A program made the translations under genes and the position numbers. The notes beneath the pieces are model-generated. The model was not told the DNA's origin, did no database searches, and worked only from the letters and a program-made list of their open reading frames with translations. This document shows positions 1 through 64,000 of a stretch of DNA of 64,000 nucleotides, piece after piece. The stretch is from Ruegeria marina (GTDB lineage: Bacteria; Pseudomonadota; Alphaproteobacteria; Rhodobacterales; Rhodobacteraceae): NCBI RefSeq assembly GCF_900101475.1, contig NZ_FMZV01000011.1, positions 1 to 64,000 on the forward strand, in the 5' to 3' direction. How positions within the stretch are numbered: position 1 is the first letter of the stretch; every line of letters begins with the position of its first letter.

Positions 1-296
1 GGGCGCTTCTCGGTAGCCTGCCAAACGTCAAATGGCTGCTCGGAGATCGCGGCTATGACGCCGACTGGTTCAGGGAAGCGTTGAAAGACAAAGGCATACG
101 CGCCTGCATTCCCGGCCGGAAGCAACGCAAGACGCCGATCAAGTACGACAAGCGCCGCTACAAGCGGAGAAATCGTATCGAGATCATGTTCGGCAGGCTC
201 AAGGATTGGCGGCGTGTGGCGACCCGCTATGACCGATGCCCCGAGGTGTTCCTATCGGCCATCGCCCTCGCCGCGACCGTCATCTATTGGTTATGA
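1..296 (+). pseudogene. IS5-type transposase, C-terminal part (cut by window edge)
   Basis: An open frame runs from base 3 to the stop at 294-296 and continues off the left edge. It encodes the end of a DDE transposase of the IS5 superfamily: GDRGYDADWF contains the second Asp, and a basic stretch then leads to NRIEIMFGRLKDWRRVATRYD, with the catalytic Glu in RIEIMFGRLK. The final segment FLSAIALAATVIYWL is the usual tail of these proteins. The sequence just after the stop (about 297-315) probably holds the right terminal repeat. Because the left part lies outside the window, it cannot be said whether the element is intact. Confidence 0.85.
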
Positions 297-427
297 ATCC
301 TGACCCTAGCAGATGATCATACCATTCTCACTTAGTAGAATATGCAGGGTAACCACCAACTGGTGGAAAACGGGCATAGCGGACACAATCCTTCGGCCGG
401 ATGGCCTGCAAGCAAACAGATCGAGAT

Positions 428-880
428 TTAGCTACCTGGCAATTGGGCCTCGCCGATCTCGATGGCTTGACTTGGCCTGGTTGGGCTTTCTGTTTTTAAA
501 CCTGCGGCCAGAAGGGCGGCCATGCCGCCTTCAACATAAGCAACGTCGGTGAAGCCCATCTTCATCAGCAGATTTGCGGCCTTGGCGCCGCGATAGCAGG
601 GCGACATTCCGCATGTCGTCAGGATGCGGCGGCCGCGATCCTGTAGCTCGGGCGTCCGATAATCGTTGTCGGTGTCGGTGTCAGCCAGCCAGGCAATCGA
701 CCTGCCCGGTGCGTTGAACGCCTTTGTTCCAAGGCCGGTGACTGCGACCTCGGACTCGTCACGCACATCCACTAACAACGCGTTGGGGTTGGCCTCCAGT
801 TCAGCAATTGCTTTTTCGGCGCTGATGGATTGTGCCTGCGCCATTGCCTCCTTGGCCATTTGTAAAAAGGTCTGAGCCAT
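428..880 (-). CDS. Rhodanese-like domain protein
   Basis: A 150-residue single-domain rhodanese-type protein. The start at 880 is chosen because GGAAG lies just upstream; an in-frame extension would run into the ectoine synthase gene. LLVDVRDESEVAVTG (about 36-50) is the usual entry to the fold and AYVEGGMAAL (about 114-123) its exit. The expected active-site loop is odd: TTCGMSPCYRGAKAA has Cys90 and Cys95 before Arg97, so no simple Cys-x4-Arg loop is present. Sulfur transfer is therefore uncertain. It is the last gene of a minus-strand group with the EctC, DUF1059 and GFA genes (58-base gap to the EctC gene). Confidence 0.8.
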   Translation of the reverse strand: MAQTFLQMAKEAMAQAQSISAEKAIAELEANPNALLVDVRDESEVAVTGLGTKAFNAPGRSIAWLADTDTDNDYRTPELQDRGRRILTTCGMSPCYRGAKAANLLMKMGFTDVAYVEGGMAALLAAGLKTESPTRPSQAIEIGEAQLPGS

Positions 881-938
881 GGGTCTTCCTTTCGTTTGAT
901 AGTCGTCCATATGTCGGCGGCGTGAATTATGGACCGGA

Positions 939-1310
939 TCACAACGAGCCGTCTTCGTCATGCACCTCAGTGCCGGTCAGGGCCGGGAAAAAGGTGCAGA
1001 CGACGCGCGTGCGTTCTGTGATCCGGATGCGATGGCGGTCGTGGTTGTTCATGGCGTAAAGCGTTCCAGGCCGGATTTGGTGCACTTTGCCGCTGTTCAG
1101 TTCCTCCACCGTGCCGCTGCCTTCGAGGCAATAGCAGGCCTCAAGATGGTTCTTTTGCCAAAGGATCATTTCGAACCCGGCTTCCAAGATGCTGTCGGTC
1201 ACGGTGACGCCCATGCCATCTTCCGCATGCAAAAGGCGCATGGAATGCCTTTTGGCGCCGTGTGTCTCTCCCTTGGTGCCAAGCACATCCTCAAGAGTCT
1301 TGACGATCAT
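939..1310 (-). CDS. ectC: Ectoine synthase (EctC), solitary
   Basis: A 123-residue cupin of the L-ectoine synthase family, which closes N-gamma-acetyl-diaminobutyrate to ectoine. The family signatures NHLEACYCLEGSG and LTGTEVHDEDG are present. The residues I recall as iron ligands in EctC structures, Glu57, Tyr85 and His93, fall at exactly these positions here, as do Cys105 and Phe107. The usually conserved Trp21 is Arg. No ectA, ectB or ask_ect lies nearby; the neighbours are DUF1059, GFA and rhodanese genes. Solitary EctC proteins are known and can work on imported precursors or reverse the reaction, so ectoine production by this gene alone is not implied. The start follows the DUF1059 stop by 9 bases, suggesting one transcript. 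Confidence 0.85.
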   Translation of the reverse strand: MIVKTLEDVLGTKGETHGAKRHSMRLLHAEDGMGVTVTDSILEAGFEMILWQKNHLEACYCLEGSGTVEELNSGKVHQIRPGTLYAMNNHDRHRIRITERTRVVCTFFPALTGTEVHDEDGSL

Positions 1311-1319
1311 CGCCCCGGC

Positions 1320-1520
1320 TCACACGTCGACTTCGCGGATTAGCGTATCGAGGTAGTCGCGGGTCTCCTGATCCCAGTCGACAGGGTTTTCGCCATGGGC
1401 GATCCGGGCGTGGTGTCCCATCAATTGCCAGACTTCATCTTTGGTCTCGGCGGTGACACTGGCGGGGCAGGCTTCCATGCCTTCGCAGTCCCCGCACGCG
1501 TATGAATAGGCTTTTGTCAT
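1320..1520 (-). CDS. DUF1059 small protein
   Basis: A 66-residue protein with an N-terminal YACGDCEGMEACP stretch (three Cys, a possible metal site) followed by ASVTAETKDEVWQLMGHHARIAHG, which is the DUF1059 pattern. Its function is unknown. AAGGAAG sits upstream of the ATG. It lies 18 bases after the GFA gene and 9 bases before ectC, on the same strand, so it is probably co-transcribed. Confidence 0.85.
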   Translation of the reverse strand: MTKAYSYACGDCEGMEACPASVTAETKDEVWQLMGHHARIAHGENPVDWDQETRDYLDTLIREVDV

Positions 1521-1538
1521 TGTCTGTCTTCCTTGGAG

Positions 1539-1946
1539 TTAGTCGGGAAAACCGTCGTAGTTGCGCATGTCCTCGTTGAATCTCACCCAGTGAAGCCGCT
1601 CTTTCAGGTATACGTTCGACTCGGGCGTGATCGAGTTTGGGTCATCCAGCGATGCGATGGTTATCGCCACATCGTTCCAGCCTTCGCCGCGGAATGTGAG
1701 GGGAGAACCGCAGGTCCCGCAGAACCCCCGCCAGATGCCGGGGGAAGATTCATACTCGCTGATCGTTCCCTCGGTTACCGAGAAGTTTTTCGGATCGGAA
1801 CCGAACCAGGGAACATAGGCGCCGCCGGTCGCGCGGCGACAGTCGTCGCAGTGACATATCCCGGAATATGTGTGGTGCCCTACCATCCTGTAGCGGACCG
1901 AACCGCATCGGCATCCGCCTTCGTGAACTGGTGCAGTTACAGCCAT
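1539..1946 (-). CDS. GFA-family (CENP-V/GFA fold) zinc protein
   Basis: A 135-residue protein of the glutathione-dependent formaldehyde-activating (GFA) family. The zinc cysteines are clear: C12 and C14 in GCRCGSVRY, C31, C33 and C36 in CHCDDCRRATG, and C76 and C79 in FCGTCGSPL. Most family members are uncharacterised, and the name does not prove formaldehyde or glutathione binding. AGAGGAG lies ahead of the ATG. It is the first gene of the minus-strand set with DUF1059, ectC and rhodanese. The LysR gene starting at 2076 is divergent from it and is the obvious candidate regulator. Confidence 0.85.
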   Translation of the reverse strand: MAVTAPVHEGGCRCGSVRYRMVGHHTYSGICHCDDCRRATGGAYVPWFGSDPKNFSVTEGTISEYESSPGIWRGFCGTCGSPLTFRGEGWNDVAITIASLDDPNSITPESNVYLKERLHWVRFNEDMRNYDGFPD

Positions 1947-2075
1947 TCCGTATCACTCCTCTGAGTTTTTCTTGCATACCGACCGCGGCTGCAATCAAGT
2001 TTACCCTTGTGATATTGACGCAAATAACCAGAAATGCGACTTAGAAATTCATCCAAAACGTTAGGTGGGTCAACA

Positions 2076-2951
2076 GTGGATTGGCGATCAATGCCCTCTC
2101 TCAACGCACTCAGGGCGTTTTCGGCGTTGTCCGAAACCGGCTCTTACACCAAGGCCGGCGAGATGCTGAATGTCACCCATGCCGCCGTCATGCAGCAGAT
2201 CAAGGCGCTCGAAGCCTTCTTTGATGTGCAACTGGCCGCACGATCGGGGCGCGGTATCGCGCTTACGGACGAAGGCCGGATGCTGGCGCGTGATCTGGAG
2301 GCCGGCTTTCGCCAGATTGGCCACGGGGTGGAGGCGCTGACCAATCTTCAAGATGCACGCCCCTTGCACGTCACGATGTCCCCGGTCTTTGCGGTCAAGT
2401 GGCTGATGCCTCGGCTGAACGATTTCCAAGCCCATCACCCCGAGGTGACATTGCTGCTCAATCCCAATGGAAAGATTGTTGATCTGGACAAGGACGGAAT
2501 GGATGTGGCTATCCGCTATAGCCGGCTTGAGACACTGCCGAAGGACGCCAACATTCTTTTGGTTCTCGACCTGGTGGTCGTCGGGACACCCGAGCTGGTC
2601 AGCGGCGTGAATGCAACCAGCCCCGCCGACCTTGTGCATCAGCCCTGGCTTATGGAACTTGGCACGCGCGAGGTTCCAGACTGGTTCGACCGGTACGGTG
2701 TCAAACTGGACCGTCCCCTGATGATTTCACAGATGCCGGGCAATCTGATTATGGATGCAGTCAAGAGAAGTGACGGCATCACCTATACGGCCCGGCAGTG
2801 GGTTCATGAGGAAATCCGGTCAGGCGAACTTGTGGAGTTGTTTCCCGAAGAAAAGGCCGGGGTTTTCTTTATCCATACGCGACCCGGCGACAAGCGGCCC
2901 CCGGTTCGGAAGTTTGTAAACTGGCTGCGAAGCCAATCAAATCAATCCTGA
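2076..2951 (+). CDS. LysR-family regulator, GcvA-like
   Basis: A 291-residue LysR protein. I start it at the GTG at 2076, giving MDWRSMPSLNALRAF, because AGGTGGG lies just upstream and this N-terminus is typical of the GcvA-like group in Rhodobacterales; an ATG at 2091 is possible. The winged HTH is TGSYTKAGEMLNVTHAAVMQQIKALE (about 21-46), and the rest is a type-2 periplasmic-binding effector domain. It is divergent from the GFA-DUF1059-ectC-rhodanese group. Its 3' end overlaps the convergent LysR gene by 15 bases. The effector is unknown. Confidence 0.88.
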   Translation: MDWRSMPSLNALRAFSALSETGSYTKAGEMLNVTHAAVMQQIKALEAFFDVQLAARSGRGIALTDEGRMLARDLEAGFRQIGHGVEALTNLQDARPLHVTMSPVFAVKWLMPRLNDFQAHHPEVTLLLNPNGKIVDLDKDGMDVAIRYSRLETLPKDANILLVLDLVVVGTPELVSGVNATSPADLVHQPWLMELGTREVPDWFDRYGVKLDRPLMISQMPGNLIMDAVKRSDGITYTARQWVHEEIRSGELVELFPEEKAGVFFIHTRPGDKRPPVRKFVNWLRSQSNQS

Positions 2952-3830
2952 TACGCGGCCCCTCAGCCAATCCCCGAACGCGGTCAGACGCGGGTCGCGA
3001 AACGGGCCTTCGGGCACGGCCAGATGAATGCCGCGATCCAGGGTGATCTGTGTCTCGGACAGGCAAACGAGCGAGCCATTGGCAAGCTCGTTGCGGATTA
3101 GCGGCAAATCGGCAAGCGCAACCGCGTTTCCGGCAAGGGCGAAATCCAGCGCCAGGGCGCGCTGGTCGTGCCGGGACATGCTGCAATCGTCGGGCAGGGC
3201 CTGTCCCGCGGCCTTGAACCACTGGCTCCAATAACGTTCCTGCCCGGCCACCGCGGCCAGCGGCAGGCGGGCGATCTGCGCCGGCGTCATCGGCAAATCA
3301 AGATCGCGCACCATTGCCGGTGAAGCCACCGGCGCTACCCGGTCCAGGTGCAGCAGTTGCATATGCGCGCCGGGGCGGTCGCCCAGCCCATAGCGCAGCG
3401 CACCATCCAGATCGCGCGCGGCGAAATCCGCGATGTCATAGCTCAGGTCCAGTTCCACGTTTAGGCCGGGACAAGCAGCATAAAACTCGTCCACATAGGG
3501 CAGTATCATCCGGTTCGCATAGAATGGCGTTACCGATATCCGAATGGTTCCGGTCATCACCTGCGCCCTGAAACGCGCTGAGGCCGCCGCCACCTGATCA
3601 AGCGCTTGTCCCAGCGATGCCGCCAAAACAGCTGCCTCGTCGGTCAGCGCGACTTGCCGATTCATCCGGTGAAACAAACGGGCACCAAAATGCTCTTCCA
3701 GAGCTTTGATCTGATGGCTAATCGCGGCTTGCGTGACCGACAATTCATCAGCAGCCCGTTTGAAGCTCAGATGACGCGATGCTGCCTCAAAGGCGCGCAG
3801 ATGTTTTAGATTTGGCAAGCGTCTGGTCAT
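2937..3830 (-). CDS. LysR-family regulator, GcvA-like
   Basis: A 297-residue LysR protein starting MTRRLPNLKHLRAFEAASRHLSFKRAADELSVTQAAISHQIKALEEHFG as the HTH. The effector-binding domain follows from about residue 90. It is divergent from the alpha/beta hydrolase starting at 3944, with a 113-base gap that should hold both promoters, so the hydrolase is its likely target. It converges with and overlaps the preceding LysR gene by 15 bases. The ligand cannot be read from the sequence. Confidence 0.88.
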   Translation of the reverse strand: MTRRLPNLKHLRAFEAASRHLSFKRAADELSVTQAAISHQIKALEEHFGARLFHRMNRQVALTDEAAVLAASLGQALDQVAAASARFRAQVMTGTIRISVTPFYANRMILPYVDEFYAACPGLNVELDLSYDIADFAARDLDGALRYGLGDRPGAHMQLLHLDRVAPVASPAMVRDLDLPMTPAQIARLPLAAVAGQERYWSQWFKAAGQALPDDCSMSRHDQRALALDFALAGNAVALADLPLIRNELANGSLVCLSETQITLDRGIHLAVPEGPFRDPRLTAFGDWLRGRVSGLI

Positions 3831-3943
3831 GGCATCGCTTTAGAAAAACTTATCGATACTATGAATTCTTGTCGTTTGTCGTCAATCCAAGCCGCATGCC
3901 AACGTCGGTCAGAAAACATGTGATCTGGATGCGAGGACCGAAC

Positions 3944-4750
3944 ATGAAAAGCTTCTACCTTGAAAACCACAATGCCTTCATGCGCTATCTGGAAACACCC
4001 CAGGAAGGGCCGGTGATCGTCTACCTGCCGGCGATCAGCTTTTCGGCGGTGGCCTCGTTTTTCGAGGTGGTGACACATCCAGACATGCCCCGGCACCGGG
4101 CGCTGCTTGTCGACTACCTCGGCTCGGGCGCTAGCGATCACCCCAACGGGTTCGACTATTCGCTTGAAGGTCACGCGGCTTGCATCGCCGCGCTGCTGGA
4201 TGGCGCCGCGTGCCGAGGGGCCACCGTTATGGGCCATTCCATGGGCGGATCGGTTGCCATTCACCTTGCCACCACCCGTCCGGATCTGGTTGGCAACCTG
4301 ATCGTCGGCGAAGGCAACGTGACCGCAGGTGGTGGAGGACTGGTCCGCCAGATCGTCGCGCATGACGAGGCGGCGTTCGTCGAGAAGGCTTTCCCGAAGA
4401 TGCAGGCCGAGATTTTCGCCAGAGCCCGCGACGGAGATGTCATCGGCATCCGCCGCAACAATGTCTGGAAGCATATCAGCGCAATGGGGCTCTATCGCAA
4501 TGCCCAGGCCTTGAACAATGTTCCCGACAGCATGCTGGATCATCTCATGGCCCTGCCCATGAAACGAACCTTTGTCTACGGTGAAAAGACCCTGCCTGCC
4601 GCATCAGATGCCGTCGGCCCGGACACGCCATTACCGGAGCTTTTGCGTGCGAACGGCGTCAATGTTGAAGTCGTTCCCGGTGCCGGGCACGGCCAGATGT
4701 TCGACAACCTTGACGGCTTCGTCGACATGTTGGCCAAAGTCGCTTTCTGA
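3944..4750 (+). CDS. Alpha/beta-fold hydrolase
   Basis: A 268-residue alpha/beta hydrolase. The ATG at 3944 is chosen because GAGGA lies 7 bases before it; in-frame ATGs at 3896 and 3929 lack this. The nucleophile elbow is GHSMGG (Ser99). The oxyanion/strand region is VIVYLPAISF, the acid strand region carries FVYGEKTLPAASDA, and the histidine is in VPGAGHGQMFDN near the end. The substrate is unknown. The divergent LysR gene is the probable regulator. No other enzyme gene is linked on this strand. Confidence 0.8.
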   Translation: MKSFYLENHNAFMRYLETPQEGPVIVYLPAISFSAVASFFEVVTHPDMPRHRALLVDYLGSGASDHPNGFDYSLEGHAACIAALLDGAACRGATVMGHSMGGSVAIHLATTRPDLVGNLIVGEGNVTAGGGGLVRQIVAHDEAAFVEKAFPKMQAEIFARARDGDVIGIRRNNVWKHISAMGLYRNAQALNNVPDSMLDHLMALPMKRTFVYGEKTLPAASDAVGPDTPLPELLRANGVNVEVVPGAGHGQMFDNLDGFVDMLAKVAF

Positions 4751-5002
4751 GCTCATTGGCAGTTTGACCTGGAGCCACGGGACTGCAAAAGGTACACCCG
4801 AGACGGTTTTTGTTAACCCAATTTGCGGACAGCAACCCTTCGCCCGTTTTCCACGATTTACTGTTCCGTCCGCAGACCTCCGGTTCGCAAAGTGCCCGAT
4901 TTCGCGCTTGCAGCGAACGACAGGTTCAACGGGCCGCGCCGCAACATCGAGACAACATAGCGGAGGTCGTCTGTGGGCTGTCCTCGAAGACGGCCCATGT
5001 CT
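4751..5002. other. Non-coding stretch between hydrolase and recombinase
   Basis: No convincing gene is seen. The sequence near the end of this stretch contains short GC-rich runs next to the recombinase 3' end, as expected for a recombination flank, but no clear attachment-site repeat could be identified by eye. Confidence 0.4.
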
Positions 5003-5635
5003 TTAGATTTCAACGGCCTCTGAGATCGCCAACGCATCTTCGAGTTCGACGCCAAGGTATCGAACGGTGCTATCCTTCTTCGTATGGCCAAGTAAAAGTT
5101 GCACCGCACGCAGGTTGCCCGTCTTGCGATAAATGTGTGCAACCTTGGTTCGTCTTATAGAATGGGTTCCGAACGATGTGGGATCGAGCCCAATAGATTT
5201 AACCCGTTCACGGACAAGCCGTGCATATTGCCGGGTCGAAATATGCAGTCGCTCGTGAAACCGACCGGGCCAAAGGTGCTCCGAACCAATCATCAGCGGT
5301 TCCTCCATCCATCGCAGAATTGATTTGTGCGTGCCCTCGGTAATCTCAAACCGCACGGGTCGCTGGGTCTTGTTTTGGATGATCGAAGCCCGTTCCTTGA
5401 CCTGACCCGAGGCGTAGAGGTCCGCGACGTTCAGTTTCACCAGAACGCAACCGCGAAGCTTGCTGTCGATGGCAAGATTGAACAAAGCCAAATCGCGATG
5501 GTTCTCTGCGATTTCCAGACGCACGCGGATGGCCCGAACATGCTTTGGCATCAAAGGACGTTTCTGTCCGACGACGCGCCCTTTGTTCCAGGCAGGTCGA
5601 CAAGCGCGAATGGCCGGAAAGTTTGTAATGGTCAT
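5003..5635 (-). CDS. Tyrosine recombinase / phage-type integrase
   Basis: A 210-residue tyrosine recombinase, short for the family and essentially only the catalytic domain. The start at 5635 follows AGGAGG and gives MTITNFPAIRACRPAWNKG. Visible catalytic residues are Arg61 (SKLRG), Lys89 (NKTQ), His158 and Arg161 (GTHSIRRTK), His184 (LLGHTKKDST) and the nucleophile Tyr193 (VRYLG). Such small recombinases are common in Rhodobacterales accessory regions. No tRNA or phage gene is adjacent. It may be a relic of an integrated element or a free-standing recombinase. Confidence 0.85.
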   Translation of the reverse strand: MTITNFPAIRACRPAWNKGRVVGQKRPLMPKHVRAIRVRLEIAENHRDLALFNLAIDSKLRGCVLVKLNVADLYASGQVKERASIIQNKTQRPVRFEITEGTHKSILRWMEEPLMIGSEHLWPGRFHERLHISTRQYARLVRERVKSIGLDPTSFGTHSIRRTKVAHIYRKTGNLRAVQLLLGHTKKDSTVRYLGVELEDALAISEAVEI

Positions 5636-5932
5636 GGTGGTTCCTCCTGTCCGCCACGATCCATCGCAGCGCCAACCAGACATCGGCGGAGGTAGGATAT
5701 CATGCTCATATGCGTGTGCGGAGAAAGTCAGGAACGAGCCCAAACCGACCAAAATGTCTCGGGATAGCGGCTGTCTTGTGTGGGTGGTTCGTGAATCGCA
5801 AGGCTCTTCTGAGTTGAGTAGAACAACTGCCAGATGCGGGCGTGTATCCGGCCGGTTTGCACGGCGCGCGCGACCTCTGGCCCTAATGCCACGTCGCATT
5901 CGTCTCACCCGAGAAGGTTCCCGCCTCGCAAT
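5636..5932. other. Non-coding stretch upstream of recombinase
   Basis: Nothing recognisable is seen apart from the recombinase ribosome-binding site at the left end. Short open frames exist on both strands, but none resembles a known protein. The boundary of the long minus-strand catabolic operon lies at its right end. Confidence 0.4.
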
Positions 5933-7111
5933 TCAGCACTGCGCAGCATCGGAGGTTGTCACGCAGTCGCCTGCTATATCCGACACCTTGGTCACGCCAC
6001 ACAGGGCCATCGCACTCTTGAATTCATTGCGATAGGCATTGAGCAGGCCGGCCACGCCGGCCTCGCCCCGTGCGGCCATCGCGAAGGCCCATGACCTGCC
6101 GATCAGAACACCATTCGCTCCAAGCGCCCGGGCGCGGAAAACATCCAGCCCGCTGCGCACGCCGCTATCCATCAGAACCTCGGTCTTGTCGCCGACGCTC
6201 TCGACGACCTGTGGAAGCACCGAAATGCTGGAGGCCACCCCGTCGAGCTGCCGTCCGCCATGGTTCGACACGATCACCGCATCCGCTCCGGCAGTCACGG
6301 CCGCGGTGGCATCCTCGACCGAGAGGACGCCCTTGATGATCAGTTTGCCCTTCCAGACACCGCGTAGCCATTCGATGTCCTTCCACGTCACCGAGGCGTC
6401 AAACTGGCTGCCGACCCATTCGCGATACTGGGTTGGGTCCGTGGCGGCGGGAACATAAGAGGCGAGATTGCCGAAGGTGTGCGGCTTGCCCTTCAGTCCG
6501 ACATCCACAACCCAGCCCGGATGCGACAGATAGGAAAGCGGTCCGGCGCGAAATTTTCCCCAGGCGCTTGCACCGCCCGCGATCCCGTTGCGCACGTCGC
6601 GGTAGCGTTCGCCAACCACGGCCAGATCGACGGTAAAGACAAGCGTACGCACACCGACGCCCCAGGCGCGGTCGAGGATTTCCGTCACGATGCCGCGGTC
6701 GCGCAGCATGTACAGCTGGAACCAGAACGGTTTGTCCGAAACCGCGGCGATCTCCTCGAGCGAGCAGATCGACACCGTCGAGAGCGTAAAGGGCACCCCG
6801 GCTGCATCCGCCGCGCGCTTGGCCTGCACCTCGGCCCGGCGGGCCAGCATGCCCCCCATCCCGACAGGGGCCAGGGCGACAGGCATCGCGCTCTGCTGGC
6901 CTGCCAGCGTGGTGGCGGTCTCAACCTCCGAGACATCCCGCATCACGCGTTGCTTGGGCACGATTTTCGAGAAGTCAGCGGTGTTTTTCGCCAGCGTGGT
7001 TTCACCAAAAGCGCCGCCATCAACATAGTCGAACAGGAAGCGCGGCAGCTTGCGCTCGGCGATGCGCCGATAGTCGTCGGTCGAGACGGGAACAAGGTTC
7101 ATTGTGGGCAT
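5933..7111 (-). CDS. lldD: FMN-dependent L-2-hydroxyacid oxidase/dehydrogenase (LldD type)
   Basis: A 392-residue FMN alpha-hydroxyacid dehydrogenase, the L-lactate dehydrogenase/glycolate oxidase family, which oxidises an L-2-hydroxy acid to a 2-oxo acid. The active-site signature SNHGGRQLDG (about 278-287) contains the catalytic His and Arg. The N-terminal RKLPRFLFDYVDGGA and the phosphate-binding end DSGVRSGLDVFRARALGA are also typical. AAGGAG precedes the ATG. It is the last gene of the long minus-strand operon (18591 to 5933). The substrate may be L-lactate, but the context (dihydroxyacid dehydratase, leucine-type dehydrogenase, indolepyruvate oxidoreductase) suggests a branched or aromatic 2-hydroxy acid. 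Confidence 0.88.
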   Translation of the reverse strand: MPTMNLVPVSTDDYRRIAERKLPRFLFDYVDGGAFGETTLAKNTADFSKIVPKQRVMRDVSEVETATTLAGQQSAMPVALAPVGMGGMLARRAEVQAKRAADAAGVPFTLSTVSICSLEEIAAVSDKPFWFQLYMLRDRGIVTEILDRAWGVGVRTLVFTVDLAVVGERYRDVRNGIAGGASAWGKFRAGPLSYLSHPGWVVDVGLKGKPHTFGNLASYVPAATDPTQYREWVGSQFDASVTWKDIEWLRGVWKGKLIIKGVLSVEDATAAVTAGADAVIVSNHGGRQLDGVASSISVLPQVVESVGDKTEVLMDSGVRSGLDVFRARALGANGVLIGRSWAFAMAARGEAGVAGLLNAYRNEFKSAMALCGVTKVSDIAGDCVTTSDAAQC

Positions 7112-7141
7112 GGGGGCTCCTTCAGAATTCTTGCCGACGGG

Positions 7142-8083
7142 TCAGCCGGTTTTTACCGGTGTGAGGACGCTACCACTTTCCAGAAACGAAACGACATTCC
7201 CGAGCACACATTGCGCCATATCCATCCGACAGGCTGCCGTTGCGCTGCCGATATGGGGCGTCAACAGCACGTCTTGCCGCTCCATGAGGGCGGGAAGCAC
7301 CTGTGGCTCGCCGGCAAAAACATCGAGCCCCGCAGCCCCGAGATGGCCGGCCTCCAGCGCGTCGCAGAGGGCCTCTTCATCCACGATGCCACCGCGCGCG
7401 GTGTTGACCAGTACGGCGCCCTTGCGCATCTGCCGGATCCGCTCGGCATTGATCAGATTGCGCGTAGCCGGGACGAGCGCGGTATGCACCGAGACAAAAT
7501 CGCTTTGGCCCAGCAGCGCCGCGAGGTCGGGCACGAAAGTTGCACCAAGAGCTGTTTCCGCGTCCTCGCGGCGGGTGCGGTTCCAGTAGAGCACCTCCAT
7601 CCCGAAGCCCTTGGCCCTCCGCCCGACGGCCTGCGCGATGGGGCCGAAGCCCACCAGCCCGAGGGCCTGGCCATGCACGCGGATGCCAAGCGCGGGCGGG
7701 GCCTCTCCGGCTGACCATTTCCCAGCCCGCAGATAGCGTTCATTCTCCCCCACGCGCCGCGCCGCGCCAAGGATCAGCGCAAAGGCAAGATCGGCGGTAT
7801 CTTCGGCCACTACCGGGGTATTCGAAACCACAATCCCGCGGGCCGCCGCTGCGGCCAGGTCGATATTGTCGACACCCACGCCGAAATTCGCGATCAGGCG
7901 CTGGCCTTCCGGCATTCCGGCGATGAACGCGCCATCGACTGGATCAATCGCGGTCGAGATATGCGCGAGCGCCTCGGCCGGGATGTCGGCGGCGGAGGAC
8001 ACAGGAACAAATTCCACAGCCTCGCCGCCCGCCTCTATTTGAGGCAGGGGCAAGGGGCGGGACAGGGTGACAATCTTGGTCAT
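7142..8083 (-). CDS. D-isomer-specific 2-hydroxyacid dehydrogenase
   Basis: A 313-residue NAD(P)-dependent dehydrogenase of the glyoxylate/hydroxypyruvate reductase group. The cofactor loop is GLVGFGPIAQAVGRRAKGFG. The catalytic Arg is in NTARGGIVDEEAL, the Glu in GLDVFAGEP and the His in LTPHIGSATAACR. It interconverts a D-2-hydroxy acid and the 2-oxo acid, so it complements the L-specific flavoenzyme 30 bases downstream. It lies 6 bases after the ilvD-type gene, in the same operon. Exact substrate unknown. Confidence 0.87.
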   Translation of the reverse strand: MTKIVTLSRPLPLPQIEAGGEAVEFVPVSSAADIPAEALAHISTAIDPVDGAFIAGMPEGQRLIANFGVGVDNIDLAAAAARGIVVSNTPVVAEDTADLAFALILGAARRVGENERYLRAGKWSAGEAPPALGIRVHGQALGLVGFGPIAQAVGRRAKGFGMEVLYWNRTRREDAETALGATFVPDLAALLGQSDFVSVHTALVPATRNLINAERIRQMRKGAVLVNTARGGIVDEEALCDALEAGHLGAAGLDVFAGEPQVLPALMERQDVLLTPHIGSATAACRMDMAQCVLGNVVSFLESGSVLTPVKTG

Positions 8084-8089
8084 GGTGTT

Positions 8090-9961
8090 TTACCCTTCAG
8101 CCGAGAGCCGTTCGAGCCGCGCCAGGCGCTCGGTATCGCGCGCACCGCCCTTGTCGGCCGATCCGGCCATCAGCCCGAAGACCCGCAGCGCGGTCGAGAC
8201 CTGCCGTTGACGGGTGGTCGGTTTCCAGGCCTTGTCACCGCGCGCGTTCATCTCGTCGCGGCGGCGGGCAAGCTCGTCATCGGGCACGTCGAGATGCACG
8301 CGGCGGTTGGGGATGTCAAACTCGATCACATCGCCATCCTGAACCAGTGCGATCACGCCGCCCGAGGCCGCCTCGGGCGAGACGTGCCCGACCGACAGGC
8401 CCGACGTGGCACCGGAAAACCGCCCATCGGTGATCAGACCGGCCTTGTCGCCCAGACCCATCGCCTTCATCACGCCGGTGGGCGTGAGCATCTCGCGCAT
8501 GCCCGGTCCGCCGCGCGGGCCTTCATAGCGGATCACCACGACATTCCCGGCCTGCACGGTGCCATTCTGGATTTTCTCCAGCGCCTCTTCCATGCTTTCG
8601 GAAACGATGGCCGTGCCGCGGAATTGCCAGAGGTTGTCGGGCACCCCGGCCGATTTCACCACGCAGCTGTCAGGTGCAAGATTGCCGCGCAGAACGGCGA
8701 GGCCGCCATCGGCGGTAAAGGCGTGCTTGGCGCTGCGGATCACGCCGTTTTCGCGGTCGGTATCCAGCTCCTTGAACCGGCTCGATTGCGAAAACGCACG
8801 GATCGACCGGATGCCGCCCGGACCGGCAGAGAACAGTTTGCGCGCGTCTTCGTTGTCCGGATTGGTGATATCCCAATCGGCGCAATACTCGGTCACGGGT
8901 TGGCCCAGAACGGTCGGCACATTGCCGTTATATTTGCCCGCCTTCAGCAATTCGTGCGCCACCGACATCACGCCGCCCGCGCGGTGCATGTCTTCGATGA
9001 AAACCTCGTGCGCCGAGGGCGAGACCTTGCACAGGCAGGGGGTGTCACGGCTGATCCGGTCGAAATCGTCGATGCTGAAATCCGCCCCGGCCTCGCGGGC
9101 GACGGCGAGCAGGTGCAGGATCGTGTTGGTCGAGCCACCGATTGCCATGGTCATGCGGACGGCGTTCTCCAGCCCCTCGCGCGAACAGATCGAGCGCGGC
9201 AGCAGGCTTTCGTCGCCGTCGCGGTAATAGGCCCTGGCCATCTCGACGATCCGGTGCGCCGCCTTCTTGAACAGGTCCTCGCGGTCGGTATGAGTGGCGA
9301 CGATGGTGCCGTTGCCCGGCAAGGCCATTCCCAGTGCCTCGGTCAGGCAGTTCATCGAGTTGGCCGTTCCCATCAGGGCGCAGGACCCGCAGGTCGGGCA
9401 GGCGGCCTCTTCCACGGCGTCCATCTCGGCCTGGGTCGCATCCGGCGCGCTGGAGACATAGATCGTGTCGATGGCGTCGATCCGTCGGGTCTGGCCGCGA
9501 TAGTCGAACTTGCCCGATTCCATCGGCCCGCCCGAGACAAAGATCGTCGGGATGTTCAGCCGGTTCGCGGCCATCAGCATGGCCGGGGTGATCTTGTCAC
9601 AATTCGAAAGGCAGATCATCGCGTCGATGGCATGGGCGTTGGCCATGTATTCGCAGGCATCCGCGATCAGATCGCGCGAGGGCAGCGAATACATCATGCC
9701 TTCGTGGCTCATCGCGATACCATCATCCACCGCGATGGTGTTGAACTCTTTCGGGACGCCCCCGGCAGCGCGGATTTCCTTGGCCACCAAGCGCCCGAGC
9801 GCTTGCAGGTGAACGTGGCCCGGCACCATTTCGGTGAACGAATTGGCAATGCCGATGATCGGGCGGCCAAACTCTTCAGGTTGCGTGCCCGTGGCCCGCC
9901 ACAGAGCACGAACACCCGTGTTCAACGCACCCTTGGTGACACGGTCAGATCTGAGTTTCAT
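8090..9961 (-). CDS. ilvD: Dihydroxy-acid dehydratase
   Basis: A 623-residue IlvD/Edd-family dehydratase, full length. The Fe-S cysteines lie in LSNCDKITPAMLMAA and CPTCGSCALMGTANSMNC, and the C-terminal half has GGRFSGATSGLSVGHVSPEA in recognisable form. The reaction is dehydration of a 2,3-dihydroxy acid to a 2-oxo acid. Because it sits inside a catabolic operon between a 2-hydroxyacid dehydrogenase and a leucine-type dehydrogenase, with no other isoleucine/valine biosynthesis gene, it is probably a catabolic paralogue rather than the housekeeping enzyme. TAAGGAG precedes the ATG. Confidence 0.85.
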   Translation of the reverse strand: MKLRSDRVTKGALNTGVRALWRATGTQPEEFGRPIIGIANSFTEMVPGHVHLQALGRLVAKEIRAAGGVPKEFNTIAVDDGIAMSHEGMMYSLPSRDLIADACEYMANAHAIDAMICLSNCDKITPAMLMAANRLNIPTIFVSGGPMESGKFDYRGQTRRIDAIDTIYVSSAPDATQAEMDAVEEAACPTCGSCALMGTANSMNCLTEALGMALPGNGTIVATHTDREDLFKKAAHRIVEMARAYYRDGDESLLPRSICSREGLENAVRMTMAIGGSTNTILHLLAVAREAGADFSIDDFDRISRDTPCLCKVSPSAHEVFIEDMHRAGGVMSVAHELLKAGKYNGNVPTVLGQPVTEYCADWDITNPDNEDARKLFSAGPGGIRSIRAFSQSSRFKELDTDRENGVIRSAKHAFTADGGLAVLRGNLAPDSCVVKSAGVPDNLWQFRGTAIVSESMEEALEKIQNGTVQAGNVVVIRYEGPRGGPGMREMLTPTGVMKAMGLGDKAGLITDGRFSGATSGLSVGHVSPEAASGGVIALVQDGDVIEFDIPNRRVHLDVPDDELARRRDEMNARGDKAWKPTTRQRQVSTALRVFGLMAGSADKGGARDTERLARLERLSAEG

Positions 9962-9973
9962 GGTCGTAACTCC

Positions 9974-11005
9974 TTATTCGAATTGGCCGATGAGGTCTTG
10001 CGCGAGCGCATGCGCTGCGGCCTCGGTTGTGATGTTTTGGCGTTTGGCGCTGTCAAAGATCGTGGCCAGCGTTGCGCCGATGCCGTCGATCTTTGCGGCG
10101 CTTTCCTGGGCGGTGATCAGGCCGGCATCCTTGCTGCCGTCGATGGCGCCACCCGCGCTGACCACGTAATCGGGCGCCCAAAGGATGCCCTGATCCACCA
10201 GGGCTTGCGCACAGTCCGGCGTCGCCAATTGATTGTTGGCGCAGCCGCAAATCGCCCTGGCCTTGATCGTGGAAATGCTGGTCTTGGACAGCACCGCGCC
10301 CATCGCGTTTGGCGATAACAGATCGACATCCGCGGCAAGGATTTTGTCGGGCGAAACAACCTTGGCCCCCAGAGCAGCAGCCGCATCAAGCGCCGCTTGA
10401 TCAATATCGGCCACCACCAGATCGGCCCCTGCATCGGCGAGCATCTGCACGAGAACGCCGCCGACGCCGCCGACGCCCTGAATGGCGATGCGCAGGCCCG
10501 TGAAATCGTCCCGGCCAAACGCGGCCCTGATCGTGGCCTTCAGCGCCGAAAAGCAGCCCTGTGCCGTGGGGATCGCGGTGGTGCCCGACAAATCGGACCG
10601 GCCCGCGACAAAGCGGGTGGTCCTGGCCAACTCGGTCATGTCATCAGCGTTGGTGCCGATGTCCGGCCCGGCGATATAAAGGCCGCCAAGGCTTTCGACA
10701 TAACGGGCATAGGCCGTCAGAAGCTCGGGCGTCTTCAACTTGGCCGGATCGCCGATGATCACCGTTTTGGCGCCCCCGGCGGGCAGGCCCGCCAGCGCGA
10801 ACTTGTAACTCATCGCCTTGGACAGGCGCAGTACATCAGTGAGCGCCTCGTCGTCGCTGGCATAGGGGCGAAACCGGATCCCGCCGCCGGTGCGCCCGTC
10901 AACCGGGCGATGAATGGCGTGGATCGCCCGCAGGCCGCTGTCCGGGTCCGCCACGAAACTGACGCGCAGGTGGTTGTCGTATTCGCTATGGGAAAACGGG
11001 CTCAT
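9974..11005 (-). CDS. Leucine/phenylalanine-type amino-acid dehydrogenase
   Basis: A 343-residue member of the Glu/Leu/Phe/Val dehydrogenase family that deaminates an L-amino acid to the 2-oxo acid with NAD. The catalytic Lys pair is in LSKAMSYKFALAGLPAGGAK, the dinucleotide fold in IAIQGVGGVGGVLVQML and the acid in GPDIGTNADDM. The length fits leucine or phenylalanine dehydrogenase rather than glutamate dehydrogenase. Its start overlaps the stop of the indolepyruvate oxidoreductase gene by 4 bases, which indicates translational coupling. The operon context suggests feeding of a branched or aromatic 2-oxo acid to that oxidoreductase. Confidence 0.87.
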   Translation of the reverse strand: MSPFSHSEYDNHLRVSFVADPDSGLRAIHAIHRPVDGRTGGGIRFRPYASDDEALTDVLRLSKAMSYKFALAGLPAGGAKTVIIGDPAKLKTPELLTAYARYVESLGGLYIAGPDIGTNADDMTELARTTRFVAGRSDLSGTTAIPTAQGCFSALKATIRAAFGRDDFTGLRIAIQGVGGVGGVLVQMLADAGADLVVADIDQAALDAAAALGAKVVSPDKILAADVDLLSPNAMGAVLSKTSISTIKARAICGCANNQLATPDCAQALVDQGILWAPDYVVSAGGAIDGSKDAGLITAQESAAKIDGIGATLATIFDSAKRQNITTEAAAHALAQDLIGQFE

Positions 11006-14000
11006 GCGGCCTTCTCCTGTGGGTTCTGGATCGCGTTGCGCAGTTCCGCACGGCGTTTCCCGGCGGCCTCGGCATGGCGCACCCGCACATGGCCATAGCC
11101 GCGGATATGCTCGGGCAGGTCGAGCAGTTCGGCAATCTCCGCCGCCCGGCCCGAGGATGCATTGGCCATCGCGAAATCGAGATCGGCCTCGTAGTCCGCC
11201 AGCAGTTTCCGCGCCAGCCTGGCCTCGTCATTGTTGCGGAACGGGTCGAGCAGGCTGCCGCGCAGGAAGCGCATCCGGTTCATCAGGCCGAAGAAGCGCA
11301 TCGCGGTCTTCCCCTTTACCGCGCCCTTCACCGGCTTGCCGGTTTTCGGATCCTTGCCGCCATAGGGCCATGCGCCGAAATAGAAGGTCAGCTCCATGTC
11401 CCCCTCGAAGGCCTCGTACAGCTCCTTCATGAAGCCGGGTTTGGCATAGAGTCGCGCCACCTCCCACTCGTCCTTCACTGCCATCAGCTTGTAATAGCCG
11501 CGCGCCGCTGCCTTCAGCGCCGCATCGTCCAGCCCGGCCTTGCCGAGTTTGTCGATCATGTCGGTGTAACGCTTGGCAAAGCCGGCATCGCGGTAAGCGG
11601 TCAGTTCACCCGCGCGCCGGTCGACGATTTCCTTGAGTGTCGGCTCGCGATGATGGTCGAGCGAAACCGGCTCGGTTTCGCCGCTCAGCTTGCGGGTGGC
11701 ATCCGGATCGGCAATGGCGAGCCGACCCAGATCGAAGGCGCGCTTGTTTTGCTCCACGGCCACGCCATTGAGTTCGATCGCGCGATGGATGGCTTCCAGC
11801 GAAAGCGGAATGCCGCCCTGCTGCCAGGCCGCGCCGGTCAGCAGCATGTTGGCGAACAGACGGTCGCCCATCACCCGCTCGGCCAGCTTCTGCGCTTCGA
11901 TGCCGCGGGCCTCTTCGCCCAGTACGCGCTTGATCCGCTCAAACTGCTCGTCGCCGTTCAGTTGCCACTCCGGGTTCTTCGAGAACTCGGCGGTCGGCAC
12001 CACGGTCATGTCGGTCACACCAACTGTATAGCCTGCGGTCAGCTTGGAAAGTGTCTCGTCGCCCGCCGCGACCACCAGGTCGCAGCCGATCAGCGCGTCG
12101 GCCTCGCCCTTCGCGATCCGCGTGGCGCGCATCTGCTCGGGGCTCATCGCCAGCTTGATATGCGATTGCACCGCGCCGTATTTCTGCGCCAGCCCGGTGA
12201 TATCGAGGTTGGAACTGAAATAGCCGTCGGCATGGGCGGCCACGGCCAGCGTCTGGCCCACGGTCACCACGCCCGCGCCGCCGATCCCCGACACGAGGAT
12301 CGACCACGAGCCGTCGATCTCGCGCTTGGGTGGCAGCGGCAGGTGGCTCACGTCGATCGTCGCATCCGCCACGCGCGCCTTGCGCGGTGTCGCGCCGCTC
12401 ACAGTCACGAACGAGGGGCAGAAACCTTCGACGCAGGAGAAATCCTTGTTGCAGGCGCTCTGGTTGATCACCCGCTTGCGGCCCAGATCGGTTTCCAGCG
12501 GCTCGATCGCCATGCAGCCGGAAACGGTCGAGCAATCGCCGCAGCCCTCGCAGACCTCCGGGTTGATGAAGACGCGCTTGTCCGGGTCCACCCATTTGCC
12601 GCGCTTGCGCAGGCGGCGCCGCTCGGTGGCGCAGGGCTGGTCGTAGATGATGACGGTAACGCCCTTGCGCCCCCGCATCTCCTGCTGCGCCAGTTCCATC
12701 TCGGTGCGCGGATGCACGGTAACGCCCGTGCCGAAATCGCGGCCATCGTATTTCTCCGGCTCGTCCGTCACCAGTGCGATGCGCTCCACGCCCTCGGCCT
12801 TCAACTGTTCGACCATCATCGGAGGGGAGATTTCGCCGTCATGCGGCTGCCCCCCCGTCATCGAGACGAAGCCATTGTGGAGAAGCTTGTAGGTGATCGT
12901 CGCCTTCGCGGCGATAGCGGCCCGAATGGCCAACAGCCCGGAATGGAAATAGGTGCCGTCGCCCATGTTGGCGAAAACATGTGCCTCGTCGGTGAAGGGG
13001 AACTGGCCCAGCCAGCCCACACCCTCGCCGCCCATATGGCTCATCGAGTTGGTTTTCATCGGATCGTTCAGCATCGCCATGGCATGACACCCGATCCCGG
13101 CCAGCGCGCGGCTCCCCGAAATCACCTTGGTCGAGCGGCCATGCGGACACCCGGCACAGAACGAAGGCGGCCGGATCGCGCCCCCGCCCAGCGCCGGCGG
13201 CAACCCGCCCTCGTTGGGCAGCGCGATGCCGCAATTCGGGTCAGTCTCGTTGACCACCCGCGCGATCACCTTGGTGATCAGCCCCGGGTCAATCTCGCCC
13301 ACCGCCGGAATGGCGCATTCCGCCGCCTCACTGCCATAGCCGTGGCCCTGAAAGCTTTTGCCGACGATGCGCGGCGCATGATCGGTGCCGTAAAGCACGC
13401 TGCGGATCTGGTCTTCCAGCAGCGCGCGCTTCTCCTCGATCACCAGAACGACGTCGAGCCCTCCGGCAAACTCGCGCACGATGTCGGCGTCGAGCGGCCA
13501 GACCATGCCCACCTTGAGGAAGCGCACGTCCATGTTGCCGATCTTGCCGTCGCGATAGCCCATGCCGGCCAGCGACTGTTGCAGATCCTGCCAGGCCTTG
13601 CCCGAGGACACGATGCCGATGCGGGCCTTCTTGCTCCCCGAAATGCTGTTCAGCCCGTTGGCGCGGGCGTAGTCGAGCGCGAGGCCCAGCTTCACGTCCC
13701 ACAGCAGGCGCTCCTGCTCCATCATTGGCCGGAAATGCGTGATGCCAGGATGCGGCACCTTCTTCTCCGGCAGGGTGATCTTCGGGCTGTCGGGCGAGAC
13801 ATAGACAGAGCCGCCGCCTTCCACCACATCGGTCACCAGTTTCAGCCCGACAAGTGTGCTGGAATAGCGGCTGAGCGCGATGCCGTGCAGGCCAAGGTCC
13901 AGCACCTCCTGCGCGTTGGCCGGCGCCAGCAGCGGCATCCCGGCCGAGACGAAATTGCCGTCCGAATAGCACGCCAGCGTCGAGGATTTGGCGCCATGAT

Positions 14001-14457
14001 CGTCGCCCACCAGCAAGAGCGAGCCGCCCTTTTCATTGGTGCCGGCAAGGTTGGCGTGGCGAAGCGGGTCCATCGAGCGGTCCATCCCCGGCGCCTTGCC
14101 GTACCAGATCGAGAACACCCCATCGACCTTCGCGCCGGGGAAAAGGCCCACCTGCTGCGAGCCCCAGACGGCGGTGGCCGCCATGTCCTCGTTGATCCCC
14201 GGCTGGAACACGATGTTGTTCGCCTTGAGCTGCTTTTCCGCCTGCCAGAGGTTCATGTCATACGTGCCGAGCGGCGAGCCGCGATAGCCCGAGATATAGC
14301 CGCCGGTGTTCATCCCCGCCGCCGCATCGCGCTGGCGCTGTTGCAGCGGCAGCCGCACCAGTGCTTGCATCCCCGTCATGTAGACCCAGCCTTCCTCCTG
14401 GTTCAGGCGGTCTTCGAGCGTCATTTCAAGGCGTTTCGTTGGCATGTGCTGGGTCAT
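11002..14457 (-). CDS. Indolepyruvate ferredoxin oxidoreductase, fused alpha-beta
   Basis: A 1151-residue single-chain IorAB-type enzyme that oxidatively decarboxylates aryl- or branched 2-oxo acids to the acyl-CoA with ferredoxin as acceptor. The start at 14457 (MTQHMPTKRLEMTL) follows GACGGAG. Order: pyrimidine-binding region (about 25-400), a thiamine-diphosphate domain with CAGCPHGRSTKV and NMGDGTYFHSG (about 440-620), a cysteine cluster CEGCGDCSTVSGC (about 665-680), and the gamma-type domain with GIGGAGVVTVGQTL (about 750). It is typical of aerobic alphaproteobacteria. It sits in the middle of the operon and is the step that commits the 2-oxo acid to CoA metabolism. Confidence 0.9.
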   Translation of the reverse strand: MTQHMPTKRLEMTLEDRLNQEEGWVYMTGMQALVRLPLQQRQRDAAAGMNTGGYISGYRGSPLGTYDMNLWQAEKQLKANNIVFQPGINEDMAATAVWGSQQVGLFPGAKVDGVFSIWYGKAPGMDRSMDPLRHANLAGTNEKGGSLLLVGDDHGAKSSTLACYSDGNFVSAGMPLLAPANAQEVLDLGLHGIALSRYSSTLVGLKLVTDVVEGGGSVYVSPDSPKITLPEKKVPHPGITHFRPMMEQERLLWDVKLGLALDYARANGLNSISGSKKARIGIVSSGKAWQDLQQSLAGMGYRDGKIGNMDVRFLKVGMVWPLDADIVREFAGGLDVVLVIEEKRALLEDQIRSVLYGTDHAPRIVGKSFQGHGYGSEAAECAIPAVGEIDPGLITKVIARVVNETDPNCGIALPNEGGLPPALGGGAIRPPSFCAGCPHGRSTKVISGSRALAGIGCHAMAMLNDPMKTNSMSHMGGEGVGWLGQFPFTDEAHVFANMGDGTYFHSGLLAIRAAIAAKATITYKLLHNGFVSMTGGQPHDGEISPPMMVEQLKAEGVERIALVTDEPEKYDGRDFGTGVTVHPRTEMELAQQEMRGRKGVTVIIYDQPCATERRRLRKRGKWVDPDKRVFINPEVCEGCGDCSTVSGCMAIEPLETDLGRKRVINQSACNKDFSCVEGFCPSFVTVSGATPRKARVADATIDVSHLPLPPKREIDGSWSILVSGIGGAGVVTVGQTLAVAAHADGYFSSNLDITGLAQKYGAVQSHIKLAMSPEQMRATRIAKGEADALIGCDLVVAAGDETLSKLTAGYTVGVTDMTVVPTAEFSKNPEWQLNGDEQFERIKRVLGEEARGIEAQKLAERVMGDRLFANMLLTGAAWQQGGIPLSLEAIHRAIELNGVAVEQNKRAFDLGRLAIADPDATRKLSGETEPVSLDHHREPTLKEIVDRRAGELTAYRDAGFAKRYTDMIDKLGKAGLDDAALKAAARGYYKLMAVKDEWEVARLYAKPGFMKELYEAFEGDMELTFYFGAWPYGGKDPKTGKPVKGAVKGKTAMRFFGLMNRMRFLRGSLLDPFRNNDEARLARKLLADYEADLDFAMANASSGRAAEIAELLDLPEHIRGYGHVRVRHAEAAGKRRAELRNAIQNPQEKAA

Positions 14458-14479
14458 TGGAAAACTCCGTCTCAAAGGG

Positions 14480-15679
14480 TCAGGCAAGCAGGTCCGAGGT
14501 TGCAATTGGGCGCAGATAACGGGTCATCTGCATGTTCGGCGTGGTGGAAAAATACGCGATCACGAGATCGCGGCCAGGCGAGACGTAGAGGCCCTGATCC
14601 ATGAACCCGCCCTTGTAGAAGTCGCCATCGGGCCAGATGCAATCCCACTGCCGGGCATTGCCAAGCATGCTGTCGTCTCCGAAACGATCGGTGAAAACAG
14701 GGCCGTCATAGCCTTTCAGGAAAAAAGCCTTGTCGCGGGTTCCGCACTGGATGCGGGCCAGCGTGGCCGCGCTGACCACCTGTTTCGAAGAGATCATGCG
14801 CCAGCTCGGGGTGAACAGCATCCCGAACCGGGCCATATCGCGCAGCCGCGATGACACTAGCCCATGCGCCAGCGCCACCCCGTCGGGCGACTGGTGCACC
14901 TGAAGTGGCCCTTCGGCTGCGACATGGGTCCAGACAGTCTGCCGGAAGAGCTCGGCCCAGGGCAGCCCCGAGACGGCTTCGGCCAGGTAGACGAGCACCT
15001 GCGTGCAGGGCGAGCCATATTCGAATTTCTCGCCCGCAGTGCTCACGCGCTTGCTGGATTGAAGCACCTCGAGCAGCGTTTCTACTTTGCCGTTATGCGG
15101 CACACCGAACTCGGCCAGAAAGGCACGGATGGCGTTTGACGACGGATCGGCACGCGTCTGATCGTTCTCCTCGCAGTCCATGCCTGGCGTCATGTCCATG
15201 ACGTCGCGCACGGTGACATCGCTCCAATCGGTATCGCGCAGGGCCGGGATGTAGGTGCCGATGCCTTTGGTCTCGTCGATCTGGCCGGCCTCGATCAGGT
15301 GCTCGATCAGCAGCCCGGCCATGGGTTTGGCGCAGGAGGCCCAGAGATGGGATTGCTCGGGACGCAGGTCAGGATAGGTTTCGGCGACGATCTGGCCGTT
15401 CTTGACCACGACAATCGCGCGCGCCCCACCCTGCGGGTGGGTCAGGAAATCGCGCAGCGGCAGATTGCCGAATTCGGTTTCGGCGGTGATATCCATGATG
15501 CCTGCAATCGGCGCGGGTTCGAGCGTGGCAGCGGTTTGCGCACTGGACACAATCGCGGTCGGCATGGTTTCCGCGATATGGGTGCACCACCAATGCGAAA
15601 CCTCGCCGCATTCCAGCAGCTTCGGCACGCTGACCTGGGATCGCAGGCGATAGGTGCTATCGGCAGAGATGGTACGCAT
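14480..15679 (-). CDS. Serine hydrolase of the class C beta-lactamase/esterase family
   Basis: A 399-residue penicillin-binding-like serine hydrolase. The start at 15679 follows GGAAAGGAAA. The Ser-x-x-Lys motif is S115-CAK (in LWASCAKPMAGLL), the second motif is Tyr-Gly-Ser (KFEYGSPCTQ), and the third box is KGG (DFYKGGFMDQG). No signal peptide is evident. Family members include esterases, amidases and peptidases, so beta-lactamase activity should not be assumed. It is 22 bases upstream of the indolepyruvate oxidoreductase gene and 30 bases after the TRAP permease gene. It may release the 2-hydroxy or amino acid from an imported ester or amide. Confidence 0.82.
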   Translation of the reverse strand: MRTISADSTYRLRSQVSVPKLLECGEVSHWWCTHIAETMPTAIVSSAQTAATLEPAPIAGIMDITAETEFGNLPLRDFLTHPQGGARAIVVVKNGQIVAETYPDLRPEQSHLWASCAKPMAGLLIEHLIEAGQIDETKGIGTYIPALRDTDWSDVTVRDVMDMTPGMDCEENDQTRADPSSNAIRAFLAEFGVPHNGKVETLLEVLQSSKRVSTAGEKFEYGSPCTQVLVYLAEAVSGLPWAELFRQTVWTHVAAEGPLQVHQSPDGVALAHGLVSSRLRDMARFGMLFTPSWRMISSKQVVSAATLARIQCGTRDKAFFLKGYDGPVFTDRFGDDSMLGNARQWDCIWPDGDFYKGGFMDQGLYVSPGRDLVIAYFSTTPNMQMTRYLRPIATSDLLA

Positions 15680-15709
15680 GAGTATTTCCTTTCCAAGCAA
15701 GCCGGCCGG

Positions 15710-16966
15710 TCACAGCAATCCCAGCGAAAGCCAGGGGATGGCAGAGATGATGATCAGGCCCAGCACCAGGATCGCGATATAGGGCAGCACCGACGTCACC
15801 AGTTCGTTGAACTTCTGTTTGAACGTCACCAGCGCGACCATCAGGTTCATGCCGACGGGCGGTGTGAGATAGCCGATTTCGAGGTTGACGATCATGATGA
15901 TCCCGAAGTGAACCGGGTGAAAGCCATAGGCCTGCGCCACGGGCATCAGGATCGGGCCGAGGATCAGGATCGCCTCGTTCGTTGTCATGAAAGCACCGAC
16001 CACCAGAAGCAGCAGGTTGATCACCACGAGGAAGGCGATCGGGTTGTCGATCCACCCACTGACCAGGTCAACCATCTGGGCCGGAACGCGGTATTCCGTC
16101 AGCACGAGGTTGAGCGACAGGGCAACCGCGATCAGCGGGAATAGCGCGCCGCCGAGTTTCGCCGTTTCGGTGACCACGTTGAAATATTTCTTCAGTGTCA
16201 TCTCACGGTGGACGAAGAATTCGATCACCAGCGCATAAACCAGCGCGACAGCCGCGCTTTCGGTGGGCGAATAGTAGCCGGAATAGATACCGCCCAGCAG
16301 GATCACCGGAAAGAGCGCGGCCCAGATCCCTTCGCGCAATGCGATGCGCAACTCGCCCCAATCCATTTTCTGCGCGGGTTGGTGGCGGTTCGCCCAGATC
16401 GCGTAGCCGGTCATCAACACGATCAGCACCATGCCCGGCATGATCCCGGCAAGGAACAGATCGACGATCGAGGTCTCGGTCACCAGGCCATAGAGGATCA
16501 GCGGGATCGAGGGCGGAATGATAATCCCGAGCGTGCCGCCAGATACCACCGTTCCAAGCGCAAATCGGTTCGTATACCCGGCTTCCTTCATGGCGGGATA
16601 AAGCACCGAGCCCACCGCGATCATCGTGACGATGGAGGAGCCGGAAATTGCCGCGAACACCGCGCAGCTGATGATCGCCGCTACCCCCAGCCCGCCACGT
16701 GTCGGCGCGGTCATCGCCCTGACGATCCGCACCAGCCGCCGCGCCGCGGTGCCCTCGGTCATGACCGCGCCGCACAGCAGGAAGAGCGGAACGGATAGGA
16801 TCAGCTCCTTGTTGAGCGAGGTCCACATGTCCTCGACGATGTAATCGAGATAGCCATGCCCCCAGACCATGTGCACATAGGCAATCGCCGCAAGCAGGAT
16901 AACGGTGAGGGGCTGGCGCAGGATCAGCAGGGCCAGGACCAGACCAAGAAGAAGTATCGCGCTCAT
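15710..16966 (-). CDS. dctM: TRAP transporter large permease (DctM type)
   Basis: A 418-residue integral membrane protein, start at 16966 (MSAILLLGLVLALL), overlapping the small-permease stop by 4 bases. About 12 hydrophobic segments are present, with the family features GGTLGIIIPPSIPLILYG and YLTPPVGMNLMVAL. It forms the ion-coupled transport channel of a tripartite system with the two proteins encoded just upstream. The substrate is probably an organic acid related to the downstream 2-oxo acid enzymes. Confidence 0.92.
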   Translation of the reverse strand: MSAILLLGLVLALLILRQPLTVILLAAIAYVHMVWGHGYLDYIVEDMWTSLNKELILSVPLFLLCGAVMTEGTAARRLVRIVRAMTAPTRGGLGVAAIISCAVFAAISGSSIVTMIAVGSVLYPAMKEAGYTNRFALGTVVSGGTLGIIIPPSIPLILYGLVTETSIVDLFLAGIMPGMVLIVLMTGYAIWANRHQPAQKMDWGELRIALREGIWAALFPVILLGGIYSGYYSPTESAAVALVYALVIEFFVHREMTLKKYFNVVTETAKLGGALFPLIAVALSLNLVLTEYRVPAQMVDLVSGWIDNPIAFLVVINLLLLVVGAFMTTNEAILILGPILMPVAQAYGFHPVHFGIIMIVNLEIGYLTPPVGMNLMVALVTFKQKFNELVTSVLPYIAILVLGLIIISAIPWLSLGLL

Positions 16967-17517
16967 TCCGGCAACTCCTCGCGCACAGGGGCGCTCTGCG
17001 GCCAGATCGCAAAGGCGAGATACCGCAGCCCGGCCGAGGCAAACCCGATGGGGATGGCGGTCTGGATGATCCAGACGGGCCATTCGAGGCCGGGCATCAC
17101 CGTGCCGATGGACCGCGATGAAATCACGAAAAGCGCGCCGTAATAGGCGGTTGCAAAGAACACGGCGGCGCTGACGAGGTTGCCAAGACGGTCAACCGCA
17201 GGCCCCCAGCTGGCCGGAATCCATTTGAACGCGATGCGCGGCACGATCTGCGCGCCGGTTGCAACGCTCACCCCAAGCCCGGCAAAAGCGGCGATGACCA
17301 GCAGGAAAAGCGCCATTTTGCCCGCGCCGTAAACACCGGTGGCTCCCATGTCCATGCCAAGCGCCCGTCCAACCGGGCCGATAAACTCACGCCCAGCGAC
17401 ATCGGCGAAGATCAGGAAACCGATCAGGCTGAAGGCGACAACGGCAATCCAGCGCTCCAGCAGGTGCCAGACATGCAGGCAGCGTGTGATAAAAGCGGGT
17501 AAAGTGGTACCGGTCAT
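16963..17517 (-). CDS. dctQ: TRAP transporter small permease (DctQ type)
   Basis: A 184-residue membrane protein with four hydrophobic stretches (beginning WIAVVAFSLIGFLIFADVAGR). The start at 17517 follows GGGAG. It partners the large permease, which it overlaps by 4 bases. A GC-rich hairpin with a T-run separates it from the binding-protein gene. Confidence 0.87.
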   Translation of the reverse strand: MTGTTLPAFITRCLHVWHLLERWIAVVAFSLIGFLIFADVAGREFIGPVGRALGMDMGATGVYGAGKMALFLLVIAAFAGLGVSVATGAQIVPRIAFKWIPASWGPAVDRLGNLVSAAVFFATAYYGALFVISSRSIGTVMPGLEWPVWIIQTAIPIGFASAGLRYLAFAIWPQSAPVREELPE

Positions 17518-17530
17518 GAGGGGACTCCCG

Positions 17531-17580
17531 TCAAAAAGCGCAAGGCCGGGCATCACATCGGAGGACCCGGCCCTTTGCGA
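17531..17580 (-). terminator. Attenuator-like hairpin between dctP and dctQ
   Basis: On the minus strand, inverted arms at 17566-17579 and 17539-17550 pair (CGCAAAGGGCCGGG with CCCGGCCTTGCG, small bulges), followed by C and five T (17532-17537 region). This resembles an intrinsic terminator. Placed between the binding protein and permease genes, it would raise the ratio of binding protein to permease. Confidence 0.65.
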
Positions 17581-17586
17581 GGAAGG

Positions 17587-18591
17587 TTATGGCGCGCAGT
17601 TGGCCTTGCCTTCTTCGATCAGCTTCATGATCTGTTCACCGTCGGCACCGTATTCGGCGGTCATTTCCGCCCAGAACGGGGGCAGCTTGTCGCGGAATCT
17701 CACGATTTCCTCGTCGGTGACTTCGACAACCTGGCCGCCGCCCTTGATGTGCATCTGGCGCAGCATGTCCTCGAAGGCGAACACTTCGTCCATGATCCCC
17801 TTGGATGTGAACCGCTCCAGCGCCCGTTTCATTGCGGCCTGATCCTCTTCGCTCATGCGATCCATGACGCGTTGGCTTACCGCCCACATGCCGGGGCCGT
17901 TGGAATAGTTATACTCGGTCACAATCGGCGCGACCTTGTTCAGGCCCGACGGGATGTAGAAGGTATAGACGGTCGGGTACATGTCGATCAGGCCAGTGGA
18001 CAGGGCCGAGGCCGCTTCGCCGGGCGAGACCGGCACCGGGTTGGCGCCCATCGCGCGCCAATAGGCTGAGTTGATCTTGTTGACCGAAATGCCAACCTTG
18101 AGCCCTTTCAGCTCGTCCGCGCTGCGCACCGGGCGATCGGCCGTGAACCAACCATTGCCAACCTCGGCCCAGGAGCCAAAATACACACCTTTCGAGCCGA
18201 GGCGCTCGCGGATTTCGTCCGTCAGGTAGTTGTCCTGCACGCAGGCGCGCTGATCGTTGCTGTCATAGAGGCCGTAAAGCTGCATCAAGCCAATTTCTGG
18301 GGCTTGCTGCGCGCCGGCACTCACGGTGAAAAGACCCATCTCGATGCGACCGCGCGCCAGCTGCGCCAGAGTGTCGTTCTCGGTGCCAAGCTGCGAGTTG
18401 AAGTAGGGCTCGACCTTGAGGCGCCCTTCGCTTTCTTCGGCAACCGCCTCGGCCAGCCGGTTGATCTGTGCGCCCCACGGGGTTTTCTCTGGGGCCACCG
18501 TTGCTAGCTTGAGAACCGTTTCCGCCTGAGCGCCCGAGACGAACGTCATTGCCATCAGTCCATAGGCCGCAAGTGTTTTGTAGAGTGCCAT
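17587..18591 (-). CDS. dctP: TRAP transporter solute-binding protein (DctP type)
   Basis: A 334-residue periplasmic binding protein. The start at 18591 follows AGGAGG. A signal peptide is visible (ALYKTLAAYGLMAMTFVSGAQA, cleavage about residue 23). The mature part begins ETVLKLATVAPEKTPWGAQINRLAEAV and carries the usual ELKGLKVGI segment (about 163-171). It is the first gene of the long minus-strand operon and is divergent from the LysR gene at 18794, so the LysR protein is the probable regulator. Confidence 0.9.
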   Translation of the reverse strand: MALYKTLAAYGLMAMTFVSGAQAETVLKLATVAPEKTPWGAQINRLAEAVAEESEGRLKVEPYFNSQLGTENDTLAQLARGRIEMGLFTVSAGAQQAPEIGLMQLYGLYDSNDQRACVQDNYLTDEIRERLGSKGVYFGSWAEVGNGWFTADRPVRSADELKGLKVGISVNKINSAYWRAMGANPVPVSPGEAASALSTGLIDMYPTVYTFYIPSGLNKVAPIVTEYNYSNGPGMWAVSQRVMDRMSEEDQAAMKRALERFTSKGIMDEVFAFEDMLRQMHIKGGGQVVEVTDEEIVRFRDKLPPFWAEMTAEYGADGEQIMKLIEEGKANCAP

Positions 18592-18684
18592 GTTTCTCCT
18601 CCTGTCCACAGCAGACTGCAGTTGTGCCCAACATCAACAGACGCTTGCATTCAGTCCACTTTACTTTTTTAATGATAATATTCG

Positions 18685-18700
18685 CACTTCGAATGAAGTG
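18685..18700. promoter_or_regulatory. Candidate LysR operator
   Basis: The palindrome CACTTC-GAAT-GAAGTG lies in the 202-base gap between the divergent dctP and LysR genes, next to an AT-rich stretch (18661-18682). LysR proteins usually bind a dyad with a T-N11-A core in such a gap. The assignment is inferred from position and symmetry only. Confidence 0.5.
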
Positions 18701-18793
18701 GAATCCTAACGTGAAAACAGGCGCGTGAGTCCGCCTCACGAATTTGGCGACGTGCCGTCACAAAGACACGAAACGCCGGAACCGAGGTGAGAA

Positions 18794-19756
18794 ATGCAAA
18801 ATCTGACGCAGTTGCACTATTTCTGGCTCGTCGCACAGGAGGGAAGCTTTGCGCGGGCCGCAGAGCTGGCGCATATCACTCAACCCGCGCTCAGCAATGC
18901 CATCAAAAGCCTCGAGCAGCGCCTCGGCTTCCTGCTGTTCGAACGGTCCGAGCGCCCGATCCGGCTTACGTCAGAAGCACAAGCGATCCTGAGACAGGTC
19001 GAAGCGACGCTACGCGAAGCGCACAACCTGGATCAAACGCTCGAGAACCTGTCCACCGGCGATTATGGCCACATCCGCGCTGGAATGACCGCGGTCTTTT
19101 CTACCTCTCTCGGCGGCCCGATTCTCGCAGAGTGGCACAATGCACACCCTGACGTGACGCTCGAACTGATTATCGGGGAAACCACTGATCTCATCGGAGC
19201 GATGCGAGACAGTGATCTGGATCTTATCGTAGGGGACACGCGAGATCTCCGGTACGACGTCGATGATCTGGACATGACCGCGTTGCCCCCGATTCCCGGC
19301 GGCGCCTTTTGCCGCGTGGGCCACCCCATCCTGAATCTACGCCATCCGACTGCCGCTGACCTCGCCCGCTATCGCTTCGCGGGAACGCATTTCCCCGATG
19401 CCATCGTCAGAGCATTCGCGCGTTTCCTAGGCCGTAAAGACGGCGATCTCAGTCCGGTCATTTCGATCGACAGTCACAATATCGCGGCAGTACGAGATGC
19501 GGTTGCCGAAAGTGATCTGATCTTGCTGACGACATCCGGGACGGTCCGGAATGCCTTGGCGCTCGGCGTGTTGAAGCAGATCCCGATCGACTTGGGAATT
19601 GATGGCGAATGGGCCGTCGCCAAACGCCGCGGACGGGTCCTCCATTCGGCAACCGACACCTTGATCAACAAGATCGTCGAAATTGCGCGAAGGGAGCACG
19701 ATCAGCGCCTTGCCCCGTATGTGCAAAAACTCGTTCCTTCCCGACACGAACGATAG
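18794..19756 (+). CDS. LysR-family regulator of the divergent TRAP/2-oxo acid operon
   Basis: A 320-residue LysR protein with GAGGTGAG before the ATG. The HTH is GSFARAAELAHITQPALSNAIKSLEQRLG (about 17-45), followed by an effector domain with ALPPIPGGAFCRVGHPIL. It starts 202 bases from dctP in the opposite direction. Its likely role is activation of the long catabolic operon by the imported acid or an intermediate; this is inferred from gene arrangement. Confidence 0.88.
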   Translation: MQNLTQLHYFWLVAQEGSFARAAELAHITQPALSNAIKSLEQRLGFLLFERSERPIRLTSEAQAILRQVEATLREAHNLDQTLENLSTGDYGHIRAGMTAVFSTSLGGPILAEWHNAHPDVTLELIIGETTDLIGAMRDSDLDLIVGDTRDLRYDVDDLDMTALPPIPGGAFCRVGHPILNLRHPTAADLARYRFAGTHFPDAIVRAFARFLGRKDGDLSPVISIDSHNIAAVRDAVAESDLILLTTSGTVRNALALGVLKQIPIDLGIDGEWAVAKRRGRVLHSATDTLINKIVEIARREHDQRLAPYVQKLVPSRHER

Positions 19757-19991
19757 CTGGTTCCGCCCCACGCACGGGCCGGATCGTCAGTAGCGTCCTT
19801 CGGTGGTCCGAAATTTTCTCTCGTCTTTGTGCGATGATAGGTTGGATGAACCAGAAATCCTCCGTTGCTTCCCCCTAAATATGTCCGGGTGGCCCCCACG
19901 CCAGAAAATGGCAGCAATGTCCGGATGCTGTTGAAAAAGTCGTTGTTTGACGGCGGCGGGAATGACGGCCAGGCGCTGCCTTTCCGGCTCT

Positions 19992-20760
19992 TCACGCCGG
20001 GGTTGCTGTGAGCTTTGCAAGTTTGCGGAGGTTCTGGACTGTTGCTGCGAGGTGGAACTCATCCTTTGCGCCGTTTGGTCCTCCAAGGCGGAGGCGGTCG
20101 AGGCCGATGATGCGTTTGAGGTGGGCGAAGAGCATCTCTACCTTCTTTCTGGCGTAGCTGGAGGCGACATAGGCATCGGTCTTCGCGATATCCCGTGCTT
20201 TTTGGCGGGCGCCCCTTTGAGATGTCCGCCAGTACGGCTTCAGTTCCTTTTCGCCGGGACATTTATATGCATCGGTGTCGGGATCGTAGGTGAAGCCAGT
20301 GGCAGGAAACGCGCCGTCCTTGCGCTCGGACTTGTCCGAAGACCGGGATGTGCGGCTCGGTATCTTGCTCTTCGACAAGCCAGCCGAGCATGTCGCGCAC
20401 GGCACCCGCCTCCGCCTGCCGGATCGGCGCAGTCGCTTCGACATCGACGATGATCGCATGGTCCAGATCGACCAGGTAGTTGGTGCTGTAGGCAAAGAAG
20501 GCCCTGTCGCCATTGGCTCCGGTCAACCGCGTGGCCGGATCGGCGGGCGAGATCGCCTTTGGCTTTACCAGTGTCGCCGCGCCGAAGGCCGCATCATCGA
20601 GCGTGTCGAGGTATGCCTGTGTCGCCCGGTTTGCGGCATCTGCTGCAGACCATTCCGAGAAGTCCACCTTATTCTCGTCAACGCTCAGTCGACATTCGGC
20701 CAGGCCGTCCCCTGCGTGGGGCTTCTTTGCGTCTCACCGTGGGAAATTCACTGTGGCAGC
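19992..20760 (-). pseudogene. IS1182-family transposase remnant, frameshifted and internally deleted
   Basis: Two minus-strand frames together read as one degraded DDE transposase. The upstream frame (about 20760-20330) gives SVDENKVDFSEW, then LTGANGDRAFFAYSTNYLVDLDHAIIVDVEATAPIRQAE and EPHIPVFGQ. The downstream frame (about 20340-19992) continues with KSERKDGAF, YDPDTDAYKCPGEKEL and KKVEMLFAHLKRIIGLDRLRL. The step from one frame to the other near 20335 is a frameshift. Compared with the family, the parts between RDML and GWLVEEQ and after KPYW are missing. It cannot encode a working transposase. Confidence 0.8.
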
Positions 20761-20810
20761 ATCAGAATGCTGATGGTGTCGTAGTTGTCCCGGTCTGCTC
20801 TCCTATGGAT

Positions 20811-20891
20811 CAGCCAGATACAGTGAGCAATCTGAACAAGAAGATCTACGCCAAGATCGACGACTGGCGGCAGCGGCAGATCGAGGGGGAG
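20811..20891 (+). pseudogene. IS256 (mutator-type) transposase fragment
   Basis: A short stretch encodes DTVSNLNKKIYAKIDDW followed by RQRQIEGE, matching the segment just before the first catalytic Asp in IS256-family transposases. The similarity stops after Glu and the rest of the gene is absent. It lies immediately beside the IS1182 remnant, on the opposite strand. Confidence 0.7.
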
Positions 20892-20924
20892 GCCGGATAT
20901 ACCGTTCGTGCCGTAGATGTTTAG

Positions 20925-21169
20925 CGCGGCGACACTGTCGTGCTCGCCCGCCGGGACGGCCGGGCTGTCGCATTGGCCGGAAGCGTAGTCACCGAGCCGA
21001 CACCTTCGCCGATGCCGGAAACGATGCCATCGGCTATCCTGATGGGATCGTGCCGAAAGCGCCCGATCACATCGCGGAACTGCTGCGCCTCCGCCGATAT
21101 CACCTGAAAAAGACGGCGGACGAGGATTTCTCCTGCCCGCCGCATTTCATTTCGGTGCAACCTGTGCGT
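20925..21169. other. Unassigned stretch at the IS debris boundary
   Basis: No recognisable gene. Short open frames on both strands show no family resemblance that I can name. It separates the IS remnants from the 3' end of the second TRAP operon. Confidence 0.35.
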
Positions 21170-22462
21170 CTAGCCGACGGTGCTTCCGAGCCAAAGCGTG
21201 ATCGCGGGAAAGGCAACCAGCACGGCAAGGCGAAGCACATCAACAGAGATAAAGGGTACGAGGCCTTTGAATATCCGAACCACCGGAACGTCGGGCAGGA
21301 CGGCCTTGAGGACGAACACGTTCATTCCGACGGGTGGCGTGACCAGTGCGATCTCGGTCACGACGATCACGATGATCCCAAACCAGACCAGATCGAATCC
21401 TTGCGCGACGACGATGGGCGCAAAGAGCGGTACGAAGATCAGGATGATCGCCATCGAATCCATCACGCAGCCCAGCACGAGGAATACGAGCATGATCGCG
21501 AAGATCAGCGCATAGCCTTCGAGGCCCGTTGACTGGACAAGAGCGAGGACCCCCGCGGCCAGACCTGACAAGGTCAGGAGCTTGGACAGCATGAGCGCAC
21601 CAAACAGAACCGTGTAGAGCGACACCGATGTATAGGCTGTGTCGATGATGACCCTGCGTAACACCGTCCAGGTTAGCCGACCGTGGAAGGTGGCAATCAG
21701 GATCGCGAGGCCCGCGCCCATGCCGGCCGCTTCGGTCGGGGTGAAAAGCTTGGCATATAGACCGCCGATGATAAGGCCGAACAGGAGGATGAACGGCCAG
21801 ATGCCCGATAGAGCCTTAAGCTTTTCCGGCCAGGGTGTCTTTTCACCCTGGGGGGCGTGGTCGGGATTGCGGGCAGCGACAAATCGGATGGCAAGCATGT
21901 AGAGTGCGAGCCCGAGCAGACCGGGAACCACACCTGCAATGAACAGATCGCCAATATTGGTTTGGGTCAGGATGCCGTAAACCACCATGATGATCGACGG
22001 CGGGATAAGTATCCCGAGCGTACCGCCTGCGGCGATCGTGCCTGCGGCCAGTTCATCGGAATAATGGTACTTCTTCATGCTGGGGTAGGCGACTTTGGCC
22101 ATGGTAGCCGCAGTGGCGTAACTCGACCCGCAGACAGCCGAGAACCCGGAACAGGCCACCATTGTCGACAGAGCGAGGCCGCCGCGTACGTGGCCGACAA
22201 AGGCGTAAGCCGCGCGGAAAAGGTCGTGGGCGATGCCGGTCTTGGAAATCACGTTGCCCATCAGGATGAACATAGGCACGACCGCGAGGTCATAGGACAA
22301 AACCGCATCGGAGATGGTTAATGGCAGCAACTGCAAGGCGATGTTCCAGTTGATGGCAAATCCGATCCCGGCAACAGAAACGGCCAACAACGAAAAGGCG
22401 AGGGGCACCCGCAGAAAGGCCAGCAGGATGGCCGCAAGCATGGAAATGGAGCCGACGATCAT
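21170..22462 (-). CDS. dctM: TRAP transporter large permease (DctM type)
   Basis: A 430-residue polytopic membrane protein with the DctM signatures GGTLGILIPPSIIMVVYGIL and LVTPPVGMNVFVLKAVLPD. Its start overlaps the small permease stop by 4 bases. It is the last gene of an operon that begins with an M20D amidohydrolase (25284), so the transported solute is likely to be that enzyme's substrate, an N-acyl amino acid such as hippurate. That link is inference from operon structure. Confidence 0.92.
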   Translation of the reverse strand: MIVGSISMLAAILLAFLRVPLAFSLLAVSVAGIGFAINWNIALQLLPLTISDAVLSYDLAVVPMFILMGNVISKTGIAHDLFRAAYAFVGHVRGGLALSTMVACSGFSAVCGSSYATAATMAKVAYPSMKKYHYSDELAAGTIAAGGTLGILIPPSIIMVVYGILTQTNIGDLFIAGVVPGLLGLALYMLAIRFVAARNPDHAPQGEKTPWPEKLKALSGIWPFILLFGLIIGGLYAKLFTPTEAAGMGAGLAILIATFHGRLTWTVLRRVIIDTAYTSVSLYTVLFGALMLSKLLTLSGLAAGVLALVQSTGLEGYALIFAIMLVFLVLGCVMDSMAIILIFVPLFAPIVVAQGFDLVWFGIIVIVVTEIALVTPPVGMNVFVLKAVLPDVPVVRIFKGLVPFISVDVLRLAVLVAFPAITLWLGSTVG

Positions 22463-22959
22463 AGTGCTTCCTCCTCATGGGTGTCTTCGGGATCGACCAT
22501 CGGGCCGGAAAAGGCGATGGCAAGTGCGGCAAGAGCGGACAACGCACAGCTCGCGGCCATGAAGAAATAGAGCGGCGCCCTTGGTACGCGGAGAGCCTGG
22601 CTGACCTCCGAGATGCGCGAGGCGTTCAGTCCGTGCTGGACGAAGAGCCAGGCGATAAGTGCCAGAACTGCGGTCACGAGGACGCTGATCAGAACGCGCC
22701 ACCACGCCATCCAGGGCTTGTTCACGAGTTTGTCGGCCAAGTCGATCGTCAGATGCGCACCGGCGGTCGTCACCAGCGGAAGGCCGGCAAAAACAACCAA
22801 CGCCATCAGATGCTCTGTGATGTCATTGGCCCCGTAGATTGGCTTGCCGACGATCCTGCGGCCTATGACGTCTGCGAAGGTCAGCGCGACCATTGCCAGG
22901 AGGAACAGTGCCATGACTGTTTCAACTCCCCGGCGGATATTCCATGCCATGGACAGCAT
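22459..22959 (-). CDS. dctQ: TRAP transporter small permease (DctQ type)
   Basis: A 166-residue membrane protein with four hydrophobic segments; LALVTFADVIGRR-like features are present (FLLAMVALTFADVIGRRIVG). The start at 22959 is downstream of GGGAGGAG. It pairs with the large permease at 22462 and follows the binding protein gene after a strong hairpin. Confidence 0.88.
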   Translation of the reverse strand: MLSMAWNIRRGVETVMALFLLAMVALTFADVIGRRIVGKPIYGANDITEHLMALVVFAGLPLVTTAGAHLTIDLADKLVNKPWMAWWRVLISVLVTAVLALIAWLFVQHGLNASRISEVSQALRVPRAPLYFFMAASCALSALAALAIAFSGPMVDPEDTHEEEAL

Positions 22960-22979
22960 GATCCTGTCTCCTCCCAAAG

Positions 22980-23005
22980 GCGGGAGCCGGAAAACCGGCC
23001 CCCGC
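22980..23005 (-). repeat. Intercistronic hairpin after dctP
   Basis: Arms 22980-22990 and 22995-23005 form an 11-bp stem with one G-U pair and a four-base loop, in the gap between the binding-protein and small-permease genes. There is no T-run, so mRNA stabilisation or attenuation is more likely than termination. Confidence 0.6.
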
Positions 23006-23013
23006 TGTGCTGC

Positions 23014-24066
23014 TTACTGAGACACAGGCACGGCGGATTGCGGTGCGAGCGACTTGTAGGTGTCGTTGTAGAACCTCAGCATCGCCTGAGGGTCTGCGAC
23101 GCCCGCGGCTTTGGCGGCATCCACCCAATCGGCAACCATGGTGTCGTAGATCGTATCCACTGCTGCGATCAGTTCCGGCGAAGCGTCCACGATCTCATGA
23201 CCGGCCGCGCCCAGCTTTTCGATGGCGGCGGGGTTTTGAAGATCGAAGTTCTTGCCCCAGGCGGCCGAAAGCTCTTCGCCGATGATCCCTTCGATGGCAG
23301 CCTTGTCCTGGTCGGAAAGACCATCCCACTTGGCACCGTTCATGATGACGAAGAAGGTCGCGTCATAGAAGCCATTGGGGAAAATGGTGTGGTGTTCAAG
23401 GCTGTCTTCGAGGCGGAAGTTTACCACGGATTCCATGGTGTGAAGCGACCCGTCGATGACACCGCTTTCCAGCATCTCATATGCTTTCGTCGCAGGTGCG
23501 GCGACTGGAACAGCGCCCAGCGAGGACAACAGTTTTTCCTGGATCGGTCCGCCCATGCGGAATTTGACGTTGGCCAAATCCTCGGGTGCGGTCACTGTCT
23601 TGGACCCATGGTGCAGTTGGCCGCCACCGAACATGCCGACGGCAAGCATCTTCACACCTTCAAAGGCCGCGTTGCCGGCCAAATGCGCCTCATAGGTCCG
23701 CCACAGCGCCCGGCTTTGAGCTTCGGCATGGGTGCCGGCATTCGGGAACTCGGCGAACCACATCGACACGAAACGTTCGGGCTCATAAGTGAAGTTGCCC
23801 CAGGTGATGTCCGCGACACCGTTGCGGGCCAGTTCCCAGTGTTGCGGCGGGCTGGCCAGCGGCGCGGGCAGGATCGTAACCGTGACGCGACCTTCTGTGG
23901 CTTCTGCGACCTTCTCGGTGAAGGGGACAAGGAAATCGGTGTGCACGAAGTGCGTCGGCGGCACCCAGGACGACATGGTGAGCGTCTCGGCACTGGCCAT
24001 CGTGCCGGCCATCATGGCCGATGCAGCAACGGCGCCCTTGAGCATGGATTTGGTGAAGGTGATCAT
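23014..24066 (-). CDS. dctP: TRAP transporter solute-binding protein (DctP type)
   Basis: A 350-residue periplasmic protein. GGGAGG precedes the ATG. The signal peptide is about 26 residues (ITFTKSMLKGAVAASAMMAG then TMASA). The mature protein begins ETLTMSSWVPPTHFVHTDFLVPF, and AEDLANVKFRMGGPIQEKL-type elements (about 160-180) are normal for the family. The gene lies 27 bases after the M20D amidohydrolase gene and before the two permease genes, giving a complete uptake system for that enzyme's probable substrate. Confidence 0.9.
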   Translation of the reverse strand: MITFTKSMLKGAVAASAMMAGTMASAETLTMSSWVPPTHFVHTDFLVPFTEKVAEATEGRVTVTILPAPLASPPQHWELARNGVADITWGNFTYEPERFVSMWFAEFPNAGTHAEAQSRALWRTYEAHLAGNAAFEGVKMLAVGMFGGGQLHHGSKTVTAPEDLANVKFRMGGPIQEKLLSSLGAVPVAAPATKAYEMLESGVIDGSLHTMESVVNFRLEDSLEHHTIFPNGFYDATFFVIMNGAKWDGLSDQDKAAIEGIIGEELSAAWGKNFDLQNPAAIEKLGAAGHEIVDASPELIAAVDTIYDTMVADWVDAAKAAGVADPQAMLRFYNDTYKSLAPQSAVPVSQ

Positions 24067-24093
24067 CTGGATCCTCCCTTGGATGATATGGGT

Positions 24094-25284
24094 TTATGTC
24101 AGTTGGTGAGAGTTGAGCGTCGCGCTCGTTCGGAGCTTTGCCAGATCGGCAAAGATAGCGGCTCCGACCGGGATGATTTCCGGATCGAAGACGAATTCGG
24201 GGTGGTGCGGTGCGTAGCCGTCCTGACCAATAAAGAAGTAGGCGCCGGGCACTATGGCCGAGAGTTCCGAGAAATCCTCGGAGGCCATGAGGCTGCGAGC
24301 GTTCTCGGTCACCCGGTTTGGTCCAACGACCCGGGTTGCCGCAGCCACGGCCGCAGCGACGCAGGCAGAATCATTCAGCGTGACTGGCACCATGCGGACC
24401 ACATCGATCTCGATGAGGACGCGAAAGAGCAGTTCGGTTGCGCGCACCGCGTCCTGCAGCAAATCGGCCAGCGTGTCGCGCACCTCGGGGGCCGTGGTGC
24501 GCATGGTCCCCTCGATCCGGACGGTGTCGGGCAGGATGTTCCGTGCCGTGCCGCCCTGCATCAAGCCAAAAGAGATGACACCGGTATGGCGCGCGTCAAA
24601 GCTGCGCGTGGCGGCCTGTTGGACAGATGAGATCAGGTGGGCGGCGGCCGCGATGGCGTCTTGCCCTGTATGCGGCATCGACCCATGTGCGCCCTGCGCT
24701 CTTATCGTGATGTCGATATTGTCGGCAGAGGACAGCGCTGCCGTCGCTGGTACGCCGATCTGACCGGCAGGCAGGTCCGGTGAGTTGTGCAGGGCGTAGA
24801 TTTCATCGCAGGGAAACCGGTCGAAGAGACCATCTGCGATCATGGCACGTGCACCGGTCAGCAGTTCCTCGGCGGGCTGAAAGATGAAGCGAATCGTGCC
24901 GTCGAAATCCCGATGCGCCGCGAGATAGGCGGCGGCCGTGATCGCGGTGACCATGTGTCCGTCATGCCCGCAGCCGTGGAACCGAGCGGGAACTTCGGAC
25001 GCGTAACTGACCGTGGATTTTTCCTGCATCGGCAGCGCATCAAGTTCTGCCCGGAAGGCGATACAGCGGCCGGGTGCCTCAAGTGACGCACCTGGACCAT
25101 GCAAGGTCCCGACGACACCCGTGCCGCCAATGCCAGTCGCTACGGTATATCCGAGGTCGGTCAACCGTTCCGCGACAAAGGCCGCGGTTCGCACTTCTTC
25201 GAACCCGGTTTCGGGGTGGCGATGCAGGGTCTCCAGCCAGTCTTGCGACGTTTTGCGTTGCGTCTCGTACCAGGTGGTGAACAT
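24094..25284 (-). CDS. M20D amidohydrolase, hippurate hydrolase/N-acyl amino acid type
   Basis: A 396-residue metallo-amidohydrolase. The start at 25284 (MFTTWYETQRKTS) has GGAG upstream. Metal and catalytic residues of the M20D family are visible: Cys105 and His107 in HGCGHDGHM, Glu139-Glu140 in FQPAEE, His166 in YALHNSPDLPAGQIG, and the C-terminal LMASEDFSEL. The first acidic motif reads RAELDALPM. The family cleaves hippurate (benzoylglycine) and other N-acyl amino acids to a carboxylate and a free amino acid. Neighbours argue for hippurate: glycine-riboswitch-controlled glycine genes follow across the MarR gene and benzoate genes come next. Substrate not provable from sequence alone. Confidence 0.85.
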   Translation of the reverse strand: MFTTWYETQRKTSQDWLETLHRHPETGFEEVRTAAFVAERLTDLGYTVATGIGGTGVVGTLHGPGASLEAPGRCIAFRAELDALPMQEKSTVSYASEVPARFHGCGHDGHMVTAITAAAYLAAHRDFDGTIRFIFQPAEELLTGARAMIADGLFDRFPCDEIYALHNSPDLPAGQIGVPATAALSSADNIDITIRAQGAHGSMPHTGQDAIAAAAHLISSVQQAATRSFDARHTGVISFGLMQGGTARNILPDTVRIEGTMRTTAPEVRDTLADLLQDAVRATELLFRVLIEIDVVRMVPVTLNDSACVAAAVAAATRVVGPNRVTENARSLMASEDFSELSAIVPGAYFFIGQDGYAPHHPEFVFDPEIIPVGAAIFADLAKLRTSATLNSHQLT

Positions 25285-25345
25285 CTGCGTGGGCTCCAAT
25301 TCATCGCAATGTGAGAATATTGCGCGGCGATACTTGTCCGGCAAG

Positions 25346-25366
25346 ATAGTTTCTTGTTAAGACTAT
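25346..25366. promoter_or_regulatory. Candidate MarR operator, site 1
   Basis: A near-palindrome with ATAGT and ACTAT ends spans 25346-25366, in the gap between the amidohydrolase and marR genes. Read toward the amidohydrolase it matches site 2 (25920-25940) at 17 of 21 positions, both containing ATAGTCTT and GAAACTA in the same spacing. A shared site in two promoters beside a MarR gene points to that protein as the binder. Confidence 0.7.
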
Positions 25367-25426
25367 TTCGCGTGAAAATCAGGGTAAGACGTGATACCTT
25401 TTGGGTATCGAGGGCAGGAGCAGCAG

Positions 25427-25918
25427 ATGGCGCAGAACGACAGGACATTCAAAAACGAACGCCTGACTTACAGGTTGAACATCGTTGCCCAAGAGGCGAT
25501 CCAGGCCAATGACCAGATCTTCCTGAGTGAGACGGGATGCCGGATTCGCGATCTGCGTGTGTTGCGCCTGATTGACGATTGGCCGGGCACTACGTTTGCA
25601 GAAATCGCAAAAATAACGGGTTTTGATAGAAGTTTGACGTCCAGAATCATTCAGAACCTGATTGGCGCGGGTCTGATCGAGCGCGAAAACTCCAGTGAAG
25701 ATGCGCGGGTATTCCTGCTTTCCACGACCCAAAAAGGTAAGGAGGTTCGACAAGTGGCGCGCCGTTTGTCGGATCGGCTGGAGGTGATCCTGACGGACCC
25801 GCTGTCTGCACAGGAGATGCGAGCCTTCAACGAAATCCTTGCCCGTCTTGGCGCTTGGGTGACCTCGGAAGAATATCGAGATGCGCTGACTCATGAGACG
25901 CAAAAAGACGCAAAATAA
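25427..25918 (+). CDS. MarR-family transcriptional regulator
   Basis: A 163-residue MarR protein; the ATG at 25427 follows AGGAG. The winged HTH is TTFAEIAKITGFDRSLTSRIIQNLIGAGLIERENSSEDARVFLLSTTQKG in the usual place (about 57-108), flanked by dimerisation helices. It is divergent from the amidohydrolase-TRAP operon and ends just before the riboswitch operon. Two copies of one palindrome flank it. MarR proteins in aromatic catabolism commonly respond to an aromatic acid or its CoA ester; hippurate or benzoate is a plausible effector here. Confidence 0.87.
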   Translation: MAQNDRTFKNERLTYRLNIVAQEAIQANDQIFLSETGCRIRDLRVLRLIDDWPGTTFAEIAKITGFDRSLTSRIIQNLIGAGLIERENSSEDARVFLLSTTQKGKEVRQVARRLSDRLEVILTDPLSAQEMRAFNEILARLGAWVTSEEYRDALTHETQKDAK

Positions 25919-25919
25919 A

Positions 25920-25940
25920 ATAGTCTTGACGTGAAACTAA
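25920..25940. promoter_or_regulatory. Candidate MarR operator, site 2, overlapping a promoter
   Basis: This site starts 2 bases after the marR stop. It contains ATAGTCTTGAC-GT-GAAACTAA and matches site 1 read toward the amidohydrolase at 17 of 21 bases. It includes TTGACG (25926-25931), a good -35 element for transcription into the glycine riboswitch, so bound repressor would block that promoter. The corresponding position in site 1 is TTAACA. Confidence 0.7.
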
Positions 25941-25975
25941 TCTCGCATTAAGCCTTTTGTAGCCTACCAAGCTAT

Positions 25976-26044
25976 CACAGGAGAGGCCGATCATTCGGCG
26001 CCGAAGGAGCAACCCCCCGGAACCTCTCAGGCAAAAGGACTGTG
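25976..26044 (+). ncRNA. Glycine riboswitch aptamer (single)
   Basis: The conserved core of the glycine aptamer is present in order: GGAGAGG (from 25980), GCGCCGAAGGAGCAA (25999-26013), CCTCTCAGGCAAAAGGAC (26023-26040). P1 is CACAG (25976-25980) with CTGTG (26040-26044). Only one aptamer is seen before the gene starting at 26153. An anti-Shine-Dalgarno pairing is possible further down: CCCGCGA (26089-26095) with TCGCGGG (26138-26144), covering part of the GGGAGG ribosome-binding site (26142-26147). Translational control is therefore likely. The downstream enzymes use glycine, which supports an ON-switch. Confidence 0.9.
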
Positions 26045-26152
26045 ACTGGCGCGGCGATCTGAAGCGCGCTGCGGACCTGTATCCGTATCCCGCGACAGAG
26101 GGGATTGGACCTGTCATCCGGCAGGACGAAACCTGGGTCGCGGGAGGATGCC

Positions 26153-27436
26153 ATGACCAGAATAGCCGTAATCGGCGCCGGAATCACCGGCGTGACCACT
26201 GCCTCGAGCCTGATGGACAGGGGCTATGAGGTCACCTTGTTCGATCGCAACCGTTATGCAGCGATGCAAACGTCATTCGCCAATGGCGGGCAGCTGTCCG
26301 CATCGAATGCAGAAACCTGGAACCGGTGGTCCACCGTTTTCAAAGGCATGAAATGGATGATGACGCGGGGCGCGCCGCTGTTGGTCAACCCCAAACCCAG
26401 TTGGCACAAGTACAGCTGGATGGCCGAGTTCGTGGCGTCGATCCCGCAGTATCGCGCCAATACCGTCGAGACGACCCGGATGGCCATCGCCGCGCGCGGG
26501 CTTCTGCGCGAGAAAGCCGAGCGCCACGGGTTCGACTTCGACTGCGAAGACCGCGGCATACTGCACATCTATACGAACAAGGCGGAATTCGACCATGCCA
26601 CGGAGGTCAACAAGCTGCTCGCTGAGGGCGGTCTCGACCGGCGCGCCGTGGCACCCGACGAAGTACGTCAGATCGAGCCGGCATTGAGTGGGGATTTCTA
26701 CGGCGGGTACTATACCGAGAGCGATTTCACCGGCGACATTCACCGCTACACGACGGGTCTCGCCAAATCCATCGAACGGGGCGGTGCGGTGCTGCGGTTT
26801 GGAACAGATGTCGCCGCGCTGAATGTGGACCAGAACGAGGTGCGCCTGACCTGGAGCCGAAACAACGAAAGCCAGACCGAAACCTTCGACGCCATCGTCG
26901 TCTGTGCCGGTGTCGAAAGCCGGGCTATCGCGGCGCGGCTTGGCGACCGGGTGAACGTTTACCCGGTCAAGGGCTATTCCATCACCGTGCGCCTCGATGA
27001 CGAGGAAAGCCAGCGCGCGGCCCCCTGGATCAGCCTGCTCGACGACGAGGCGAAGGTCGTGACCAGCCGCCTTGGCAAAGATCGCTTCCGGATCGCCGGC
27101 ACGGCGGAATTCAACGGCTGCAACCTCGATATCCGGGATGATCGCATTCGCCCGCTGGTCAAGTGGTGCGAGCGTTTCTTCCCCTCCGTCAGCACCGAGC
27201 ACGCGATTCCCTGGGCCGGTTTGCGGCCGATGATGCCGAACATGATGCCCAAGGTGGGGCAGGGTGTTCGGGACCGTGTATTCTACAATACCGGGCATGG
27301 GCACCTGGGCTGGACCTTGTCTGCGGTAACGGCAGAGATGGTGGCGGAGACCGTCGCGAAATCCCGGACGGTCAACGGGTCCAACGGTGCATCGGTAGGG
27401 GCCCCTGCCACTCTGAGAGCACAGGAGGCCATGTGA
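26153..27436 (+). CDS. DadA-like FAD amino acid dehydrogenase (proposed glycine oxidase role)
   Basis: A 427-residue FAD protein of the DadA/D-amino acid dehydrogenase family. The start at 26153 follows GGGAGG. The ADP-binding motif is RIAVIGAGITGVTTASSL, the family segment SFANGGQLSASNAETWNRW follows, and the C-terminus has GLRPMMPNMMPKVG and NTGHGHLGWTLS. The family passes electrons to quinones while deaminating D-amino acids or glycine-like substrates. A glycine riboswitch precedes it and bhcB overlaps its stop codon. I infer that it converts glycine to glyoxylate, which the next enzymes need. D-alanine remains an alternative substrate. Confidence 0.85.
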   Translation: MTRIAVIGAGITGVTTASSLMDRGYEVTLFDRNRYAAMQTSFANGGQLSASNAETWNRWSTVFKGMKWMMTRGAPLLVNPKPSWHKYSWMAEFVASIPQYRANTVETTRMAIAARGLLREKAERHGFDFDCEDRGILHIYTNKAEFDHATEVNKLLAEGGLDRRAVAPDEVRQIEPALSGDFYGGYYTESDFTGDIHRYTTGLAKSIERGGAVLRFGTDVAALNVDQNEVRLTWSRNNESQTETFDAIVVCAGVESRAIAARLGDRVNVYPVKGYSITVRLDDEESQRAAPWISLLDDEAKVVTSRLGKDRFRIAGTAEFNGCNLDIRDDRIRPLVKWCERFFPSVSTEHAIPWAGLRPMMPNMMPKVGQGVRDRVFYNTGHGHLGWTLSAVTAEMVAETVAKSRTVNGSNGASVGAPATLRAQEAM

Positions 27437-28389
27437 TGGACATTCCTTCCTACGACGACATGCTCGCCGCACATGTCCGGATCGCACCGTATATCCGCCG
27501 CACCCCGGTGCGGACATCGGATTACCTTAGCGAATTGGCCGGGTGCCAGCTGTTCTTCAAATGCGAGAACTTTCAGGAACCCGGCGCGTTCAAGGTCCGC
27601 GGGGCAACCAACGCGGTATTTGGCCTGGATGAGGCTCAAGCCGCGAAAGGTGTGGCAACGCATTCTTCGGGCAACCACGCCTCGTGCCTGAGTTACGCCG
27701 CCATGCTGCGCGGCATTCCCTGCAACGTGGTGATGCCGCGCACCGCGCCGCAGGCCAAGAAAGACACGGTCCGGCGCTATGGTGGCATGATCACCGAATG
27801 CGAGCCCTCAACCACCTCGCGCGAGGCGACCTTTGCCAAAGTGCAGGAGGCCACGGGCGGCGATTTCGTGCATCCCTACAACGATCCACGCGTGATCGCG
27901 GGCCAGGGAACCTGTTCGAAGGAGTTCATGGAGCAAACGGATGGGCTCGACATGGTTGTGGCCCCGATCGGAGGGGGCGGCATGATCTCGGGCACCTGCT
28001 TGACGCTCTCGACACTGGCACCTGAAACCCAGGTCATCGCAGCCGAGCCTGAACAGGCGGACGACGCCTATCGCAGCTTCAAGGCCGGGCACATCATCGC
28101 CGATGACGCGCCCAAGACCATCGCCGACGGGCTCTTGGTTCCGCTCAAGGACCTGACCTGGCATTTCGTGTCGAACCATGTGTCCGAGATCTACACGGCC
28201 TCGGAACAGGAGATCATCGATGCGATGAAGCTGGTCTGGAAGCACCTGCGCGTGGTCATGGAACCTTCAAGCGCCGTGCCTCTGGCCACGATCCTCAAGC
28301 ACCCGGAAGCGTTCAAGGGCAAGCGCGTCGGCGTGATCATCACCGGCGGCAACGTCGATCTGGACAAACTGCCCTGGATACTGGGCTAG
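27436..28389 (+). CDS. bhcB: Beta-hydroxyaspartate dehydratase (BhcB)
   Basis: A 317-residue PLP enzyme of the serine/threonine dehydratase family (fold II). PLP Lys53 lies in PGAFKVRGATNA, the phosphate loop is GGGGM in APIGGGGMISGT, and HSSGNHASCLSYAAM is the substrate loop. By recall the whole chain closely resembles BhcB of Paracoccus denitrificans, which turns beta-hydroxyaspartate into iminosuccinate. The ATG overlaps the stop of the previous gene (TGATG). The neighbours bhcC and bhcD give the other two steps. General serine dehydratase activity is less likely given this set. Confidence 0.88.
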   Translation: MDIPSYDDMLAAHVRIAPYIRRTPVRTSDYLSELAGCQLFFKCENFQEPGAFKVRGATNAVFGLDEAQAAKGVATHSSGNHASCLSYAAMLRGIPCNVVMPRTAPQAKKDTVRRYGGMITECEPSTTSREATFAKVQEATGGDFVHPYNDPRVIAGQGTCSKEFMEQTDGLDMVVAPIGGGGMISGTCLTLSTLAPETQVIAAEPEQADDAYRSFKAGHIIADDAPKTIADGLLVPLKDLTWHFVSNHVSEIYTASEQEIIDAMKLVWKHLRVVMEPSSAVPLATILKHPEAFKGKRVGVIITGGNVDLDKLPWILG

Positions 28390-28403
28390 ACAGGAGAATT
28401 CCC

Positions 28404-29570
28404 ATGAAAGACATGATTGATTTTGACGCCTATGAGGTTGGCTTCGACATTCCCGCCAAACCCGGAATGGATGCTGCCGAAATCCAGACCCCGGCGCTGG
28501 TTCTGGATCTGGACGCGCTGGAACGTAACATCCGCAAGATGGGCGACTATGCCAAGGCACATGGCATGCGCCACCGCGCCCATGGCAAGATGCACAAGTC
28601 TGTCGATGTGTTGAAACTGCAGATGGAACTGGGCGGCGCCGTTGGGGTTTGTTGCCAGAAGGTGTCCGAGGCGGAGGTCTTTGCCCGCGCCGGCATCAAG
28701 GAGATCCTCGTTTCCAACCAGGTGCGCGATCTGGGCAAGATCGAGCGCTTGGTGCAACTGCCCAAGCTGAGCGAAGGTGAAGTGATCGTCTGTGTAGATG
28801 ACGTGGCCAACGTGGCGGACCTGTCTGCAGCCGCCGTCAAGGCAGGCACCCAGCTGGGCGTCTTCGTGGAAATCGACTGCGGCGCAGGGCGCTGCGGCGT
28901 GACCTCCACACCCGCAGTCGTGGAGATCGCCAAGGCCGTCGTCGCGGCGGAAAATCTGACCTATCGCGGCATCCAGGCCTACCAGGGCGCGATGCAGCAC
29001 ATGGACAGCTTTGAGGACCGCAAAGCCAAGATCGACGCCGCGATTGCGCAGGTTCGGGATGCCGTGAATGCATTGAAAACCGAAGGAATCGAGACAGACC
29101 TGGTTTCGGGTGGCGGCACCGGTTCGTATTATTTCGAGTCGAATTCCGGCCTCTATAACGAGTTGCAGTGCGGGTCTTACGCCTTCATGGACGCGGATTA
29201 CGGCCGCATCCTGAACAAGGACGGCAAACGCATCGACGCGGGCGAATGGGAGAACGCCTTTTTCATCCTGACCAGCGTCATGAGCCATGCGAAAGCCGAC
29301 AAGGCGATTTGCGATGCGGGTCTCAAGGCGCAATCCGTCGACAGTGGTCTGCCGTTCATCTACGGGCGCGACGACGTCGAATACATCAAGTGCTCGGACG
29401 AGCACGGGGTGATTTCTGATCCGAACGGCGTCTTGAAGGTCAATGAGAAGCTCAAGCTCGTTCCCGGCCACTGCGACCCGACCGCCAATGTCCATGATTG
29501 GTATGTCGGCGTGCGGAACGGCAAAGTCGAATGCGTCTGGCCGGTCTCGGCCCGCGGCCGCGCCTACTGA
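28404..29570 (+). CDS. bhcC: Beta-hydroxyaspartate aldolase (BhcC)
   Basis: A 388-residue PLP enzyme of the D-threonine aldolase/DSD1 family (fold III). The N-terminal barrel has the PLP lysine in HGKMHKS (about Lys62). The C-terminal part carries the metal-binding LVPGHCDPTANVHDWYVG. The family condenses glycine with an aldehyde; BhcC joins glycine and glyoxylate to beta-hydroxyaspartate, and the chain matches that subgroup closely by recall (MQHMDSFEDRKAKIDAAIAQ). AGGAG precedes the ATG. It lies 14 bases after bhcB. In this operon both substrates can come from glycine. Confidence 0.88.
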   Translation: MKDMIDFDAYEVGFDIPAKPGMDAAEIQTPALVLDLDALERNIRKMGDYAKAHGMRHRAHGKMHKSVDVLKLQMELGGAVGVCCQKVSEAEVFARAGIKEILVSNQVRDLGKIERLVQLPKLSEGEVIVCVDDVANVADLSAAAVKAGTQLGVFVEIDCGAGRCGVTSTPAVVEIAKAVVAAENLTYRGIQAYQGAMQHMDSFEDRKAKIDAAIAQVRDAVNALKTEGIETDLVSGGGTGSYYFESNSGLYNELQCGSYAFMDADYGRILNKDGKRIDAGEWENAFFILTSVMSHAKADKAICDAGLKAQSVDSGLPFIYGRDDVEYIKCSDEHGVISDPNGVLKVNEKLKLVPGHCDPTANVHDWYVGVRNGKVECVWPVSARGRAY

Positions 29571-29649
29571 CCAGCACATCTCAATCACTGGCGGCCCGCC
29601 CTATTTGGGCGGGAGCGCCCTTCGCACTTTTCGAGCCGGGGGAAAAACC

Positions 29650-30615
29650 ATGCTGATCGTACCTGAACGGGACATTGCCGACCTGATGACGCGCGAGGCG
29701 GCATTTGATGCCGTTGAAAAGGTCTTTGCCGCAATGGCCTCGGGCGATGCCTATAACTTTCCTGTGGTGCGCGAGGCCATCGGCCACGAGGGCGCGCTTT
29801 ATGGCTTCAAGGGCGGGTTTGACCGGGCAGACCTGACTCTGGGACTGAAGGCCGGTGGCTATTGGCCGAACAATCTGGAAAAGCGCGGCCTGATCAACCA
29901 CCAGTCCACGGTGTTCCTGTTCGATCCCGATACGGGCAAGCCCTCTGCCATGGTAGGCGGCAACCTGTTGACCGCATTGCGCACGGCGGCGGCCTCATCG
30001 GTGTCGATCAAGCATCTGGCCCGCGCCGATGCCAAGGTGATCGGCATGATCGGCGCGGGCCATCAGGCAACGTTTCAGCTCCGCGCCGCGCTGGAGCAGC
30101 GCACCTTTGAGAAGGTCATAGGCTGGAACTACCACCCCGAGATGTTGCCCAATATCGAAAAAGTGGCCGCCGAGGCAGGCCTGCCTTTCGAGGCCGTGGA
30201 CCTGCCCGGTATGGCCGGGGCGGATGTCATCATCTCGATCACTTCGGCCTTTGCGCCCTCGCTCATGGCCGATCATGTCAGCCCAGGCACGCACCTTGCC
30301 TGTATGGGTACCGACACCAGGGGTAAGCAAGAAGTCGAGGCGGGGCTTCTGGCCCGCGCCACCGTCTTCACCGACGAGGTCGCGCAATCCATCAGTATCG
30401 GCGAAGCGCAGCATGCCATCTCTGATGGACTGATCAAGGAAAGCGACATTGCGCAACTGGGTGCCGTGATCAATGGGACCCATCCGGGCCGCACATCGGA
30501 AGATCAGATCACGCTGTTCGACGGTACGGGCGTTGGTTTGCAGGACCTCGCTGTTGCCGCGGCGGTGGTCGATCTGGCAGTGGACCGCGGAATCGCGATC
30601 GAAGTGGATTTCTGA
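29650..30615 (+). CDS. bhcD: Iminosuccinate reductase (BhcD)
   Basis: A 321-residue protein of the ornithine cyclodeaminase/mu-crystallin family. The start at 29650 gives MLIVPERDIADLMTREAAF. The dinucleotide motif is VIGMIGAGHQATFQLRAAL, and the catalytic Lys is probably in LGLKAGGYW. BhcD reduces iminosuccinate to L-aspartate with NADH, the last step of the beta-hydroxyaspartate route. It is the last gene of the riboswitch operon; a strong terminator follows 29 bases after the stop. Ornithine cyclodeaminase activity is unlikely in this company. Confidence 0.88.
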   Translation: MLIVPERDIADLMTREAAFDAVEKVFAAMASGDAYNFPVVREAIGHEGALYGFKGGFDRADLTLGLKAGGYWPNNLEKRGLINHQSTVFLFDPDTGKPSAMVGGNLLTALRTAAASSVSIKHLARADAKVIGMIGAGHQATFQLRAALEQRTFEKVIGWNYHPEMLPNIEKVAAEAGLPFEAVDLPGMAGADVIISITSAFAPSLMADHVSPGTHLACMGTDTRGKQEVEAGLLARATVFTDEVAQSISIGEAQHAISDGLIKESDIAQLGAVINGTHPGRTSEDQITLFDGTGVGLQDLAVAAAVVDLAVDRGIAIEVDF

Positions 30616-30644
30616 CGCAACAGCTTTTTGAAACGGAACTTTTT

Positions 30645-30679
30645 CAGGCGTCACCCCGCGTGACGCCTGTTTTGTTTTT
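30645..30679 (+). terminator. Intrinsic terminator after bhcD
   Basis: A perfect 10-bp stem (CAGGCGTCAC at 30645-30654 with GTGACGCCTG at 30660-30669), a five-base loop and a T-rich tail to 30679. It ends the dadA-like/bhcBCD transcript and separates it from catB. Confidence 0.9.
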
Positions 30680-30803
30680 GCGCGCACGGCACCCGCCATA
30701 TGTCTCGCCAGGGTATCACCCGAGACCCGCCCAATCATCGACAGAATCCGGGTCGTCCGGGCAATTTGCATGGAAACGAAACCTGTAGATGTGGTGAGCC
30801 CCA

Positions 30804-31952
30804 GTGACCAAGATTGACCAGATCGAGACCATGATCCTCGACATCCCGACCATTCGCGGCCACGTGTTGTCCATGGCCACGATGCGGACGCAAACCGCCG
30901 TGCTCGTGAAGGTCAGGTTCTCGGACGGCTCCGAAGGCATCGGCGAGGGGACGACGATCGGCGGTCTCAGCTACGGTGCCGAGAGCCCCGAAGGCATTCA
31001 GTCCGCCATCGAGACCTATATCGCCCCGGCACTGCTTGGCCGTAGCGGTGACGATGTGAATGGCGCGATCCAGCTGATCGACAAGCTGATCAAAGGCAAC
31101 CGCATCGCCAAGACAGCTGTCGAGATTGCCCTCTGGGACGGGCTGGGCAAGCGGCTGGGCCTTCCGGTTTCGCAACTGTTCGGCGGTGCCGTGCATGACC
31201 GGCTGCCGGTGGCGTGGACCCTGGCCTCGGGCAATTCGGAAACCGACATTGCCGAAGCGCTGAAGATGATCGAAACCCGCCGCCACAACATCTTCAAACT
31301 GAAGATCGGCAAGCGGTCTGTGCGCGAGGACGTGGCGCATGTGGCGCGGATCAAGGAGGCCGTCGGCGACGCCGCAAGTGTGCGCGTTGACGTGAACACG
31401 GCATGGTCCCTGCAGGACGCACGCTGGGGTCTCAAGGGCCTTCAGGACGCAGGCTGCGAACTCGTCGAGCAACCGGTTCCCGCCCGCTATCGCCGCGCGA
31501 TGGCGGAGCTGACCAAAGGCTATGAGATCGCCGTGATGGCGGACGAGGCGCTGAACGGCCCCGAGGACGCTTTGGAAGTCGCGGCGGCGCTCGCAGCAGA
31601 TGTGTTCGCTGTAAAGATCGGGCAGTCGGGCGGACTCAAGCGCGCATCGGAAGTCATCGCCATCGGGCAGGCGGCGGGTCTTGGCCTTTACGGCGGCACG
31701 ATGCTGGAAACCGGCCTTAGCACGGCGGCAGCCCTGCAGCTCTTCTCAACCGTCGAAGACCTGGCCTGGGGAACCGAACTCTTTGGTCCGCTTCTGCTGA
31801 CCGAAGACATTCTCGCTGACCCGATCATCTACCGCGATTTCTGCGTCGAGATCCCCAAGGGCGTTGGCATCGGTGCTGCGCTTGATCCCGACAAGATCGA
31901 ATTCTTCCGCCGTGATGGCGGGCGGACAATGAAAGCCGTCGTTGGCGAATAA
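30804..31952 (+). CDS. catB: Muconate cycloisomerase
   Basis: A 382-residue enolase-superfamily enzyme. It starts at a GTG (30804), and no strong ribosome-binding site is seen, so nearby GTGs cannot be excluded. LDIPTIRGHVLSMATMRTQT and EGIGEGTTIGGLSYG are muconate-lactonising-enzyme features. The catalytic KxK is FKLKIGK, and the metal ligands are in VDVNTAW, LVEQPVP and MADEAL. It converts cis,cis-muconate to muconolactone. The gene opens the benzoate operon and uses the product of CatA, which is encoded on the other strand at 42305. Confidence 0.87.
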   Translation: MTKIDQIETMILDIPTIRGHVLSMATMRTQTAVLVKVRFSDGSEGIGEGTTIGGLSYGAESPEGIQSAIETYIAPALLGRSGDDVNGAIQLIDKLIKGNRIAKTAVEIALWDGLGKRLGLPVSQLFGGAVHDRLPVAWTLASGNSETDIAEALKMIETRRHNIFKLKIGKRSVREDVAHVARIKEAVGDAASVRVDVNTAWSLQDARWGLKGLQDAGCELVEQPVPARYRRAMAELTKGYEIAVMADEALNGPEDALEVAAALAADVFAVKIGQSGGLKRASEVIAIGQAAGLGLYGGTMLETGLSTAAALQLFSTVEDLAWGTELFGPLLLTEDILADPIIYRDFCVEIPKGVGIGAALDPDKIEFFRRDGGRTMKAVVGE

Positions 31953-32024
31953 GCCCGCGACACCCCAACAAAACCAGCCAAGGCGCACGACCAGGTGCTG
32001 AGGCCGTCAGGAGGAGGACCAAAA

Positions 32025-33413
32025 ATGTTCACCCAATCCAATCTCGATGAATTCGAAGCGCGGCTCGACGGTGCAATCCAGGACGATCCGGAAAACGGTG
32101 TCTTCCGCTGCCGCCGGGACATCTTCACCGACGAAGAATTGTTCGAGCTCGAGATCAAGCACATCTTCGAAGGCAACTGGATCTACATGGCGCATGAAAG
32201 CCAGATCCCGAACCCGGGCGACTACTTCACGCTGACCATGGGCCGCACGCCGGTTGTCATCACCCGTGACAAGGACGGCGAGTTGCACGCGCTGGTCAAT
32301 GCCTGTTCGCACCGGGGCGCGCAACTCTGCCGCTTCAAGCGCCGCAACCAGAAGACCTTCACCTGCCCGTTCCACGGCTGGACCTTCTCGAACACCGGTA
32401 AGCTGCTCAAGGTCAAGGACCCGAAGGGGGCCGGCTACCCTGAGCAGTTCAACAAGGACGGCAGCCACGACCTGACCAAGGTCGCCCGGTTCGAGAATTA
32501 CCGGGGTTTCCTGTTTGGCTCGCTCAACGCCGATGTGAAGCCGCTGGAGGAATACCTCGGCGAAGCCCGCAAGATGATCGACATGATCGTTGACCAGGCC
32601 GATGAGGGCCTTGAGGTGCTGCGCGGCTCCTCGACCTATACCTATGACGGTAACTGGAAGCTTCAGGCCGAAAACGGCGCGGACGGCTACCACGTTTCGG
32701 CCGTGCACTGGAATTATGTTGCCACGACCGCGCACCGGACCGACGACGGCAAGGAAGACAACATCAAGGCGACCGACGCCTCGAAATGGGCCAAGCAGCG
32801 CGGCGGCTTCCATGCCTACGAGAACGGCCACATTCTGCTGTGGACCGAATGGGCCGACCCGACCAACCGCCCCGGCTATCCGCGTCTGGCAGAATGGACC
32901 GAGAAGTACGGCAAGACAAAGGCCGAGTGGATGGTGGGCGTTCTGCGCAACCTCTGCCTCTACCCCAACGTCTTCCTGATGGACCAGTTCTCCAGCCAGA
33001 TCCGCGTGTTCCGCCCGGTGAGCGTCGACAAGACCGAGGTCACGATCTACTGCATCGCGCCGAAGGGCGAGAGCCAAGAAGCGCGCACCCGACGCATCCG
33101 GCAGTACGAGGATTTCTTCAACGCCTCCGGCATGGCGACGCCGGACGACACCGAAGAATTCCGGGCAACGCAGCGCGGCTATGCCGGCGCGGCGCATGCC
33201 AAGTGGAACGACCTGACCCGCGGCGCGACCCAATGGATCGAAGGGCCGGACGAAGACGCCAAGGCCCTGGGCATCAACCCGGTTCTGTCCGGAGCGCGCA
33301 CCGAAGACGAAGGTCTGTTCGTCATTCAACACACCAACTGGTCCGAGCGCATGGGTGAAGCCATCGCGAAAGAACGCGAAACCGCGCCTGCGGCGTCGGT
33401 CGCAGCCGAGTGA
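32025..33413 (+). CDS. benA: Benzoate 1,2-dioxygenase alpha subunit
   Basis: A 462-residue Rieske non-haem iron oxygenase large subunit. The start at 32025 follows AGGAGGA. Rieske ligands are Cys94 and His96 (ACSHRGAQ) and Cys114 and His117 (CPFHGW). The mononuclear iron histidines are His223 and His228 ([15 protein letters not shown]), with bridging Asp220. With BenB and BenC it dihydroxylates benzoate. Sequence and the benABCD order favour benzoate over toluate, but the two subfamilies are close. Confidence 0.92.
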
Positions 33414-33425
33414 GGAGGAACGACA

Positions 33426-33950
33426 ATGACAACCGCAACGCTTGAACGCCCCGCCGCCAACGTGATGTCCTTCGAGGACATCCAGGCTTTCCTCTTTGCC
33501 GAGGCGCGTGCGCTGGACGACCGCGACTGGGACACCTGGCTGACCTTCTATCACAAGGACTGCCCGTTCTGGATGCCCACATGGGATGACTTCGACATGC
33601 TGACCGAAGACCCGCTGAACGAAATGTCGTTGATGTACTATCCCAACAAGCAGGGCATCGAAGACCGCGTTTTCCGGATCAAGACCGACCGGTCCTCGGC
33701 CACCTCGCTGCCGGAACCGCGCACCAATCACTACCTGTCGGGTATCGAGGTGCTGAGCCGCGAAGGCAATGAGATCAAGCTCCGCTTCAACTGGCAGACG
33801 CTAAGCTATCGTTACCACGAGACCGACACCCACTGGGGCACCTCGTTCTACACGATCGACACCAGCGGCCCGAAACCGCTGATCACCGACAAGAAGGTGA
33901 TCCTGAAAAACGATCACATCCACCACGTGATCGACGTCTACCACGTCTGA
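33426..33950 (+). CDS. benB: Benzoate 1,2-dioxygenase beta subunit
   Basis: A 174-residue aromatic-ring-hydroxylating dioxygenase small subunit (NTF2-like fold), with the typical LFAEARALDDRDWDTWLTFY and WMPTWDDFDMLTEDPLNEMS segments. GAGGAGGAACGAC precedes the ATG. It forms the hexamer with BenA, encoded 12 bases upstream. Confidence 0.92.
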   Translation: MTTATLERPAANVMSFEDIQAFLFAEARALDDRDWDTWLTFYHKDCPFWMPTWDDFDMLTEDPLNEMSLMYYPNKQGIEDRVFRIKTDRSSATSLPEPRTNHYLSGIEVLSREGNEIKLRFNWQTLSYRYHETDTHWGTSFYTIDTSGPKPLITDKKVILKNDHIHHVIDVYHV

Positions 33951-34023
33951 TCCCACACCTGCGGACCCCGCAACGAACCTCCGCGCATCGACCCCCGGTG
34001 CGCGGCCAAGGGAGGAGCATGCC

Positions 34024-35046
34024 ATGACGACCTACAACATCGCCCTGAACTTCGAGGATGGCGTTACCCGCGTCATCCAGTGCGACGACGACGAGAAGGT
34101 GACGGACGCCGCCTTCCGCCAGAAGATCAACCTGCCGATGGACTGTCGCGACGGCGTCTGCGGCACCTGCAAGTGCTTTGTCGAAAAGGGCGAGTACGAG
34201 CTGGAATTCTATATGGACGAGTCGATGAGCGAGGAGGAAGCCGAACAGGGCTACGCGCTCACCTGTCAGATGATCCCGGAAAGCGACTGCGTCGTGCGGG
34301 TTCCGGCTTCGTCCGCCATCTGCAAGACCGCGCCTGAAGCCGTAGAAGCGGAAGTGCAAGGCGTCGACAAACTGTCCGAGACGTCCTTCGGTCTTCGGGT
34401 GAAACTGGCCAAGCCGATCAACTTCCTGCCGGGCCAATACGTGAACCTGACAGTTCCGGGCACCGACAAGCATCGCTCCTATTCTTTTTCATCGGCGCCG
34501 GGTGCACAGGAAGCCACTTTCCTGATCCGCAATCTGCCGGGTGGTTTCATGAGTACCTATCTTGGCGAGAACGCCAAACCGGGCGACGCATTGACTGCAA
34601 CCGGTCCGATGGGGGCTTTCTATCTACGTCCCATCGAGCGTGCGCAGGTATGGCTGGCGGGCGGCACTGGTCTGGCACCGTTTCTGTCGATGCTGGAACA
34701 GGCGGCGGAGCAGGGCGCGGATCACCCGATCACGCTGTTCTACGCTGTCACGCGCGCCGCAGACCTTGTTGAACTCGACCGCGTGAACGCGCTGGCCGAA
34801 CAGATCGGCAATGTCACGGTGATCACGATCCTGGCCGCTGAGGAAGATACCCATGAGCGCAAAGGCTTCGTGACCGATCACGTCAAGGCCGAGGATCTGA
34901 ACGCCGGCGATTGCGATGTCTACCTGTGCGGCCCGCCGCCGATGGTCGATGCCGTTCGCGCGCATTTCGGCAAACTGGGCGTCGAACCCGTGAATTTCTA
35001 CTACGAGAAATTCAACCCCACCGAAGAGAAGGCCGAAGCGGCATGA
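34024..35046 (+). CDS. benC: Benzoate 1,2-dioxygenase reductase
   Basis: A 340-residue electron-transfer component. The N-terminal plant-type ferredoxin has CRDGVCGTC plus a later Cys in YALTCQ. The FAD part has HRSYSFSSAPG, and the NAD part has WLAGGTGLAPFLSM and YLCGPPPMVDAV. It moves electrons from NADH to the BenA Rieske centre. GGGAGGAG precedes the ATG. Its stop overlaps the benD start. Confidence 0.92.
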   Translation: MTTYNIALNFEDGVTRVIQCDDDEKVTDAAFRQKINLPMDCRDGVCGTCKCFVEKGEYELEFYMDESMSEEEAEQGYALTCQMIPESDCVVRVPASSAICKTAPEAVEAEVQGVDKLSETSFGLRVKLAKPINFLPGQYVNLTVPGTDKHRSYSFSSAPGAQEATFLIRNLPGGFMSTYLGENAKPGDALTATGPMGAFYLRPIERAQVWLAGGTGLAPFLSMLEQAAEQGADHPITLFYAVTRAADLVELDRVNALAEQIGNVTVITILAAEEDTHERKGFVTDHVKAEDLNAGDCDVYLCGPPPMVDAVRAHFGKLGVEPVNFYYEKFNPTEEKAEAA

Positions 35047-35822
35047 CGCGCCGTTTCGATGACAAGGTGATGGTCGTCACGGGTGCGGCACAGGGCATAG
35101 GCCGCCGCGTCGCTGAACGGGCGGCCAGCGACGGTGCGCGGGTTCTGATCGTAGACCGCTCGCCCGCCCGCAAAGAGGTCGTCGAGGCGATCCGCGATGC
35201 GGGCGGCCATGCGGAGGCCATATCGGTGAACCTTGAGACCTGGAGCGGTTGCGAAAAGGCCATGCAAAAGGCCGTGGACCTCTGGGGTCGTCTCGACATC
35301 CTGATCAACAATGTCGGCGGCACGATCTGGGCCAAGCCCTTTGAGCATTACGAGCCCCGGCAGATCGACGCCGAGGTGCGCAGGTCGCTGTTCCCGACGC
35401 TATACTGCTGCCGGGCTGCGCTCGACCACATGCTGCCTCAAGGGTCGGGCGTGATCGTCAACGTGTCGTCCATTGCCACGCGGGGCCTGAATCGCGTGCC
35501 CTATGCGGCGGCCAAGGGAGGGGTGAACGCGATTACGGCAAGCCTGGCCTGGGAAGTGGCGGAACGCGGCATCCGCGTCGTGGCAACAGCCCCGGGCGGA
35601 ACTGAGGCACCGCCCCGTGTCGTGCCCCGCAACCCCAATGCAGCCGAAGAACAGCGCGAAGACTGGTATCAGACCATCGTCGACCAGACGATCCAGTCTT
35701 CGTTCATGAAACGCTACGGAACGCTCGACGAGCAGGCAGGTCCGATCCTGTTCCTGGCGTCGGACGATGCTGCCTACATCACCGGGGTCACCGTCCCGGT
35801 CGGTGGGGGCGACTTAGGATAG
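35043..35822 (+). CDS. benD: Benzoate diol dehydrogenase
   Basis: A 259-residue short-chain dehydrogenase that oxidises the cis-diol from BenABC to catechol with release of CO2. TGAAQGIGRRVAERA is the cofactor loop, NNVG and VNVSSIA hold the structural Asn and the catalytic Ser, and YAAAKGG is the Tyr-Lys pair. The ATG overlaps the benC stop by 4 bases. The VGGGDLG end is normal for the family. Confidence 0.9.
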   Translation: MTRRFDDKVMVVTGAAQGIGRRVAERAASDGARVLIVDRSPARKEVVEAIRDAGGHAEAISVNLETWSGCEKAMQKAVDLWGRLDILINNVGGTIWAKPFEHYEPRQIDAEVRRSLFPTLYCCRAALDHMLPQGSGVIVNVSSIATRGLNRVPYAAAKGGVNAITASLAWEVAERGIRVVATAPGGTEAPPRVVPRNPNAAEEQREDWYQTIVDQTIQSSFMKRYGTLDEQAGPILFLASDDAAYITGVTVPVGGGDLG

Positions 35823-35863
35823 GCCCTGAGGAGGGGTCGGAAACCAACTGGAGGAAATCCAAA

Positions 35864-37036
35864 ATGAAACGTGCAATCCTGGCGGCCCTCGGGCTCGCCA
35901 CCAGCCTTGCTGTGCCCGCCGCAGCCGAAGGCATCAAGGTCGGCCTGCTGCTGCCCTTCTCGGGCGTTTATGCCTCTCTTGGCAATGAGATCGAGACCGG
36001 GTTCAACCTGGGTCTGGAACAGTTTGGCGCAGAGACCGGAGTGACCTTTGAAGTCGTCCGCGAAGACACCGAGGTGAAGCCGCCTGTCGCGCTTGGCAAG
36101 GCCAAGAAGCTGATCCTGCAGGACCAGGTCGATGTCATGGTCGGGATCGTCAGTTCCGGTGTTCTGGGCGCGGTGCGCGACATGGTGCACGGCGCAAGTG
36201 TTCCGCTGATCGTTGCCAATGCCGGCAATGACGAGGCTACCGGCGCCTCCTGCTCGCCTTTCATCACGCGGATGTCGTTTTCCAACGGTCAGATCAACCG
36301 TCCGATGGGCACCTGGATGGCCGAGAAGGGCATCAAGAAGGTGTTCACGCTTGCGCCTGACTACGCTGCTGGTCGCCAGATGATCGACGCCTTCACCGAG
36401 ACCTTCACCGCTGCAGGCGGCGAGATCGTCGGGCAGGAATTCACGCCGTTCCAGAAGACGCAAGACTTCGGTCCCTATCTCGCCCAGGCCAAGGCCAGCG
36501 GCGCTGATGCAGTCTATGTTTTCTACGCAGGCGGCGAAGCGATTTCTTTCGTCAAGCAATATGACAGCTTCGGTTTGAAAGCGGAACTGCCGCTCTATGG
36601 CTCCGGCTTCCTGACCTCGCCGCTTTATGTGAATGCTCAAGGCGAGGCCGCCGAAGGCGTCATCACGGCGCTCCACTACGCGCCGACCATCGACAGCGAG
36701 GCCAACGGTGTTTTCGTGGCCGCCTTCACCGAGGAAACGGGCCGCGCTCCGTCGGAATTCGCCGTCCAAGGTTATGATGCTGCTCGCGCGCTGATTGAGG
36801 CAACAAAAACCGGCGCAAACGACCGAGCATCTTTGGCAAATGCCCTGCGCCAGGTCAGCTTCGACGGGCCGCGCGGCAAGCTGGCGATCGATCCCGCGAC
36901 CAACAACATCATCCAGCCCGTCTATGTCTATGAAACCGTCGCAGGCGAAGGTGGATTGACGCAGAAGATCCTCGCGCAGCTTCCCGCGGAAGCCGACCCA
37001 GTCAATGGCTGCGAAATGGCACCCGTCTCCAACTGA
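35864..37036 (+). CDS. HAAT-type ABC transporter solute-binding protein
   Basis: A 390-residue periplasmic protein of the branched-chain amino acid (LivK/HAAT) class. A signal peptide ends near AAAEG (about residue 23). The mature start IKVGLLLPFSGVYASLGNEIETGF is typical. HAAT systems near ring-cleavage genes often import aromatic acids. Here the gene follows benD by 41 bases and begins a five-gene transport set, so benzoate or a related acid is the likely ligand. Confidence 0.88.
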   Translation: MKRAILAALGLATSLAVPAAAEGIKVGLLLPFSGVYASLGNEIETGFNLGLEQFGAETGVTFEVVREDTEVKPPVALGKAKKLILQDQVDVMVGIVSSGVLGAVRDMVHGASVPLIVANAGNDEATGASCSPFITRMSFSNGQINRPMGTWMAEKGIKKVFTLAPDYAAGRQMIDAFTETFTAAGGEIVGQEFTPFQKTQDFGPYLAQAKASGADAVYVFYAGGEAISFVKQYDSFGLKAELPLYGSGFLTSPLYVNAQGEAAEGVITALHYAPTIDSEANGVFVAAFTEETGRAPSEFAVQGYDAARALIEATKTGANDRASLANALRQVSFDGPRGKLAIDPATNNIIQPVYVYETVAGEGGLTQKILAQLPAEADPVNGCEMAPVSN

Positions 37037-37042
37037 CCAAGC

Positions 37043-37072
37043 TGACCCGGCTGCTTGCCTGCAGCCGGGTCA
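37043..37072 (+). repeat. Intercistronic hairpin after the HAAT binding-protein gene
   Basis: A perfect 12-bp stem (TGACCCGGCTGC at 37043-37054, GCAGCCGGGTCA at 37061-37072) with a six-base loop begins 7 bases after the binding-protein stop. It has no T-run. It probably protects the upstream mRNA segment. Confidence 0.75.
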
Positions 37073-37096
37073 AGAACGTCCGAGGAGGACCCGACA

Positions 37097-37966
37097 ATGG
37101 CACACGATCTTGGATTTTGGACGCTTCAGGCCCTGAATGCCCTGCAATTGTCCATGCTTCTGTTTCTACTTTCCATCGGCCTGACGGTCATCTTCGGGCT
37201 GATGCACTTCGTCAACCTCGCGCATGGCTCGCTCTATGCTCTTGGCGCGTATTTCGCTGCATCCCTTGCCGCGGTGGGAGGCTATTGGATGGGTCTCTTC
37301 CTGGCGCCCGTCGCCGTTGCCGGGGTGGGTATCCTGCTCTATTCTGGCCTGATAAAGCGGATGCGCAAATCCGGCCCGATGGCGCAGGTTCTGGTCACGT
37401 TCGGGCTGATCTTTGTCCTCCTGGATTTGACGCGCATCTTCTGGGGCGACCTTGCCCTGGCGATCGAGGTGCCCGCGCTTCTGGATGGGCGACTGGCCTT
37501 TCTCGGCGTCGAGTACCCGACCTACCGCGTGTTCATCATTGCTTTGGGCCTTGCCATCTTCGGGGCTTTGGCATTCGTGTTGGGCCGCACCCAGATCGGG
37601 GCGATGATCCGCGCCGGTGTCGACAATGATGCGATGGCGGCCTGCCTTGGCATCAACGTTGAACGACTGTTCTTCATCGTCTTCTGTGTCGGCTGTGCCC
37701 TTGCCGGACTGGCAGGCGCCGTCGCGGCACCCCTGCTCAGTGTCACGCCCGACATGGGGCTGCAGATCCTGATCCCTACACTGATCGTGATCGTGATCGG
37801 GGGGCTCGGTTCTCTCAAAGGTGCGATTGCCGGTTCGCTGATCTACGGCTTCGTTCAGACCTTCGGTGCCGTATTGGCTCCGCAACTGGCTTCCGTTCTC
37901 ATCTACGCGCTGTTGGCTGCGGTCCTCGTGATCAAGCCGGTCGGCCTCTTCCCGGCGAAAGGATAA
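37097..37966 (+). CDS. HAAT ABC transporter permease (LivH type)
   Basis: A 289-residue membrane protein. The ATG at 37097 follows CGAGGAGGAC. Typical features are IGLTVIFGLMHFVNLAHGSLYALGAYFA and the EAA-like segment GAMIRAGVDNDAMAACLGINV, ending VLVIKPVGLFPAKG. It pairs with the LivM-type permease 4 bases downstream. Confidence 0.9.
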   Translation: MAHDLGFWTLQALNALQLSMLLFLLSIGLTVIFGLMHFVNLAHGSLYALGAYFAASLAAVGGYWMGLFLAPVAVAGVGILLYSGLIKRMRKSGPMAQVLVTFGLIFVLLDLTRIFWGDLALAIEVPALLDGRLAFLGVEYPTYRVFIIALGLAIFGALAFVLGRTQIGAMIRAGVDNDAMAACLGINVERLFFIVFCVGCALAGLAGAVAAPLLSVTPDMGLQILIPTLIVIVIGGLGSLKGAIAGSLIYGFVQTFGAVLAPQLASVLIYALLAAVLVIKPVGLFPAKG

Positions 37967-37970
37967 GCAG

Positions 37971-38969
37971 ATGTTTCGTCACAACACCCTTCGCTACGTC
38001 GCTCTGATCCTCCTGGCGGCCGGAGCCCTCTTTCAGGCTTTCACAGCCGAGTACTTCGGATTGGAGATCCTGACCGAAATCCTGATCCTCGCCATGCTGG
38101 TTCTGGCGCTCGACATCGTGGCGGGCTTTGGTGGCATGGTATCGCTCTGCCACGGTGCTCTGATGGGGGGCGGGGCCTATGCCTATGCGATCTTCACGAC
38201 CAAAGCCGGGATCGCACCACCCGTGGCCATGGCTGGCGCTATCGCCCTGACCGGGGCAGCCGCCTGGGTAATCGGTGCCATCGGCTCGCGCAGCCACGGC
38301 ATCTATTTCATCATGGCGACTCTTGCTTTTGGGCAAATGGCCTATTCCTACGTTTTCGAGACTCCGATCTTTGGCGGTGACGACGGCCTGGGCGGCATAT
38401 CCCGGCTGGACCTGAGCTTCATTGGTGTCGATCTGAACGACAGTCGCAGCTTTGCGCTTTTCTGTCTGGCTGTGCTCGGCACTGTCTATGGCACATCGGT
38501 GGTCATCCTGCGCTCCGGCCTGGGCCGCTCGCTTACCGGCGTGATGCATAACGAACAGCGCATGCGGGCACTTGGCCTGACGGTCTGGCGGGTCAAGGCG
38601 GATGTCTTCGGCTTGTCCGGCATGATTGCCGGTCTCGCAGGTGCGCTGGCCGCCCAGCATATCATGTACATCTCGCCGGGGCTTCTCAGCTGGACCGTCT
38701 CTGGCGAGGCGCTTGTGGTTGTGATCCTCGGTGGACTTGGAACGCTTGTCGGACCGTTGATCGGAGCGGCCGCTTTCGTGGTTCTGAAACATGAGCTGAG
38801 TTCCGTGACGACCTATTGGCACCTTGTTGTCGGCGTCATCCTGATCGCCGTCGTGATGAGCCGCGCCAATGGCATTTTCGGCTGGATCGAGGCCCGCTGG
38901 GGTGACAGGCTCGACCGTCGTCTAGCCGATGCCACCCGCAAGACCGAGGAGGTTCTGACCGATGCTTGA
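37971..38969 (+). CDS. HAAT ABC transporter permease (LivM type)
   Basis: A 332-residue membrane protein with the LivM pattern: ILAMLVLALDIVAGFGGMVSLCHGALMGGGAYAYA near the N-terminus, LTGVMHNEQRMRALGLTVWRVK as the cytoplasmic loop and VVILGGLGTLVGPLIGAAAF near the end. It overlaps the ATPase gene by 8 bases. Confidence 0.9.
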   Translation: MFRHNTLRYVALILLAAGALFQAFTAEYFGLEILTEILILAMLVLALDIVAGFGGMVSLCHGALMGGGAYAYAIFTTKAGIAPPVAMAGAIALTGAAAWVIGAIGSRSHGIYFIMATLAFGQMAYSYVFETPIFGGDDGLGGISRLDLSFIGVDLNDSRSFALFCLAVLGTVYGTSVVILRSGLGRSLTGVMHNEQRMRALGLTVWRVKADVFGLSGMIAGLAGALAAQHIMYISPGLLSWTVSGEALVVVILGGLGTLVGPLIGAAAFVVLKHELSSVTTYWHLVVGVILIAVVMSRANGIFGWIEARWGDRLDRRLADATRKTEEVLTDA

Positions 38970-39705
38970 GACACGCAACCTGGATAAAAGCTTTGGCGCC
39001 GTTCACGTCACACGCAACGTGTCGCTGAAACTGGAACGTGGCGAGCGCCGTGTGATCCTGGGCCCGAATGGTGCGGGCAAGACCACGCTCTTCAACCAAT
39101 TGGTTGGTGAACTGACGCCCGACAGCGGGTCGGTCCATCTGGCTGGTGAGGATGTCACCGCGCTGCCCGTTGCCAAGCGCGCGCGGCGCGGGTTGTCGCG
39201 CAGCTATCAGAAGAACACGCTTTTCGATGGCCTCACGGTCGAGGAAAACCTCGGGCTTGCGGCGGCAGTCCACACCGGCCATGCAACGCGGCTCTGGTCG
39301 GACAGCCTGTCCAAACCCGAGGTGCGTGAGATCGTCGGAGAGGTGGCCGAACAGGTCAAGCTGATGCCGTTCCTTCATGCAAAGGTTTCCGAGATCAGCT
39401 ATGGTGTGCGCCGCCAGCTTGAGGTTGGCGTGGCTTTGGCGACGCGGCCTTTGGTCCTGCTGATGGACGAACCGACAAGCGGCGTCGGGCCGGAAATGTC
39501 CAAAGGGTTCCACGACCTGCTGAACAACCTGCCGCGCGACCTGACCATGCTGATCATCGAGCATGACATGGACCTTGCCTTCGATGTGGCGGACACGATC
39601 ACGGTGCTGAACTACGGCGAAGTCGTTTTTGACGGTCTGCCAGAAAAAGCGCGCGGGTCGAGCCTGCTCAAGGAGATTTATCTGGGGAGCTGGGAAAATG
39701 CTTGA
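38962..39705 (+). CDS. HAAT ABC transporter ATPase (LivG type)
   Basis: A 247-residue ABC ATPase. Walker A is GPNGAGKTT and Walker B is LVLLMDEPTSGVG; the signature region reads EISYGVRRQLEVG, a divergent LSGGQ normal in LivG proteins. It pairs with the LivF-type ATPase, whose start overlaps this stop. Confidence 0.9.
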   Translation: MLETRNLDKSFGAVHVTRNVSLKLERGERRVILGPNGAGKTTLFNQLVGELTPDSGSVHLAGEDVTALPVAKRARRGLSRSYQKNTLFDGLTVEENLGLAAAVHTGHATRLWSDSLSKPEVREIVGEVAEQVKLMPFLHAKVSEISYGVRRQLEVGVALATRPLVLLMDEPTSGVGPEMSKGFHDLLNNLPRDLTMLIIEHDMDLAFDVADTITVLNYGEVVFDGLPEKARGSSLLKEIYLGSWENA

Positions 39706-40396
39706 ACTGAACTCAATCGAGTCCGGCTACGGAGAGACGCAGGTCCTCTACGGACTGACTCTGACAGCCCGGACAGGGCGCGTGCTCGCTATTCTCGGGC
39801 GCAACGGTGCCGGCAAATCCACGACGCTGAAAACGATCATGGGCTTATTGCCGCGCAAATCCGGCGAGATCCTTTTCGAGGGTAAGCCGATTGCGGCGCA
39901 ACCCTTCGACATTGCCAGAAGCGGGATCGCCTATGTGCCCGAGACACGCGATATCTTCCCGTCGCTGAGCGTTCGCGAAAACCTTGAAATCGCGGCCAAG
40001 CGGTTTGGCGGTTCCAACCCCGAGTGGACGATGGACAGGGTGCTGGACCTGTTCCCGAGACTGAGCGAGCGCATGGACAACGGCGGGACGCAACTATCAG
40101 GTGGCGAGCAGCAGATGCTGGCCATCGCGCGCGGCCTTTTGATGAACCCCAAGCTCTTGATCCTGGATGAGCCGACGGAAGGTCTGGCCCCGATCATCGT
40201 CAAGCTGATCCACGACAAACTGCAGGAGCTGAAAGAGGCGGGGCTGTCGATGATCATCGTCGAACAGAACTTTGGCTTTGCCACCTCTCTTGCCGATGAC
40301 GTGGTTGTGGTCAGCAAGGGTCAGATCGTCTGGACCGGCAATGCGGATCAGATCAAGGCCGATGAAGAGGCGCAACACACCTGGCTTGGGGTGTGA
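39698..40396 (+). CDS. HAAT ABC transporter ATPase (LivF type)
   Basis: A 232-residue ABC ATPase, start at 39698 (MLELNSIESGYGETQVLYGL). Walker A is GRNGAGKST, the signature QLSGGEQQM and Walker B LLILDEPTEGLAP. It is the last gene of the catB-benABCD-transporter transcript; a hairpin follows. Confidence 0.9.
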   Translation: MLELNSIESGYGETQVLYGLTLTARTGRVLAILGRNGAGKSTTLKTIMGLLPRKSGEILFEGKPIAAQPFDIARSGIAYVPETRDIFPSLSVRENLEIAAKRFGGSNPEWTMDRVLDLFPRLSERMDNGGTQLSGGEQQMLAIARGLLMNPKLLILDEPTEGLAPIIVKLIHDKLQELKEAGLSMIIVEQNFGFATSLADDVVVVSKGQIVWTGNADQIKADEEAQHTWLGV

Positions 40397-40402
40397 GGCC
40401 GA

Positions 40403-40441
40403 CGTGCAGGGCAGTCACGCCCTGCACGGAGGTCACTTTTT
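40403..40441 (+). terminator. Hairpin with T-run after the transport operon
   Basis: A perfect 10-bp stem (CGTGCAGGGC at 40403-40412, GCCCTGCACG at 40419-40428) with a six-base loop. A T-run (about 40437-40441) follows after eight bases, so termination efficiency is uncertain. It lies between the convergent transport operon and LysR gene. Confidence 0.6.
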
Positions 40442-41332
40442 CATGGGGCTCTTTCGCGCCACTTTCTGAGCCACGGTAACGAAATTCTTGACGTGCACGC
40501 CTTGTTCGTCGAGGCGGTAGTTCACAGAGAGTTCGGTCCGCGCGATCTCCGGCTCGATATTGAGAAACTTCATGCCCTTGCGCGGGGCGTTGGCGACAGA
40601 CTCTGGAACGATACACACACCTTCCCCGACGGCCACCAGGCTCAGTGCCGTTTGCAGATCCATGCACCAAATTCGAAGCGGTGCCTTGAACCCCGCGTCT
40701 TCGATCGCTTTCAATACCATGTCGGCATAGCTGGGCCGAGGTCGTTCCGGATACAGGATCAGATTGTGTGTCATCAGCCGTTCAAGCTTGGCAACAGTTC
40801 GCGAGTCGGTGTCGACGATGTCGGGTAAAGCCAGGATCAGCTTTTCTTCCATGAGATGTTTCGACAGGAATTCGGGATCTTTCAGCGTCGGGCGGGCGAA
40901 TGCCACATCGATTTCGCGAGAGACGAGCGCCCTGTGCAGCTCTGCATTGTTCATGGGAACGAGGCTAAGGTTCACCTGCGGATAATTCGCGCGATAGGAC
41001 CGGATGATGTTTGGCAGAATTCCGAATGTCGCCGAGCCCACGAACCCGATCCTGAGCCGCCCTTCTGCCCCCTGTCCGAGGCGGCGCACTTCCAGTTGTG
41101 TATCTTCGAGCTCTGCGAGGATTGACTTGCCCCGCTTTAGCAACCGTTCACCGGCCTGTGTCAGGGTGATCGCGCTGCGGCCTCTGTTGAACAGAACGGC
41201 TTCCAGCTCCTCCTCGAGTTGCTTGATCTGTCGGCTGAGTGGCGGTTGCGCCATGTCGAGGCGCTCGGCCGCGCGGCCAAAATGCATTTCCTCGGCAACC
41301 GCGATGAAATAGGTCAGCTGTTTGAAATTCAT
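40433..41332 (-). CDS. LysR-family regulator, CatR/BenM-like
   Basis: A 299-residue LysR protein whose HTH is MHFGRAAERLDMAQPPLSRQIKQLEEEL (about 16-43), a form common to CatR, BenM and CbnR. The effector domain follows. It lies between the benzoate operon and catA and probably activates one or both in response to muconate or benzoate; this is inferred from position and family. It reads in the same direction as catA but is separated from it by a terminator. Confidence 0.85.
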   Translation of the reverse strand: MNFKQLTYFIAVAEEMHFGRAAERLDMAQPPLSRQIKQLEEELEAVLFNRGRSAITLTQAGERLLKRGKSILAELEDTQLEVRRLGQGAEGRLRIGFVGSATFGILPNIIRSYRANYPQVNLSLVPMNNAELHRALVSREIDVAFARPTLKDPEFLSKHLMEEKLILALPDIVDTDSRTVAKLERLMTHNLILYPERPRPSYADMVLKAIEDAGFKAPLRIWCMDLQTALSLVAVGEGVCIVPESVANAPRKGMKFLNIEPEIARTELSVNYRLDEQGVHVKNFVTVAQKVARKSPMKK

Positions 41333-41378
41333 TTTTGCCGTCCTCCCAAGGCCTTACGTTAGGCGATACCTCCACACG

Positions 41379-41406
41379 AAAAAAGGCCCCCGTATCAACG
41401 GGGGCC
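41379..41406 (-). terminator. Intrinsic terminator after catA
   Basis: On the minus strand, GGCCCCCGT (41406-41398) pairs with ACGGGGGCC (41393-41385), a perfect 9-bp stem with a four-base loop, followed by six T (41384-41379). It ends the catA transcript before the LysR gene. Confidence 0.9.
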
Positions 41407-41429
41407 AGTGTTCAGAAAGGTATCGGGGA

Positions 41430-42305
41430 TTACTCAGCGGCGATGGCCTTTTCCTCGGCCGCGGTCTTGAGAACGAAGTCAAACTCGAAATGCAGGTCGG
41501 TGCCCAGTTCGGCTGCAGCCGGCTTGAACTTGCCGATCAGGCTTTCCTTGACCGCGAACACGCTGTCATTTTCCAGCCATTCGCTGTCGGCGTCGTAGAT
41601 CTGGCTGATCAGCGGGCGGTAGCCATCTTTCGAGATGATGAAGTGCATGTGTCCGGGGCGGTTCGGGTGGTGACCCATGAAGCGCAGCAACTCGCCTGCG
41701 GTTTCATCGTCCGGGATCGGATAGGGCACCGGACGCACGGCGACAAATGCGTAGTGGCCGTTCTCGTCGGTCTCGAACCGGCCGCGCAGATTGTATTCGG
41801 GTTGATCGGGGTCAAGGTTCTCGTAGATTCCGTTCGGTGCGTCTTCCCAGACGTCCAGCGTCACACCGGCGATGCCGTTGCCGTTCTCGTCCTTGATGTA
41901 ACCTTCGTAGTAGGCGGTCTCTTCGTTGTCGTAATGCTTCTGGATGGTCGAGCCGCCCTTGGGCAGGACCGGCGGATTCTCGCGGTAGAACGGCCCCAGA
42001 ACGGTGGATTCGCTTTCATTTCCTTCGACCGGGTTGGTCATCATGTCGACCAGAACTTCGACGCCGAGGATGTCGCCCAGCAGGATGAATTCCTGGCGGT
42101 TGTCGTTGCAGAGCTTGCCGGCGCGGGCGAGGTAGTCGCAGACGAACAGGAATTCGTCGTGCTGCAGTTTCACGTCCTTGATGAAGGCGTGCAGATGCTT
42201 GACCAGGCCGGTCGCGAGTTCGCGCTGGCGGTCTGTGATGTCGCCATGCTTGCCGAGGCTCGCGATCACGACGTCGGTGATGTTGTCTTGGTTGACGATG
42301 CCCAT
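41430..42305 (-). CDS. catA: Intradiol ring-cleavage dioxygenase, probable catechol 1,2-dioxygenase
   Basis: A 291-residue intradiol dioxygenase with an N-terminal dimerisation domain (to about residue 100). The start at 42305 follows GAGGAGG. Fe(III) ligands by family alignment are Tyr161 (NGIYEN), Tyr195 (VPYPIP), His219 and His221 (RPGHMHF). It opens catechol to cis,cis-muconate. The RFMGHHPNRPGHMHF stretch also recalls hydroxyquinol dioxygenases, so catechol is assigned mainly because catB and benABCD are nearby. Confidence 0.82.
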   Translation of the reverse strand: MGIVNQDNITDVVIASLGKHGDITDRQRELATGLVKHLHAFIKDVKLQHDEFLFVCDYLARAGKLCNDNRQEFILLGDILGVEVLVDMMTNPVEGNESESTVLGPFYRENPPVLPKGGSTIQKHYDNEETAYYEGYIKDENGNGIAGVTLDVWEDAPNGIYENLDPDQPEYNLRGRFETDENGHYAFVAVRPVPYPIPDDETAGELLRFMGHHPNRPGHMHFIISKDGYRPLISQIYDADSEWLENDSVFAVKESLIGKFKPAAAELGTDLHFEFDFVLKTAAEEKAIAAE

Positions 42306-42550
42306 GGGTAGTTCCTCCTCCTGGCAGTCTGAATATCCGGTAGCGAGTTGCGTTAATGCCCCTCGTCGAAAACCAGACTTTGCCGAAACCCTGGCCTTAC
42401 CCAATGCCTGCGGGGGTATCGGGTGATACCAACGGTGACTCGACTATAGCGCATATGGCGACTCACGAAAGATCTCAGGGCAGAGTATTGACCCATACCC
42501 TCGCTGGCATAGCCCATGGGCCCATGATCGTGGCAGCTATTCCCCAGCTT

Positions 42551-42952
42551 ATGAACGCATGGGAGGCCAAGGTGATCGATACCTTCAAGCAAATCCAAAC
42601 GCGCCTTGAGGCAACACCGCACTTGTTGCGCCTCGGTCGGTTGTTTTCCGAAACCTTGCTCATCGAAGTGGGTGGCGATGAATTCTACCTGTCCTTTGAG
42701 AAGGGGCGCATTGTCTCGGTGGTCGAAGGTCCCAGCCGCAAGACACCTTGGCGTTTCGCGTTGCGGACCGATGCCGAGGCGCTGAACAAGTTCTGGCAGG
42801 CGCGGCCCGAGCCGGGTTTCCATGACATCTTCGGGCTGGTGAAGATCGGTCGTGGCCGGATCGACGGCGACATCCTGTGCCTCGTCAAGAACCTGCGCTT
42901 CGTCAAGGAAGTACTGACACTCGCCCGCGCAAAAGAGGAGTTGGCAGCATGA
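42551..42952 (+). CDS. Unrecognised small protein, possibly SCP2-like
   Basis: A 133-residue protein from the ATG at 42551 (MNAWEAKVIDTFKQIQTRLE); longer in-frame starts exist at 42455 and 42524, and no clear ribosome-binding site decides. The middle, LLIEVGGDEFYLSFEKGRIVSVVEGPSRKTPWRFALR, suggests an alpha/beta lipid-carrier-like fold, but I cannot name a family with certainty. It overlaps the next hydrolase by 4 bases and is divergent from catA, so it belongs to the aromatic catabolic set. It occupies the place where a muconolactone isomerase would be expected but shows no CatC features. Confidence 0.55.
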   Translation: MNAWEAKVIDTFKQIQTRLEATPHLLRLGRLFSETLLIEVGGDEFYLSFEKGRIVSVVEGPSRKTPWRFALRTDAEALNKFWQARPEPGFHDIFGLVKIGRGRIDGDILCLVKNLRFVKEVLTLARAKEELAA

Positions 42953-43806
42953 GCATCGAACCGATCACCGGCCGTTATGTCACCGTCACCGTGGGCGGTG
43001 CCCTGCGCCGCATCTATTTCGAAGAGGCCGGGCAGGGGCGTCCTGTCATCTGCCTGCACACCGCCGGGGCCGATACCCGCCAATGGCGCCATCTCTTGAA
43101 CGATGCCGAGATCACCGCATCCAACCGCCTGATCGCCTTTGACATGCCCTGGCACGGCAAGTCGCTGCCGCCGGAAGGGTTCGAGATGCAGGAATACCTG
43201 CTGACGACCGAAGCCTATATCGAGACCGTACTGGCGGTGATCGAGGGGCTGGGCCTCGATCGACCCGTCCTCGCGGGCTGTTCGATGGGTGGACGTATCG
43301 CGTTGCAACTGGCGGCGCTTCACCCGGACAAGTTCAGCGGGTTCATTGCCATTGAGGCCTCTGACTTCCAGCCCGCCTGGTACGATATCGACTGGTTCCA
43401 CCGCCCTGATGCCCATGGCGGCGAGATGGGCGCTGCCTTGGTATCCGCGAATATTTCGCCCTATGCGCCGAATACCGAACGCTGGAACACGCTGTGGATG
43501 TTCATGCAAAGCGGTCCGGGTGTTTTCCGGGGCGATCTGAGCTTTTACACCAAGGACGACAGCCTGATCCCGCGCCTGTCCAAGATAGATACGAGTGCCA
43601 CGCCCGTTCACATCATCGTCGGCGCCTATGACCTGACCTGCACACCTGAAGACGCGGAGCGTACGGCCAAGGCCATTCCCGGTGCCACTTTGGCTGTGAT
43701 GGACGAGCTCGGCCACTTTCCGATGAGCGAGCATCCCGAGGGCTTCCGCCCATTCTTTGTCGAGGCGCTGGAAAAGATGCCCGTTGCCAGCGCAAAGGCT
43801 GCATGA
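42949..43806 (+). CDS. Alpha/beta hydrolase, candidate 3-oxoadipate enol-lactonase
   Basis: A 285-residue alpha/beta hydrolase. The nucleophile elbow is GCSMGG (Ser112), the oxyanion region CLHTAGADTRQW, the acid in IIVGAYDLTCTPEDA and the His in DELGHFPMSEHPEGF. The ATG overlaps the preceding gene by 4 bases, and the stop overlaps the next. Context (CatA and CatB upstream in the pathway, a beta-keto acid cleavage enzyme next) suggests PcaD-type hydrolysis of an enol-lactone, but the sequence alone fits many carboxylesterases. Confidence 0.7.
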   Translation: MSIEPITGRYVTVTVGGALRRIYFEEAGQGRPVICLHTAGADTRQWRHLLNDAEITASNRLIAFDMPWHGKSLPPEGFEMQEYLLTTEAYIETVLAVIEGLGLDRPVLAGCSMGGRIALQLAALHPDKFSGFIAIEASDFQPAWYDIDWFHRPDAHGGEMGAALVSANISPYAPNTERWNTLWMFMQSGPGVFRGDLSFYTKDDSLIPRLSKIDTSATPVHIIVGAYDLTCTPEDAERTAKAIPGATLAVMDELGHFPMSEHPEGFRPFFVEALEKMPVASAKAA

Positions 43807-44669
43807 CGATGACCAAACCTTGCATAATCTGCGTGGCGATCACGGGCAGTTTGCCGACGAAAGCCAATAACCCGGCCGTTCCGATCACGGTATCGGAACA
43901 GGTGGAATCGACTCAGGAGGCCTTTGAGGCCGGAGCCACCATTGTTCATGCCCATGTGCGTAACGATGATGAGACTCCATCTTCCGATCCGGAGAAGTTC
44001 GCCGCGCTGAAAGAGGGGATTGAGAAACATTGCCCCGGCATGATTATCCAGTTCTCGACCGGGGGGCGGTCAGGCGCCGGTCGGACACGAGGTGGGATGT
44101 TGCCGCTTTCGCCGGACATGGCCTCCCTGTCCGTCGGATCGAACAACTTCCCGACACGCGTTTACGAAAACCCGCCTGATCTGGTGGACTGGCTGGCCAG
44201 CGAAATGCTGACCTATGATGTCAAACCGGAGATCGAAGCTTTCGACCTGAGCCATATCCTGAAAGCCAGGGACATGGCCGACAAGGGTCAGCTTGCGGGG
44301 ACGCCTTACATCCAGTTCGTTATGGGTGTGAAGAACGCGATGCCGGTCGATCGCGATGTGTTCGAATACTACATTCACACGGTGCATCGCCTCTTCGGCG
44401 AAGACGCGCCTTGGTGTGCCGCAGGCATCGGAGCCAATCAGCTCAAACTCAACGAATGGGCCATCGCCGCAGGTGGTCATGCCCGGACCGGGCTCGAGGA
44501 CAATGTCCGCCTTGACCGCGACACGCTCGCCCCCAGCAACGCCGCGCTGGTCCGTAGGGCCGCGGACATCTGTGACAGGAACAACCGCCCCGTGGCGAGC
44601 TGGCAAGAGGCACGCCGCATTCTTGGACTGCGCCTGCCCGAGGACAACAGGAACGGACAGGCGGCATGA
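43803..44669 (+). CDS. BKACE-family beta-keto acid cleavage enzyme
   Basis: A 288-residue TIM-barrel enzyme of the BKACE family (formerly DUF849), which condenses a beta-keto acid with acetyl-CoA and releases acetoacetate and a new acyl-CoA. Zinc ligands are in VHAHVRNDDE and RTGLEDNVRL. Next to catechol genes, 3-oxoadipate is the attractive substrate, giving succinyl-CoA and acetoacetate and bypassing PcaIJ and PcaF. Dehydrocarnitine is a known alternative for the family. A CoA-transferase remnant follows. Confidence 0.85.
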   Translation: MTMTKPCIICVAITGSLPTKANNPAVPITVSEQVESTQEAFEAGATIVHAHVRNDDETPSSDPEKFAALKEGIEKHCPGMIIQFSTGGRSGAGRTRGGMLPLSPDMASLSVGSNNFPTRVYENPPDLVDWLASEMLTYDVKPEIEAFDLSHILKARDMADKGQLAGTPYIQFVMGVKNAMPVDRDVFEYYIHTVHRLFGEDAPWCAAGIGANQLKLNEWAIAAGGHARTGLEDNVRLDRDTLAPSNAALVRRAADICDRNNRPVASWQEARRILGLRLPEDNRNGQAA

Positions 44670-44773
44670 AGAATGTCTATGCCAACGCCACCGAAGCGCT
44701 CGACGGAGTGCTGCGGGACGGCATGCAGATCGCGGCGGTCGGGTTCAGCCTGACCGTGATGTCACCGGCATGA
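44666..44773 (+). pseudogene. 3-oxoacid CoA-transferase subunit A, N-terminal fragment
   Basis: Directly overlapping the BKACE stop, an ATG opens a 35-residue frame MKNVYANATEALDGVLRDGM followed by QIAAVGFSL, which is the N-terminus of a succinyl-CoA:3-ketoacid CoA-transferase alpha subunit. It ends after TVMSPA and the rest is gone. A CoA-transferase would have activated the acetoacetate made by the BKACE enzyme, so the intact ancestor made metabolic sense here. Confidence 0.7.
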
Positions 44774-44817
44774 GGTTCGGTTTCCGTATCGAAGACGACT
44801 GCAACAAACTTTTCCAT
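44760..44817 (-). pseudogene. Truncated start of a small unknown gene
   Basis: On the minus strand, AAAGGAGAACCAG precedes an ATG at 44817 that opens MEKFVAVVFDTETEP. This resembles the start of DUF1269-type proteins (FVAVVFD). It runs into the CoA-transferase fragment after about 18 residues. It is most likely a broken gene joined by deletion. Confidence 0.35.
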
Positions 44818-45248
44818 CTGGTTCTCCTTTCCATGGTCGGAACCAGTGTGCCTCTCGGCTTCCTGATACGAATATTGCGGACAAACCCGCACCCGGCTTG
44901 ATAGCCGGCGAGCCTTTGTGCATGGTCTTTTGTTTGAGCGTCAGACTTGCGGCGCTTGTCTGACGGAACACCGAGTTACCAGAAAGAAGCCTTTACCGAT
45001 CCGGAGATGCGGCAAATTCTAAGCTGTTTGACACCGGTGAAACGGCGGGGGAAACATCTTCCTTTCGAGGCCCGCCTGAGCCCTGAACCATTGCCCGCTG
45101 TTTTTGCGCCCGTCAAATCGGAGATTTAGGGACAACCTAACCAATGCTGCGAGATTTCGTAATTTTCGCTGCTTCTCCCCTCAACTAGACCCGGTCCAGC
45201 GACCCGCACGCAGCGGGAGTCACGGTTTATCACAGAGGGGAAGCAGAA
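44818..45248. other. Non-coding debris
   Basis: No recognisable gene in either direction. It lies between the CoA-transferase fragment and two other gene fragments, so it is probably rearranged sequence. Confidence 0.4.
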
Positions 45249-45353
45249 ATGCCCGTGGAAAAGACAGATACGTTGATTTTCGGCGGCGGACAGGCTGGTA
45301 TCGTGATGAGCGAGCACCTTGGCAAAGCTGGTGTACCCCATCTTGTTCTGTAA
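45249..45353 (+). pseudogene. FAD-dependent oxidoreductase, N-terminal fragment
   Basis: A 34-residue frame begins MPVEKTDTLIFGGGQAGIVM and goes on SEHLGKAGVPHLVL before a stop. This is the N-terminal FAD-binding GxGxxG strand of a flavin monooxygenase-like protein. The remainder is missing. Confidence 0.65.
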
Positions 45354-45354
45354 A

Positions 45355-45477
45355 AGAATCGAACAGCCAACGCCGTTTGGCGGCATGAAACAGTCCGGTT
45401 TCGGCCGCGATCTGTCGCTGCATTCCTTCGACAAGTACACCGTTTTGAAAACCACCTGGATCAAATATCGCGCGTAA
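45355..45477 (+). pseudogene. Aldehyde dehydrogenase, C-terminal fragment
   Basis: The frame ending at TAA 45475-45477 reads PTPFGGMKQSGFGRDLSLHS then FDKYTVLKTTWIKYRA, the typical last 38 residues of a gamma-glutamyl-aminobutyraldehyde-type aldehyde dehydrogenase. The rest of the gene is absent; the previous fragment is joined directly upstream. Confidence 0.75.
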
Positions 45478-45520
45478 GGCGCCATGCGGCCCCGCTGCCA
45501 AGCTACCCAAGGAGACGACC

Positions 45521-47590
45521 ATGCGCGACCCCAACTATGACATTCTGTTCGAGCCGATGCAGATCGGTCCCGTCACCGCCAAGAACCGCTTTTATCAGGT
45601 GCCGCATTGCAACGGGGGCGGCTACCGAGACCCGTCGGCTGCGGCAGAGATGCGCGGCATCAAGGCAGAGGGCGGTTGGGGCGTTATTTTCACCGAACAG
45701 TGCGAGATGCACCACACCTCGGAAATCACCCCGTTCATCGAATTGCGGCTCTGGGAAGACAAGGACATTCCGCAACTGCGTCGCATGTCGGAAAAGATGA
45801 AGGAACACGGCGCGCTGGCCGGTATCCAGCTGGCCTATTCCGGCATCAACGGCCCGAACCTCTATACCAAGGAAGTACCCCTCGCCCCTTCGGCCCTGCC
45901 GATCCGAACCTTCACCAATGACCCGGTGCAGGCCCGCGCCCTGTCCAGGACCGAAATCAAGGATCTGCGCCGCTGGTTCGTCAATGCTGCCAAGCGGTCC
46001 AGGAAGGCCGGGTTTGACCTGATTTGCCTGTACGGCGCGCATGGCTTCGGCATCTTCCAGCACTTTCTCAGCCGCGCCACCAACCAGCGCAGCGACGAAT
46101 ATGGTGGTAGCCTCGAAAACCGCTCGCGTTTCGTGAATGAAGTCATCGCGGACATGCGCGACACGGTGGGCGACACGATGGGCATCACGCTGCGTGTCAG
46201 TCTTGACGAAACCATCGGAGACCTCGGTTTTTCCAATGCCGAGGTGCGCGATTTCATCGAGATGAACAAGGACCTGCCCGATCTCTGGGACCTGGCGCAG
46301 GGCACGTGGGAGGATTGTTCTGGCCCGTCGCGCTTCAAGGAAGAGGCGGCGCAGGAACAGCTTGTGCGCGGCATTCACGAACTGACCGACAAGCCCATCG
46401 TTGGCGTGGGGCGCTTCACCTCGCCCGACGTGATGGCAAGGATGGTCAAATCCGGTACGCTCGATTTCATCGGCTGCGCGCGCCCTTCGATCGCCGATCC
46501 GTTCCTGCCGAAAAAGGTCGAGGAAGGCCGGATCGAGGACATCCGCGAATGTATCGGCTGCAACATCTGCATCACCGGCGACATGACCATGTCGATCAGC
46601 CGCTGCACCCAGAACCCCACCTTCATGGAGGAATGGCGCAAGGGCTGGCATCCGGAGAAGATGAACGCCAAGGGCGACAGCGACAATGTGCTGGTCATCG
46701 GCTCCGGCCCGGCCGGGCTGGAAGCGGCCTGGGCTTTGTGCCGCCGGGGGTACAACGTGGCGGTAGCCGAAGCGCGCGACGTCATCGGCGGCCGGGTCAC
46801 ACGCGAACGCACCCTGCCGGGGCTCAGCGCCTGGGGTCGGGTCGTTGACTACCGCGATTACCAGCTTTCGCAGCGCCCGGACGTGGAGATCTATCGCGCA
46901 AGCCCCCTGACTGCCGAAGACGTGATGGAATTCGGCTTCCAGAACGTGGCGATTGCTACGGGTGCCACCTGGCGGCGTGACGGTGTGTCACGTCAGCACG
47001 TGGTGCCGATGCCCATCGACGCGAAGGCCAAGGTCTACACCCCCGACGATCTGATGGACGGTACGGTTCCGGGTGGCAACGTGGTGATCTACGACGACGA
47101 TCACTACTACATGGGCGGCGTGCTGGCCGAACTGCTGGCCAAGCAGGGCGCGAAGGTCACGCTGATCACCCCGTCCGCCTTCGTGTCCGACTGGACGAAC
47201 AACACGCTGGAACAGGCGACGATCCATGCACGGCTGGACGAAATGGGCGTCGATATCGTGCTGAACCGCGGCGTGACCGAAATCCACACCGATCACGTGG
47301 TGTCGAACTGTGTCTATACCGGCAAAACCCGCGCCTATGAGGCCGATGCGGTTGTCATGGTCGCATCGCGTACCGGTAACGACGGGCTCTACCACGATCT
47401 GATGGCGCGGCAGGATGATTGGGCCGATGCGGGCATCCGATCGGTCAAGCTATTCGGTGATGCCGAGGCCGCGGGCCCGATCGCCTGGGCCACCTATGCC
47501 GGCCATCGCTATGCCCGTGAACTGGATGGCGACGACATTGGCGACGATCTGCCCTTCCGCCGCGAAATCACGGAGTTGGCCACGGAATGA
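45521..47590 (+). CDS. Trimethylamine-dehydrogenase-family flavoprotein with altered substrate site
   Basis: A 689-residue Fe-S flavoprotein of the TMADH/DMADH/histamine dehydrogenase family. Cys30 (FYQVPHC) is at the position that binds FMN covalently in TMADH. The 4Fe-4S ligands are Cys344, Cys347, Cys350 and Cys362. Tyr171 and His174 of the YGAH motif are kept. The aromatic bowl residues Tyr60, Trp264 and Trp355 of TMADH correspond to Gln60, Trp263 and Asp354, so trimethylamine is an unlikely substrate. As I recall, Gln and Asp occur at these places in histamine dehydrogenase. The C-terminal half holds a nucleotide-binding domain (VLVIGSGPAGLEAA). CAAGGAGACGACC precedes the ATG; the stop overlaps the ArgE-like gene. 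Confidence 0.87.
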   Translation: MRDPNYDILFEPMQIGPVTAKNRFYQVPHCNGGGYRDPSAAAEMRGIKAEGGWGVIFTEQCEMHHTSEITPFIELRLWEDKDIPQLRRMSEKMKEHGALAGIQLAYSGINGPNLYTKEVPLAPSALPIRTFTNDPVQARALSRTEIKDLRRWFVNAAKRSRKAGFDLICLYGAHGFGIFQHFLSRATNQRSDEYGGSLENRSRFVNEVIADMRDTVGDTMGITLRVSLDETIGDLGFSNAEVRDFIEMNKDLPDLWDLAQGTWEDCSGPSRFKEEAAQEQLVRGIHELTDKPIVGVGRFTSPDVMARMVKSGTLDFIGCARPSIADPFLPKKVEEGRIEDIRECIGCNICITGDMTMSISRCTQNPTFMEEWRKGWHPEKMNAKGDSDNVLVIGSGPAGLEAAWALCRRGYNVAVAEARDVIGGRVTRERTLPGLSAWGRVVDYRDYQLSQRPDVEIYRASPLTAEDVMEFGFQNVAIATGATWRRDGVSRQHVVPMPIDAKAKVYTPDDLMDGTVPGGNVVIYDDDHYYMGGVLAELLAKQGAKVTLITPSAFVSDWTNNTLEQATIHARLDEMGVDIVLNRGVTEIHTDHVVSNCVYTGKTRAYEADAVVMVASRTGNDGLYHDLMARQDDWADAGIRSVKLFGDAEAAGPIAWATYAGHRYARELDGDDIGDDLPFRREITELATE

Positions 47591-48789
47591 CGACTGTCAC
47601 GCCCCACGACAGGACGCGCGAAATTCTCGAGCGTCTGATCGCCTTTCCCACGGTCAGTGCAGCCAGCAACCGGGTGCTGATCGACTACGCCGAAGACCTG
47701 TTGCGCACGGCGGGTTTCACGACGCAACGCATCGCCGACCCGGAGTTGCCCAAGTCCGGTCTGGTTGCGCGCATCGGGCCAGACGGGCCGGGCGGGGTGA
47801 TGTTGTCGGCCCATAGCGACGTGGTCCCGGTCGAAGGCCAGAACTGGACCCGCCCGCCCTTCGAATTAACGCGCGAAGAAGACCGGCTTTATGGGCGTGG
47901 CGCCACCGACATGAAGGGCTATCTTGCCGCGATGCTGTCGCTTGCGGAACGGGCAGGCAAGGCGCTACCCGTGCAGCCTTTGATGCTGGTCATATCCTAT
48001 GACGAAGAGGTTGGTTGTCAGGGCATCCGCAAGATGCTGCCGGGGATACAGGCGCTTGGCTGGCGTCCTGAACTCTGCATCGTAGGGGAACCCACCTCGA
48101 TGCGTCCGGCCATTGGCCACAAGGGCAAGGCGGCATTTCGGGCCACCTTGCGTGGCACGGCGGGGCACTCGGCGCTTGCGCCGCGCTTCGTCAACGCTCT
48201 TCACCTTGCCGGAGAAGTGCTGACCACGCTGCGAGTATTGCAGGAGGGCTATGCCGCTTCGAACACCCGCGATACGGCCTATGATATTCCCTATTCCACC
48301 GTTCACGCGGGTCGGATGCAGGGCGGTACCGCGCTCAACATCGTGCCCGACCGGGCCGAGATCGAGTTCGAATTGCGCCACCTTGCCGCCGACCGCCTTG
48401 AGGATTTCGAGGCACGGCTGAAGCAGGAAGTTGAGGCGCTGAGCGCGCGATGGCAGACCGAGGCTCCCGAAGCCGGTGTGGATGTCATCTGCACAAACAC
48501 CTATCCCGGGCTCGATGTGGCGCCGGACGCGCCGGAGGTGGCGCGTGTCTCTGCGCTCTGCGGTTCCGAGGAAGTCATCAAGGTCGTATTCGGCACCGAG
48601 GCTGGCTTTTTCGCGAAGCTCGGAATGCCGACCGTGGTCTGCGGACCGGGCGACATGGAAGGGCAGGGACATAAGGCGGATGAGTATGTCACTAAGTCTC
48701 AGCTCGCGGCGTGCGACAACATGATGGACCGGATCCTGGTCGAATTGACGGCGTATTCAACCCGTGCCCAAAAGCCGGCCGGTCTGTGA
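47587..48789 (+). CDS. ArgE/acetylornithine deacetylase-like M20 amidohydrolase
   Basis: A 400-residue M20A metallo-deacylase. Metal ligands are in LSAHSDVVPVEG, RGATDMKGYLAAM and SYDEEVGCQG, with the C-terminal GPGDMEGQGHKADEYV. It starts 4 bases inside the end of the TMADH-like gene, so the two are translationally coupled. Acetylornithine deacetylation is the annotation default, but coupling to an amine/N-methyl amino acid dehydrogenase suggests deacylation of another N-acyl amine or amino acid. Confidence 0.85.
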   Translation: MTTVTPHDRTREILERLIAFPTVSAASNRVLIDYAEDLLRTAGFTTQRIADPELPKSGLVARIGPDGPGGVMLSAHSDVVPVEGQNWTRPPFELTREEDRLYGRGATDMKGYLAAMLSLAERAGKALPVQPLMLVISYDEEVGCQGIRKMLPGIQALGWRPELCIVGEPTSMRPAIGHKGKAAFRATLRGTAGHSALAPRFVNALHLAGEVLTTLRVLQEGYAASNTRDTAYDIPYSTVHAGRMQGGTALNIVPDRAEIEFELRHLAADRLEDFEARLKQEVEALSARWQTEAPEAGVDVICTNTYPGLDVAPDAPEVARVSALCGSEEVIKVVFGTEAGFFAKLGMPTVVCGPGDMEGQGHKADEYVTKSQLAACDNMMDRILVELTAYSTRAQKPAGL

Positions 48790-49686
48790 CGCGATCCATT
48801 CTTCCGCATGCTTCAGAAATGCCTTGTGCAATTGCGTCTGGTCGGTGTCCGAGATCATCAAGAGTCCCAGCTTCATGGGACGCGGTTGGCCCGTCAGCGG
48901 AATGAACCGCATCGGTTTCCCATCTGGCGCGAGATCGTTCATCGGGCGGACATTGACGATCGAATACCCGAACCCGTTGGCAACAAGTCCGCGCATCACG
49001 GCCATGTCCCGTGTGCGTTCCGCAATGATTGCGCGCAGCCCGGCACGGGTAAAGAAGGACAGGAAATAATCAGAGCTGTGCGGCAGGTCGAGCAGAACCA
49101 TGGGGTGTGGCGCGAGTTCCTCGATCGAGACCGCCTTCAGATGCGCGAGGGGATGCGTTTCACTCAGCGCAACCAGCGGCGGAAGCTCGATTATCGGATG
49201 AAAACTCAGATCGCGAGGAAGATCCAGGTCATAGGTTAGGGCAAGGTCGATCTTGGCCTGCCGCAACAGTCCGAAGAGTTCGGATTGATCCGCCTCGATC
49301 TGGCGGATACGGACGTCGCTGTACTGCTCTGTAAAACTGCGGCGCAGACCTGGCAGCACGATTTGCGCAAAAGTACTCAGGCAACCGACGGCAAGTGGGC
49401 CACGGATTGAGCCCGACAAAGACGCCGCCAGATCGTTGAGTACAGCGGCTTGACGCAATACCATCTGGGCATGATCCAGCAGGTTGCGGCCAGCTGGGGT
49501 CGGGGTGAGGCCTTGCGCGTGATGCCGGACAAAAAGCTTGACCCCCAGTTCCTCTTCCAACTGCGAGATGCTCGCCGAAATCGACGGCGACGACACATTC
49601 ACCTGTTGCGAGGCCGCAGCGATACTGCCTGTTTCCCCAACGGCAACAAAGTATTCAAGCTGACGCAGCGTATAGCGGAGTGGCAT
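48757..49686 (-). CDS. LysR-family regulator
   Basis: A 309-residue LysR protein. HTH: TGSIAAASQQVNVSSPSISASISQLEEELG (about 19-48), effector domain after residue 90. It converges with the ArgE-like gene and overlaps it by 33 bases. It lies 105 bases downstream of the HpaB-like gene on the same strand and may control that gene; the evidence is position only. Confidence 0.87.
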   Translation of the reverse strand: MPLRYTLRQLEYFVAVGETGSIAAASQQVNVSSPSISASISQLEEELGVKLFVRHHAQGLTPTPAGRNLLDHAQMVLRQAAVLNDLAASLSGSIRGPLAVGCLSTFAQIVLPGLRRSFTEQYSDVRIRQIEADQSELFGLLRQAKIDLALTYDLDLPRDLSFHPIIELPPLVALSETHPLAHLKAVSIEELAPHPMVLLDLPHSSDYFLSFFTRAGLRAIIAERTRDMAVMRGLVANGFGYSIVNVRPMNDLAPDGKPMRFIPLTGQPRPMKLGLLMISDTDQTQLHKAFLKHAEEWIASQTGRLLGTG

Positions 49687-49791
49687 CTTTAATTCCGGAT
49701 CACGAACTTCGTTCTGACATCTTCTCCGACGTGCAGCGAAATGGCAGCGATCATTGATTTAAGTGGTTCTAATACTGAATGAAATTCTGTA

Positions 49792-51348
49792 TCAGGACAA
49801 GTTTTCTTCGAGTGCGTCGAACTCTGCGAGCGAGTGTTGACGCTCGGGCATGTCCGGTGCGTGCCAATCACCGTAGGTCGCCGTTTCGGGTGCAGTAGGG
49901 CCTTTGTGGCAGGTCTTGTCATCCAGACCGGCAGCATCGCGAACCAGGCTCAGGGGGCCGTCCCAATCGAAGGTGTGATACACCGATGCGAGATGCGCAT
50001 GGGGTGGCGACTGGCCAAAAAGCTGAAACGACAGTTTGTGGCTGGCGTGCTCGGAATTGATCAGATCCCGGGTGAAGGCCATCAGTTTGCGCCGGTCCTC
50101 AGCGACGACATCTTCTCCGATGCTCAGGTAGTTTTTCAACCAGTCCGCAGTTTCGGGGTCGTCGAAACTGGCCGCACTTGGCATCAGCGCCAGCTGACCA
50201 CCGCTCAGTTCGCGCACAATTTGCATCATGGCATTCAATTCTGAGACCGCATGAACGCGTCCCGCAAAGAGCAGCGATTGGTTCGGCATCATCTGTCCGG
50301 CCGGTGATTTTTCGGCGAGTACAATCGCTGCAGTCAGATGGGCGTGGATTGCCTCGCGCCAGACAGACAGACGGGTCAGTTTGTCCCGGACGGCCTGTTC
50401 TCGATCTATCCCGGTCTGACGGCAACTCAGCAAGGCCGCCCCGATCAGGAAGTCGGCGAAGACCAGGATGCGATGCACAAAGAAGAAGGCAGAGTATCTG
50501 TGCAGCGTGGACCGGATCAGGGTCGCCGCCCGCGGCTGGCGATGGAACAGCACGTGTTCCCAGGGGATCAGGACATCATCGAAGACGACCAGCGCTTCGA
50601 TTTCATCAAATCGGTTGGACAGCGGATAGTCGCGTTCCGTGCCGGGACGAGAAAAGCCGGAACGGCATATGAACTTCAGCCCCTTTGCATTCAGATCGCA
50701 GATGAATCCCACGGCGTATTCGTCGGGCAGGGTATCTCCCCAATTTGCGATGTTGGGCTTGGTGTAAGCCAGATCCGCATAAGGGGCTGCTGTTTCGAAC
50801 TTCGCGCCGCGCACGACGATGCCGGCATCGGTTTCCTTGACAACACGCAGCAATGTGTCGGGGTTCTTTGGACCCGGCTGCTCTGCACGATTGCCCTTCG
50901 GGTCAGTGTTCGCAGAGATGCGAAACAGGTCATCGGTTTGCGAAGCAAGTATCTGCGCGTCGATGTTTCCTGCGAATTGAGGGTCCATGTCCACCAGCGC
51001 ATCGCGACAATCCCGAAGCGACCAGAATTCGGCAACGGTCTCATCGCCTGTGCGGGATGCGATCCCTCCAAGCTGCGAGAACACCCGTTCGTTTGCCCGC
51101 CGCTTCGCCCACCAATGCGCTTGGGAAAAAGGAACAGCCGCAATGATTGTTCTGGAATGTCCACCGACGGTGCTGGTCAGGACATCCCGGTGTTGCGGGT
51201 CTGCCTGCATATCATAGATGCGTGCACGCAGATCGACTGCAGGAGCAAACGCAGGGTGTGTCGTCACGTCCTTAATGCGTTCACCATCCAGAAATATATC
51301 TCGGTCTTTGCGGATCGCGGCGCGATAGTCGCTGCTTGTACGTATCAT
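49792..51348 (-). CDS. HpaB-family FADH2-dependent aromatic hydroxylase
   Basis: A 518-residue protein of the 4-hydroxyphenylacetate 3-monooxygenase large-component family (acyl-CoA dehydrogenase-like fold). Characteristic parts are TSSDYRAAIRKDRDIFLDGERI, TDAGIVVRGAKFETAAPYAD, SNRFDEIEALVVFDDVLIPWE and a C-terminal helical region. It needs reduced FAD from an HpaC-type reductase, which is not present nearby. The substrate is probably a phenol; homologues also hydroxylate other aromatics. The ribosome-binding site before the ATG is weak (CAGGATC). Confidence 0.88.
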   Translation of the reverse strand: MIRTSSDYRAAIRKDRDIFLDGERIKDVTTHPAFAPAVDLRARIYDMQADPQHRDVLTSTVGGHSRTIIAAVPFSQAHWWAKRRANERVFSQLGGIASRTGDETVAEFWSLRDCRDALVDMDPQFAGNIDAQILASQTDDLFRISANTDPKGNRAEQPGPKNPDTLLRVVKETDAGIVVRGAKFETAAPYADLAYTKPNIANWGDTLPDEYAVGFICDLNAKGLKFICRSGFSRPGTERDYPLSNRFDEIEALVVFDDVLIPWEHVLFHRQPRAATLIRSTLHRYSAFFFVHRILVFADFLIGAALLSCRQTGIDREQAVRDKLTRLSVWREAIHAHLTAAIVLAEKSPAGQMMPNQSLLFAGRVHAVSELNAMMQIVRELSGGQLALMPSAASFDDPETADWLKNYLSIGEDVVAEDRRKLMAFTRDLINSEHASHKLSFQLFGQSPPHAHLASVYHTFDWDGPLSLVRDAAGLDDKTCHKGPTAPETATYGDWHAPDMPERQHSLAEFDALEENLS

Positions 51349-51776
51349 GATCCTGCTCGTTGCGTCTGAAACTAAACCATTCTCGCATGGCTTCGGCCAC
51401 CCGCGAAAGAAGGGGTTGGCTTGGCGGCGCTTCGAGGCAACCTAAGCAATGCGGTTGAACGCCCAGTAGATATAACGCTCCACCACCTCACCGGTCGGTT
51501 TCGCAATTATCGATTGCGAGTCTGCCGTAGACTTCCGCCAATATTTGTTTTATTTATATATACTTACAAAAACTACCGCCATCGAGAAGTGCATGTTTAG
51601 GCTCTGCCTAATCAGGTCTTTCGCAACTACTCATTTACCCAACTGGCCTTCATGTCGTTGACCTGCGGCAAGATCGAAACCCGGTTTCCATCCCCGAATT
51701 GAAAACGGATGACCCGGCCGGCACGAGGATAGCCAGATGTGGGCTTCGTGGAACAATCCGCGCGGGTGCTGACATC
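51349..51776. other. Intergenic stretch upstream of the hydroxylase
   Basis: No recognisable gene. There is an AT-rich part around 51535-51590 that could carry the hydroxylase promoter. The right end borders a decayed ABC transporter region. Confidence 0.4.
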
Positions 51777-51989
51777 ATGAGCGACACTGCCCATATTGCA
51801 CCCGCCGCGTGTGCCGGGTCGCCCGCACGCCGCGCGCTGCTGAACCTTGCCTGTCTGGGTCTGCTGCCGTCCTGGCTGATCATGGGTTTTGCGCTCTCGC
51901 TGCCCATTCTCATCGTGGCTGCGGTTTCCGTGTCTATGTCTGGATGATCATCCTGGCCCAGCGGGCCGCCCGCAAGGAGGCAACGGCAT
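51777..51989 (+). pseudogene. ABC transporter permease remnant (PotB-like), internally deleted
   Basis: The N-terminus MSDTAHIAPAACAGSPARRA with LPSWLIMGFALSLPILIVAAVSVS (51777-51947) is that of a spermidine/putrescine-type permease 1. It is joined out of frame to what reads as the C-terminus, WMIILAQRAARKEATA (51943-51989). The transmembrane core between them is missing. Confidence 0.65.
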
Positions 51990-52318
51990 GAGCATCCAAT
52001 ACGACGTCAAACACTATCTCGGCCTTGGTGCCCTAAGCGTCGCCTTCTTCGTCTACCTCTATGCACCGTTGTTGATGGTATTCATCTACTCCTTGAACGC
52101 CAGCCCGATCACCGGCGTTTGAACCGAGTTTTCTTTTAGGTGGTCTGGATCCGCTCTCGACAACAAGGCACTGATAACGGCACTTGAGACTTCTCTCATC
52201 GTTGCCGGGATTGCCACCGTGGTGGTCACAACGATCGCTCGGATGGCCGCGCTGGCCATCATCCGCGGCAAAAATGTCCGGTTCCGCAAACTGTCAGAAT
52301 TCGTGCTTGTCCGACGAT
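51988..52318 (+). pseudogene. ABC transporter permease remnant (PotC-like), frameshifted
   Basis: A second permease starts at 51988 (MSIQYDVKHYLGLGALSVAF, then FVYLYAPLLMVFIYSLNASP) and stops at 52122. Homology resumes in another frame with NKALITALETSLIVAGIATV and ARMAALAIIRGKNVRFRKLSEFV (about 52160-52305), then ends. This is the partner of the preceding remnant; both are non-functional. Confidence 0.7.
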
Positions 52319-52320
52319 GA

Positions 52321-52930
52321 ATGATGGATCGATGTCACGCCGTCCAGACCGGTGTGGCCACGTCGAACATCGGGCTGAAGCTGTCCAGCGCCGCAAACAG
52401 CGCCTCTACTGCATATAGATCCCCCTCTATTGCGACCTCTCCTTCGCCAAGCGCGCTTGCGCCGACTGCGACCATGGCCAGCGCCTGATGAGTCAGGCAC
52501 CCCCTTGAAAGACGCGGGGCCAGAACCCGGTCGCGGTCGCTGATCCTGAGATTGATAACGAATGCCTTGCGAGCAACCTTCGCGCGGATCAATCGGACCC
52601 CCATGAAATCCAGCATGATCGAGGCGTCCATCGCCTGCATCAGGTCCGGCCCCAGCGTTTTGGAAATCGACGCCCTGCCGCAAATCCTGGGCCACATAGA
52701 GACAGGAAATGCGCCATGTGGCGCATTTCCTGTCTGATAGCCCGGCTGTTCGAAAAAATCGGCCAGCAGCTCTCAGGCCTCCGCATTGTCGAGATCGGGA
52801 TGGACAAGCTTGCCCAGAACCTCGCCACCCGGCGGAACTCGCCCTTGTCAAAATCCTCGGTGGTGCGCGCCAGAACTGCGTCGGCGCCGCCCATGCCGTC
52901 CAGCGTCCAATTCTGCATCCGAGTTCGATT
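52321..52930 (-). pseudogene. Alkylsulfatase (BDS1-type) C-terminal remnant
   Basis: Minus-strand frames show GGADAVLARTTEDFDKGEFR (about 52890-52830), the dimerisation domain of linear primary alkylsulfatases, then in another frame ELLADFFEQPGYQTGNAPHG, and finally an SCP2-like C-terminal domain (ASIMLDFMGVRLIRAKVARK, FVINLRISDRDRVLAP). The metallo-beta-lactamase domain is absent upstream and there is at least one frameshift near 52810. Confidence 0.7.
52700..52735. repeat. Long perfect palindrome within the alkylsulfatase remnant
   Basis: Arms 52700-52716 and 52719-52735 are perfect reverse complements (17 bp: AGACAGGAAATGCGCCA and its complement) around TG. This is longer than expected by chance in 36 bases and sits inside former coding sequence. 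It could be a small mobile repeat or a deletion scar. Confidence 0.75.
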
Positions 52931-52952
52931 TATTGCGGAATTGCATTCCGAC

Positions 52953-53900
52953 TTAGATCGGTGGAGCTGCGCGCTCGGTAATCAATTGCCTGGCAGTAAC
53001 CCTTTCGCGATGTATCATGTACAATCCCGCGCCGATGATGATGGCAATGCCGGTCAGGGTCAGCGTGTTGGGGAAATCCTGGAACACCAGATATCCCAGC
53101 AAGGCCGCGACTGGTAATTCCAGGTATTGCAGTGGCGCCAGGGTGGCAGAAGGCGCCAGCGACAGCGCATAGGTCATCATCATGTGACTGAGCGTGGCGA
53201 AGAACCCAACGCCCAGCAGCCACAGCCACGCAATCCCTGCTGGCCAAACCGGATCCAGCAGTTCATCGCCCGAACCTTCGGCCAGCATCATCACCGGCAC
53301 GCAAAACACGCCGGCGATCAGGCCCGTGTAGAATTGCAGGGTCACGGGGTGAACCTGCCGCGACAGACCGCGCGTAACAAGAATATAGAACGCGAACCCC
53401 ACTGCCGTACCAAGTGGAAACAGTGCCACGGCGCCAAACGCTTCGAAACTGGGTTGGATGACGAACAGGACTCCCACGAACCCGACGATGGCCGCCCCCA
53501 CGCGGCGGGCGCCGACATCTTCGCCAAGGTAGAATTTGCCGACCAGCAACACGATGAACGGGGCCACGAAGACAATCGCCAGCGCGTCTGCAAGCGGCAT
53601 AACGCGGATGGCGGCGATGAAGCAAAAGGTCGAGACCAGCAAAAGCATCGCACGAAACAGCAATGCAGGCCATTGTGCGCGCGCCACGCGCAACGACAGC
53701 CCCATCAGCCACACGAACGGTGCCATCAACGCACATTGGACGACAAAGCGTGCGGCAGTTATCTGCCCTACCGGGACGCTTTCCGATGCCAGCTTGGCGG
53801 CCACATCAAGCAAGGGGGCAGTTAGGCAAAACCCCAGCATCAGGGCGACGCCTGCAAGGGTGCGGTCCTTTGCGGGGATTGAAGAGGCGCTTTGGGTCAT
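52953..53900 (-). CDS. DMT-superfamily (EamA) transporter
   Basis: A 315-residue protein with ten hydrophobic segments in two EamA repeats, beginning TLAGVALMLGFCLTAPLLDVAAKLASESV and ending TLTLTGIAIIIGAGLYMIHRE. The start at 53900 has TGAGG upstream; an ATG at 53918 is possible. It is intact although surrounded by remnants. Substrate unknown; such proteins export metabolites or amino acids. Confidence 0.87.
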   Translation of the reverse strand: MTQSASSIPAKDRTLAGVALMLGFCLTAPLLDVAAKLASESVPVGQITAARFVVQCALMAPFVWLMGLSLRVARAQWPALLFRAMLLLVSTFCFIAAIRVMPLADALAIVFVAPFIVLLVGKFYLGEDVGARRVGAAIVGFVGVLFVIQPSFEAFGAVALFPLGTAVGFAFYILVTRGLSRQVHPVTLQFYTGLIAGVFCVPVMMLAEGSGDELLDPVWPAGIAWLWLLGVGFFATLSHMMMTYALSLAPSATLAPLQYLELPVAALLGYLVFQDFPNTLTLTGIAIIIGAGLYMIHRERVTARQLITERAAPPI

Positions 53901-53936
53901 TGCCTCACATAAATCCATCAACACGCGCCCGTCCAT

Positions 53937-54251
53937 GCCAATTGTGACGCGAGAAGGCGGATACGAGCGCCCGGCAATCGTTCGTTTCTCGCTGGAAACG
54001 GTTGTTCCATGCTCTGAGATAGAATGGCTGAAAAGTCCGCCGAGCGGTCCGTGATGCTAACCGGCTTCACGTCCGCAAAGGGCGCCAGGCTGAGGATCTG
54101 TAATTTGCGGAGTTCGGCGGTGTTTCCCTTGAGGGTTTCAAGGATCTGTCCGCACTGATTGCTGTGTCGTTCGTCCCTGCATTCCCTCTCGGGACACCGC
54201 CCTCGGATCAGCTCGCCGGCTACACCGCTGGCAAATGATTTCTATCTCGCC
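53937..54251. other. Intergenic stretch, no gene recognised
   Basis: A minus-strand frame reads ETLKGNTAELRKLQILSLAP but resembles nothing I can name. The stretch lies between the exporter and an IS110 remnant. Confidence 0.35.
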
Positions 54252-54432
54252 TCACGCTTCGAACAAAGTGCTGTCACGCAGCATTGCGTTCGTGAAAACG
54301 GAAAGTCGTCTGGCAAGCGCCGTGCGCGCGTTTCTCAGACCTCGACGTTTGGTGATCTTCTGGGCCAAGGTCTTGAAGGCAGAGTAGCCACGACTGCGCG
54401 TCAGGATCGAGTTGGCAGCTTCTCAGAGCAGC
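54252..54432 (-). pseudogene. IS110-family transposase C-terminal fragment
   Basis: The minus-strand frame ending at TGA 54254-54252 reads ANSILTRSRGYSAFKTLAQK, then ITKRRGLRNARTALARRLSV and FTNAMLRDSTLF, the C-terminal end of IS110-type transposases (KRRG...A..ALARRLAV pattern). Only this end is left; an in-frame stop lies upstream. Confidence 0.7.
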
Positions 54433-54474
54433 TTGCGGACCATGCAGACAGCCGGAAATCAATGGATCCTGAGC

Positions 54475-55917
54475 CTAGAGAGTCTTGAGGTATTCCAGCA
54501 GAGAAGAGCGCTCTCGCTCGCTCAACCGGTCGCTATAGACGTGACCCTGGTTCCCGTAACCTCTTAGCGTGGTGTCATAGATCAGTCTTCGCGCCTCTGG
54601 GTCCGCTTCCTCTTCCTGCCCGGAGGACAGGACGTCGAAGCGCCATCCCATCGCCTCGGGATCGTACTCCCTTGGTTCGCGAAGGTGGCGCCAGTACTTG
54701 GGCCTTAGGTTGCTGGAGAGCAGCGTCTTCATGTCCGGCACTGAACCGTTATGCAGATAGGGTGCCGTGGCCCAGATCCCATCGAGAGGCGGAGCTATGT
54801 AGCCGGGTGCCGGATTTGCGCTTTCGGTGTCTCCGTAAGGAGAGCGCGCCACCCAGGCGTAGAACCTGTCCCGCGATCCATTCGTTGCCTCGGTCGCATA
54901 GGCAGGATCGGTTCCGACTTCGGTAACCGAATAGACACGATTGGGAAAAGTTTCATTATCGCCATAGGTGCCGTGGCAAGCGCTGCATTCTCGGAGGAAG
55001 ATGTCTTCTCCCTCTGCTGCCAGCTCTCCATCGACCGGATACGGGAATTCAGGGGGTTTCAACGAGGTAATGAACGCATGAATGTCAGGCGCATAGGCAT
55101 CTATTTCTGCGACATCCTCCGTTCCATCAATGCACAACATTGATGCCAAGAGCATGAAACGCGCGTGTTCGCCCCTGCCGATTGTCGTGTAGAACATCGC
55201 GTTCTTCTTGCGCATGCCCCACCAAGGCGGGACACTGATTGGCAGTGGGTCCCGCGGAGGCGGGTCGATAAGAGGTGTATCCGACCACTTGAGCGTTTCG
55301 GGGTCGAGCCTGGACATGAGGGCCCAAGTGAGGTTGGGCGCTGGGTTCACGCCGATCGTTCTTGTCTGGACGTAGGGAGCGATAGCGTCGATGCGATCGG
55401 CCCAATTTTCCCAGGCTTTGGTTTCGGCGGCTCCACGAACGTAATTGCCCGTTTGCAGAACCAATCTGCTTGGATCACGCGTGAAATCCGCGAATTCGTT
55501 TCCCAAGCCGATGATGATTTCATCATCGATACGCCCGGCATGGCAGGTCAGGCAGTTGTTGGAGATGATCTCGACGCCATCTTCATTCACGTGGGAGGTG
55601 AGCGCATAAGGCAGGTCGGCGTTACGGCCCTCGCGCTCGATCAGACGTTCGCTTGCTGCTGTATCAGGATTGAGGCGGCGATAGGCGTTGTAGGGTATTC
55701 CACAGCTGACATAGGGCGCATTCAGAAGGGCGTGCTGGCCAGCCTCGGCGTCACCCGAGCGCTGCTGAGAGGGCAAGACTGGTCCCGTAGGGGAGCGGAA
55801 CTGGCCAGAGCCAGGCGCTGTTTCTCGATCGCCGAGTGAAATCAGGGTCCAGATCGCTCCACCGGTCAAAGCGGACAACAAGACGACAAGCCCACCGATC
55901 AGCACGCCACGTTTCAT
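54475..55917 (-). CDS. Membrane-anchored di-haem c-type cytochrome
   Basis: A 480-residue protein with an N-terminal hydrophobic segment (GVLIGGLVVLLSALTGGAIW) and two haem c motifs, CLTCH (about 122) and CSACH (about 313). YIAPPLDGIWATAPYLHNGSVP near 375 is a motif of cytochrome c peroxidase/RoxA-related di-haem proteins. It is probably periplasmic and membrane anchored. The ATG at 55917 overlaps the stop of the lipocalin-like gene (TGATG), so the two are coupled; a GTG at 55920 is an alternative. Function unknown. Confidence 0.82.
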   Translation of the reverse strand: MKRGVLIGGLVVLLSALTGGAIWTLISLGDRETAPGSGQFRSPTGPVLPSQQRSGDAEAGQHALLNAPYVSCGIPYNAYRRLNPDTAASERLIEREGRNADLPYALTSHVNEDGVEIISNNCLTCHAGRIDDEIIIGLGNEFADFTRDPSRLVLQTGNYVRGAAETKAWENWADRIDAIAPYVQTRTIGVNPAPNLTWALMSRLDPETLKWSDTPLIDPPPRDPLPISVPPWWGMRKKNAMFYTTIGRGEHARFMLLASMLCIDGTEDVAEIDAYAPDIHAFITSLKPPEFPYPVDGELAAEGEDIFLRECSACHGTYGDNETFPNRVYSVTEVGTDPAYATEATNGSRDRFYAWVARSPYGDTESANPAPGYIAPPLDGIWATAPYLHNGSVPDMKTLLSSNLRPKYWRHLREPREYDPEAMGWRFDVLSSGQEEEADPEARRLIYDTTLRGYGNQGHVYSDRLSERERSSLLEYLKTL

Positions 55918-57059
55918 CACTGTTCATACCCCGTCAGTTGCAGTGTCCCAAACCCGGATACAGGTATCTGGGCACGACTCCCCCTGACCCGTACGATACC
56001 GCTCCAGAGAGGGACCGCAAAATCAAGCCATTGAGCGTCGAACAAGGGCTCGATCGAGATGTCCATTTCGGGACCCAGAATCTGCCAGGCGATCGGATAA
56101 TCTGCCCCGGTCGAGGGGGACTGCCATGTTCTGGAAGCAATCATTTGAATAGTCTCGTCGTCTAGGGAAATGACCTCGCCATCCGGTTCAAATATGGCGC
56201 CGTTCACGGCCACAGCGCCTCTGCCGTCGATCCTGTGTGAGCGGACTGCCGAAATCTCTGCTCCATCCTCAAGTTGCAACTGCAACCGGTCTAATGCGAC
56301 CGGACCTGCACCTGGCAGGGGAAGTTCTCCCCATAGATGATCGAACCATGCGGTTCCCGTGACCGCTTTCTTTCCGTGTCCTTTATCGAGGGTTCCTTCA
56401 ACCGTGAGCCGGGTCATGGAATAACCCGCGAAGGGCGCGTCTGTGCCATTCGGCTCCAGGGCGACAGCCGGCTTGGCGGGGCGCATCACAAGCTCCAGGG
56501 CAGCCTTGTCGCCAATTGTTGCGTAGAGCGTCAGTGTCGCCTGGGCACCGTCATCCCCGAACCTGAGAGACCAGTTGTCGAGACGAAGCTCCCCGGCATC
56601 CCGATCGAAACCAGAAAGTCTGGTTATGCCCCGTCCGAAACGTTCCTCTTGCGTGACCTTCGCCGAATTTGCGTCGAGAAGGGCGACGTGCGCCCGCTCA
56701 AGTTCTCTGACATCCCAAATCGACTCTTTCGGTGATGCTGTCGGGGCTACAGTGCCGATGCGTAAGAAAAGGAACTGGAAGCCAAGTTCGTCACCATTCT
56801 CATCCGTCAGATGGGTCAGCACCTGCCATGTCTCTGTGCGTGAAATGTCGTGGGCCCCATGGTCCTCTGGCAGCTTCAGTTGCCAATCCGAGGGCGGTCG
56901 TTCAAAGCCTTCATCAGAGATGTTCGCCAAGACTGAAACAAGATCAGGTTCCCCGGACCCACTTCGCAAGGACACTTCCGGCCTCTGGATCGGCAGCACC
57001 CAATAAATGGCAACTCCGACTGCGAAGGCTGCACCGACCGCCAGAAGTATCTTCTTCAT
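55917..57059 (-). CDS. CrtC/AttH-like lipocalin-domain protein
   Basis: A 380-residue protein with an N-terminal signal or anchor (ILLAVGAAFAVGVAIYWVLP) and a double lipocalin-like body of the predicted secreted hydrolase/carotenoid hydratase class: LPEDHGAHDISRTETWQVLT then GFQFLFLRIG, and GTAWFDHLWGELPLP. The start at 57059 is within GGAGGCGAAGAGCTGTA-ATG. In other bacteria such proteins go with FtsX-type ABC transporters; here the partner is the di-haem cytochrome gene, overlapping by one base. Function unknown. Confidence 0.75.
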   Translation of the reverse strand: MKKILLAVGAAFAVGVAIYWVLPIQRPEVSLRSGSGEPDLVSVLANISDEGFERPPSDWQLKLPEDHGAHDISRTETWQVLTHLTDENGDELGFQFLFLRIGTVAPTASPKESIWDVRELERAHVALLDANSAKVTQEERFGRGITRLSGFDRDAGELRLDNWSLRFGDDGAQATLTLYATIGDKAALELVMRPAKPAVALEPNGTDAPFAGYSMTRLTVEGTLDKGHGKKAVTGTAWFDHLWGELPLPGAGPVALDRLQLQLEDGAEISAVRSHRIDGRGAVAVNGAIFEPDGEVISLDDETIQMIASRTWQSPSTGADYPIAWQILGPEMDISIEPLFDAQWLDFAVPLWSGIVRVRGSRAQIPVSGFGTLQLTGYEQ

Positions 57060-57307
57060 TACAGCTCTTCGCCTCCCCCTAGAGTTCTCCAGCATTAATT
57101 GTAGGGCCCATTATTCTGGACGCCACATCGGCATCCCTTTTGATCACATCTGTTTCTTGCGTGGAGATTAACGGCCGCTTTCCTGGTCGGGGTATTGGGT
57201 CAAGCTCGTTTTTCCATCTTTTGCAGGGGCTTGTTGGCGAAACCAGGCTGGCCACCCGCGACGGGCCTTCAGTCACATCTAGTGAAGCGGGCGTTCCAAC
57301 GAGCGAT

Positions 57308-57326
57308 CGCGGAATGATATTCCGCG
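57308..57326 (-). repeat. Short hairpin after the HTH gene
   Basis: A perfect 8-bp stem, CGCGGAAT-GAT-ATTCCGCG, lies 6 bases beyond the stop of the minus-strand HTH gene. No T-run follows, so it is a weak terminator candidate. Confidence 0.45.
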
Positions 57327-57332
57327 TTCACA

Positions 57333-58145
57333 TCACGGTTCGTCCACGTCGAGCACGAAAGTTTGCTCTTCCATCCGGTTTTCGATCAGTCTCAGGATTT
57401 CGGGCCGGATCGGGCCGGTTTCCGGATTGAACAGCCCTGTCCGTTTCAGCGCCGCGCGCACGTTAATGTCGCGCCCCAGATATTCCAGCGCGACCTTCGA
57501 CGCCCCCGGTTTGCGACCGCGGCGGGTGGGCCCGCCTGTCTGGATGCCCATCAGAATGTCCAGACGGCTGCGGTGGCTGGGGTAAAGAGTGGCCTGCGTG
57601 ATCGAGTTCATTGCGACCGACTCGTATTCCATGATGTAGATGCGGTCGGCGAGGAAGAACAAGACGCCTTCGTATTTGTTCAGCCCCCAAGAGCGGTCCG
57701 TCTCGGGGTCGCGCAGCACCTCGATGTTTTTCCAGTAGTATTTCTCGCCTTCCTTGTAGACCAGCGCGAGCGAGCGGATAACCTTGCCGGGATTTCCGAA
57801 CGAGTAGAAATAGCGGTAGTAGTAGCCAAGATATTTTTCCAGGCTCTGGCTGCGCTGATAAAGTCGGTCGAGGTGGCGCAGCGGTTTGCTCAACGCCTCC
57901 TGCTGGACCGGCTTGCGCTTGATTGCGACGATATCCTCGAACTGGGGCGCATCGAGCAGCAATTCGGCCTCGGACACGCCGAAGAAATCGCAGATGCGCC
58001 GCATGTTGTGACGCGACGGCCGCGCGCTGCCGGCCAGATACTTGTTGAACTGCTGACGGTTGAATTCGAGCTTGCGGCAAACCTCGGCGATGGAGGGGTA
58101 ATAGCTGCATAGAAGGGAAAGGTTCTGGCTCAGGGAGTCCTGCAT
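57333..58145 (-). CDS. XRE-type HTH transcriptional regulator
   Basis: A 270-residue protein, start at 58145 (MQDSLSQNLSLLCSYYPSIA). The HTH is SIAEVCRKLEFNRQQFNKYLAGSARPSRHNMRRICDFFGV (about 18-57). The C-terminal 200 residues (YLGYYYRYFYSFGNPGKVIR onwards) are an unfamiliar sensor domain. It is divergent from the CocE-type hydrolase gene. A 34-bp motif with TTCGCG half-sites is just upstream of its start and again before the binding-protein gene, making it the probable regulator of both. Confidence 0.82.
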   Translation of the reverse strand: MQDSLSQNLSLLCSYYPSIAEVCRKLEFNRQQFNKYLAGSARPSRHNMRRICDFFGVSEAELLLDAPQFEDIVAIKRKPVQQEALSKPLRHLDRLYQRSQSLEKYLGYYYRYFYSFGNPGKVIRSLALVYKEGEKYYWKNIEVLRDPETDRSWGLNKYEGVLFFLADRIYIMEYESVAMNSITQATLYPSHRSRLDILMGIQTGGPTRRGRKPGASKVALEYLGRDINVRAALKRTGLFNPETGPIRPEILRLIENRMEEQTFVLDVDEP

Positions 58146-58168
58146 GGAATTTGTGTAAAGTGATGCTG

Positions 58169-58202
58169 TTTTCGCGTCAATCCGCGAATGCGTGCGAAAT
58201 TG
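58169..58202. promoter_or_regulatory. Candidate operator of the XRE-type regulator, copy 1
   Basis: TTCGCG (58171-58176), six bases, CGCGAA (58183-58188), four bases, then TGCGAAATTG (58193-58202). Together with the leading TT it matches copy 2 at 29 of 34 positions with identical spacing. It lies 24 bases upstream of the regulator ATG and 94 bases before the CocE-type hydrolase. Confidence 0.8.
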
Positions 58203-58295
58203 CTTGCGCCCCCGGCTCCCGTAATCTGGTGCGGTTGGCATGTCTGAAGGCGCATATGCCGCGCGCCGGACCAGCGGACGAGGGAGAGACAGAGA

Positions 58296-60317
58296 ATGCA
58301 GTACGTGGACGTGTTCCCGCATCCGATCAGGGAAATCCGGCATACCGAGATCGAGATGACCGATGGCTGCAAGCTGGCGGCGCGCATCTGGATGCCGGAG
58401 GGGGCCGAAGCCGCGCCTGTTCCCGCGATCCTCGAATATCTTCCGTATCGCAAGAACGATTTCACGACGGCACGCGACGCCTCGATGCAACCCTATCTGG
58501 CCGGGCACGGCTATGCGGTCATCCGTCTGGACCTGCGCGGCGCAGGGGATTCCGAGGGGCTGATGGTCGATGAATACCTGCCGCAGGAACTGCAGGATGG
58601 CTGCGACGCGATTGCCTGGATCGCGGATCAGCCATGGTGCGATGGCAATGTTGGCATGATCGGGATCTCATGGGGCGGCTTCAATGGCTTGCAGATTGCC
58701 GCCCTGCAGCCGCCCGCGCTGAAAACGGTGATCACGCTTTGCTCTACCGATGATCGTTATGCCGATGACATACACTACATGGGCGGCTGCCTTCTGGGCG
58801 AGCAGTTGAGCTGGGCCTCGATCATGTTCGGGCGCAATACGTTACCACCCGACCCAGCAAATGTGGGCGCGAAATGGCGCGACATGTGGCTGGAGCGGAT
58901 GGAAGGCAGCGGGCTGTGGTTGAAGAACTGGCTGGAACATCAGCGCCGCGACGCCTTTTGGAAGCATGGCTCGATCTGCGAGGACTGGTCGAAGGTGCAA
59001 GTCCCGGTCTATGCGGTCTCGGGCTGGGCCGACGGGTATTGCCGAAGCGTCTTTCGTCTGATGGAGAACCTGCCGGGGCCGAAAAAGGGCTTGGTTGGAC
59101 CTTGGGCCCATCGCTATCCGCATATGGGTGAGCCCGGGCCGGCGATCGGGTTTCTTCAGGAGGAATTGCGCTGGTGGGATCATTGGCTCAAGGGACGTGA
59201 TACCGGCATCATGGACGAGCCGATGCTGCGGCTGTTCATGCAGGACAGCGTTGCGCCCAAGGGTCATTACGAGAACCGCCCGGGCCGCTGGATTGCCGAG
59301 CCAAGCTGGCCCTCGCCGCAAGTGGCGCGAACCGTGTTCCACCTGACGCCCGAGGGCGGATTAAGTCCAGAGCGACCATCCGCAGGCGCAGTTCTGCATC
59401 ACCACAGCCCCGCGGATGTGGGCATGGCCGCAGGCAAATGGTGCGGTTACAGCAAACCGGGCGACGCGCCGGTGGATCAACGCCGCGAGGACGCCGGCAG
59501 CCTGTGTTTCGAGATTGACGTGCCCGAAGAGGGTCTGGCTTTTGCGGGCGATGCTAAGGTGCATCTGCGCCTGAGCGTCGACCGCCCCGTGGCGCAGCTT
59601 GCCGCGCGGCTGGTTGACGTGCATCCCGACGGGCGCGCGACGCGGATATCCTTTGGCGTGTTCAACCTGACCCACCGTAATGGACATGATCGCCCCGAGG
59701 CGCTGGAGCCAGGGAAGGTCTATGACATCACGATTCCGCTGAAACACGTCGCACAGGCTCTGCCCGCCGGGCACCGTTTGCGGCTGGCCCTGTCCACCAG
59801 CTATTTCCCGATGATCTGGCCCGCGCCCCAGCCGGTTACGCTGTCGCTTCATACGCTAGGCAGCGCACTGGAATTACCCCTGCGCCCCGCGTCGAGTCTG
59901 GATGACGGGTTGCCGGCGTTTGGTCCTGCCGAGGCCGGATCGCCGCCACCGATGGAGCAACTGGCTGATCCGGAGAGTTATTTCCGGATCGTCGAGAATG
60001 CGGCCCAGGGCGAGATCCAATTGCAGATTGCCGATGGCGGTGGCGACACGCGGCTTCTGACGAACGACATCACGATGCACAAGCAAGGTTATGAAACCTA
60101 TGGCGTGAGGCTGGACGATGTCACCTCGGCCTGGGGGCACACCGAATGGCATTATGGTCTCAGCCGGGGAGATTGGTCCGTGCGGTCCGAAACGCGCACC
60201 ACGCTGCGCGCGGATGCCCGGTCGTTCATCGTCAGCGCCGAATTGCGCGCCTGGGAGGGCGGCGAACTGGTGACGGAAAAGCACTGGGAAGAGCGCATCG
60301 CGCGTGACCATGTGTGA
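58296..60317 (+). CDS. CocE/NonD-family hydrolase (X-Pro dipeptidyl-peptidase-like)
   Basis: A 673-residue cytosolic hydrolase (no signal peptide). The catalytic Ser125 is in GISWGGFN; RLDLRGAGDSEG precedes it. The C-terminal third is a jelly-roll domain with LRLALSTSYFPMIWPAPQPV. Family members cleave esters, acyl-prolines or cocaine-like compounds. The gene is followed by a peptide-type ABC transporter preceded by the same operator-like motif, so it probably acts on an imported peptide or ester. Confidence 0.85.
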   Translation: MQYVDVFPHPIREIRHTEIEMTDGCKLAARIWMPEGAEAAPVPAILEYLPYRKNDFTTARDASMQPYLAGHGYAVIRLDLRGAGDSEGLMVDEYLPQELQDGCDAIAWIADQPWCDGNVGMIGISWGGFNGLQIAALQPPALKTVITLCSTDDRYADDIHYMGGCLLGEQLSWASIMFGRNTLPPDPANVGAKWRDMWLERMEGSGLWLKNWLEHQRRDAFWKHGSICEDWSKVQVPVYAVSGWADGYCRSVFRLMENLPGPKKGLVGPWAHRYPHMGEPGPAIGFLQEELRWWDHWLKGRDTGIMDEPMLRLFMQDSVAPKGHYENRPGRWIAEPSWPSPQVARTVFHLTPEGGLSPERPSAGAVLHHHSPADVGMAAGKWCGYSKPGDAPVDQRREDAGSLCFEIDVPEEGLAFAGDAKVHLRLSVDRPVAQLAARLVDVHPDGRATRISFGVFNLTHRNGHDRPEALEPGKVYDITIPLKHVAQALPAGHRLRLALSTSYFPMIWPAPQPVTLSLHTLGSALELPLRPASSLDDGLPAFGPAEAGSPPPMEQLADPESYFRIVENAAQGEIQLQIADGGGDTRLLTNDITMHKQGYETYGVRLDDVTSAWGHTEWHYGLSRGDWSVRSETRTTLRADARSFIVSAELRAWEGGELVTEKHWEERIARDHV

Positions 60318-60331
60318 GACAGTGGACGCAA

Positions 60332-60365
60332 TTTTCGCGTCTATTCGCGAACCCATGCGAAATTG
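60332..60365. promoter_or_regulatory. Candidate operator of the XRE-type regulator, copy 2
   Basis: TTCGCG (60334-60339), six bases, CGCGAA (60346-60351), four bases, then TGCGAAATTG (60356-60365). It lies between the hydrolase stop and the binding-protein ATG at 60424 and matches copy 1 at 29 of 34 positions. This makes a separate regulated promoter for the transporter likely. Confidence 0.8.
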
Positions 60366-60423
60366 GCCGAAACCGGGCGTCGTGTCATGCTTAGGCCAGG
60401 GATCATCGAGGGAGGAGATCACG

Positions 60424-61974
60424 ATGAAACAGATTGGAACAACCCGCCGGGGGTTTCTCGGCACGACCGCGGCATTTGGCGCGCTGAGCCTGACCCCGGC
60501 CTGGACCACGGCGGCCTTTGCACAGGTTGGTGGTACCCTGCGTCTGCGTATCGACGGCGACAATGACGTGCTCGATCCCGGTTACATGGTCGGCGGCACC
60601 GAGGTTGAGGCGCAGAAGCAATGCCTGCCGTTTTTGGCGGAGTACATCCAGGAAGGTGACACCTTCACCTGGCGACCCACCTACTATGTCACAAAGCTCG
60701 AACAGCGGGATCCCACTCATATCGATTTCGAACTGGTCGAGGGGCTGATGTGGTCGAACGGCTATGGCATGCTCAAGGCGTCAGATGTGAAATTCTCGTT
60801 CGAGCGCATGAAGGACAGTGATTGGTCCGGCTATTTCGAGGCGCTGGATCATGTCGAGGTGACTGGCGACCTGACCGGCACCATCGTGCTCAACAAGCCC
60901 TTTGCCCCATTCCAGATGGTCACGCTCTGCCATGGTCCCGGGGCCATCGTCTGCGAACAGGCGGTCAAGGATGCGGGCGGCCGTTTCACTACGCAATTCC
61001 CCGCCGTTTGCGGCCCCTATACCTACGAGGCGACGCCGGGACAGCGCGCCGTCTTTACCGCCAATCCCGAATGGACCGGCCCGAAACCGGCCTTTGACCG
61101 CGTGGAATGCAATGTCATCACCGAGGTCAAGGCGGCGGAACTGGCCTATGATGCCGGTGAACTGGACTGCACCGAGTTGGGCTCCGACACGCTGGCGCGC
61201 TATCTCAAGGAGATGCCCGCCGATACCGCCGTGACCACCGCTGGTGAACTGCAATATATGTGGATGGGCATGAATACCGAGCATCCCAAGCTGCAGGACA
61301 TCCGGGTGCGCCGCGCGATCCAGCATGCGGTGGATGTGGACACTATCCTGCAAGGTGCCTATTCCGGCACGACCGCCAAGTCTCATGGCATCATCTGCCC
61401 GGGTCTGCTGGGTCAACGGCAGGAAAGCGGTTTCAGCTACGATCCGGCCAAGGCAAAGGCACTTCTGGACGAGGCGGGCGTGTCCGGGCTGTCGCTCACC
61501 TTGCGGACGTTGAACGTGCAGGAGCGCATGCTGGCCGCCCAGATCATCCAGGCCAATCTGGCTGCCGTTGGCATCACCGTGACCGTCCTGCCCGTGGACA
61601 GCGGCCCGTTCTGGGAGATGGGGCAGGAAAGCAAGGGCGACACATGGAAGGAACTGGAGCTGTGGATCATGCGCTACGGCACCACGCCGGACCCTTACGA
61701 GGCGACGCAATGGTTCGTTTCGGACCAGGTCGGCATCTGGAACTGGGAGCGCTGGACCGACGAAGAATTCGACCGGCTCTATCAGGAAGGCATCAAGGAA
61801 ACCGATGAGGCCAAGCGGCGTGACATCTATCTGCGGATGCAGCAGATCATGGAAGACACCGGCGCCTATGTCTGGATCAACCATGAGCCGGAAGCCTATG
61901 CGCATCATGTCAGCATCACGATCAACGCGGCCCCGTCGGGCGAGTTGAACTACCGGCGCTTCACCAAATCCTGA
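60424..61974 (+). CDS. Peptide/nickel-type ABC transporter solute-binding protein
   Basis: A 516-residue family 5 extracellular binding protein; the ATG at 60424 follows GGGAGGAGATCACG. The N-terminus has a twin-arginine signal (TTRRGFLGTTAAFGALSLTP). LKASDVKFSFERMKDS and IRVRRAIQHAVDVDTILQ are family hallmarks. It supplies ligand to the permeases encoded next. The ligand is unknown, but the linked CocE-type hydrolase suggests a peptide or ester. Confidence 0.9.
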   Translation: MKQIGTTRRGFLGTTAAFGALSLTPAWTTAAFAQVGGTLRLRIDGDNDVLDPGYMVGGTEVEAQKQCLPFLAEYIQEGDTFTWRPTYYVTKLEQRDPTHIDFELVEGLMWSNGYGMLKASDVKFSFERMKDSDWSGYFEALDHVEVTGDLTGTIVLNKPFAPFQMVTLCHGPGAIVCEQAVKDAGGRFTTQFPAVCGPYTYEATPGQRAVFTANPEWTGPKPAFDRVECNVITEVKAAELAYDAGELDCTELGSDTLARYLKEMPADTAVTTAGELQYMWMGMNTEHPKLQDIRVRRAIQHAVDVDTILQGAYSGTTAKSHGIICPGLLGQRQESGFSYDPAKAKALLDEAGVSGLSLTLRTLNVQERMLAAQIIQANLAAVGITVTVLPVDSGPFWEMGQESKGDTWKELELWIMRYGTTPDPYEATQWFVSDQVGIWNWERWTDEEFDRLYQEGIKETDEAKRRDIYLRMQQIMEDTGAYVWINHEPEAYAHHVSITINAAPSGELNYRRFTKS

Positions 61975-61994
61975 GCGCCCGTTATTGGAACCGA

Positions 61995-62030
61995 CCGGTC
62001 CGGGGCGCGCCGAACCGCGCCTCGGACCGG
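61995..62030 (+). repeat. Intercistronic hairpin after the binding-protein gene
   Basis: Arms 61995-62009 and 62016-62030 pair over 15 bp with one G-U, six-base loop. It lies in the 90-base gap between the binding-protein and permease genes and has no T-run. Confidence 0.75.
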
Positions 62031-62064
62031 AACCCGATGCGGTCTGCGAAGTAGGGGGTAAACC

Positions 62065-63009
62065 GTGCTCTACTATCTTACGAAACGGCTAGGGTTGTCG
62101 GTGGTGGTGATCTGCCTCGTCGTGCTCCTGCTGTTTTCACTGCTTCACTTAATTCCCGGCGATCCGGCAACGATCGCACTGGGGCCGCGCGCCACGCCTG
62201 AGGCGATCGCGCGCTATGCCGAGAAGATGCATCTGGACGAGCCCGTCTGGCGGCAGTTTCTGATCTATATCGGTAATGCGGCCACCGGAGACCTGGGGCT
62301 GGACGTGTTCTCCGATCGGCCTGTTACGGCGATCATCCTTGAGCGGATCGGTTTCACCCTGGCGCTGGTTGCGGCGGGCATGGGATGGGCCATGCTGCTG
62401 GGCATCCCGCTGGGCTGTCTGGCTGCGGTCAAACCCAATAGCTGGCTGGACCGCGTCACCGGCGTCTTGTCGGTGGGAACCATTGCGGTGCCCTCGTTCC
62501 TCGTATCCATCTGGGCGCTGCTGATCTTTGCTGTACACCTGCGTTGGCTGCCGGCGATCGGCGCAGGCGAGCCCGGCGATCTTGGCGATCAGCTGGCGCA
62601 CCTGGTGCTGCCGGCCTTTGCCATCGGGCTGAGCTGGGTAGGTTATCTGGCGCGGATGGTGCGCGCTTCGATGCTCGAAGTGATGGGTGAGAACTATATC
62701 CGCTCGGCGCGCGCCTTCGGGCTCCGCCCCAGACGAGTGATCTTCGGATACGCGCTGCGGGTCGCCATTCTGCCGACCATCACGCTGATCGGCATGGGTT
62801 TTGGCGGCATGATCTCCTCGACCGTCTTCGCCGAGATCATCTTTGCCCGCCCCGGCATCGGCAAGCTGATCTTCGACGCCGTGATGGCGCGCAATTTCCC
62901 CATCGTGCAGGGCGCGGTTCTGGTGGCCACCGGCCTCTATATCCTCGTCGTCCTGTTTTCCGACATCCTCATAGCCTGGTTCGATCCCCGTGTCCGAGAA
63001 TCCCTCTGA
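62065..63009 (+). CDS. Peptide-type ABC transporter permease (DppB type)
   Basis: A 314-residue membrane protein starting at GTG 62065 after TAGGGGG. LLYYLTKRLGLS-like start (LYYLTKRLGLSVVVICLVV), LIPGDPATIALGPRATPEAI and the EAA loop YIRSARAFGLRPRRVIFGYA are typical of DppB. It overlaps the DppC gene by 20 bases. Confidence 0.9.
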   Translation: MLYYLTKRLGLSVVVICLVVLLLFSLLHLIPGDPATIALGPRATPEAIARYAEKMHLDEPVWRQFLIYIGNAATGDLGLDVFSDRPVTAIILERIGFTLALVAAGMGWAMLLGIPLGCLAAVKPNSWLDRVTGVLSVGTIAVPSFLVSIWALLIFAVHLRWLPAIGAGEPGDLGDQLAHLVLPAFAIGLSWVGYLARMVRASMLEVMGENYIRSARAFGLRPRRVIFGYALRVAILPTITLIGMGFGGMISSTVFAEIIFARPGIGKLIFDAVMARNFPIVQGAVLVATGLYILVVLFSDILIAWFDPRVRESL

Positions 63010-63934
63010 ACCCGAAACCGGCATTCCGGCCATCGACGCGACCGGGCTTCCCGATCACATGAGCGAAGCCGAGATCCGCGAATCCGCCGCCCGCGAGCGC
63101 CGCGAGAAGCTGCGCATGTTCCTGACCAACTGGCAGGGGCTCACCGGGCTGATCCTGGTTACGCTGTTCTTCGCAAGCGCGATTTTCGCGTCCTGGATCG
63201 CGCCCTATGAGCCCAACGCGCTGGACGTGCCGAACCGGCTCTCGGGTCCCACATGGGAGCATCTGGCGGGCACCGACCAGTTGGGGCGCGATACGCTTTC
63301 GCGCATTCTCCATGGTGGGCGCGTGGCACTGAAGATCGCGGCCATCGGCGTCTCGGTTTCGTTGGTTGTCGGCTTGATCCTTGGCATGATTGCAGGGTTT
63401 GGGCCGCGCTGGCTGGACAGCTTGCTGCTTCTGCTCTTTGACACCGTGCGCTCCTTTCCGACCATCGTGCTGGCGCTGGCCACCGTTGCGCTGACCGGCC
63501 CCAGCCTCGGCATGGTGCTGGCCATCGTGATCATCACCTCGATCCCGCAATATGCACGGGTGGCGCGCACGGCCACGCTTACGCTGCGCAATACCGATTT
63601 CATCCTGGCCGAGCGCTCGCTCGGGGCCAGCATGGGGCGGACGCTGTTGCACCACGTGATGCCCAACGTGGTGGGGCCGCTGTTGATCCTGGCGGCGATG
63701 GATGTGCCGGTGGTGGTCACCGTCGAGGCGGGGCTGAGCTTTCTCGGGCTGGGCGTTCTGCCCCCGACAGCCAGCTGGGGCACGATCCTGAACGAAGGAT
63801 ACCTGGTGATCCGCGACGCGCCCTGGATGGTGATCGCCGGGGGGATCCCGCTGATCCTGACCACGCTGGGCTTTACCTTCCTGGGCGAGGCGCTGCGCGA
63901 CATCTTCGATCCACGCATGGGGAAAGGACGCTGA
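62990..63934 (+). CDS. Peptide-type ABC transporter permease (DppC type)
   Basis: A 314-residue membrane protein from GTG 62990. After a soluble N-terminus it has GLTGLILVTLFFASAIFAS, the EHLAGTDQLGRDTLSRILHGGRVAL motif of DppC and the EAA loop FILAERSLGASMGRTLLHHV. It partners the DppB-type permease. Confidence 0.9.
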   Translation: MSENPSEPETGIPAIDATGLPDHMSEAEIRESAARERREKLRMFLTNWQGLTGLILVTLFFASAIFASWIAPYEPNALDVPNRLSGPTWEHLAGTDQLGRDTLSRILHGGRVALKIAAIGVSVSLVVGLILGMIAGFGPRWLDSLLLLLFDTVRSFPTIVLALATVALTGPSLGMVLAIVIITSIPQYARVARTATLTLRNTDFILAERSLGASMGRTLLHHVMPNVVGPLLILAAMDVPVVVTVEAGLSFLGLGVLPPTASWGTILNEGYLVIRDAPWMVIAGGIPLILTTLGFTFLGEALRDIFDPRMGKGR

Positions 63935-63935
63935 G

Positions 63936-64000
63936 ATGCCCAAAGATGCAATCCAAACGCCCGGGACGCTGCTGGACATCCGCAACCTGTCGGTGGATTT
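63936..64000 (+). CDS. ABC transporter ATP-binding protein, start only
   Basis: The ATG one base after the DppC stop opens MPKDAIQTPGTLLDIRNLSV, the start of a DppD-type ATPase, which then leaves the window. No Walker motif is visible in the 21 residues available; the call rests on LLDIRNLSVDF and operon order. Confidence 0.75.
   Translation, partial: MPKDAIQTPGTLLDIRNLSVD

Follow-up and report, generated by a model that had tools for sequence, protein, structure and literature searches.

A probable hippurate utilisation island joining candidate glycine and benzoate routes in Ruegeria marina

Why should genes for glycine conversion lie between an amidohydrolase gene and a benzoate degradation cluster? 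This arrangement occurs at positions 21170–44773 of the window, the whole 64,000-nucleotide stretch of Ruegeria marina DNA analysed here. A preliminary description had read it as an island for the use of hippurate (benzoylglycine), and family models placed all the parts it listed where it had put them, with small corrections (Table 1). Based on sequence comparisons, we consider it likely that the island serves hippurate utilisation, comprising import, cleavage and catabolism of both halves; gene content, synteny in relatives, repeated palindromes and a glycine riboswitch all support this reading.

Table 1 Features of the island, with positions in the window and the evidence for each assignment.
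Feature	Position	Strand	Evidence
TRAP transporter dctM-dctQ-dctP, candidate hippurate importer	21170..24066	-	NCBIfam dctM, TRAP_S1 above cut-off
M20 amidohydrolase, candidate hippurate hydrolase	24094..25284	-	TIGR01891, 323.6 bits (cut-off 153.75)
MarR-type palindrome between amidase and marR	25346..25366	.	Binding protein presumed
GGTAT-N6-ATACC-type palindrome (one mismatch) in the amidase–marR gap	25383..25398	.	Pattern scan
MarR regulator	25427..25918	+	Pfam MarR, MarR_2 above cut-off
Second MarR-type palindrome, before riboswitch	25920..25940	.	Pattern likeness
Glycine riboswitch aptamer	25968..26052	+	RF00504, 64.5 bits, E 4e-11, above gathering score
FAD oxidase annotated D-amino acid dehydrogenase, candidate glycine oxidase/dehydrogenase	26153..27436	+	PRK12409, 704.5 bits (cut-off 494)
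bhcB, beta-hydroxyaspartate dehydratase	27436..28389	+	NF045641, 579 bits (cut-off 550)
bhcC, 3-hydroxyaspartate aldolase	28404..29570	+	NF045642, 730.9 bits (cut-off 690)
bhcD, iminosuccinate reductase	29650..30615	+	NF045643, 586.1 bits (cut-off 500)
GGTAT-type palindrome, 1 mismatch, before catB	30712..30727	.	Pattern scan
catB, muconate cycloisomerase	30804..31952	+	TIGR02534, 494.5 bits (cut-off 334.95)
benA-benB-benC-benD	31995..35822	+	TIGR03229, TIGR03232, NF040810, NF040811, all above cut-off
HAAT-type ABC transporter, five genes, candidate benzoate importer	35864..40396	+	HAAT models hit by the substrate-binding gene, below cut-off
LysR regulator	40433..41332	-	Matches below cut-off to AlsR, BenM, CatM, others
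catA-like intradiol dioxygenase	41430..42404	-	Pfam Dioxygenase_N, _C above cut-off; below CatA equivalog cut-offs
Perfect GGTAT-N6-ATACC palindrome between catA and next operon	42415..42430	.	Pattern scan
Further GGTAT-type palindrome, 1 mismatch, between catA and next operon	42484	.	Pattern scan
126-aa protein, candidate CatC replacement	42572..42952	+	No NCBIfam, Pfam or PDB match; predicted GTG start
Alpha/beta hydrolase, CatD/PcaD-like	42949..43806	+	PcaD model, below cut-off; Pfam family as expected for CatD
BKACE, 3-oxoadipate:acetyl-CoA acetyltransferase	43803..44669	+	NF053568, 497.2 bits (cut-off 350)

Under the hippurate reading, the TRAP transporter would import hippurate and the M20 amidohydrolase would cleave it to benzoate and glycine. 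BenABCD would convert benzoate to catechol, and the intradiol dioxygenase with CatB would carry catechol to muconolactone; the 126-aa protein and the alpha/beta hydrolase would replace CatC–CatD, yielding 3-oxoadipate, from which BKACE and acetyl-CoA would form succinyl-CoA and acetoacetate. Meanwhile, the riboswitch would sense glycine (an ON switch is assumed), the FAD oxidase would oxidise one glycine, giving glyoxylate and ammonia; BhcC would couple this glyoxylate to another glycine, and aspartate would then form through BhcB and BhcD. The palindromes would link the amidase promoter with the catabolic operons. Two points of the preliminary description need correcting: the oxidase takes the place of BhcA, and CatC is missing from the benzoate part.

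The amidohydrolase probably starts at the ATG at 25284 (a TTG is also present at 25344). It resembles other M20 amidohydrolases (hippurate hydrolase, YxeP and plant IAA-amino acid hydrolases) in exceeding the TIGR01891 cut-off and in carrying GCGHDGH, QPAEE, HN and HHPEF, which we take to be the metal-site motifs; its nearest solved structures are YxeP and the plant IAA-amino acid hydrolase ILL2. The island clade differs from these enzymes in being tied to benzoate genes. Across 11 orthologue loci (49–100% amidase identity), the MarR gene adjoins the amidase in every case, and the TRAP genes do so in 10/10 once loci cut there by a contig end are left out; benA and/or catB were present in nine of the 11 stretches examined, and the riboswitch together with the FAD oxidase in eight. 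By contrast, catB, benA, the oxidase and marR found matches in none of 77 control loci at 35–45% amidase identity (E<=1e-20; some on short contigs) and in none of six family loci at 43–46% (E<=1e-15). The same gene order recurs in other genera, ruling out the possibility, raised in the preliminary description against its own reading, that the order is unique to this strain. The glycine genes do lie between the amidase and the benzoate genes, as that description had noted, yet the glycine part is modular, with bhcBCD complete in just four of the 11 loci. This modularity counts against the hippurate reading, as do several further observations: genome G369 preserves the order of TRAP, marR, riboswitch, oxidase, catB and ben genes but has no amidase in between; in two loci from Leisingera and in the Prado209 MAG, amidase and MarR occur together, but neither an oxidase match nor a riboswitch was seen in the stretches examined; the amidase is absent from the four remaining genomes of the genus; and G279 carries its benzoate genes on another contig.

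Repeated palindromes precede amidase/marR, the catB–ben operon and catA. Those of the GGTAT-N6-ATACC type number five in the window against 0.38 expected. Two perfect MarR-type sites also flank marR. A degenerate pattern for a MarR operator was rejected, its three matches at <=3 mismatches against 1.7 expected being at chance level; both this pattern and the score matrix are circular, having been drawn from the sites themselves. The putative MarR-type operator rests instead on how closely the two sites resemble each other and on their occurrence in relatives.

The island aptamer belongs to the same family (RF00504) as the riboswitches controlling glycine cleavage genes but precedes an FAD oxidase (and bhcBCD) rather than gcv genes. 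A hairpin 3′ of the aptamer extends to the ribosome-binding site of the oxidase gene, as seen in the fold and a nine-sequence alignment, and the ATG start codon of bhcB shares bases with the stop codon of the oxidase gene (TGATG). The beta-hydroxyaspartate cycle consists of BhcABCD. The island retains BhcB, BhcC and BhcD, each above its equivalog cut-off and in unchanged order, but lacks BhcA, in whose place stands the FAD oxidase under the glycine riboswitch. With the oxidase replacing BhcA, the route would start from glycine rather than glyoxylate and run linearly to aspartate, which would make BhcA dispensable. We infer that the oxidase is a glycine oxidase feeding BhcBCD, with two glycines giving aspartate. 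The single bhcA above cut-off in the genome sits on another contig (G000:C13), adjoining a second bhcBCD in a canonical bhcABCD locus; the island bhcBCD copy is therefore an extra one. In a BhcBCD tree, the island copies of R. marina (G000) and G099 pair (100/100), and the G299 island copy falls outside this pair, within a five-row group (100/99) made up of the three island copies and non-island copies of G099 and Leisingera; a topology that unites all three island copies in one clade was not rejected (p-AU 0.087). The second copies of R. marina and G299 fall outside the five-row group, making simple duplication inside those genomes unlikely, and the G099 island copy may have arisen by duplication within its own genome.

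The benzoate genes share with the ben/cat pathway of Sulfitobacter D7 the order catB-benABCD-HAAT transporter-lysR-catA-unnamed gene-hydrolase. By contrast, of the remaining island genes the 28-kb D7 stretch shows only a relative of MarR (69%) and a fragment of an amidohydrolase (80 aa, of which 22 residues match at 68%), and there is no match in it to TRAP, oxidase, bhc or BKACE. The HAAT-type transporter genes lie in benzoate clusters that lack the amidase as well. Strain D7 can use benzoate as its only carbon source, and the authors of that study state that they found every catechol-branch gene but CatC (PMC9873259). Likewise, no catC was found in the R. marina genome, with no PF02426 match there and no TIGR03221 match in any of eight genomes. 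The gene for the 126-aa protein, which was not among the parts listed in the preliminary description, adjoins catA and precedes the alpha/beta hydrolase gene, whose start overlaps it (ATGA). Its product has no match to NCBIfam, Pfam or PDB, CatC models included, and is longer than CatC (126 versus about 90 aa), whose place it takes in three rhizobial operons. The family co-occurs with catB (25 of 30 catB genomes versus eight of 364 others), and the D7 benzoate cluster encodes a member as a hypothetical protein. We propose that the 126-aa protein, with its hydrolase partner, may supply the missing muconolactone-isomerase step. A Pfam scan of 31 family rows hit two families, each weakly and in one row, and a structure prediction, whose input held only window and L009 sequences, was too poor to use (mean pLDDT 50).

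How far do these observations favour hippurate over other explanations? The modules are separable, in that oxidase-bhcBCD stands alone in G153 and benzoate clusters exist without the amidase (for example in Ruegeria THAF33 and Sulfitobacter D7), but a chance neighbourhood of unrelated catabolic modules is contradicted by the order shared across several genera, the repeated palindromes and the empty control loci, and we regard it as extremely improbable. Alternatively, the amidase could act on another N-aroyl amino acid, such as a hydroxyhippurate or a benzoyl conjugate of an amino acid other than glycine, with the glycine genes serving other glycine sources. Consistent with this, the amidase-TRAP genes are followed in Leisingera ANG59 by two FAD aromatic hydroxylases (PRK08132 and PRK08294 subfamily models above cut-off) and in L. 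caerulea by two FAD monooxygenases at the same position, no oxidase match or riboswitch being seen in either examined stretch, and benzoate genes accompany the amidase at slightly more loci than the glycine module does. However, at the eight loci with riboswitch and oxidase these adjoin amidase/marR, and in seven of the eight catB, or bhcBCD and catB, come directly next; another conjugate seems rather unlikely as the substrate.

The identity of the oxidase could also be questioned, since its top family model is that of D-amino acid dehydrogenase (PRK12409, above cut-off) and it falls below the cut-off of the ThiO glycine oxidase model (TIGR02352, 128.8 versus 250.8 bits). That it is a true D-amino acid dehydrogenase, with the riboswitch merely reporting nitrogen status, is nonetheless distinctly unlikely: a glycine riboswitch lies upstream of all 30 oxidase homologues scanned (62–100% identity) and of none of 20 control loci, just two PDB entries match it at E<=1e-10, both of them glycine oxidases, and the oxidase occupies the bhcA position in the operon. 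No common partner of the oxidase emerged among the ten frames, picked by a crude gene caller, that were scanned in genomes without benzoate genes. A more serious contender concerns the 126-aa protein, which might instead serve the alpha/beta hydrolase as an accessory or binding subunit, with isomerisation performed by the hydrolase or another enzyme or occurring spontaneously; we give this a substantial, if minority, chance. A hydrolase match adjoins the 126-aa gene in 27/27 family loci, more distant forms of the pair occur in Rhodococcus, Peribacillus and Agrobacterium with neither catA nor catB matched in the stretch examined, and a 31-row profile weakly matches one solved protein, 3cnu (E 0.03), whose fold is presumably sterol-carrier-like. 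Against a subunit role stand the exact catC position in the three rhizobial operons and the motifs GPSRKTP-RF (GPSKKIP-QF in one row) and GFHD shared by the closer forms. Five distant rows have neither motif, two of them retaining HD, and G005 and G113, genomes without catB, also carry the GPSRKTP-RF/GFHD form.

Tentatively, and with somewhat less than even confidence, we suggest that the locus joins two unrecognised biochemistries: a BhcA-less, glycine-oxidase-fed route, controlled by a glycine riboswitch, that makes aspartate directly from two glycines, and a new muconolactone isomerase, the 126-aa protein, which is not homologous to CatC and stands in for it in a group of benzoate-degrading alphaproteobacteria. 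In the literature searched, with most subscription journals outside the search, no paper combined 'hippurate' with 'hydroxyaspartate', 'hippurate' with 'Roseobacter' gave only papers off-topic by title, and none naming BhcB and BhcC also mentioned 'glycine oxidase'. The glycine oxidase in the accessible part of PMC12452182 is thiO, under TPP riboswitches.

The island offers a concrete, testable gene set for hippurate use by bacteria of this alphaproteobacterial group, and the hippurate reading accounts for the glycine genes within a benzoate cluster. It further suggests that a one-gene swap may let the hydroxyaspartate enzymes be fed from glycine, and the 126-aa protein is a candidate for filling the published CatC gap in Sulfitobacter D7.

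On the basis of gene content and of synteny in relatives, the proposal of the preliminary description that this cluster serves hippurate (benzoylglycine) utilisation, its M20 amidohydrolase (amidase) splitting hippurate into benzoate and glycine, is the best reading. The gene content seen earlier in the window (G000:C15:1-64000 of the 4.99 Mb, 51-contig genome G000) holds: NCBIfam and Pfam models confirmed the gene list, and RF00504 (64.5 bits) the glycine riboswitch. The stop codon of the FAD oxidase gene overlaps the bhcB start (TGATG), and ATGA overlaps join the unnamed gene, the hydrolase gene and that of BKACE (3-oxoadipate:acetyl-CoA acetyltransferase), so that both groups look translationally coupled.

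Features of the island and its surroundings
Feature	Position	Strand	Remark
Protein of phage-integrase family	5003-5908		
Separate catabolic cluster	5933-18609		FMN dehydrogenase, 2-hydroxyacid dehydrogenase, IlvD/Edd dehydratase, Glu/Leu dehydrogenase-like, large POR/DUF6537 protein, beta-lactamase-fold protein, second TRAP transporter
Binding protein of second TRAP transporter	17587-18609		by eye
Short transposase-end-like frame	19992-20513		by eye; adjoins left edge of island
Island	21170-44773		
TRAP transporter, M20 amidohydrolase		minus	NCBIfam/Pfam
Second-type palindromes	25346; 25920		
marR	25427-25918	plus	
Glycine riboswitch		plus	
FAD oxidase	26153-27436	plus	downstream of riboswitch
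bhcB, bhcC, bhcD, catB, benABCD, five-gene ABC transporter		plus	
lysR, intradiol dioxygenase		minus	after ABC transporter genes
Unnamed 126-aa protein	42572-42952	plus	after dioxygenase; no family assignment
Alpha/beta hydrolase, BKACE		plus	after dioxygenase
Right of island	45521-51348		FadH/old-yellow-enzyme-like protein, M20-deacylase-like frame (by eye), LysR, HpaB-type hydroxylase

The amidase was sought in genome contigs (the best 80 loci of a longer list), 394 family genomes, five genus genomes including G000 and a plasmid collection; matches at 68-89% identity stand apart from the remainder, of which one reaches 49% and the others at most 46%. Eleven loci were compared: the window, family genomes G099, G163, G279, G186, G299 and G330 (amidase gene truncated by a contig end), and the retrieved loci L009 (Nioella sediminis), L010 (Leisingera ANG59), L219/L267 (Leisingera caerulea) and L011 (Prado209 MAG, 49%). 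The marR gene adjoins the amidase gene in all 11, TRAP genes do so in all ten not interrupted by a contig end, and benA and/or catB lie within the stretches examined in nine (about 23 kb away in L. caerulea). Of the genes on the benzoate side, L010 shows hydrolase and BKACE alone, at the end of its stretch, without benA or catB, and G279 carries its benzoate genes on a contig other than that of the amidase gene. Riboswitch and oxidase are present in eight loci, neither being found in the stretches examined of L010, L011 and L. caerulea, and bhcBCD is complete in four (the window, G099, G299 and G330); in G279 a shortened bhcB precedes a frame that by inspection resembles an IS3-type transposase. 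At E ≤ 1e-20, none of 77 control loci (L012-L088, some of them short contigs) matches catB, benA, oxidase or marR; for bhcB, bhcC, benD or transporter genes, matches at 25-42% turn up in a few of them. Six family control loci (amidase 43-46%) are also without catB, benA, oxidase and marR matches. The search for shared gene order suggested earlier found it in other genera, so that the order is not unique to this strain. L010 also carries two FAD aromatic hydroxylases (14910-18999) between its amidase-TRAP and hydrolase/BKACE genes, possibly a hydroxyhippurate variant.

Partial layouts occur as well. G369 follows the island order from TRAP through marR, riboswitch and oxidase to catB and the ben genes, but has no amidase; G173 combines ben, catB and bhcDCB with an oxidase gene of which just the 3' half is present; and in G153, where the oxidase gene is broken, riboswitch and bhcBCD accompany it while the stretch examined shows no benzoate genes. 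The island is therefore made up of modules that can come apart: a head of amidase, TRAP and MarR genes, a riboswitch-oxidase unit that may or may not include bhcBCD, and a body of benzoate genes. None of the four further genus genomes searched has the amidase, which makes the distribution of the island sporadic; this distribution and the transposase-like frame suggest mobility.

The palindrome GGTAT-N6-ATACC, with at most one mismatch, occurs five times in the window against 0.38 expected: one site lies between amidase and marR, one ahead of catB, two separate catA from the unnamed gene, and the fifth, probably by chance, falls inside the oxidase gene. The first three locations also carry sites in relatives where those genes were examined. 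A second palindrome, its pattern drawn from these very sites and hence circular, lies on both sides of marR. We infer one regulon taking in the amidase; assigning proteins to sites would be a guess.

In the canonical beta-hydroxyaspartate cycle, BhcA converts glyoxylate to glycine; in the island, by contrast, glycine would be the input, and the oxidase occupies the expected place of BhcA. Its best family model is D-amino acid dehydrogenase, but in the PDB it matches just two entries at E ≤ 1e-10, both of them glycine oxidases. By converting glycine to glyoxylate it would complete the substrate pair that BhcC needs, and gene content and riboswitch point to a linear route by which oxidase and BhcBCD would turn two glycines into aspartate. 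Oxidase relatives at E ≤ 1e-130 occur in 43 of 394 family genomes; loci from 30 of these 43 were scanned (62-100% identity), and in all 30 a glycine riboswitch lies upstream, and none was found in 20 control loci of GcvT-domain and amidase genes or in seven bhcC loci outside islands. G000 has a second bhc locus, with bhcA, on contig C13, and BhcC scores over cut-off outside the island in all eight genomes checked (adjacent bhcA checked in G000 only). The leader folds into the aptamer and a hairpin whose 3' arm extends to the ribosome-binding site (single-sequence z-score -2.2). Among 41 pairs predicted from nine aligned leaders, nine have pair-preserving changes on both sides, eight in the aptamer and one in the inner hairpin stem. 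Translational control is plausible.

For CatC, TIGR03221 matches none of eight genomes and PF02426 nothing in G000, where the unnamed gene sits between catA and the hydrolase gene. Among 394 family genomes, catB is found in 30, the unnamed protein in 33 (E ≤ 1e-8), both in 25 (Fisher p 8e-28, overstated since the genomes are related) and CatC (PF02426 over cut-off) in 18. Specifically, 23 of the 30 catB genomes have the unnamed protein without CatC, two have both (G130, G239), two CatC only (G023, G171) and three neither (G254, G361, G367); eight genomes have the unnamed protein without catB (six weak matches; two strong, G005 and G113). One catB of G130 adjoins catC and the other lies near the unnamed gene, and these two catechol clusters (G130:C2 and G130:C169; L214, L204) form a natural comparison. 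In the plasmid collection (60 of 135 catB, 60 of 141 CatC and all 35 unnamed-protein records listed), the 13 best catB records (at least 64% identity) all have the unnamed protein, with none among the CatC records listed; of catB records 14-60, 0 of 47 have it and 37 are among the 60 CatC records listed. Of the 35 records with the unnamed protein, 22 are not among the catB records listed.

According to excerpts of PMC9873259, Sulfitobacter D7 grows with benzoate as sole carbon source, and CatC is the one catechol-branch gene that its authors did not find. Like the island, its plasmid p5SUD7 has catB-benABCD-transporter-lysR-dioxygenase-unnamed gene-hydrolase in the same order, the unnamed protein (79% identity) being annotated as hypothetical. 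A MarR relative (69%) on the D7 plasmid (L218, 19166-20041) adjoins an amidohydrolase fragment of 80 aa that aligns with the amidase over 22 residues at 68%; this arrangement is likely what is left of a decayed hippurate head.

Rhizobium hidalgonense, R. jaguaris and Shinella have the order catA (59-61%), catB match (38%), unnamed gene, hydrolase and lysR, in which, judged by position, the unnamed gene and hydrolase hold the place of catC and catD. In Sagittula stellata, cycloisomerase and dioxygenase genes diverge from the unnamed gene-hydrolase pair; in Xanthobacter and Ancylobacter the stretch examined around the pair matches neither catA nor catB; and in other bacteria distant pairs lie close to genes for succinate-semialdehyde dehydrogenase. 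Because pairs occur away from catA/catB, they form a module of broader scope, and we propose a muconolactone-isomerase role only for the version that accompanies catB. A Phaeobacter inhibens P88 plasmid (L272) carries two nearby sets of dioxygenase-unnamed-hydrolase genes.

The ABC transporter is also present in benzoate clusters without amidase (Ruegeria THAF33, D7) and is therefore assigned to benzoate, and TRAP to hippurate, as putative importers; excerpts of PMC9873259 name chromosomal BenE instead as the D7 benzoate transporter.

What would be new is the joining of hippurate cleavage to benzoate and hydroxyaspartate enzymes, component parts that were already known; the more surprising claims are that an oxidase would feed the bhc route and that the unnamed protein may replace CatC.
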